The translations under genes and the position numbers were made by a program. Positions 1 through 24,836 of a stretch of 24,836 nt of DNA are shown here, piece by piece (the stretch's first letter is position 1; each line of letters starts with the position of its first letter). The notes below the pieces were generated by a model that did no database searches, was not told the DNA's origin, and was given only the letters and a program-made list of their open reading frames with translations. This stretch comes from a virus, in the IMG/VR virus record IMGVR_UViG_3300037562_000025, positions 1-24,836 of that record; one strand, 5' to 3'.

Positions 1-1326
1 GCCAGACCCCAGTGATTTGGTCAAATTCTGCAAGTTATCTTGTAGCCCCTGGTACCTTTCCATGAGCTTTTGGTACTCTGGAGCCGTGGCGTTTAGCGCT
101 TCCCGCGTGCCGGCATGAAGTTGCAACAGCGAGTTGCGCGCTTGTGAGCCGGCCGGGTACGAATTGGCTTCTTGCCACAAGTCTTGTTTGAGCTGGTCGA
201 CGCCAAATAGCGTGCGGCCGGGGTCGCCCGACGGTAGGTTGGCGCGGGCAACTATTTTCTGCCCGGCGGCGTCAAGAGCATCGTGCGCAGTTGTGTCCAG
301 CGCAAGTGTGCGAGGGCTCAGCTTGTCTCTCGCAGCCTGCCACGCTTGTGCGATAGGCGCGAAATTGACGTCTTGCGTAGCTGCGCCCGTGAGCGCTTCT
401 TTGCTTTTTCCCCATGCAGACTGCGCGTCCTGCTTGATACCAGAAACCGCGTTGCGCGCGGCTTCGGACAGGTCTTCTGCTTTTCCCGATCCTGTCGCAA
501 AGTCGTTGAACGCCTGCCTGATCGAAGGGTCCGCAGAAGCGCCAGCGTTGAACGCTGTTTTGAACGCAGAAGAGGGAACGCCCGTCGTGACACCCGCCGC
601 AGACTGCGCCAGAGCCCCCGGAATAGCGCCGACGCCCTTGGCCACGCCGCCTGCCACGCCCAGCACAGCCGCTGTTGGATCGACCACTTTGCTTGTGATG
701 TCGAGCCCCTTGCCGACTGCCCCAAGCGCGCTGGCAGTCCTTGCACCGGCCCCCAGCGTTTCAGCGAGCTTTGCTCCAGCCCCAAGAGCTGATGCGCCGC
801 CCGACAGCGGGATGGCTGCTGTGGACAAGAGCGTAAAAGGATCAGTGGCTAGTGACTTTTTGAAACCTGCCACTGAAGTGTAAGGCGCCGTAACTTCGTT
901 TACCGCAGCTTCGTCTTTGGCTTTTTGCGCGGGGTCTTGCGCTTCGCCGTACCAGCCGCGAGCCTTGGACGCGATGCCTGCGCCCAGCTGCTTAAGTCCT
1001 GCTCCAACCTCGCTGGGGTTCATTACAGCATGCGGGATGGCTGTAAGCGCGTTCCATGCGCTTGACGGCGCATTGCGCAAAGCTTCCTTGCCTACTTCTG
1101 CCCATGGCATGTTCTCATAGGCTTCCGGGGCGGCGGGAGCTGCCTGAGCCGTTTGGGCTGCTCTTGTAAGCGGTGCAGGCTCAGGAGCAGCAGGCTGACC
1201 TGCCACCACAGCAGGGGCGAAATCCGGATCGTCGAGCAGCGGGTTGGCCGATCCACGCGGTGCTGAAGCCGCCGCCGTGTCTTGCACGGGGCTGAAGTCT
1301 GGGTCATCGAGAAGCGGATTCGCCAC
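1..1326 (-). CDS. Large Ala-rich phage internal/ejection-type protein (partial, C-terminus beyond left edge)
   Basis: An open frame of 442 codons runs to the left edge with no stop, so the C-terminus is missing. I chose the GTG at 1326 because GGAGG lies 5 bases upstream and the frame stays open. The ATG two bases earlier (1328) is in another frame that closes after 78 codons. The start overlaps the TGA of the upstream gene (TGATGTG). The protein opens with a 12-residue motif of the form ANPLLDDPDF-x-P at residues 2-13 that is repeated at 27-38. Long Ala/Gly/Ser-rich, weakly hydrophobic and helical stretches follow, with no Cys. The visible C-terminal part (helical, ending in APEYQKLMERYQGL) resembles a recurring helical region in phage internal virion or DNA-injection proteins. 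Following a transglycosylase-bearing protein, an ejection-protein role is likely but inferred. Confidence 0.75.
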   Translation of the reverse strand, partial: MANPLLDDPDFSPVQDTAAASAPRGSANPLLDDPDFAPAVVAGQPAAPEPAPLTRAAQTAQAAPAAPEAYENMPWAEVGKEALRNAPSSAWNALTAIPHAVMNPSEVGAGLKQLGAGIASKARGWYGEAQDPAQKAKDEAAVNEVTAPYTSVAGFKKSLATDPFTLLSTAAIPLSGGASALGAGAKLAETLGAGARTASALGAVGKGLDITSKVVDPTAAVLGVAGGVAKGVGAIPGALAQSAAGVTTGVPSSAFKTAFNAGASADPSIRQAFNDFATGSGKAEDLSEAARNAVSGIKQDAQSAWGKSKEALTGAATQDVNFAPIAQAWQAARDKLSPRTLALDTTAHDALDAAGQKIVARANLPSGDPGRTLFGVDQLKQDLWQEANSYPAGSQARNSLLQLHAGTREALNATAPEYQKLMERYQGLQDNLQNLTKSLGSG

Positions 1327-1327
1327 A

Positions 1328-4300
1328 TCAGCCTCCAGATGCAAAATAACGGCTCAGACCAGGAACGGCGCCGTACTTTTTCGTTAACGCCTCCTCGATC
1401 TGCGACTGCGAGTATTGACCGGACGTGAGCTTGTGCAGCATGGCAGGGCCGCGTGGCGACAGGATCATCTGCTTCAGCGCTTCGGTTTCTCGGTTATACT
1501 TCTCAGGACCGTTATCCGTGTCGAAACGGGCGGACGCCCTTGCATAACCACCAGCGCCACCCTGGCCGTACTGAGCAAGGTGATCAGCGCGGTCCTTGGC
1601 TTTCTGCTGGTCCGACATGAGCTGCGCCGTAAGCGACGCCATGGCGTCGGGCGGCATGTTCGTATTGGGGGTGGCCAATCGCAGCGCCTCGAAGGCGCCC
1701 AAACTATTTTGGCCAGCGCCATGAGCTGCCGCAGTAGCGCGCATGGTGTCGAGCTTGTTGATTATGGCTTCCTGATTGTCCAAGTCACCAACCGGGGCGC
1801 CTTGATACCCAAACAGCCGCGCCGCCGTGTTTGCGATGTTGATAAGATTAGCGCGCGTGGAGCCCCCGGCGCCCACGACGTCACCAAACTTATTGGCCAA
1901 AGCATCAGAAACAGTTGTCGCCAATTTCTGCGCGTACGGCGTCGTTTCACGCGCCACCGCAGCCGCGGACTGCGAGTCTGCCGCATACTTATCGCCAGCC
2001 TGCAAGAGTGGTGTCTGGTTTGGATCGTAGCGATTATCTGACTGCGCGGCCTTCGCGGAATCCGGCGAGAAGTTCACGCCCAGCGCGTTCATGGGCGCGA
2101 CCGGCAGCGGCGCAAGATGCGGGGCGGCCTGCTCGGGTTGCGGAGCAGGCTGGCCGGGTTGCGGAGCAGCAGGAGCCGCGGGCGCTCCCTGACCAGACTG
2201 GACAGCGCCGGGGGTCCTGGGTGTCAAATCTGTATTTGGATCGACGGGGCGTAGATCCTCGCCGTTCTTAATACGCTGCTGCGCCTCCGCAAGCGGGATG
2301 TCGAATTTGTTATTCTTCGAATCTGTAACGGTGGCGTAAGGCATTCCTCCAGCCCCAACGTGCGTCCACTTTTGCAGGTTCTCGAGCATGATCCCCTGAG
2401 TGCGCGCACCAGTCTGCTTCGCACCTTCTAGCGTCTGCCCGACGTTCGCTTGGCTCTCCTGCTGTTTCTGATAGGCCCCAGCGCCCGCGCCAAGGCCCTG
2501 CAACGCCGCCGCGCCGAGGTAGCGGCTGTTAGAGCTGGCCATGGTCCCGATGCCCTGTAGCAGCGGCCCCAGCCAGCTCTTGTTTTTCTCGTACCAGCCG
2601 CCTGCCTGTTGACCAGCCTGCGTGATCGCCTGCCCGGCGTTGCCGGCATAATCGGAGATCGCCTGCCCGGCGCCCGCGAGACCTCGGCCCGCGTTCTGTG
2701 CAAGCTGCTGACCAGCGCCCGCGAGACCGCCGCCAAGTATGTTGGAAATATAGCCTTTAGTTTCAGACGGCAAAAATGAAAGATAGCTGTCGCCGTGCGC
2801 AGCAATAGTCTTGTCCACCCTGCCAGGACCGGCGTTATATGCCGCGAGCGCCTTGCTCATGTCGCCGCCGTATTTAGCATACTGCTCCTGCATGTAGAGT
2901 TTGCCAGCCATTTCATTAGCCGCCGGATCGGAAATATCGCCTTTAATGCCGTACTTGGCTTTCATTTCAGCAAAAGTGCCGGGCTCCACCTGCGCGATAC
3001 CTACGGCTCCCTTTGGTGACGTCACCAATGAACCGTCGGCATTGTACTGCTTGCCGCCCGATTCTTGTGAAAGCTGGCGCGACCACAGCGCATCGACCGC
3101 GGGAGAAATCCCGCCCGGTTTGGTTGCCGCGGCAAGCGCCGCCGGGGCGTCGGACGTGACGGCAGCCGCAGGCGCGGAAGCATAAAGTCCTGAAGTGTCT
3201 CCATGCGCCGCGCGAGAGGCCGCGACAGGCGGTGCGGCGGCCGCGAGCGCTGCTTTTGGTTCCGCGGCGACGGGTTGATCAATGACTTTCTCGGCGAACT
3301 TCTCAGCCGACGGCGGCGACAGTCCTTTCTTCGGCTCCATCGCGTCGGCAGGCGGCGTGTTGGCGAAAGAAGGGGCCGAAGCAAGAGCGTTGGGATCGTC
3401 AAGCGTCGCGCCGCCGGTAGGATCAAGACCACCGCCATTGTCTCGACGGCGGCGCCGGCCGGTGACCCCGCCGCCACCGGCCAATCCAAGAAACGGCAGC
3501 ACCCCGGCCAATGAAGACAACCCACTCGACGCGGCGCTGCCCAAACCACTCAGGCCGCTTGCCGCGCTGCCCAAACCGGCCAACTGACTGATCGTGCTCG
3601 GCCCGGCGGCCCCTGGCGTGCTGGATGCCTGTAACTTGGCAGTGGGGTTTTCATTCGGTATGTCAAGCCCCCCGACAGGATGGTAAAGTCCCTCGGGGTC
3701 TCCGCTATCCGCCGCGCCACCAGCCGCGCCACCAGCCGCCAAGCCGGGCGCCGGCGCATTCGGGTCTGGCGCGACCGGAGGCGCCGGAGGAGGCGGGGGT
3801 GCGTTGGACACGTCCGCGGGGGGCTGAGCGCCCGCTCCAGCCGGCGCGAGCCCTTTGGCGGCGTTGTACATGCGCTGGCCCGCCGTCCCGAGGCTCTCCA
3901 GCCCCTTTGCTTCAGTTCCAAGCTGTGACAACTGCGATAGCGTGCTCTGGGGCGCCACGGCCACCGGCTTGACCGGCTGCAACATCTGGTGCTGCGACGG
4001 CGTCGAAGCCGGCACGTGGCTCTTGCCGCCATAAGGAAGCGCGCTCGGCGAACTGCCGCCGTACATGCCCGCCTGCGCGTTCGCCACGCCGCCCCATGTC
4101 GTTGGCGCGCCGCCCGCATCGTAGCCTTCACGCTCGCCGCTATCGACCACGAGGCCGCCAGCGTACCGCTTGACCGCTTTGTCATAGTCGACTGTCTTGA
4201 AACCGCCGGCCAGTCCCACGGCCTCGGGGTGCTTCTTCTCGACCTCGTCAGCCATGAAGCCGAGCCGGGTGATCTTCTCGGGGTCGTCCTTGTACCGGAA

Positions 4301-5206
4301 GGAATAGATCGGCAGCCCGTTTTTGGCCGTTCCGATCTTTTTGATGTCTTCCTTGAGCCGGCGATCGGAAAAGAACGGCGCGGCTGTCGTCGTGTTTGTC
4401 GTGCTGCCCGACAGCGCGCCGGTACCCTCGGCGACATTCGCCGCGAATTGCGCCGTCTGGAACGGATAGGACTGCTGCTGCAAAAACTGATTGTAGAGCG
4501 CGGTCAGGCCGGCCTGCTGCGTGGTCTGCGCCGTCGTGCCCGCTCCCATTTCGGCCTGCGCGCCGGCCAGCCCCGAAGCCTGGGCGTTCGCGCCAATGTT
4601 GGCGATCTGCTGACCACCCGCCTGCTGCCGGGCAAGATTGGCCTGCTGCGCGGAAAGATTAACGCCTTGTTGCTGCTGCGCCGTCGACAATGCGGTGTTG
4701 TAGCCCTGTTGCAGGATCGGAGCCATCGCGTTGCCATAGGCCAGCGACTGCTGCCCGGCGAGGTTGGCCGCCGCCACGCCCGCGCGGTCGCCGCCAAAGG
4801 CGCCGCTTTGTATCGCAGTGCCGAGTTGACCAGATTGCGCGGTCTGGTTCTGCTGGTTCAGCAGGTTCGATTCTTGCTGCGTCACATACGACGTGTACGG
4901 GTTTTCGTATTGGCTGATGTTTTGGCCGGTGAGCGCCGTCGGATTGGCCGCCTGCGAGCCCATGGCCGTCATCATTTCACCGGCCTGCGCCGCCGGCTGC
5001 GCGGCGTTGGCGTACTGCTCCGTGCCCGAGATGGCCGCGTTTTGCGTGCTGTTCAGCGGCGCGACAAAGGCGTTCGGATCGGTCGAGTATTGTTGAAAAG
5101 GCGTGGCTGCGGCTTTCTGCGCCTCCGCTGTAACAGTTTGATACTGCGCCAAAACTTCAGGCGGGATCGTAGTCGTAGAACTGGAAGGAGTAGTTTTACC
5201 TGTCAT
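1328..5206 (-). CDS. Giant internal virion protein with embedded S74 (ICA) domain and lytic transglycosylase domain
   Basis: 1292 residues from the ATG at 5206, which has GGGAGG at 5211-5217; a longer TTG start at 5230 lacks a comparable site. Residues about 1-275 are Ala/Gln-rich and helical. Around 280-347 lies an intramolecular chaperone/peptidase S74 domain, opening with SDRRLKEDIKKIG (S280 and K285 fit the Ser/Lys pair) and continuing with LGFMADEVEKKHPEAVG and VDYDKAVKR. Pro/Ala/Gly-rich linkers follow to about 690. A soluble lytic transglycosylase-like domain spans about 695-830, with catalytic Glu in QESGG (about 714), GAVGIAQVEPGTF and AYNAGPGRVDK. The rest is Ala/Gln-rich. The family pattern suggests a virion enzyme that opens peptidoglycan during DNA entry. 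S74 domains usually sit at the C-terminus of fibres, so the central position is odd. The start overlaps the GIY-YIG gene by 11 bases. Confidence 0.88.
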   Translation of the reverse strand: MTGKTTPSSSTTTIPPEVLAQYQTVTAEAQKAAATPFQQYSTDPNAFVAPLNSTQNAAISGTEQYANAAQPAAQAGEMMTAMGSQAANPTALTGQNISQYENPYTSYVTQQESNLLNQQNQTAQSGQLGTAIQSGAFGGDRAGVAAANLAGQQSLAYGNAMAPILQQGYNTALSTAQQQQGVNLSAQQANLARQQAGGQQIANIGANAQASGLAGAQAEMGAGTTAQTTQQAGLTALYNQFLQQQSYPFQTAQFAANVAEGTGALSGSTTNTTTAAPFFSDRRLKEDIKKIGTAKNGLPIYSFRYKDDPEKITRLGFMADEVEKKHPEAVGLAGGFKTVDYDKAVKRYAGGLVVDSGEREGYDAGGAPTTWGGVANAQAGMYGGSSPSALPYGGKSHVPASTPSQHQMLQPVKPVAVAPQSTLSQLSQLGTEAKGLESLGTAGQRMYNAAKGLAPAGAGAQPPADVSNAPPPPPAPPVAPDPNAPAPGLAAGGAAGGAADSGDPEGLYHPVGGLDIPNENPTAKLQASSTPGAAGPSTISQLAGLGSAASGLSGLGSAASSGLSSLAGVLPFLGLAGGGGVTGRRRRRDNGGGLDPTGGATLDDPNALASAPSFANTPPADAMEPKKGLSPPSAEKFAEKVIDQPVAAEPKAALAAAAPPVAASRAAHGDTSGLYASAPAAAVTSDAPAALAAATKPGGISPAVDALWSRQLSQESGGKQYNADGSLVTSPKGAVGIAQVEPGTFAEMKAKYGIKGDISDPAANEMAGKLYMQEQYAKYGGDMSKALAAYNAGPGRVDKTIAAHGDSYLSFLPSETKGYISNILGGGLAGAGQQLAQNAGRGLAGAGQAISDYAGNAGQAITQAGQQAGGWYEKNKSWLGPLLQGIGTMASSNSRYLGAAALQGLGAGAGAYQKQQESQANVGQTLEGAKQTGARTQGIMLENLQKWTHVGAGGMPYATVTDSKNNKFDIPLAEAQQRIKNGEDLRPVDPNTDLTPRTPGAVQSGQGAPAAPAAPQPGQPAPQPEQAAPHLAPLPVAPMNALGVNFSPDSAKAAQSDNRYDPNQTPLLQAGDKYAADSQSAAAVARETTPYAQKLATTVSDALANKFGDVVGAGGSTRANLINIANTAARLFGYQGAPVGDLDNQEAIINKLDTMRATAAAHGAGQNSLGAFEALRLATPNTNMPPDAMASLTAQLMSDQQKAKDRADHLAQYGQGGAGGYARASARFDTDNGPEKYNRETEALKQMILSPRGPAMLHKLTSGQYSQSQIEEALTKKYGAVPGLSRYFASGG

Positions 5207-6143
5207 CACATCCTCCCAAGTAATCAGCAAAATATACCATGTTACTGATCTTAGCTAGTGCTTTTTCTTTACTGCGGCACTCTTTACAATACAAATGAAT
5301 ACCATCGGGAGACAATTTTCTAGCACCAAACTTAGAACTATCCTTTTGTTGCTTACAGCGAAGGCACGTCCTTAACACGCCAGTCAAAGGAACTGCGCCC
5401 CGCTGGACTGCAGTGCTTACCGCCCTCGTCGCCAATCGTTTGGCAATTCGTTCGGGTGTTTGCGCATCGTGCATGTGCTGCTTCTGTTCTGCAGTGCGCA
5501 AGCGTCCGGTGTTCGCCGCCCGGCGCTTCTCAATTTCTTCAGAAGTGTGTTTGCGACCTAAATTTGAAGCGCGCAATTTTGCCATGCACGCAGCAGATTG
5601 TTTACGGCCCATCGTGGCCTGCGATATTTTTTCACAGTGTTCCGCAGTCCGAACCATAGATTTACTGTGCTGACTGCGTCGAAGATAAGTTTCCAGCGTG
5701 GCGTTTGTAATCGCCGCAGAATGCGCGGCTTTCGCGCGCACTGCGGGGTCATTGCCGCTTATCTTGCTTTTCTGACCAATTTTAGCTTTGTGCTCCGCAG
5801 TCAATTTTGCGCCCAACTTTGCCTTGCGCATCAACGCACGCGTCGATTCGCTTGGATTTGAACCGCCTTCGCCGCCATCAGTCAGGTTAGCAAGCGGCAC
5901 GCCCATGCCGCGCCAGAAAGCAATGCGTTCGATCTCCAGATCGAACGCTTCTTCCTCGGCCAACCCCTCGGCGAATAAGCGCACTTCAACACACATGCCG
6001 AGACAGGCCAGTTTCTTTTGCATGTTGTTGTGGTATCGATTGCGGCTATCCATCACATTCGCACGCCGGCCCGAGCCTTTGCCGACGTAAAAACATGCGT
6101 CGGTATCAGGCCGCCAGTGCTCGTAGATGTAAAAAAGCCCCAT
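5196..6143 (-). CDS. GIY-YIG homing endonuclease with NUMOD3 repeats and C-terminal zinc finger
   Basis: 315 residues from the ATG at 6143, which overlaps the TAA of the acetyltransferase gene (TAATG). The longer frame (start 6194) would only add acetyltransferase coding sequence. Residues 5-23 carry the GIY-YIG core as YIY...FYVGKG, with Arg at 26-27, and the domain ends near 95 in NLTDGGEGG. From about 100 to 240 come several NUMOD3-type DNA-binding repeats of the form AEHKAKIGQKSK. The C-terminus has a CxxC...CxxC zinc finger (TCLRCK and YCKECR). The family makes site-specific DNA breaks that copy the gene into alleles lacking it. The nuclease domain closely matches that of 11447-12079, so the two are paralogues. 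The last 11 bases overlap the next start codon, and its Shine-Dalgarno lies inside this gene's 3' end. The gene looks richer in A+T than its neighbours. Confidence 0.92.
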   Translation of the reverse strand: MGLFYIYEHWRPDTDACFYVGKGSGRRANVMDSRNRYHNNMQKKLACLGMCVEVRLFAEGLAEEEAFDLEIERIAFWRGMGVPLANLTDGGEGGSNPSESTRALMRKAKLGAKLTAEHKAKIGQKSKISGNDPAVRAKAAHSAAITNATLETYLRRSQHSKSMVRTAEHCEKISQATMGRKQSAACMAKLRASNLGRKHTSEEIEKRRAANTGRLRTAEQKQHMHDAQTPERIAKRLATRAVSTAVQRGAVPLTGVLRTCLRCKQQKDSSKFGARKLSPDGIHLYCKECRSKEKALAKISNMVYFADYLGGCDDR

Positions 6144-6631
6144 TACTCCGCTGCTTCTCTTTTTGCGCCCGTGGCCGTGCCGTAAAGCCACCAAGCGCCG
6201 GCTGGGCGCCCAAAATGCCGCTCGTAAAGTTTCACTTTCGCGGTCGCTCGCTCCGAAGATAGTATTCCTATGAGCAAAGGAAGTCCAAGCGCCCGTGACG
6301 CGGCCTTGGCGAACTCGACCAACCGCCCCGCGCGCCCTCCGGGGATCGATCGATACCTGGGATCAACATAGACCATGCGCTCGACCAGCACCGGCTCGGA
6401 ACTGTAGGCCGTGGTGTCCACCCGCAGAATGATCGCCGCCTCGAGCGCGCCTCCGTTCCCGATGACGCCTATGACGCCGTGATCCTGGTGAAGCGAACCC
6501 CAGACCTCGGTCAGGACTTTCTTCATGTCCGGATTGAGCAAGGCGTTCTCGTCCATGCACTTCATGATGAGCGCCATCACTTGGTGGATGTCCTCTGGAG
6601 CGCCGACCCTGACTTTGATTTCCTCAATCAT
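6143..6631 (-). CDS. GNAT-family N-acetyltransferase of phage type
   Basis: 162 residues, overlapping the upstream gene by 8 bases and the GIY-YIG start by one, so it is translationally coupled. The sequence starts IKVRVGAPEDIHQVMALIM, a typical GNAT strand-helix opening. It continues with a central ERMVYVDPRYRSIPGGRAGRLVEFA block that fits motif A: beta strand, R/G-rich acetyl-CoA pyrophosphate loop, helix. It ends with a LYERHFGR helix and WWLYGT strand typical of motif B. Such small acetyltransferases recur among virion genes of podovirus-like phages; the substrate is unknown and could be a virion or host protein. GNAT fold and acetyl-CoA use are family knowledge; the role in this phage is not visible. 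Confidence 0.8.
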   Translation of the reverse strand: MIEEIKVRVGAPEDIHQVMALIMKCMDENALLNPDMKKVLTEVWGSLHQDHGVIGVIGNGGALEAAIILRVDTTAYSSEPVLVERMVYVDPRYRSIPGGRAGRLVEFAKAASRALGLPLLIGILSSERATAKVKLYERHFGRPAGAWWLYGTATGAKREAAE

Positions 6632-7304
6632 GGCGCGGCCCTGGAAGTTTCGACAGTGTTTTGATCAGTTTCTTGCGGTACCGCACAATAAAATCGTCAA
6701 GAACGCGGTGGCCGCGCTCCAAATCTCCATCACCGGCCATGAGCACTTCATCAGGAGTGAGCGTAAACTCGCCGCCAGCCACAACCACGGGCACTTCACT
6801 GGTTTTGCCGCCTTTTGCGCGGCTCCCCGAAAGTTCGGCGCCGTACGGCCCACTTCCAAGACCGTAGGGTGAAGTTCCTTTTGTGCTTGCGCCTTTGTTA
6901 TGCGGATACGGACCGCTAGCCTGTGAATACGGGTTTCCGGCAAACATGCGCTTTATTACTTTAAAACCAGCCATCGTATTGCCGTCACCCATGCCACTTA
7001 CTATGTCGGCGGGTAAAACGAAGCTACCTGAAGGTGTGGCCACCGGAAGGTGATCGGTGCGACCGGCGACGCTGCTGTGAATCGGCCCGGTGTGGATCTT
7101 CTGCGACGGCGCGCCGCTCAGTTGCTGCAACGGCCGCACTCCGGGAACCGACGCCAGTCCCGGCAGCGGACCGCCGCTGTCGCGCGAGGCCCGGCGCGCG
7201 GTGTCGAGAGCAGCAGCCACCGCTTGATCGTGCGGGTGCGTTTTTGACATTTCCCGAATGTTCTGGCCGATCGCGGCCTTTGAAGCTGATTTTATGAGCG
7301 GCAT
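6624..7304 (-). CDS. Conserved phage protein, probably virion-associated, with DUF6496-like N-terminus
   Basis: 226 residues; the ATG follows the preceding TGA by one base. The N-terminus (PLIKSASKAAIGQNIREMSK...DQAVAAALDTARRA) matches a short motif seen at the start of many phage proteins and often labelled DUF6496. After a low-complexity Gly/Ser/Pro section come two conserved-looking blocks: GRTDHLPVATPSGSFVLPAD followed by SGMGDGNTMAG, and VPVVVAGGEFTLTPDEVL followed by GDGDLERGHRVLDDFIVRYRKK. The two blocks resemble each other (hydrophobic strand, G-S/E-F-x-L, then a D/E-V helix and a G-D-G turn) and may be a duplicated unit. I recognise the pattern from phage genomes but know no biochemical role. 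It is co-transcribed with tail and ejection genes. Confidence 0.75.
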   Translation of the reverse strand: MPLIKSASKAAIGQNIREMSKTHPHDQAVAAALDTARRASRDSGGPLPGLASVPGVRPLQQLSGAPSQKIHTGPIHSSVAGRTDHLPVATPSGSFVLPADIVSGMGDGNTMAGFKVIKRMFAGNPYSQASGPYPHNKGASTKGTSPYGLGSGPYGAELSGSRAKGGKTSEVPVVVAGGEFTLTPDEVLMAGDGDLERGHRVLDDFIVRYRKKLIKTLSKLPGPRHD

Positions 7305-7305
7305 G

Positions 7306-7698
7306 TCATTGCGCCCCCGTGGCGGCGCCGGGTGAATAGCTCACCGCGACCACTTGTGCGGCGCCCGGCGCCACGACCAAGCCCAGCCCATAAGGCATGT
7401 TGACCGCGTAGACGCCCACAGCCGCCGGGATGACAAAAAGCGGGTGCGTCAGCACGGCCGCCGACGAGCTGTCATACAGCGTTCCGACAGCGCCCGTTGT
7501 GGTGACGCTGACGTTCGCGACGCGGCCCGGTCCGCTGCTGACCAGGGTGGCGGCGCCGATGCTCTCGATGACTTGCGAACCCGCGATGGCCAGTGCTTGA
7601 CGCGCGGCATTGTTGGTCGCCGTGACGAGGTTCTTGAGCGCTGTCAGGCAATCCGTGAGCGAAGTCGAAGATCCGCCGAAGCCGCTAGTATTTCCCAT
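7306..7698 (-). CDS. Small phage virion-type protein, function unknown
   Basis: 130 residues from the ATG at 7698, chosen because GGGGAG lies 6 bases upstream; the longer frame to 7728 has no such site. It overlaps the end of the nozzle-like gene by 14 bases. The N-terminal third is Ser/Thr/Gly-rich with a helical stretch (LTDCLTALKNLVTATNNAARQAL). The rest is Val/Ala/Gly-rich and beta-strand-like (VANVSVTTTGAVGTLYDS, LFVIPAAVGVYAVNMPYG), the style of small phage tail or decoration proteins. It ends two bases before the next start region. No catalytic motif or signal peptide is visible, and I cannot name a family. Confidence 0.75.
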   Translation of the reverse strand: MGNTSGFGGSSTSLTDCLTALKNLVTATNNAARQALAIAGSQVIESIGAATLVSSGPGRVANVSVTTTGAVGTLYDSSSAAVLTHPLFVIPAAVGVYAVNMPYGLGLVVAPGAAQVVAVSYSPGAATGAQ

Positions 7699-9808
7699 CA
7701 GGCTCTCCCCTGTACCGTATGCCGCCAAGGCGCCAGAACGAGCCGATATCCTGGCTGCCCACTGAAATCTGCATCAAACGGCCCCGGGCGCGCGGAGACA
7801 CAAAAGTGGTCGACGAATTGAACGCGAACGGCCCTATGTTAAAAGGCGCCTGACTTGGGAAGTCCTTGACGCCGATCGTCAGGTTCACCGTCGCATTTTG
7901 GGAGCCGCCAAAATAACCCCATTTCATATCGGGCCAAATTTCGTCAACAAAAATCTTGTCATCGCCATCCGAAAGCGCGGCGTATCCGCTCGAAAATGAC
8001 GACACCATTGCTACGCCATCGGCGTCCGGTGAAATCTCATGCTGATAAATGTAATTATTGATCGGCGAGTAGCCCAGCGGCGGCCCCACCACGCTCTGGT
8101 TGATCCATGCGCTGCGATCAAGGACGCCGTAATCCCACACGCCCAGAATGGTGTTGTATTTTACGTAGCTGGTGGGCTCGCCGCTGCCGCCGATGATTGG
8201 GTAATACCAAGTAACCTCGCCAAAACGCGAATTGGGCGCGCACCTGATTTTTTGCAGATTATTCAAATCCAGGTTCTGGAAAATAACGTCCCATACGGGG
8301 CAATCAAGGACGCTGACGCCGCCGCCTGTCAGAGAAAAGAATTGGCTCTGGCTCATCCAGTAAACATTTTCTCCGAGGACGCAGGCCCCCCGGCGACCAA
8401 TCAAGCCGCAGCCAGCCGCAATTTCGTTGAACGAATACACATACGGTTGACTGATGTATTGCACCGACCACAAGGCCAGATCCGTCCACAGCAACGCCTG
8501 CTGCGACGCCTGTATGCCGCCCACGATCTTGGACCCCCGAGGAATCCTGTAAGAGCCGGCCTGATTCGTGACAGTGGCGACCCAGATGTTGAAGTTCGAT
8601 ATGTCGCACCAACGCACAAGGAGAGGGTCTTGGATGCCGGTGAAAGTCGAACCCCACGCTATGATCTGCCGTTGCGGCATGGCTACGAAAAAACCGTCAT
8701 TAACAGGCGGCGCCTGGGGGATGGCCGCCGCAACCGTGGCGCCCGACGTCGGGTCCCATTGGTAAATTCCAGATACGCCGATGCCGTCGACCACGGCGCC
8801 CGTCGGAGACGCCAGCAGCACGCCGCCCCAGTTGTCCAGGCTCCAGTCGAGCGCTCCTGTTGCGGCGCCTACGTTGACAATCGTTCCTGCGCCGACGCCG
8901 TAGCCACCCGCGCCGTAGCCGCCTTGGCCGTACCCCACCACCACGCCGGTAGGGGCGCCGCCCGCGCTATAGACAAATCGGGCGTTTCCGCCGTTGATGC
9001 TGCCAGTGGCCGTGGTGGTCGCCGTAACCTTCGATACGAACGTAAAGTCATTGGCGTCCGCCACAGCCGTTACAACATAGTTTCCGTAAAAAGTGACGCC
9101 GCCCACTGTTGTAGGGATCAGAATAGGAAACGTACTGCCCACAGAGTAGCCATGGTTGGCCAGCACGACCGTCACATTCGCGGAAGTGGCCGTAGTGGTC
9201 AGGCTTGGTACAGCCGCTGAAGTTGAAGTCGCCGCAGCATAGAGAGGCGCGCCCAATATGTTGACCGCAAGAATGGTATATGTAGTCACGGTAAGGTTCT
9301 GATAAATTGGGTAGACGCCGAATAACACAAGGCCACCGACCGATACTTGATCGGCTATGTAAACAGCATCGTAAGTGCTGATGTTTTGCGACACGGTGTC
9401 AGTTATAGTGACGACTTGGCTGCCTGCCGTCGTGGAAAACACGGGCGCGATATCGGATGACAGAAAAAGCGGCGTGACTAGCTGAAAATTCTGCCCGGTC
9501 GTAATTCCGTTGGCGCCCAGAACAGCCGCCAGGACGCCGAGATACGCATACCCGGATACGCCGGTCTGCATACCGGCGGCCACCCACTCATTAGAGTTCA
9601 GATCTTCCCACGCCAGTAGCTGCCTGACGATAGCCGGCATCTGGCCCGCATAAAACTTGGACCACCCGCCTAGCTTTTCCACGAGGCCAAGCCCGTTTTT
9701 GTCCGGCTTGAATCGTATTAGCTGACTGGTGGACACTCCAGCCGTATTCAAGGCTGGCGTCTCGTTTGTGACGACGCCCGGAGTGACGCGGAATGTCGCA
9801 TGCGGCAT
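7685..9808 (-). CDS. Large tail hub / nozzle-like protein (podovirus tail tube family, tentative)
   Basis: 707 residues, beta-rich throughout. The ATG at 9808 has AAGGA 8 bases upstream and starts 3 bases after the preceding stop. The N-terminus (GVVTNETPALNTAGVSTSQLIRFKP, then EKLGGWSKF) matches the opening of phage proteins that bind the neck and form a propeller-like nozzle, such as T7 gp12 or P22 gp10 analogues. Recognisable segments are AWEDLNSNEWVAAG, WSLDNWGGVLLASP, IYQWDPTSG, VRWCDISNFNIWV, GSKIVGGIQASQQALLWTD and WLGVWDYG-like WDYGVLDRSAW; repeated W-D/N blades suit a beta-propeller. A Thr/Ala-rich insertion (about 190-290) with YGQGGYGAGGYGVGAG repeats interrupts it. Family placement is by pattern; the large size and place after the adaptor gene support it. 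Confidence 0.75.
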   Translation of the reverse strand: MPHATFRVTPGVVTNETPALNTAGVSTSQLIRFKPDKNGLGLVEKLGGWSKFYAGQMPAIVRQLLAWEDLNSNEWVAAGMQTGVSGYAYLGVLAAVLGANGITTGQNFQLVTPLFLSSDIAPVFSTTAGSQVVTITDTVSQNISTYDAVYIADQVSVGGLVLFGVYPIYQNLTVTTYTILAVNILGAPLYAAATSTSAAVPSLTTTATSANVTVVLANHGYSVGSTFPILIPTTVGGVTFYGNYVVTAVADANDFTFVSKVTATTTATGSINGGNARFVYSAGGAPTGVVVGYGQGGYGAGGYGVGAGTIVNVGAATGALDWSLDNWGGVLLASPTGAVVDGIGVSGIYQWDPTSGATVAAAIPQAPPVNDGFFVAMPQRQIIAWGSTFTGIQDPLLVRWCDISNFNIWVATVTNQAGSYRIPRGSKIVGGIQASQQALLWTDLALWSVQYISQPYVYSFNEIAAGCGLIGRRGACVLGENVYWMSQSQFFSLTGGGVSVLDCPVWDVIFQNLDLNNLQKIRCAPNSRFGEVTWYYPIIGGSGEPTSYVKYNTILGVWDYGVLDRSAWINQSVVGPPLGYSPINNYIYQHEISPDADGVAMVSSFSSGYAALSDGDDKIFVDEIWPDMKWGYFGGSQNATVNLTIGVKDFPSQAPFNIGPFAFNSSTTFVSPRARGRLMQISVGSQDIGSFWRLGGIRYRGEPDGKY

Positions 9809-9811
9809 GGG

Positions 9812-10567
9812 TCACGTCCTTGCTGGCGTCGCCGCGGGAGACGACGCCTCTGACGACCACGCTGACGCGCGAAAGCGTTTGCGAAGCTGCTCGCCGGCGA
9901 CCGACTTGAGCAGCGCCTGATACTGGTTTTCGTAGCTGCCCGCCATTTCGGGCGAATTGCTGCTGGCGGCGAAGTTGCGCTGGTACTGAGAAATGAAAAT
10001 CATGCTGGCCATGACCAGAAGATCGGGCAGGTTGGCGCTGATGAACGTCGTGGCGGTGGCGGCCAACGGCGTATTGTAGAACGTGTACAGGCTCTGCGCG
10101 TGCATCGTGCCGACAATAGCCAGCGGGTAGGCCAGATCCGGGTAGGGCCCGACGATAAAATTCAAGGATGCCGCGCCATTGGTCAAAGCGTCGCCGCCGT
10201 AAGACGCAAAGTAGACAGGCGTGGCCGTGACCGAGCTGTCGCCGTAAACAAATTGGATGACCTCTTTGCTGGTAGGGATCAGCTGGATTCTTTTCGTGCC
10301 GCTGACAACCGCGACGTCCTGGATGGTGACAAAGTCACTGACCGCGATCGACAGCAAATTCGAACCGATCGTGAGCGCATAGGTGTCATTTTCCGTCTGC
10401 AACGACAGCAGATCGAGGTCGCGCTGGATGCGAAGCTCGGCGTAATTGAGCATCTGCGGGATGAGACCTGGAAAATACAGGTCTTGGCCGGCGTTGATGA
10501 TGGCGAGCGCCGCCACGGTTGCGACATAGCTGTTGTACGTGAGTGGGTTGCCCGCTGGATTGGTCAT
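9812..10567 (-). CDS. Phage head-tail adaptor protein (SU10-adaptor-like)
   Basis: 251 residues, starting in an ATGA overlap with the previous stop. The pattern YNSYVATVAALAIINAG...FPGLIPQMLNYAELRIQRDLDLL, then SIAVSDFVTIQDVAVVSG, IQLIPTSKEVIQFVYG, a substituted PVYFASYGG strand and a late helical YNTPLAATATTFISANLPDLLVMASMIF block is characteristic of the adaptor family described from phage phiSU10-type podoviruses. This protein forms a ring under the portal. The C-terminal tail is basic then Ser/Ala/Pro-rich. It sits directly before the nozzle-like gene, the order expected for neck assembly. A second adaptor-like protein is coded at 12088-12786, so which one docks on the portal is not settled. 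Confidence 0.78.
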   Translation of the reverse strand: MTNPAGNPLTYNSYVATVAALAIINAGQDLYFPGLIPQMLNYAELRIQRDLDLLSLQTENDTYALTIGSNLLSIAVSDFVTIQDVAVVSGTKRIQLIPTSKEVIQFVYGDSSVTATPVYFASYGGDALTNGAASLNFIVGPYPDLAYPLAIVGTMHAQSLYTFYNTPLAATATTFISANLPDLLVMASMIFISQYQRNFAASSNSPEMAGSYENQYQALLKSVAGEQLRKRFRASAWSSEASSPAATPART

Positions 10568-10938
10568 GGGGGGTACGTCAGCATTGCGGCGTAGGCGGCG
10601 GTCATCTGCGCGCCAGTGAAGCCAAGAGTGGTCTGGATGAAATTGTAAAGCGCATCACCGACAGCCATGCTGTTACCGTGCAGCCATTCGATGTTGACCG
10701 CATTGGCGATATCGGCCGGGCACGCGTTGTCGATCGTGTAAATGTAGGGCGGGAACCCGGTCGCTGCCGCCCATGCGCGGATCTGCTTCTGCGAGGCGCT
10801 GCCGGCGGTAGGCGCGGCAAGCATGGCGATTTGCGAAAGCGATGCGCGCGAGGAAACGCCGGCCTGCACGATCTCGATCAGCTCGACACCAGTCACCGCG
10901 ATCGCTGCTGGAAGGTTCGGGATCTGTTGAACGGCCAT
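10564..10938 (-). CDS. Short phage tail-associated protein, function unknown
   Basis: 124 residues. The ATG overlaps the previous stop (TAATG), and its own stop overlaps the next start (ATGA), so it is coupled on both sides. The N-terminal third, AVQQIPNLPAAIAVTGVELIEIVQAGVSSRASLSQIA, is a small beta module found at the N-terminus of many phage tail-fibre or tail proteins, where it presents a strand pair plus the recurring ELIEIVQ-G-x-S-x-R-A-S motif. The remainder is helical (QIRAWAAATGF, ADIANAVNIEWLHGN, DALYNFIQTTLGFTGAQM). Its place between the zinc-ribbon protein and the adaptor suggests a neck or tail component. I cannot give a specific function. Confidence 0.75.
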   Translation of the reverse strand: MAVQQIPNLPAAIAVTGVELIEIVQAGVSSRASLSQIAMLAAPTAGSASQKQIRAWAAATGFPPYIYTIDNACPADIANAVNIEWLHGNSMAVGDALYNFIQTTLGFTGAQMTAAYAAMLTYPP

Positions 10939-11447
10939 TACGAACTCCCCAAGGGGCCGGTTGCGGGCACAGCGAGGTTTTCAAGAGGCAGCCCTGGATT
11001 CGAATTGCCCGGCGCGTTCGGATCGGTGCCGGGCAACTGATTCGTACCGTGTGGCGGCTCTCCAGTCTGCTGCGTGACGCGGAACTTATCGTCTTGCGTG
11101 ACGCGCAAGACGTCGCCGGGAATTGGAATGCCGGTCCTCGCGTCGACCGTATCCTGGCCCGACGTGGCGCGCGTGTTGCTCTCCGCGACAACAAAATTCT
11201 CAAGCGAAGGCCGATAAATCGGAACTGGATCTGCCGGCAGAATAATGGCCCGAAGTTGCTCCTGCGGAGTATCCAAGCAGCCACGGCACACTAAAATTTG
11301 TTTGTTAACTAGAGAAGCCCCGGCCCAATCGTACTGCCACTGCAAATTGCAGTGGTTATGCCAAATACCGCAACGCATGCACACAGCAAAAGCCCTCGGG
11401 TCCCTAACCGAAGTCCTGGCGCGTCCGGATATTGACGAGTACCCCAT
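10938..11447 (-). CDS. Conserved phage virion-cluster protein with N-terminal zinc ribbon
   Basis: 169 residues from the ATG at 11447; a GTG one codon upstream is also possible. The ATG shares a base with the stop of the upstream homing endonuclease (TGATG). The N-terminal half holds two Cys pairs, CMRC (residues 23-26) and CRGC (54-57), plus His30, His32 and Cys33 between them (CGIWHNHCNLQWQYDWAG). This is a zinc-ribbon-like unit, followed by PQEQLRAIILPADPVPI and a Pro/Asn-rich tail. The pattern F-A-V-C-x-R-C-G...LVC-x-x-C...ILPADPVPI recurs in virion gene clusters of proteobacterial phages, but I know of no experimental function. Likely a small structural or assembly protein. Confidence 0.8.
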   Translation of the reverse strand: MGYSSISGRARTSVRDPRAFAVCMRCGIWHNHCNLQWQYDWAGASLVNKQILVCRGCLDTPQEQLRAIILPADPVPIYRPSLENFVVAESNTRATSGQDTVDARTGIPIPGDVLRVTQDDKFRVTQQTGEPPHGTNQLPGTDPNAPGNSNPGLPLENLAVPATGPLGSS

Positions 11448-12079
11448 CACACACCTTCTTCAAACTTGTGTGAGTAGTCTAGGTGCGCAGCGCGCATCTT
11501 TTCTTTGGTCGCTTCAGAAACACCGTGGCCCATGAGCGGTGCACGAATTTTTTCCTTGGTCTCTTCGGAAACAAGCCTACCTTTCCGTCTTTTGGCCGAC
11601 TCGCTCATTTTTAACTTTGCCGCTTCAGACACAAGTTTTCCAGTCTGCGCACGACGAACAGCTTCAATATTCTGCGGCGACGGTTTGCGCCCTCTGTGCG
11701 CGGCGCCAATTTTAGCCTTGTGTTCCACAGATAACAGCCGACCCACTTTCTTCGCACGCATTCTTGCTTTTGCCGCGTCAGACATTTTTAGCCCGCTGAC
11801 ACCCTCTCCACCGTCAGTGGCGTTTGCCAATTTAACACCAACACTGCGCCAAAAAGCAATGCGGTCGATCTCGAGAGCGTGCGCCAGCACTTCGTCCAAC
11901 CCCGCGCTGACGATGCGCACTTCCAGCGCGGAACCTTCTCGCTCAAGTTTACGCTGGATGGACTTGTGATGCCTGTTACGACCATACATCCAGTATGCGC
12001 GAGTACCACATCCTTTCCCGACGTAAAAACACACGTCAGTATCTAAACGCCAGTGCTCATAAACGTAAAAGCGAGCCAT
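11447..12079 (-). CDS. GIY-YIG homing endonuclease with NUMOD3 repeats (second copy)
   Basis: 210 residues. The GIY-YIG domain fills about residues 1-95: YVY at 5-7, FYVGKG at 18-23, Arg27, and the closing ANATDGGEGVSG. It is followed by four NUMOD3-type repeats (VEHKAKIGAAHRG, SPQNIEAVRRAQTG, EAAKLKMSESAKR, EETKEKIRAP). Compared with 5196-6143 it lacks the terminal zinc finger but shares most of the nuclease domain (EHWR-DTD-CFYVGKG, LEI-RIAFWR-VGV-LAN-TDGGEG), so the two share a recent ancestor. It starts 8 bases after the adaptor-like gene's stop with no clear ribosome-binding site, and ends by overlapping the zinc-ribbon gene's start codon. Family role: cuts an intact junction allele and is copied in by repair. 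Confidence 0.92.
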   Translation of the reverse strand: MARFYVYEHWRLDTDVCFYVGKGCGTRAYWMYGRNRHHKSIQRKLEREGSALEVRIVSAGLDEVLAHALEIDRIAFWRSVGVKLANATDGGEGVSGLKMSDAAKARMRAKKVGRLLSVEHKAKIGAAHRGRKPSPQNIEAVRRAQTGKLVSEAAKLKMSESAKRRKGRLVSEETKEKIRAPLMGHGVSEATKEKMRAAHLDYSHKFEEGV

Positions 12080-12087
12080 CTGAACAA

Positions 12088-12786
12088 CTAGCGCCAGTAA
12101 GAGGACAGTTGAGGCGAGAAAAATTGCTGCGCAGTTTCTACGTTATTCGTAGACGCGGCCAAATAAGCATCTTTATAGGTCGCAGAAATCATGGATATTC
12201 GTTCTGGCGCCCACATCGCAGCCACATACTCTGCGGTGCCAAAAACAAGTGCTTTTAGCCACACAATAGGTATAGCAGGCTGCTGGCCGCTGTCATAGTT
12301 GGCGTCTTGCGTCTGCTGTAGCGCGTAAAAACTGACACTGATCTGGTGGCCGTCGGGTACTGGCCACAAGGTGACAGTGGGGGCCAGTAGACGGTCCATC
12401 CAAAAGACCGTGGGCGGCGCTTGATGCAGCTTGTTGGGGTAGCTGGCGTATTCGGTGCGGCTGATCGGCAGGATAATCCGATCGATTGGGTGACTGGGTT
12501 GACCAAACGTCACATAGCCGTCGAGCAGGACGACAATGGTGGGGTCAATGGTGTAGGTGCTGATGCCCTGGATCAGCGGGATCGTGATCAGCTCGACCTG
12601 CCAGAGGTTAACGCCTCTCAGGGTCCAATCGGCGAGCAGCAGATTGACCGCCATATGCGCGTCAACCAAGTGTTCCTGAAGAACCGCAGTGCGCCGGATG
12701 CCGCACAGACCCAGAGCAAACAGGACCAGTTCGCTCAGGTTCGGAGCGAATAGCCGCGTTCCTGAAAAACCACCGGGGCTGGGCAT
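12088..12786 (-). CDS. Phage neck/adaptor-like virion protein
   Basis: 232 residues starting MPSPGGFSGTRLFAPNLSEL. The central pattern LCGIRRTAVLQEHLVDAHMAVNLLLADWTLRGVNLWQV is a helical pair, followed by ISTYTIDPTIVVLLDGYV, ILPISRTEYASYPNKLHQAPPTVFWMDR and TVTLWPVPDG. This is a well-known layout of small phage head-tail connector proteins found downstream of the capsid module: helix bundle, beta section with LPISRTEYAS-PNK, and a TLWPVP strand. The C-terminal helices (IPIVWLKALVFGTAEYVAAMWAP) complete it. The exact ring position is inferred. A small spacer with a perfect dyad and promoter-like elements lies upstream (12787-12901), so this gene may head its own transcript. A GIY-YIG gene follows 8 bases after its stop. 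Confidence 0.78.
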   Translation of the reverse strand: MPSPGGFSGTRLFAPNLSELVLFALGLCGIRRTAVLQEHLVDAHMAVNLLLADWTLRGVNLWQVELITIPLIQGISTYTIDPTIVVLLDGYVTFGQPSHPIDRIILPISRTEYASYPNKLHQAPPTVFWMDRLLAPTVTLWPVPDGHQISVSFYALQQTQDANYDSGQQPAIPIVWLKALVFGTAEYVAAMWAPERISMISATYKDAYLAASTNNVETAQQFFSPQLSSYWR

Positions 12787-12866
12787 GCCTTACTTCCCGC
12801 TAAAAAGAAAGTGTTCTAGTCCTGCGGACGCCAGAGCGCCAATCAGCGGCGGCAAATCGATCCTTA

Positions 12867-12897
12867 TAAATACAAATTTACTTGACAAACTGTCAAG
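12867..12897 (-). promoter_or_regulatory. Perfect dyad CTTGACA-N3-TGTCAAG overlapping a promoter-like -35
   Basis: The spacer between 12786 and 12902 holds a perfect 7-bp inverted repeat, CTTGACA (12881-12887) and TGTCAAG (12891-12897), separated by 3 bases. On the minus strand the repeat contains an exact consensus -35 hexamer TTGACA (12896-12891), followed after 18 bases by a weak -10-like TATTTA (12872-12867). The spacer is AT-rich against a GC-rich background. A dyad centred on a -35 box is typical of a repressor operator, though the same sequence could fold as an RNA hairpin. It would drive the neck/tail genes from 12786 leftwards. The poor -10 lowers confidence. Confidence 0.4.
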
Positions 12898-12901
12898 CCG
12901 A

Positions 12902-13168
12902 TTAATCAGCAACAGCTCGCGCAGCGTCCAACGCATGGCGTAAACTTTTAACTTCGTCGCGCAGCGAGTGGACTTCCTCTGTGAGGTCCACAATACGCTT
13001 CTCGTAGCCCTCAATCAGCATCTGCAACCGTTGATCGATGGCCGACTGCAAAGATGGCGCGCGGTTGACCAGGGCGATAATAAATCCGCCGAGCGTTCCA
13101 AGAACCGCGACCACCAACGTCACCGCCGCCGCCAGCCAGCTCGGGACCTCGGGAAGCGTGTCTGACAT
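12902..13168 (-). CDS. Small membrane-anchored coiled-coil protein of the lysis region (spanin-like, tentative)
   Basis: 88 residues from the ATG at 13168, with GAGG 9 bases upstream; longer frames have no site and overlap the upstream gene. One transmembrane segment covers about residues 9-34 (WLAAAVTLVVAVLGTLGGFIIALV). It is followed by a charged heptad-rich helix at about 40-84 (LQMLIEGYEKRIVDLTEEV, HSLRDEVKSLRHAL) that should form a coiled coil. N-terminal anchor plus coiled coil is the architecture of inner-membrane spanins (Rz-like), and the gene lies at the end of the lysis cassette. It is short for an Rz and no clear outer-membrane lipoprotein partner is visible, so a small structural membrane protein or holin regulator remains possible. 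Confidence 0.75.
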   Translation of the reverse strand: MSDTLPEVPSWLAAAVTLVVAVLGTLGGFIIALVNRAPSLQSAIDQRLQMLIEGYEKRIVDLTEEVHSLRDEVKSLRHALDAARAVAD

Positions 13169-13178
13169 AGCCGTGGCC

Positions 13179-13604
13179 TCAATTCGTCGGCGATGGCGAC
13201 AGCCCGACGATGGGAACTTTGCTGCACAATGACGCGAACGAAAACGGCAGGGGGAGCACGCTGAAAGCCCGGACACTGTTCGCCATATCCGCCCACACTT
13301 GCGAGCAGCTTGGGTTGCGGCAAAGCTGGTTCAGCGATGCTTGCGTCAGGCGGGCGTACTCAATGTCTGTCGCCAGATGCAGCGTCGCGGGCAACGGGTG
13401 CTTTTTGAGAATGGACACCAGGGATCCCATCTGCTTCCAGCACGCCGCACCGACAGCGTCCTGAAGCGCGGGGTCCGCCGTCGCTGCGGCGACCGCCGCC
13501 TGAATGTCCGCGTCCGCCCACGCGCCAAGCGCGTTAAGCGGGTTTCCAGCCTGCGCGGGGAGCGCGGCGGTCAAGAGCGCCGCCGCCAAGAAAAAACGTT
13601 TCAT
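13179..13604 (-). CDS. Secreted small protein with Sec signal peptide, function unknown
   Basis: 141 residues; GAGG lies 8 bases before the ATG, and the gene starts 9 bases after the holin-like stop. The N-terminus MKRFFLAAALLTAALPAQA is a textbook signal peptide with a likely cut after AQA. The mature part of about 122 residues is helical (DADIQAAVAAATADPALQDAVGAA, LHLATDIEYARLTQASLNQL). It has four cysteines (ACWKQ, LCRNPSC, LCSK), consistent with disulfides in the periplasm. No lipobox is seen, so it is probably not an outer-membrane spanin. It sits between the holin-like and coiled-coil genes, suggesting a periplasmic role around lysis, or a structural protein that passes the membrane. 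Family not recognised. Confidence 0.8.
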   Translation of the reverse strand: MKRFFLAAALLTAALPAQAGNPLNALGAWADADIQAAVAAATADPALQDAVGAACWKQMGSLVSILKKHPLPATLHLATDIEYARLTQASLNQLCRNPSCSQVWADMANSVRAFSVLPLPFSFASLCSKVPIVGLSPSPTN

Positions 13605-13613
13605 GGGCGCGCC

Positions 13614-13796
13614 TCAGTTCTTGCTGCCGATGGCCGTGGTGGCATAGGCGCGGAATCCGATGATCCCCGCGCCAATCGCCGCCGCCATTGATGGGCTGAT
13701 ACCGAACTGCGTCCAGTCCACGCCGCCGAGATAGACCAGCGCGGACGGGACCGTCGCGACCGCAAGCCCATACAAAACCGTGCGAAACCCTTTCAT
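13614..13796 (-). CDS. Holin-like small membrane protein
   Basis: 60 residues from the ATG at 13796, with GAGGAG 6 bases upstream. The ATG overlaps the endolysin stop (ATGA), so the two are coupled. Two hydrophobic segments are visible, about residues 5-23 (VLYGLAVATVPSALVYLGG) and 31-45 (SPSMAAAIGAGIIGFRAY), separated by VDWTQFGI. The protein ends in a short TTAIGSKN tail. The layout (N-in, WTQ/G turn, second segment, then R-A/M-x-T-T-x-x-G-x-K) matches small holins or holin-like proteins of proteobacterial phages, which assemble in the inner membrane and time endolysin release. Gene position next to the GH108 endolysin supports this. Confidence 0.75.
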   Translation of the reverse strand: MKGFRTVLYGLAVATVPSALVYLGGVDWTQFGISPSMAAAIGAGIIGFRAYATTAIGSKN

Positions 13797-14254
13797 AGCA
13801 AACTCCTCGCCAGTTTGAGACACGCCGTCTCACGCGCCGCCCAACCTTTACCGAAACGCGCCCACGCTGCAAGGCGTTTCCAAAAGCCCATGCGAAGATT
13901 GTGCAGCGTCTGCACACGCGCCGCAGGGGGCAGTTTTGCTGTCTGCGCCAGGAACTGCCGGGCGCGGCCCACACCCGCGTTAACAGCAATGTCGAAGGCC
14001 AGCACGTCAACGCCCCCTGGGAGCGCATCAGCGTTGACCTGCCCCCAATAGTGCTTGTTGTATATGCTCGCCGCCTGCGACCGCGACAGGGCGCGCAGCT
14101 CAGGAATACCCGCGTGCGCGTTGATGTAGGCGCGGTACGTGGCCAGGGTGATACCCATGTTGGTCGCGCCGCCCGGATCACCACGCCCCGGAGGTTCATA
14201 GCCCCCCTCGTACTTCAACGTAAACGTGACCCCTGCGACAAAGTTCTTTTGCAT
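13793..14254 (-). CDS. Endolysin, glycoside hydrolase family 108 N-acetylmuramidase
   Basis: 153 residues; AGGAG lies 8 bases upstream of the ATG. Residues 5-35 carry the family signature FVAGVTFTLKYEGGYEPPGRGDPGGATNMGIT, in which the Glu of YEGGY is the catalytic acid and the DPGGATNMGIT loop is nearly invariant. The following AYINAHAGIPELRALSRSQAASIYNKHYWGQV and FDIAVNAGVGRARQFLAQ segments complete the lysozyme-like fold. The C-terminal FWKRLAAWARFGKGWAARETACLKLA is the short substrate-binding tail usual in the family, so the protein is full length. No signal peptide, so it needs the holin next door for access to peptidoglycan. It degrades the glycan backbone at lysis. Confidence 0.93.
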   Translation of the reverse strand: MQKNFVAGVTFTLKYEGGYEPPGRGDPGGATNMGITLATYRAYINAHAGIPELRALSRSQAASIYNKHYWGQVNADALPGGVDVLAFDIAVNAGVGRARQFLAQTAKLPPAARVQTLHNLRMGFWKRLAAWARFGKGWAARETACLKLARSLL

Positions 14255-14264
14255 GGCAGTGCTC

Positions 14265-14393
14265 CTATGGAATGGTCCCGCCGCCGCCCTGCCACGGCGA
14301 TACGTATGGTCGATCAGGGGGCCCAGAATTGAGCCAGATGGCGGCGACGATCAGGCCAGCGAGAACGATGGCGGCGGTGATGGCGCGGATCAT
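14265..14393 (-). CDS. 42-residue single-pass membrane peptide upstream of the endolysin
   Basis: A small gene fits the gap between the spike stop (14408) and the endolysin start: ATG at 14393 with GGGGAG 5 bases upstream, 42 sense codons and TAG at 14265. The end lies 10 bases before the endolysin ATG, and the endolysin's AGGAG overlaps this gene's stop. The product has one hydrophobic helix at residues 3-21 (RAITAAIVLAGLIVAAIWL) and a short soluble tail containing SGPPDRPY and WQGGGGTIP. Size and position suggest a lysis accessory (pinholin-like or regulatory peptide), but there is no family match I can state. Good start context and exact packing are the main support. Confidence 0.65.
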   Translation of the reverse strand: MIRAITAAIVLAGLIVAAIWLNSGPPDRPYVSPWQGGGGTIP

Positions 14394-14407
14394 GGCGTCT
14401 CCCCTGG

Positions 14408-16507
14408 TTATTGGCACATGACTTGCCACGACACGGCGATCCCGCCAGTCACAGACCAGATCGTCATACCCGTCAAAGACGGGCTGGAAACCGAGACACC
14501 ATTACCGGGAGACGCGCCGTTAAAATCCACAGCGGACACACCAAAGATCACTGAGGGACATGCCGTTGGGAACGTCACCGCGACGGAGCCGGGGCTTCCC
14601 GCGCCGGTCGTTGCGGTTCCCGTTTGTAAAAGCATCCCGTTTGGTAGGTAAGAACATTTCGCGTTGATGCCGCACTGGGATGGCAAGCCGCCGCCACCTT
14701 GATTTTTCTGCGGGTACCAAACAACGCCACTAAGATTGGAGCCGTAGGAAAGCGTTTGATAGTACCAAGTGTTCCCGCCAAAGACCAACCCGCTGACATT
14801 TTGAAGAACAAAGGTCGATGTTGACGGGGTTATGGTGTCCCCTGAAAATTGGTTACCCGTAATTGTCCAAGACGAGCTTTGCCCGTTGCCAAAATAGAAT
14901 GGGGCAGGTGTGCGCTCAAAATAATTTCCTTCAAGAATACCGCTGCACACCCCTTGAATAAGAAACCCGGTTCCATTTCCTTCAACGTCGTTCCCAACGA
15001 TGTTAACGTTCACCGTACTGCAATCGACAGCAGTACCAATAACCGCGACTGACACATTATTAAAAAACCCATTATCTAATATGTTAACATTATTGCAGGA
15101 AGCGTCGGCACTACAAGAAATCTGCGCATATGTTCCGTTGAAGAATTGGTTTTTATCTATGGTGGACCCAAAAGCAACCTGCATGTTGATCGCTTGCCCC
15201 CAACCTAAAAACGTATTCCTGGTTATCCGCATTTCGGCCCCGTTATTAAATTTAAGTGCAATTGTGTTTATGTTTTGAAAATCTGGCTGGTCAAAATAAA
15301 CATTTTCAACTTGAACGCACACCCCGGCGTAGCCACAAGTACCCGTGAAGTTAAAGTTAAATAAGACCGCCGCCGCAGTATTGGCAAAATGTATCCGCGA
15401 ACACGTTCCTTCGCCGACTATATGGTACACGGCGATTGTAGTTACTGTAATACTCGTCGTGATTAAATAATGCCCGCAGGGGATATGCAGTTCGCCTTGG
15501 GCCGATGCCACCAGTGCGTTCTGAAATGCTGTGCTGTCGTCGTGGACGTTGTCTCCGACCGCGCCATATTGGCGGACGTTCGTTGCCCCGGTCGTATCGA
15601 TGAAGCTGTTGATCTGCGCGGGCGTGCAGTCTGCGGCATTAGCCAGCGCCGCCCCATAATTGCACTTGACTGTCGTCGCGGCCATCTGCGCCGCTTTGGC
15701 GTTGGTCACAGCGTTGTTGGCTATGGTCGTGGACAGGGAACCCGCCGAGTTTGTTACGTCTCCATTGTGCGCTGGCTCCTGCGCCGCTTGCAGCGTGCCA
15801 GTGACGCCTGTCGCCAGTGGCAAGCCAGTCAAATTTGTCGCCACGCCGCTGGCGGGCGTGCCCAAGGCAGGCGCAACGAATGTGGGACCCGTTGTCGCCG
15901 AAATAGCGCCCGTTCCGTTCAGCGAGAGCCCGAGCGCCGTCGCAACATTCGCTCCAAGGCCAGAGACACCTGTCGAAATCGGCAAACCGGTCGTGTTGGT
16001 CAAGACGCCGTTGGAGGGCGTTCCAAGCGCGCCGCCGTTGACCACGACGGAGCCCGCCGTCCCGGTATTGGCCGCCAGCGCTGCCAGCACACCGGTCCCG
16101 GTCGTCGCGCCTGAAACGGCGTTCCCTGCCGATACGTAATAAGCAAGCTGCCCAGCGAGCGCCGCATTCACGGTCCCTCCACCGCCGCCCGAAGTGCAAG
16201 GACCGCCCACCGTCACAAACTGACCGAGAGAGTTGACTGAGACGCAGCCGCCGTTGACTAGCGCGCCTGATGTCGTCGCGACAGGCGCGCCGCTGACCGC
16301 CAACGAGGAAAAATTGCCGGGCCCGGTCAACGTCAGCGTGTGCGACGTCGAATTGAGCAGCCCAAGCGTGACGCAAGCATGCGACGGCGACTGATCGTAG
16401 ACGCAGACGTTATTCCCGCTTGTCAAACCCCAGACCACATTGGTCTGCGCGATCGCGGGAGCTGCTAGACCAAGTGCGAGAAGCAGAATTGCAAAAAGTC
16501 GGCGCAT
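14408..16507 (-). CDS. Tail spike/fibre with N-terminal signal peptide and pectate-lyase-like beta-helix
   Basis: 699 residues from the ATG at 16507, which overlaps the previous stop (TGATG). Residues 1-20 (MRRLFAILLLALGLAAPAIA) form a Sec signal peptide. Residues about 110-290 are repeats built on ALGTP-(A/S)-x-GV-x-TN-x-TGLP, typical of phage fibre shafts. At about 320, VRQYGAVGDNVHDDSTAFQNAL marks the start of a right-handed beta-helix of the pectate lyase 3 type, with many NxxILDNGFF-like turns to about 590. The C-terminal YLPNGMLLQTGTATT segment and following sandwich resemble gp53-like fibre tips. Role: binds and probably degrades a surface polysaccharide. There are 18 cysteines, unusual for a phage spike. 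The beta-helix part (about 14800-15480) is clearly richer in A+T than its surroundings, suggesting an exchanged receptor-binding module. Confidence 0.87.
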   Translation of the reverse strand: MRRLFAILLLALGLAAPAIAQTNVVWGLTSGNNVCVYDQSPSHACVTLGLLNSTSHTLTLTGPGNFSSLAVSGAPVATTSGALVNGGCVSVNSLGQFVTVGGPCTSGGGGGTVNAALAGQLAYYVSAGNAVSGATTGTGVLAALAANTGTAGSVVVNGGALGTPSNGVLTNTTGLPISTGVSGLGANVATALGLSLNGTGAISATTGPTFVAPALGTPASGVATNLTGLPLATGVTGTLQAAQEPAHNGDVTNSAGSLSTTIANNAVTNAKAAQMAATTVKCNYGAALANAADCTPAQINSFIDTTGATNVRQYGAVGDNVHDDSTAFQNALVASAQGELHIPCGHYLITTSITVTTIAVYHIVGEGTCSRIHFANTAAAVLFNFNFTGTCGYAGVCVQVENVYFDQPDFQNINTIALKFNNGAEMRITRNTFLGWGQAINMQVAFGSTIDKNQFFNGTYAQISCSADASCNNVNILDNGFFNNVSVAVIGTAVDCSTVNVNIVGNDVEGNGTGFLIQGVCSGILEGNYFERTPAPFYFGNGQSSSWTITGNQFSGDTITPSTSTFVLQNVSGLVFGGNTWYYQTLSYGSNLSGVVWYPQKNQGGGGLPSQCGINAKCSYLPNGMLLQTGTATTGAGSPGSVAVTFPTACPSVIFGVSAVDFNGASPGNGVSVSSPSLTGMTIWSVTGGIAVSWQVMCQ

Positions 16508-17361
16508 CAGAAATACTCCACGATCGTCGCGCAGCCAGCCCCGCCAGCGCCTCCGGCGCCGCCGCCGCTGTATCCTGTCCCGCCGCCGCCTCCACCGCCG
16601 CCACAGACCCCGCCCGCGCCGCCAATGCCGCCCAAGGCTCCCCTCGAGCTGCCGCCGGCGCCGCCGCCGGCGCCAAAGAACGCATTTGTCGGGTAGCCGA
16701 GATTGAGCGCCGGGCTTTGTCCCGCGCCGCCAAGACCGCCCACGCCGCCGCCGCCGGCGTTGCCCCCCAAGCCGCCCGTCGCCCCGATGAAAGCAAGCTG
16801 CGCCACCGCGCCGCCCTGGCCCCCGTTCATGTCGACGCCGCCGCCGGCGCCGCCACTCGAACCACCGCCGCCGGGACCAAAACCAATGCCGCCCTGCAAT
16901 CCAGGAGTGGTGGCGGCGTCGTGTCCCGCGCCGCCCGAGCCGCCATAAACGGTAACAACCGCTGAAGTCGTGGATGGTCCCGTGCCGGGGCTGCCGCCCA
17001 GGCCGGCCGCGCCGCCCGCGCTGGACGTGCCGGCCGCGCCCGCCGCGTAACACGATCCGCCGCCGCCGCCATAAGTCGACCCGGTGTTGCCGCCAAATCC
17101 GCCGCCGCCGCCACCGGCGCCGCTGCTGAATACTCCAGCCGGCAACCAACCACCGCCGCCGCCGCCACCGCCGCCGGCGACAATCAGCACATCGACTTTG
17201 ACCGCGCCTGGCGTCGGTACGTATTTGTACGGAGACTGCGCGTAATTGACGAGTATAATATTAGTAAAAGGCCGAGCCGACGGCGGAATCGGCGGCGCTC
17301 CGGCAAGTGACAAAGCACACGGCACAAGCAACGCCAGAAGCGCAAGGTAGAAATGCTTCAT
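16507..17361 (-). CDS. Polyglycine-rich adhesin-like protein with signal peptide
   Basis: 284 residues. The N-terminus MKHFYLALLALLVPCALSLA is a signal peptide with a cut near SLA-GA. A short N-terminal segment (FTNIILVNYAQSPYKYVPT, then VKVDVLIVAGGGGGGGGGW) is followed by continuous Gly-rich runs punctuated by short hydrophobic strands. It ends GAGCATIVEYF, the hallmark closing strand of phage glycine-rich domain proteins. Such domains form polyglycine-sandwich tips in phage adhesins. On the plus strand the gene appears as long CCG/GCC triplet tracts, prone to slippage, so length variation between isolates is likely. It lies directly upstream of the spike, starts 3 bases after the preceding stop, and has an AGGG site 9 bases before its ATG. 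Confidence 0.82.
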   Translation of the reverse strand: MKHFYLALLALLVPCALSLAGAPPIPPSARPFTNIILVNYAQSPYKYVPTPGAVKVDVLIVAGGGGGGGGGWLPAGVFSSGAGGGGGGFGGNTGSTYGGGGGSCYAAGAAGTSSAGGAAGLGGSPGTGPSTTSAVVTVYGGSGGAGHDAATTPGLQGGIGFGPGGGGSSGGAGGGVDMNGGQGGAVAQLAFIGATGGLGGNAGGGGVGGLGGAGQSPALNLGYPTNAFFGAGGGAGGSSRGALGGIGGAGGVCGGGGGGGGTGYSGGGAGGAGGAGCATIVEYF

Positions 17362-17364
17362 AGC

Positions 17365-17934
17365 TTAATTCCCTGTAAAGGCGATAACATCGGTTGTATT
17401 CGTTCCGATGGCATAAATTGCGTTCAGGTTAGCGACCGCGTAGGAAATCGATTGCCCGGCAACCAAAGGGTACCCATTGGAAGTTGTCACCCCCACTGGA
17501 CCGACGTATGCGGTCCCCGTATTGGAGATCTGAGCCGTGATGACGATGCCGTTGACCAGAGCCTGCGACGGAAGTGCGGCAGCGGCGAGCGTCGAAAGCT
17601 GCTGACCGGAATAAATCGCGGCGAGAGTCGTCGGCAAATTGGTGACGAAGGCGTTGACGCCTTGAACGTTCACCGCGCCCGGCGACGTGCCGTAATTCGG
17701 CGGCGCGCCGAGAGTGGCGCCGGCCAACTGCGTCAGATTGGTCGTGACCGCGCCAAATACGCTGGCGCCGTTGCATAGCTTCCCGGTCACGTCCATCGTT
17801 ATGGGGTAGGTCAGACCGGAATTGTACGTCTGCGGCGGCGTGCCGCAGGACGCCACCACCATGGCCGTCAACACTTGCGCATGCGCGGCGCCGCAGACCA
17901 GCAGCCCAACGAGTAAAGCGAGAAAGCGCTTCAT
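17365..17934 (-). CDS. Exported phage protein with signal peptide, function unknown
   Basis: 189 residues. MKRFLALLVGLLVCGAAHA is a clear Sec signal peptide with a cut after AHA. The mature part is beta-like and Thr/Asn/Gly-rich: a paired-Cys section (ASCGTPPQTYNSG...GKLCNGASV) near the front, ATLGAPPNYGTSPGAVNVQGVNAFVTNLP in the middle, and a C-terminal GVTTSNGYPLVAGQSISY section that resembles surface-layer or appendage subunits. The start ATG lies against the left end of the tnpB element: its present GGAG (17942-17945) lies inside the element, so the transposon supplies this gene's ribosome-binding site. It is the first of three consecutive signal-peptide genes ending with the spike. Confidence 0.8.
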   Translation of the reverse strand: MKRFLALLVGLLVCGAAHAQVLTAMVVASCGTPPQTYNSGLTYPITMDVTGKLCNGASVFGAVTTNLTQLAGATLGAPPNYGTSPGAVNVQGVNAFVTNLPTTLAAIYSGQQLSTLAAAALPSQALVNGIVITAQISNTGTAYVGPVGVTTSNGYPLVAGQSISYAVANLNAIYAIGTNTTDVIAFTGN

Positions 17935-17953
17935 CTATATTCTCCGCGAGAAA

Positions 17954-17973
17954 CCCCGGCATTCATGCCGGGG
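17954..17973 (+). repeat. Left-end hairpin of the tnpB element
   Basis: CCCCGGCAT (17954-17962) pairs perfectly with ATGCCGGGG (17965-17973) across a 2-base centre. This is the subterminal imperfect-palindrome type recognised by Y1 transposases at the ends of IS200/IS605 elements. A second hairpin follows at 17985-18001. Confidence 0.75.
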
Positions 17974-17984
17974 AGGGATAGCGG

Positions 17985-18001
17985 TTCCGGCAGAGCCGGA
18001 A
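17985..18001 (+). repeat. Second left-end hairpin, followed by a pyrimidine/T-rich tract
   Basis: TTCCGGC (17985-17991) pairs perfectly with GCCGGAA (17995-18001) around a 3-base loop, followed by GGCTTTTCTTG. It could be a second transposase-recognition structure or a weak terminator that blocks incoming plus-strand transcription. Confidence 0.55.
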
Positions 18002-18033
18002 GGCTTTTCTTGCGCGAGCGGAGATGAGGGGAT

Positions 18034-18119
18034 ATATTGGCGGGGCGTCGCAGCGTTGGAACCGCCGCAACGCCCCTTGATTGCCCTCCGTTGGAACCGG
18101 AAAAGCAACCCGCCAATAT
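18034..18119 (+). promoter_or_regulatory. Structured tnpB leader with mutually exclusive stems
   Basis: ATATTGGCGGG (18034-18044) is a perfect 11-bp inverted repeat of CCCGCCAATAT (18109-18119), and the second arm runs into the tnpB start codon (18118-18120). The overlapping GGGGCGT (18042-18048) instead pairs with ACGCCCC (18070-18076), with GCGTTG/CAACGC (18053-18058, 18068-18073) as another inner option. The two long pairings share bases 18042-18044, so they compete. GTTGGAACCG is also repeated directly (18055-18064, 18090-18099). The outer stem would hide the start codon; the inner one would release it. No Shine-Dalgarno is obvious immediately before the ATG. Confidence 0.45.
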
Positions 18120-19206
18120 GATCCTCACTTACCGCTTTCGCGTCAAGGACGCATCGAACGGAACCCGCAACGCTCTCCGGGCGCAGGCGCGGGCCGTCAA
18201 TTTCGTTTGGAATTATTGCTGCCAGATTGACCGCGAGGCCCATGCCCGCTGGAAAGCTGGCCGCGTCGCCAAACGTCCGTCCGCGTTCGACCTCGCCAAT
18301 CTGTGCCGGGGCGTGACCAAGGAACTCGGCATCCATTCCGACACGGTTGACGCGGTCTGCCGCAAGTTCGCCGATGCGCGACAAGCCTGTTTTCCCAAGA
18401 CGCCGCGCTTCCGGTCGTACAAGCGTAGCCTCGATTTCGTGCCGTTCTCCAACTTCAAACGCCCGGCTAAACTCGACGGCGAGAGGCTGACCATTCTTGG
18501 TCGCACCTACCGTCTGTGGCTGTCGCGCACGATCCCTGTTGAGGGAAAGCCAAAGACGTTCGAGTTTTCGACCGACGCGCGCGGTCGCTGGTACGTCAAT
18601 ATTCAGGTCGAATTGCCGGACGCTGAGAGGCGTGAAGGGGGCGCTGTCGGCATCGACCTTGGCCTTAAAGACCTCGCCACATTGAGCAACGGCGACAAGA
18701 TCGGTGCGCCCCGCCTTTACCGCGCCAGCGAGAGACAACTGGCGCTGCACCAATCGCGGGGGCAGAAGGTCCGCGCTCGCGCCCTGTCGGCCAAGATCGC
18801 CAATCGGCGCAAGCATTTCCTCCACGTTGAAACGAGCAAGATCGTTCGTGACCACGCGGAGATTTACGTCGGAGACGTGAATGCGTCCGGCCTCAAACGC
18901 ACCAAAATGGCGAAATCCGTTGGTGACGCAGGCTGGTCTATGTTCCGCAACATGCTGTCTTACAAAGCGATTGCGCTTGGCGGCAAATGCGAAATTGTTT
19001 CCGAGCGTTGGACTACGCAAGCCTGCTCGTGCTGCGGCTCTATGAGTAGCATCACAAAACCGAAAGGTATTGGTGGGCTCGCAATAAGATACTGGCAATG
19101 CAGCGACTGCGGAGCGGACCATGATCGGGACGTGAACGCGGCGCAAAACATTCTCCGTATCGGGGCGGAACGTCGCCCTCTTGTTGAAGAAATCCCCGTC
19201 CTTTAG
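18118..19206 (+). CDS. tnpB: TnpB RNA-guided nuclease (rearranged catalytic site type)
   Basis: 362 residues from the ATG at 18118; the frame extends upstream to a TTG at 18037, but family proteins start at MILTYRFRVKDA. The N-terminal recognition region (residues 1-170) includes VNFVWNYC and the FPKTPRFRSYKR motif. RuvC-I: GIDLGLKDLATLSNGD, with Asp180. RuvC-II region: IYVGDVNASGL, where the usual Glu is Gly252, followed by KMAKSVGDAGW. Zinc finger: CSCC (303-306) and CSDC (328-331). RuvC-III: DHDRDVNAAQNIL, with Asp338. Glu296 in VSERWTTQ, just before the zinc finger, is the probable substitute acid, as in TnpB groups with a relocated catalytic glutamate. TnpB cuts DNA matching a guide copied from the element's right flank and helps retain the element. 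The stop codon lies in the right-end hairpin loop. No tnpA nearby. Confidence 0.9.
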   Translation: MILTYRFRVKDASNGTRNALRAQARAVNFVWNYCCQIDREAHARWKAGRVAKRPSAFDLANLCRGVTKELGIHSDTVDAVCRKFADARQACFPKTPRFRSYKRSLDFVPFSNFKRPAKLDGERLTILGRTYRLWLSRTIPVEGKPKTFEFSTDARGRWYVNIQVELPDAERREGGAVGIDLGLKDLATLSNGDKIGAPRLYRASERQLALHQSRGQKVRARALSAKIANRRKHFLHVETSKIVRDHAEIYVGDVNASGLKRTKMAKSVGDAGWSMFRNMLSYKAIALGGKCEIVSERWTTQACSCCGSMSSITKPKGIGGLAIRYWQCSDCGADHDRDVNAAQNILRIGAERRPLVEEIPVL

Positions 19207-19238
19207 GGCGGGGAAGACGTTAATTTTACACCCTTGCT
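19080..19238 (+). ncRNA. Probable omega/right-end RNA of TnpB with guide from the flank
   Basis: TnpB guide RNAs are cut from the 3' part of the tnpB transcript plus the right end, with the guide taken from the sequence beyond the element. The expected structures are here: the GC-rich 3' end of tnpB and a final hairpin, CCCCGTCC (19194-19201)/GGGCGGGG (19206-19213) with loop TTTA and one G-T pair, then GAAGACGTTAA. The guide would begin near 19222 and read TTTTACACCCTTGCTTAG, the end of the gene at 19238-19888. The 5' boundary is a guess based on usual lengths; only the right-end hairpin is directly visible. Confidence 0.45.
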
Positions 19239-19888
19239 TAGTAGCCGGCGTCCGAATATTGCGTCAGAGTAATAGAGATCGAGCCTGTTCCGGAGTTCAG
19301 CAGGATACGCCCCCAGGTCGGCGCGGCCAGCATGTTGGCGGTGCCGCCAACAGCCACCGCGACAAACGGGCTACCCGCGCTGTCCCAGTACATGTTGGCC
19401 GGCGCCACGGGGTTGGTGGGGCTGTTGGGGTCATCCATGGAAAACTGCAACGTAAAATTGACCGTTCCCGTCACTTTCGCCTGAAGACCAAGCTGCGGCG
19501 ACGCCCAACTGTCGGTGCGCGCCCATTGCGAGTAGGCTGTCGTGCCGGTGCCGACCGTCAGGCCGGCGACGGACGCCGCCGAGCTGGCGATGCGGGTGAC
19601 CGTGGCGTAGCTCAGCACCGAAGTGACAGAGCCAATATTGCCGCCCACCAGCGACTCGCTGATCGGGCCGCCCGCCCAATCCGTGCCGAAGATGGTGAAA
19701 GTGGTGTTGGAATTGTTGCCGGTCGAGGCGAGCACGATGTTGCGCGGCGTGTCGAGAACGGCGACGCCTCTGGAATTGACCAGTGCGCCGTTCAGCGTCA
19801 GGTTGCCAGCAGCCGGTGTCTGCGACAACGCGATGGCGGTGGGATTGGCTGCCGCGAGCGGTCCGACAGTGATGGTGATCGGCTGCAT
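19238..19888 (-). CDS. Phage virion-type protein, beta-rich, function unknown
   Basis: 216 residues; the ATG at 19888 has GAGGGG 7 bases upstream, in the segment directly after the intrinsic terminator. The sequence is almost wholly beta-like and small-residue-rich: MQPITITVGPLAAANPTAIA, NLTLNGALVNSRGVAVLDTP, NIVLASTGNNSNTTFTIFGTDWAGG, a VTGTVNFTLQFSMDDPNSP strand, and a closing ISITLTQYSDAGY. This resembles phage sheet-rich virion or decoration proteins. No signal peptide, in contrast with the next three genes. Its stop lies about 16 bases beyond the right edge of the tnpB element, and the element's predicted guide covers its last codons. Family not recognised. Confidence 0.78.
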   Translation of the reverse strand: MQPITITVGPLAAANPTAIALSQTPAAGNLTLNGALVNSRGVAVLDTPRNIVLASTGNNSNTTFTIFGTDWAGGPISESLVGGNIGSVTSVLSYATVTRIASSAASVAGLTVGTGTTAYSQWARTDSWASPQLGLQAKVTGTVNFTLQFSMDDPNSPTNPVAPANMYWDSAGSPFVAVAVGGTANMLAAPTWGRILLNSGTGSISITLTQYSDAGY

Positions 19889-19901
19889 CTAAAAACCCCT
19901 C

Positions 19902-19937
19902 AAAAATAAAGGGGGCGGGGCTCTGCGCCACGCCCCC
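19902..19937 (-). terminator. Intrinsic terminator after the head module
   Basis: On the minus strand, GGGGGCG (19937-19931) pairs with CGCCCCC (19917-19911), extended past one T/C mismatch by GGC/GCC around a 5-base loop. It is followed at once by TTTATTTTT (19910-19902). Strong GC stem plus T-tract is a textbook Rho-independent terminator. It lies between the His-rich gene and the gene starting at 19888, so head genes would be expressed above downstream genes unless read-through occurs. I see no strong promoter between it and 19888. Confidence 0.82.
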
Positions 19938-19961
19938 CCAAGACAGAAAATGTGGGGCGGC

Positions 19962-20366
19962 TCAGCCTTCCGTCTCTTTTTCCAGCTTGCGGCCGGTGGC
20001 CGGCGTGCCGTGGCGGGCCGAAGTGAAGGGATCGGCCTCGCAGGCCGCGCCACCCGCCTTGCGCGCGCGCCGCCCGGCGTGGTGCTTGTGTTCCTCGCCC
20101 TTGACCTCGCCGACGTGCTTGACTTCGCCGCCACGGCGCCGCTTGATGCGACCGCCTTTCTTGGCCTTCTTAGCTTCGGCCTCATCCTCGACATTGACGT
20201 CGGGCGTGTATCTTTCGTTCTTCTTCTTGAGGTCTTCCTCGGCCTCGTCGACGCCGCGCTTCGGAGACTCGACCTCGCCGCCTTCCTTGCGGTGCTTGGC
20301 GATATGGCGCTCGATCTCGTGTTCGGTGCCATGGGTGTGGTGATAAGCGTGATGATGGCCCTTCAT
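19962..20366 (-). CDS. His-rich, highly charged small phage protein
   Basis: 134 residues from the ATG at 20366, chosen because AAGGGG lies 6 bases upstream; the open frame extends to 20600 but that part is a shadow of the preceding gene. The N-terminus is a His cluster (MKGHHHAYHHTHGTEHEIERHIAKHRKEGGE) that could bind metal. A Lys/Glu-rich mostly helical or disordered middle follows (EAEEDLKKKNERY, AEAKKAKKGGRIKRRRGGE), then the closing PFTSARHGTPATGRKLEKE. One Cys. Strongly mixed charge and no hydrophobic core suggest a disordered DNA- or capsid-interacting protein. Such His/Lys-rich small proteins occur beside capsid genes in related phages, but the role is unknown. It is the last gene before the terminator. 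Confidence 0.75.
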   Translation of the reverse strand: MKGHHHAYHHTHGTEHEIERHIAKHRKEGGEVESPKRGVDEAEEDLKKKNERYTPDVNVEDEAEAKKAKKGGRIKRRRGGEVKHVGEVKGEEHKHHAGRRARKAGGAACEADPFTSARHGTPATGRKLEKETEG

Positions 20367-20376
20367 GGGAGACCCC

Positions 20377-20853
20377 TTAACTGTACGACGACGTGATCTG
20401 GACGTACTTGAAGTTGATGGCCGCGACGCCCGCCGTCGTGGGAACACCCGTGGTGACAACCTGCAACTGGACCGCCGCTGGCGTCGGCAGCACCGTCGGC
20501 AAGCCGGTGGCGGCGATGAGGCCATTGATCGCCGCCAGCTGCGCGGCGGTGAAAACAATGGGAATGCGGCCGGCGGCGGCCAGCGTGATCGGACCGGCAT
20601 AGAGCGCGGGCGTCGCCGCCGTGCCGATATTGAGGACCGCGGTCGTGCCGGTGAAAGCGGTCAGCACGTCAACGTCGATCGCGCTGATGATAGAGTCGAG
20701 CGGCAGCCAGAACGTGGTGGCGGTGGCGCCGACCGTCGCGCTCTCGTTCAGCACGATCTGCTGCATCAGGATGGCGAAACCCTGGTTGGGCGTGGGCGTG
20801 CCGGGGCCTTGATCGCCCGACACCACCGGCCCGGTAAAAGTTGTCTGACCCAT
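20377..20853 (-). CDS. Small phage virion-type protein, function unknown
   Basis: 158 residues. The ATG directly follows the HNH gene's TAA (TAAATG), and its GGAGG is embedded in the last codons of that gene. The sequence has a Gly/Pro/Thr-rich arm (GPVVSGDQGPGTPTPNQGF), a short ILMQQIVLNES strand, then beta-rich segments (ATTFWLPLDSIISAIDVDV, TAVLNIGTAATPALYAG, GRIPIVFTAAQLAAINGLI) and a closing FKYVQITSSYS strand. The strand order is similar to small capsid-associated jelly-roll-like proteins, but I cannot name a family. Position just after the major capsid gene (the HNH insertion aside) supports a head or decoration role. Confidence 0.76.
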   Translation of the reverse strand: MGQTTFTGPVVSGDQGPGTPTPNQGFAILMQQIVLNESATVGATATTFWLPLDSIISAIDVDVLTAFTGTTAVLNIGTAATPALYAGPITLAAAGRIPIVFTAAQLAAINGLIAATGLPTVLPTPAAVQLQVVTTGVPTTAGVAAINFKYVQITSSYS

Positions 20854-21546
20854 TTATGCGGCCTCCGGTGAAAATGGTGCGAACGGCGGAACTTCCGCGT
20901 GCTTGTCAAGGTACCGGATAGCGGCTCGAAAAGTATCTTGGCTGTCTTCCATGCCGCCAAGCGCGGAGTTGCACTTATAGCACAGCAGTCCGCGCACCCT
21001 ACCCGTTTTGTGATCGTGGTCAACATGAAGCGCCACGGGCTTGCCGTTGTTACCCGTCCGAATTTCGGGCTTCTCGCAAATGGCGCACACGTAATTCTGC
21101 GCGTGCAGCATCCGAGAATACTCTTCCAGCGACAGATCGTAGTTCCGCTGCAAACCGTACAACGCCACAACATGGGGCTTCATGCGACGGTCAGGCAGAT
21201 TTCCGTTGCTGTCTCCCGACGAGTAGTCGCCCAAGCGCATGTTGTCGAGCCGCAAATTAAGCCCGTCGCCATCGGCAAAGAGAATATTGTACTTCGGCCA
21301 CTCACCATAGGTCAGCAGCCACGCGACCCGCGCCGCAGTCATGGCTTGCGCCCGATACGTGATGTACCGATACTGCTTGATGGCGCCATCGCGAGAGGCG
21401 GTGTGAACCCCTTTGATAGAACCAGCTTCGTCTCCCGGACGGATGCCGCGTCCTGCGTGGATCTTCCACGTAAGACGCCCCGTCTGTGGGTCGTAATCAA
21501 AAGCGGCGCACAAATCGTCGTAGCTCAAATTGCACTCTTTAGCCAT
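20854..21546 (-). CDS. HNH-type homing endonuclease with endonuclease VII-like C-terminal domain
   Basis: 230 residues from the ATG at 21546, which has AAGGAG 8 bases upstream; the longer frame to 21609 lacks one. Residues 12-107 follow the homing HNH_3 layout (FDYDPQTGRLTWK, AGSIKG, QYRYITYRA, VAWLLTYGEWP, DNMRLGD), but the usual His of AHRxAW is Ala and the DHxNGD core reads FADGDG, so this nuclease site looks dead. Residues 135-215 are an intact recombination-endonuclease-VII-like domain: CAIC (154-157), HVDHDHKTGRVRGLLC (174-189) and CYKC (189-192), with four zinc-binding Cys. The family cuts DNA; here probably to spread between phage alleles. It splits the junction between the capsid gene and 20377-20853. 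Its last codons (SPEAA) supply the next gene's GGAGG. Confidence 0.88.
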   Translation of the reverse strand: MAKECNLSYDDLCAAFDYDPQTGRLTWKIHAGRGIRPGDEAGSIKGVHTASRDGAIKQYRYITYRAQAMTAARVAWLLTYGEWPKYNILFADGDGLNLRLDNMRLGDYSSGDSNGNLPDRRMKPHVVALYGLQRNYDLSLEEYSRMLHAQNYVCAICEKPEIRTGNNGKPVALHVDHDHKTGRVRGLLCYKCNSALGGMEDSQDTFRAAIRYLDKHAEVPPFAPFSPEAA

Positions 21547-21557
21547 AGCCGTATCTC

Positions 21558-21574
21558 CTTCGCGGTCAGCGAAG
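21558..21574 (-). promoter_or_regulatory. RNA hairpin overlapping the HNH gene's ribosome-binding site
   Basis: On the minus strand, CTTCGC (21574-21569) pairs perfectly with GCGAAG (21563-21558) around TGACC. The 3' arm covers the first half of the AAGGAG site (21560-21555) of the HNH gene. Folding would dampen translation until melted. Hairpins over ribosome-binding sites are known in phage T4 homing endonuclease genes; here it is inferred from sequence alone. Confidence 0.45.
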
Positions 21575-21576
21575 TC

Positions 21577-21604
21577 AACATAACAGACTTTGAGAGTAGC
21601 GCAA
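21577..21604 (-). promoter_or_regulatory. Candidate extended -10 promoter for the HNH endonuclease
   Basis: Minus-strand TG-T-TATGTT (21585-21577) is an extended -10, with a weak -35-like TTGCGC (21604-21599) 16 bases upstream. It lies 31 bases before the HNH ATG, in the 137-base spacer downstream of the capsid gene. Such an internal promoter would allow the endonuclease to be expressed separately from the late operon. Confidence 0.3.
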
Positions 21605-21664
21605 GCCACTTTGTGCGTATCCTTCTAAAAACTATCCACACCCTTTGATGAAGCTAAACAAGCA

Positions 21665-21685
21665 AACTGAAGCATATCTTCAGTT
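21665..21685 (-). terminator. Hairpin at the end of the major capsid gene (weak terminator or mRNA stabiliser)
   Basis: AACTGAAG and CTTCAGTT form a perfect 8-bp stem around a 5-base loop, overlapping the capsid stop codon. On the minus strand it is followed by TGCTTGTTT, only loosely T-rich, and the stem is AT-rich. This may stabilise the capsid mRNA or cause partial termination rather than act as a strong terminator. Confidence 0.45.
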
Positions 21686-22598
21686 AACTCGTGGGGGTGT
21701 TAACAAAGATACTTCTCCAGTTATAGTAGGCGAACGAGTATCTTTCATAACCTTTAACCAATAGGTTATCCGTCACGAAGTCTACTTGCATATCCGTCTC
21801 GAACTTGATGCGCTCCATGTAGGAGAGCCCGTCGATGTTGGTCAGCAGGAACCACGCGAAGGCCGAAGTCAGGAAGTCATTGACCATGTAGCCTTCCGGC
21901 AAGCCGCCGGCAGTGGTGAGGATCGCATTCACATCGTTGTCGGCGGTGCCGGGCCGCAGCTCGGTCTTGGTGAGCCGGATGGCGACCGGCTCAAGCTGCG
22001 GCGGCACGATCAGCTTGCGGGCGCGGGCGAACACTTTCAAGCCGGCCTGATCGCGGAAGTTGGTGCGAACGGCGATCATGCTGTTCAGCAGCGTGGCCTC
22101 GTTGAGATCCACCTGGACGGCGGGCGTGTTGGCGACAACGCCGCTGTCGATCGGGTGCAGCGTGGACGACAAGGGCTGCCCGTCGCCGCCGATCGCCGAA
22201 TTGTAAACGGTGGCGGTGTTCAGGATGTTGGCGCCGTAGATTTCCTTGGTCTGCTGGAAAGCTTCGATCAAGCCGAGGTTGGATGGGTGGAACTGGGTCT
22301 TGTAAAGATTGTCGTCGATAGCCTTACGCGTCATCGCGTAGCCCAGGCCGATTTCCGTATGCTCCTGGTTATAGACGTAGCGTTCGCCGGCGCCATTGTC
22401 GAAGGAGGTCTGACCGCCTTCGGTCTTTAGCTGCGCAAGCCCCAGGAAGCGCATTTCAGCAGTGCGTTCTAGGGCAAGCTTGGAATTGTGTTTCGTAAAG
22501 ATACGGTCGTATTGCGACGGTATCATCTCGTATTTGCCCTCTATTCCCCTAAGACCAGGCAAGAGCAAATCTTTGATTGAACTTAGGTTGACCGCCAT
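21684..22598 (-). CDS. Major capsid protein (Mu gpT-like / HK97-fold)
   Basis: 304 residues; the ATG has AGGAGA about 6 bases upstream. The order of features fits a gpT-like HK97-fold coat protein: PSQYDRIFTKHNSK after a short N-arm, EMRFLGLAQLKTEGGQTSFD, YVYNQEHTEIGLGYAMTRKAIDDNLY (the long spine-like helix region), an alpha-rich LIEAFQQTKEIYGANILNTATVYN block, GDGQPLSSTLHPIDSG, a conserved LIVPPQLEPVAIRLTKTEL loop in the A-domain, then AWFLLTNIDGLSYMERIKFE and the closing KGYERYSFAYYNWRSIFV. It contains no cysteine. Product forms the procapsid shell. No separate scaffold or protease is visible in the window. The upstream neighbour is separated by a foreign plus-strand endonuclease gene. Confidence 0.85.
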   Translation of the reverse strand: MAVNLSSIKDLLLPGLRGIEGKYEMIPSQYDRIFTKHNSKLALERTAEMRFLGLAQLKTEGGQTSFDNGAGERYVYNQEHTEIGLGYAMTRKAIDDNLYKTQFHPSNLGLIEAFQQTKEIYGANILNTATVYNSAIGGDGQPLSSTLHPIDSGVVANTPAVQVDLNEATLLNSMIAVRTNFRDQAGLKVFARARKLIVPPQLEPVAIRLTKTELRPGTADNDVNAILTTAGGLPEGYMVNDFLTSAFAWFLLTNIDGLSYMERIKFETDMQVDFVTDNLLVKGYERYSFAYYNWRSIFVNTPTS

Positions 22599-22625
22599 TT
22601 TACTCTCCTGTAGCTAGGCGAATAC

Positions 22626-22643
22626 TTACGCGCGGGAGCGTAA
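22626..22643. repeat. Short hairpin in the capsid mRNA leader
   Basis: TTACGC (22626-22631) and GCGTAA (22638-22643) pair perfectly around 6 bases, in the 145-base stretch between the capsid ATG (22598) and the plus-strand endonuclease start (22744). The rest of that stretch shows no convincing promoter; a capsid ribosome-binding site lies at its left end. Confidence 0.3.
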
Positions 22644-22743
22644 AGATGGCCCGATGGTTAAATATACTTTGCAACACGAAAAGAGGCTTGTAAGGGTTGT
22701 CTTCGCGTGTTACAGATGCAGCCCCACAAAGAGAGTCCGCAAA

Positions 22744-24120
22744 ATGAGAAAACCTGTCGGATACTGGACCTTCGAACTTTGCAAAGCCGAAGCAGCCAAG
22801 CACGCGACGCAGAAAGCATGGCTCCGCAGCCCCGGCGGTTCTTTCGCAGCTGCGCGCCGGCAGGGCTGGACGCGTGAGTGTTGTGAGCACATGACCGCTA
22901 CGCCAAGCGGCTACTGGACCCTGGAACGCTGCAAAGAGAGTGCGGCTCAGTTTGCTACGCGTTACGCGTGGGTGAAGGGAGGCAACGTCGCTTACCAAAT
23001 TGCGCACGGGCGCGGCTGGCTCGACGAATGCTGCGGCCACATGGTTTACTTGCAAGCTACCCCGCACTCGCGGACCACCGCCGATCTGAACGCTACGGCG
23101 CAGAAGTTCAAGACACGCGTGGACTGGCGAGACGCCGATCCGAAGACCTACCAGTACGCGCAACGCACCGGCCGCATAGACGAATTTTGTGGCCACATGC
23201 CTGTGCGAGCTTGCAGCATCGCGCAAAAAAATTTTGCGCAGCGCGTCCGCAGCGTTGCGCCTAGCGGCGTTGAAGTCCGAGAGGAGGTCGCGGGGCTTCT
23301 TACCAACAAACGCGAGACCCTCGATATTGTCGCTTGCCGAAACGGGGTTCCGTTCTTTGCTGTCGAGTACTGCGGAATCTACTGGCATAACGAAAACAAC
23401 ACGCCCCAGCGGCTGTGCAATGGCGTTAGCGTTCCGCAACCAATGCATCACGAGCGCCGACGCCTGGAATGCGCCGCCAGAGACATCCGTCTGGTCCACC
23501 TCTGGGAAGATGTTGCCGATGACCCGCGCCAATTTAGCACTATCCAAAATGCGCTCGGCTGCGAACGCCCTGCGATCCGCGCTAGCAAATGTACGCTCCG
23601 CGAAATAACTAACGCTGAGGCCGCCACGTTTCTTAACGCCAACCACCCGCAGGGATGGGCCTTCGCCAACGTGAACTTCGGTCTTTTCCACCCCGGCCGC
23701 CTCGTAGCGGTCATGAGTTTCAAAAAGTCTGGCGACCGCCACACCGGCGCAGGGCTCTACGACTGGGCGCTCCACCGCTTCGCTACCGATATAAATTTGC
23801 GCGTCCACGGCGCGGCTTCCAAACTGTTTGCCATGCGGCCCGCCGGGCGTATCGTTAGCTATTGCGACCTTGATCTTTTTACCGGGGGCGTCTACGCCGC
23901 GCTGGGTTTCGATCTGGTCCGCATAAATGAGCCCCGCTACTCCTGGACGAAGAGTGAGAAGCGAATCCCGCTGTACCGTGCGCAGAAGCATCTGCTGCCA
24001 AAGCTGCTGGGCAGCGATTTCCGTGCGGACGAATCCGAGGCCGAAAACATGCGCCGCTGCGGATGGTCCAAGCTGTGGCATACGGGGTTGGCGGTTTACG
24101 CCCACCCCGGCAGCTCTTAG
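22744..24120 (+). CDS. Vsr-like (EDxHD-type) phage homing endonuclease with three N-terminal repeat modules
   Basis: 458 residues from the ATG at 22744 (GAGAG 8 bases upstream); an earlier ATG at 22654 would add 30 residues before the first repeat. Three modules of about 44 residues occupy 7-50, 57-100 and 113-152, each of the form GYWT-x-E-x-C-x-x-x-A...GW-x-x-E/D-CC-x-HM, probably DNA-binding. Residues about 165-265 carry the nuclease core: TLDIVACRNGVPFFAVEYCGIYWHNE (Asp194, Glu208, His215), HHERRRLECAARDIRLVHLWED (Asp256). Residues 290-455 are the accessory C-terminal domain common in this family (NHPQGWAFANVNFGLF, VMSFKKSG, HGAASKLF, YCDLDLFTGGVYAALGF). Family knowledge: Vsr-fold homing endonucleases of large phages cut specific phage genes. 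The gene runs opposite to both capsid genes beside it and ends 27 bases before the next stop. Confidence 0.86.
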   Translation: MRKPVGYWTFELCKAEAAKHATQKAWLRSPGGSFAAARRQGWTRECCEHMTATPSGYWTLERCKESAAQFATRYAWVKGGNVAYQIAHGRGWLDECCGHMVYLQATPHSRTTADLNATAQKFKTRVDWRDADPKTYQYAQRTGRIDEFCGHMPVRACSIAQKNFAQRVRSVAPSGVEVREEVAGLLTNKRETLDIVACRNGVPFFAVEYCGIYWHNENNTPQRLCNGVSVPQPMHHERRRLECAARDIRLVHLWEDVADDPRQFSTIQNALGCERPAIRASKCTLREITNAEAATFLNANHPQGWAFANVNFGLFHPGRLVAVMSFKKSGDRHTGAGLYDWALHRFATDINLRVHGAASKLFAMRPAGRIVSYCDLDLFTGGVYAALGFDLVRINEPRYSWTKSEKRIPLYRAQKHLLPKLLGSDFRADESEAENMRRCGWSKLWHTGLAVYAHPGSS

Positions 24121-24147
24121 CTTATCGTTGGTCCGCTGCGTCATGGA

Positions 24148-24768
24148 TCACACGCCCAGGAAGTTGCGGGTGAACACGTCGTTGAAGCCGACGATGGCCC
24201 AATCATATGGCTGGCCGTTGCCCAGCGTGCCCGGCGACGTAGGCGGCTGTTGCAAAATGCCGACGACCTTGAAGGGCGCATTCAGATTGTAAGTCGCCAC
24301 ATTGAGCGTGGTGGTGTCGAGATACGCGCCCGAGATACCGCTGGCGGTATTACCGGTGCCAATGACGAAGCCGATCGTCGAGTTGACGTTGGCCAGCGCC
24401 AGACCGGTGGCGTCGCTCTGCGCGATGAACCGCGCGCCCAGATCGTTGATGATATAAGCCTCGACGGTATTGGTCGCCGCCACGTCCGAACCGGGCCAGT
24501 AATTCGACCACACGGTACGCTTCATGGCGACAGAGGGGTACTTACAGCCGACAAAGATGCCGGCAATGCCAAGCGGGCCGGGGGTGGCGCCGGTCGAGAC
24601 GGATTGCGCGACAGAGCCGTCGGCCAACGCCGTAACGGGGTCTCCATAGAAGATCGCGCCAGCGTTGTAGTCGACAATAACGGTGGCCTGCTCGTAAGTC
24701 GGAGCAGAGCCAAGACCGGAATACTGACGGAAGCCAAAGGGCGCATTCACATTTGGCACAGGAGTCAT
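24148..24768 (-). CDS. Capsid-associated phage structural protein (decoration-type, tentative)
   Basis: 206 residues from the ATG at 24768. The Shine-Dalgarno AAGGA nearly touches that ATG, and a GTG at 24759 has it at 8 bases, so the true start may be three codons later (PNVNAPFGFRQ). The opening (V-N-A-PFGFR-x-YSGLGSAPTYEQATV) matches a family of phage structural proteins coded beside the major capsid gene. It continues beta-rich: FYGDPVTALADGSVAQ, PLGIAGIFVGCKYPS, TVEAYIINDLGARFIAQSDATG, then FKVVGILQQPP and DWAIVGFNDVFTRNFLG. Probably a head protein that coats or cements the shell. It would be the capsid gene's direct upstream partner were the endonuclease not between them. Confidence 0.75.
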   Translation of the reverse strand: MTPVPNVNAPFGFRQYSGLGSAPTYEQATVIVDYNAGAIFYGDPVTALADGSVAQSVSTGATPGPLGIAGIFVGCKYPSVAMKRTVWSNYWPGSDVAATNTVEAYIINDLGARFIAQSDATGLALANVNSTIGFVIGTGNTASGISGAYLDTTTLNVATYNLNAPFKVVGILQQPPTSPGTLGNGQPYDWAIVGFNDVFTRNFLGV

Positions 24769-24783
24769 CCTTCACAGGAAAGA

Positions 24784-24812
24784 CTCATATGGTCGCGCCG
24801 AGCGTATATGAG
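24784..24812. repeat. Inverted repeat upstream of the capsid-associated gene
   Basis: CTCATAT (24784-24790) and ATATGAG (24806-24812) are a perfect 7-bp inverted repeat with 15 bases between them, in the leader of the gene starting at 24768. It may be an operator or mRNA hairpin. The last 24 bases of the window hold no recognisable gene. Confidence 0.3.
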
Positions 24813-24836
24813 ACCGATATAGGTCGAAACCCCGCA

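Follow-up and report, generated by a model that had tools for sequence, protein, structure and literature searches.

The virion operon of an uncultured tailed phage carries nuclease genes at five of its junctions. With a probability that we put at roughly 0.8, these are five separate entries, four of free-standing homing endonuclease genes and one of a TnpB element, which are independent of one another and are turning over.

Nuclease genes of the virion operon

The window, that is, the whole stretch of DNA that was analysed, is an IMG/VR viral record of 24,836 bases with its virion genes on the minus strand. Along that strand the order runs from the gene at 24148-24768 through the major capsid gene at 21684-22598 and lysis genes at ~13.2-14.3 kb to the gene at 1328-5206. 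A near-identity search of phage records with the window gave no match. Related contigs, given below as L-numbered loci, were retrieved with the capsid protein and a 707-aa protein as queries; several loci are pieces of one contig, and locus counts are therefore not independent. The features and gene labels are as follows.

24148-24768, minus strand: virion gene g1
22654-24120, plus strand: Vsr-like homing endonuclease gene, with three N-terminal repeats
21684-22598, minus strand: major capsid gene, core 94% identical to L003, both ends exchanged with the flanking nucleases
20854-21609, minus strand: Endo VII/HNH-type endonuclease gene, immediately downstream of the major capsid gene
20377-20853, minus strand: virion gene g3
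19238-19888, minus strand: virion gene g4
19224-19243, plus strand: predicted guide, the first 20 nt past the right end of the TnpB element, found behind TCAT in empty alleles
17935-19223, plus strand: TnpB element without TnpA, 1289 bp, right end GTTAA
18037-19206, plus strand: tnpB open reading frame with RuvC site (homologues start at ATG 18118)
17931-17934, plus strand: TAM/target TCAT, whose complement is the ATG(A) start of g5
17365-17934, minus strand: virion gene g5
12088-12786, minus strand: virion gene g12
12085-12285 (~200 bp): end of g12 exchanged with GIY-2, 62-66% identical to L082/L085 against 84-92% in the rest of the gene
11447-12079, minus strand: GIY-2, a GIY-YIG/NUMOD3 homing endonuclease gene between g12 and g13
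10938-11450, minus strand: virion gene g13
6143-6631, minus strand: virion gene g19
5196-6194, minus strand: GIY-1, the ORF of a GIY-YIG/NUMOD3-type homing endonuclease gene between g19 and g20, start probably ATG 6143
1328-5206, minus strand: g20, encoding a 1292-aa transglycosylase/S74 protein at the far end of the virion gene series

Within 19 kb the window has a pair of GIY-YIG genes, an Endo VII/HNH gene, a Vsr-like gene and a TnpB element. Both GIY-YIG genes and the Endo VII gene are on the minus strand; TnpB and the Vsr-like gene are on the plus strand, opposite to the virion genes. The first-pass annotation had placed all five at virion junctions, and this was borne out: all the ORFs are present, the adjoining virion ORFs are intact and none of the nucleases (0/5) lies inside a virion gene. 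Its count of four families plus TnpB needs amending, as there are four families in all (GIY-YIG twice, HNH/Endo VII, Vsr-like and TnpB/RuvC), TnpB being one of them. With the same profiles and queries, 1.73 Mb of related loci yielded ~28 such nucleases; ~0.4 would be expected per 24.8 kb and five were seen, an excess with a rough Poisson P of 6e-5 for loci that are not independent.

The four homing-type genes have a homing-family nuclease domain with the catalytic residues kept. GIY-1 matched phrog_314 (homing endonuclease) at 2e-14, GIY-2 matched phrog_314 at 4e-13 and NUMOD3 at 6e-8, and the GIY-YIG catalytic residues Y5/Y7, Y19, R27, E70 and N86 are invariant. The Endo VII gene matched Endonuclease_7 at 1e-23; its DHDH..CN motif aligns with T4 Endo VII (1e7d) and its catalytic residues look intact, while its N-terminal HNH_3-like half appears from the sequence to be without the usual His and may only bind DNA. 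The Vsr-like gene matched phrog_3339 (homing endonuclease) at 3e-50, and its family assignment, drawn from PHROG families and visible motifs, is the weakest of the four. Searches of solved structures gave no match with the Vsr-like protein and no meaningful match with GIY-1, and the structure models of the two (mean pLDDT 49 and 62, respectively) were too uncertain for a fold search. The C-terminal part of the Vsr-like protein (~residues 308-436) has a weak Mom-like DNA modification match (phrog_1384, 0.0015), an odd partner for a homing enzyme.

Some non-nuclease gene content also differs in relatives elsewhere in the operon. The gene at 6624-7304 (downstream of 7306-7728) and its homologues in L091, L100, L101 and L102 share a conserved N-terminus and have quite different middle parts, longer in the relatives; by eye, one of these is methyltransferase-like and one ParB-type-domain-like. 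At ~17099-17112 the window is without ~170 bp that L002, L003 and L085 have between the genes 16507-17361 and 17365-17934, and the alignment pieces overlap there by 14 bp. In L085 (5560-7562), ~1 kb of different gene content, including a 265-aa ORF not in the window, lies between a lysis gene and its neighbour.

Empty alleles, replaced alleles and exchange tracts

Empty alleles of all five nuclease junctions (5/5) were found in related phages. In a survey of neighbouring gene pairs, the g1-capsid junction (Vsr-like site) was empty in 74 of 84 loci, the g12-g13 junction (GIY-2 site) in 43 of 47 and the g4-g5 junction (TnpB site) in 6/6 relatives, and ~20 short gaps were seen at g19-g20 (GIY-1 site). 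Empty alleles of the Vsr-like site have gaps of 7-51 bp in L010, L012, L024 and L066. L084 joins the g19 and g20 sides with 11 bp between them, the inserted segment in the window being 5207-6144, and 36 bp remain at the GIY-2 site in L082 and L085. MW202675, a complete record with a capsid 86% identical, shows neither a Vsr-like nor an Endo VII gene next to its capsid gene; directly behind its tail adaptor gene it has an "intron associated endonuclease". The sites of the four homing-type genes are intergenic, with conserved empty alleles and no gene broken. The presence of the genes in all relatives, or inactive nuclease domains, which the first-pass annotation had named as counting against mobility, were not found.

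Across the relatives, the same or other nucleases occupy about ten virion junctions. GIY genes occur at g19-g20 in L257, L258, L265, L266 and L268, at g12-g13 in L039, L041 and L247, and elsewhere at g15-g16 in L024 and g16-g17 in L102. Vsr-like genes adjoin the capsid gene in L003, L004, L008, L162, L163, L166 and L167; HNH nucleases lie at g1-capsid in L071 and at g13-g14 in L082, and an Endo VII gene at g18-g19 in L154. Relics are present as well, of a GIY gene in L047 and of a TnpB end in L085. The L047 relic (16160-16366), 69 aa of a GIY-YIG protein at the GIY-2 junction, looks like what is left of a homing gene after decay.

The window is near identical to L003 to either side of the Vsr-like gene (capsid 91-97%, g1 95-99%), whereas for most of the gene itself identity to L003 is only 51-77%. 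With L163 and L008 the picture is reversed: the nuclease gene is 91-99% identical and the flanks 71-86%. The switch points lie at ~22,520, 80 bp inside the capsid gene, and at ~23,990, inside the nuclease gene, and bound a tract of ~1.47 kb; the last ~120 bp of the Vsr-like ORF are L003-like and the protein is a chimera. Since this tract was swapped within a near-identical background, it records the replacement of one allele by another.

In the window the Endo VII gene is 59-82% identical to that of L003, though its flanks match far more closely, and the exchange took the capsid gene's last 71 bp with it. Compared with L003, these last 71 bp (21684-21754) are 72% identical and the first 80 bp of the capsid gene (22519-22598) 81%. 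The end/core divergence ratios are 3.3 for the capsid start, 4.9 for the capsid end and 3.1 for the g12 end, against 5-95% ranges of 0.47-1.48, 0.62-2.27 and 0.70-1.35, respectively, in other pairs, which are mostly more divergent and make these ranges a guide and not a strict test. The gene ends beside GIY-2, Endo VII and Vsr have diverged 3-5 times more than the cores, outside these ranges, which we count in favour of homing. Conversion together with the flanks (co-conversion) is seen for Vsr, Endo VII and GIY-2 and not for GIY-1, whose flanks are clean, and the exchange tracts end within 0-200 bp of each cassette.

Candidate ribosome-binding sites lie at the cassette ends: gggagg in the GIY-1 end ahead of the g20 start, ggagg in the Endo VII gene end ahead of the g3 start, and a Shine-Dalgarno-like aagg inside the GIY-2 cassette, whose stop overlaps the g13 start (TGATG). 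The aggag of the capsid gene is within the exchanged gap. In the sequence, none of the five breaks a gene where it lies, and four cassettes carry the ribosome-binding site of the next virion gene in their own end; an insertion of this kind would be expected to cost the phage almost nothing. When a carrier and a phage with an empty or different allele infect the same cell, the nuclease would cut the other genome, and the break would be repaired from the carrier, copying the cassette with the 0-200 bp of flank observed in the tracts. Each of the five elements would act on its own; they would turn over, displace one another at a shared junction and decay. Taken together, the empty alleles, the swapped nucleases, the Vsr replacement and the relics form the pattern that competing elements would leave, and the earlier description of these genes as selfish and mobile is supported.

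The TnpB element and start codons

The ends of the TnpB element were defined by comparison with L274, L272 and bacterial copies, in which the left end directly follows TCAT and the right end reads GA(C/T)GT(C/T)AA. Hairpins lie at 17954-17973 (left) and 19194-19213 (right), and the complement of 17942-17945, in the left end, gives a GGAG Shine-Dalgarno at a suitable spacing for g5. The protein matched a Cas12f1-like TNB profile at 8e-21 and phrog_506 at 4e-72; its catalytic residues are D207, an alternative E323 six residues before CxxC, and D363/D365. The element has the characters of the IS200/IS605 type: a TnpB with RuvC D-E-D, the glutamate in the alternative position, and a zinc ribbon; defined ends with subterminal hairpins; and insertion 3' of a short motif with no target duplication. 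A TnpA Y1 transposase is absent from the element, whose tnpB start is separated from the left end by only 183 bp. Elements with TnpB alone form a known subgroup, and the window element is filed there, as one moved in trans or by homing. An Rfam search assigned no RNA family and no known omega-RNA family.

Empty sites were found in L085/L170 and L002/L003, with presence and absence exact to the base and clean flanks. The site in L085 reads CTTCAT followed by TTTTACACCC, and in the window 1289 bp lie between the two halves. The predicted guide, derived from the right flank, matches the empty site beside the motif at 20/20 positions in L085 and 19/20 in L002 and L003. In the favoured reading the element works as an RNA-guided homing device, with TCAT as TAM and the joined empty site as target, the match being observed and cleavage presumed. 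TCAT stands before the left end in the window, L274, L272, the L085 relic and bacterial copies, and the exact empty site is that of L085. L274, a viral contig, has an 89% identical element with tnpB frameshifted. A single-sequence query found no TnpB relatives on contigs; an alignment query did. The L085 relic (9205-9245, ~window 10567) consists of 31 bp of the element's left end plus a hairpin; it follows TCAT and abuts a virion start codon, at a site that is vacant in the window, L082 and L083.

TCAT is the reverse complement of ATGA, and most copies in Burkholderiales and other phages lie immediately 5' to a start codon. Of 29 resolved copies, 16 have a TAM whose ATG resembles a gene start, opening a frame of at least 40 codons that shows a coding signal at third positions and has little upstream; among the remaining ATGA sites of those loci the figure is 80 of 866 (odds ratio 12, P = 2e-9). 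When frame length was tested in a simpler way, 14/29 stood against 17% (P = 1e-4), and in a second set, mostly from few genomes with many copies, 21 of 33 sites against 26% (P = 3e-5); the site sets overlap partly and the search patterns contain TCAT. In the second set the products of many downstream genes start in the manner of pilins, signal peptides or an ABC transporter. Part of the enrichment would be expected if insertions within genes are selected against, and the counts do not prove that starts are actively targeted. On the gene strand, typical left ends read TCGGAGCAAATCTG followed by ATGA, with the GGAG core 8 nt from the ATG.

Three Burkholderia copies (63-66% identical) have a TCAT left end of this type, whereas none was found for six plasmid and phage TnpB relatives at a greater distance (38-50% identical); the habit of sitting at start codons may be confined to a subclade of TnpB. 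We lean towards a subclade specialised on start codons, which would take TCAT as target, insert directly 5' of the start codon and replace the displaced Shine-Dalgarno with its left end. Crowded operons, those for phage virions among them, could then be entered at little cost, and the element would home by RNA guidance into the empty alleles of relatives. The openly accessible literature yielded no paper on start-codon insertion by IS605/TnpB elements, which does not exclude that one exists.

Competing explanations and known systems

The first-pass annotation had also suggested that the nucleases together drive the virion region, and this part did not hold up. Cuts at several junctions could move the whole virion block as a homing-endonuclease island: the capsid gene and most of the operon lie between nucleases, and islands of >10 kb were proposed in other phages (PMC10448857). 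However, the high identity to L163 and L008 is confined to ~22520-23990 and does not extend across the capsid gene, which has kept its own history (94% to L003) between Endo VII and Vsr while both nuclease neighbours changed. The tracts reach only 0-200 bp beyond the cassettes and no nuclease-bounded block of virion genes was seen to travel; exchange tracts this short argue against joint transport, which we regard as quite improbable. Assignment to the homing-endonuclease islands was rejected, as the relatives fetched hold no long shared block bounded by nucleases and the shared tract around Vsr is ~1.47 kb. It is unlikely, too, that the nuclease genes are passive accessories spread without homing by ordinary mosaic exchange. 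Phage recombination at gene junctions is general and nuclease cutting is here presumed, but the genes inserted at these five junctions are nucleases only, with catalytic residues kept, and alleles were replaced at fixed sites with short tracts.

A fixed function of at least one nuclease, above all Endo VII, in DNA resolution, packaging or the exclusion of rivals would fit the Endo VII genes directly behind the capsid gene in 15 of the 69 loci with enough sequence, some only 33-45% identical. Such a gene is absent there in the other 54, however, and all five nucleases have empty alleles, so we hold this to be the least probable explanation; a benefit in rivalry between phages would be compatible with homing. 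Weighing against five independent entries are GIY-1 and TnpB, which show presence/absence only and no exchange tract, the lack of a donor for GIY-1, GIY-2 and the window's Endo VII allele among the relatives compared, and a TnpB element without its own transposase.

In T4, free-standing homing genes lie by essential phage genes, replace one another and carry signals inside their cassettes (PMC2988022). The window nucleases resemble T4 seg (GIY-YIG) and mob (HNH) in their intergenic position beside essential genes, their expression signals for the next gene and their allele replacement, and some are antisense beside the capsid gene, as segD is (PMC2988022). Unlike seg and mob, the window adds Vsr-like, Endo VII-type and TnpB genes in one virion operon, and the T4 enzymes have been assayed whereas those of the window are known from sequence alone. 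As in the homing endonuclease gene neighbourhoods and islands of ICP1 and other phages (PMC10448857), several nuclease classes lie near capsid, terminase or other essential genes, but the window is without a long shared block between nucleases; Vsr, EDxHD and TnpB are unmentioned in that text. The Endo VII gene shares its catalytic motif and its nature as a mobile phage nuclease gene with F-CphI, an Endo VII-type DHHRN homing endonuclease of cyanophage S-PM2 (PMC6083498), from which it differs by the extra N-terminal HNH_3-like part and by no intron having been found on a shallow look.

The TnpB element is like the IS200/IS605 element ISDra2 in its hairpin ends, the lack of target duplication, a TnpB with RuvC and zinc ribbon, and a predicted flank-derived guide matching the empty site beside the left-end motif, a target that the ISDra2 work predicts (PMC8612924). 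It is unlike ISDra2 in being without TnpA, in using TCAT and not TTGAT, in its alternative RuvC glutamate, and in that most elements of its type lie immediately before a start codon and have a Shine-Dalgarno in their left end. Salmonella phage LPSTLL (MN737551) also has a TnpB-family gene between a head-morphogenesis gene and lysis genes, though only 38.5% identical to that of the window.

The biology of free-standing homing endonucleases is already known from T4 and ICP1, and is here unusually dense and mixed. What is new, to judge from the open literature, is how dense and mixed the nucleases are, the availability of matched empty alleles together with short exchange tracts, and the habit of this TnpB subclade of sitting at start codons. 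Independent selfish nucleases of four kinds are visible moving, swapping and decaying in one virion operon, and the matched empty alleles suit direct cleavage tests. The capsid and tail sequence dragged along is bounded here at 0-200 bp, a limit relevant to whether homing has a part in how virions evolve. The TnpB element offers a testable answer to how a transposon may live in a genome with almost no spare DNA: it would land at a start codon and bring the ribosome-binding site along.
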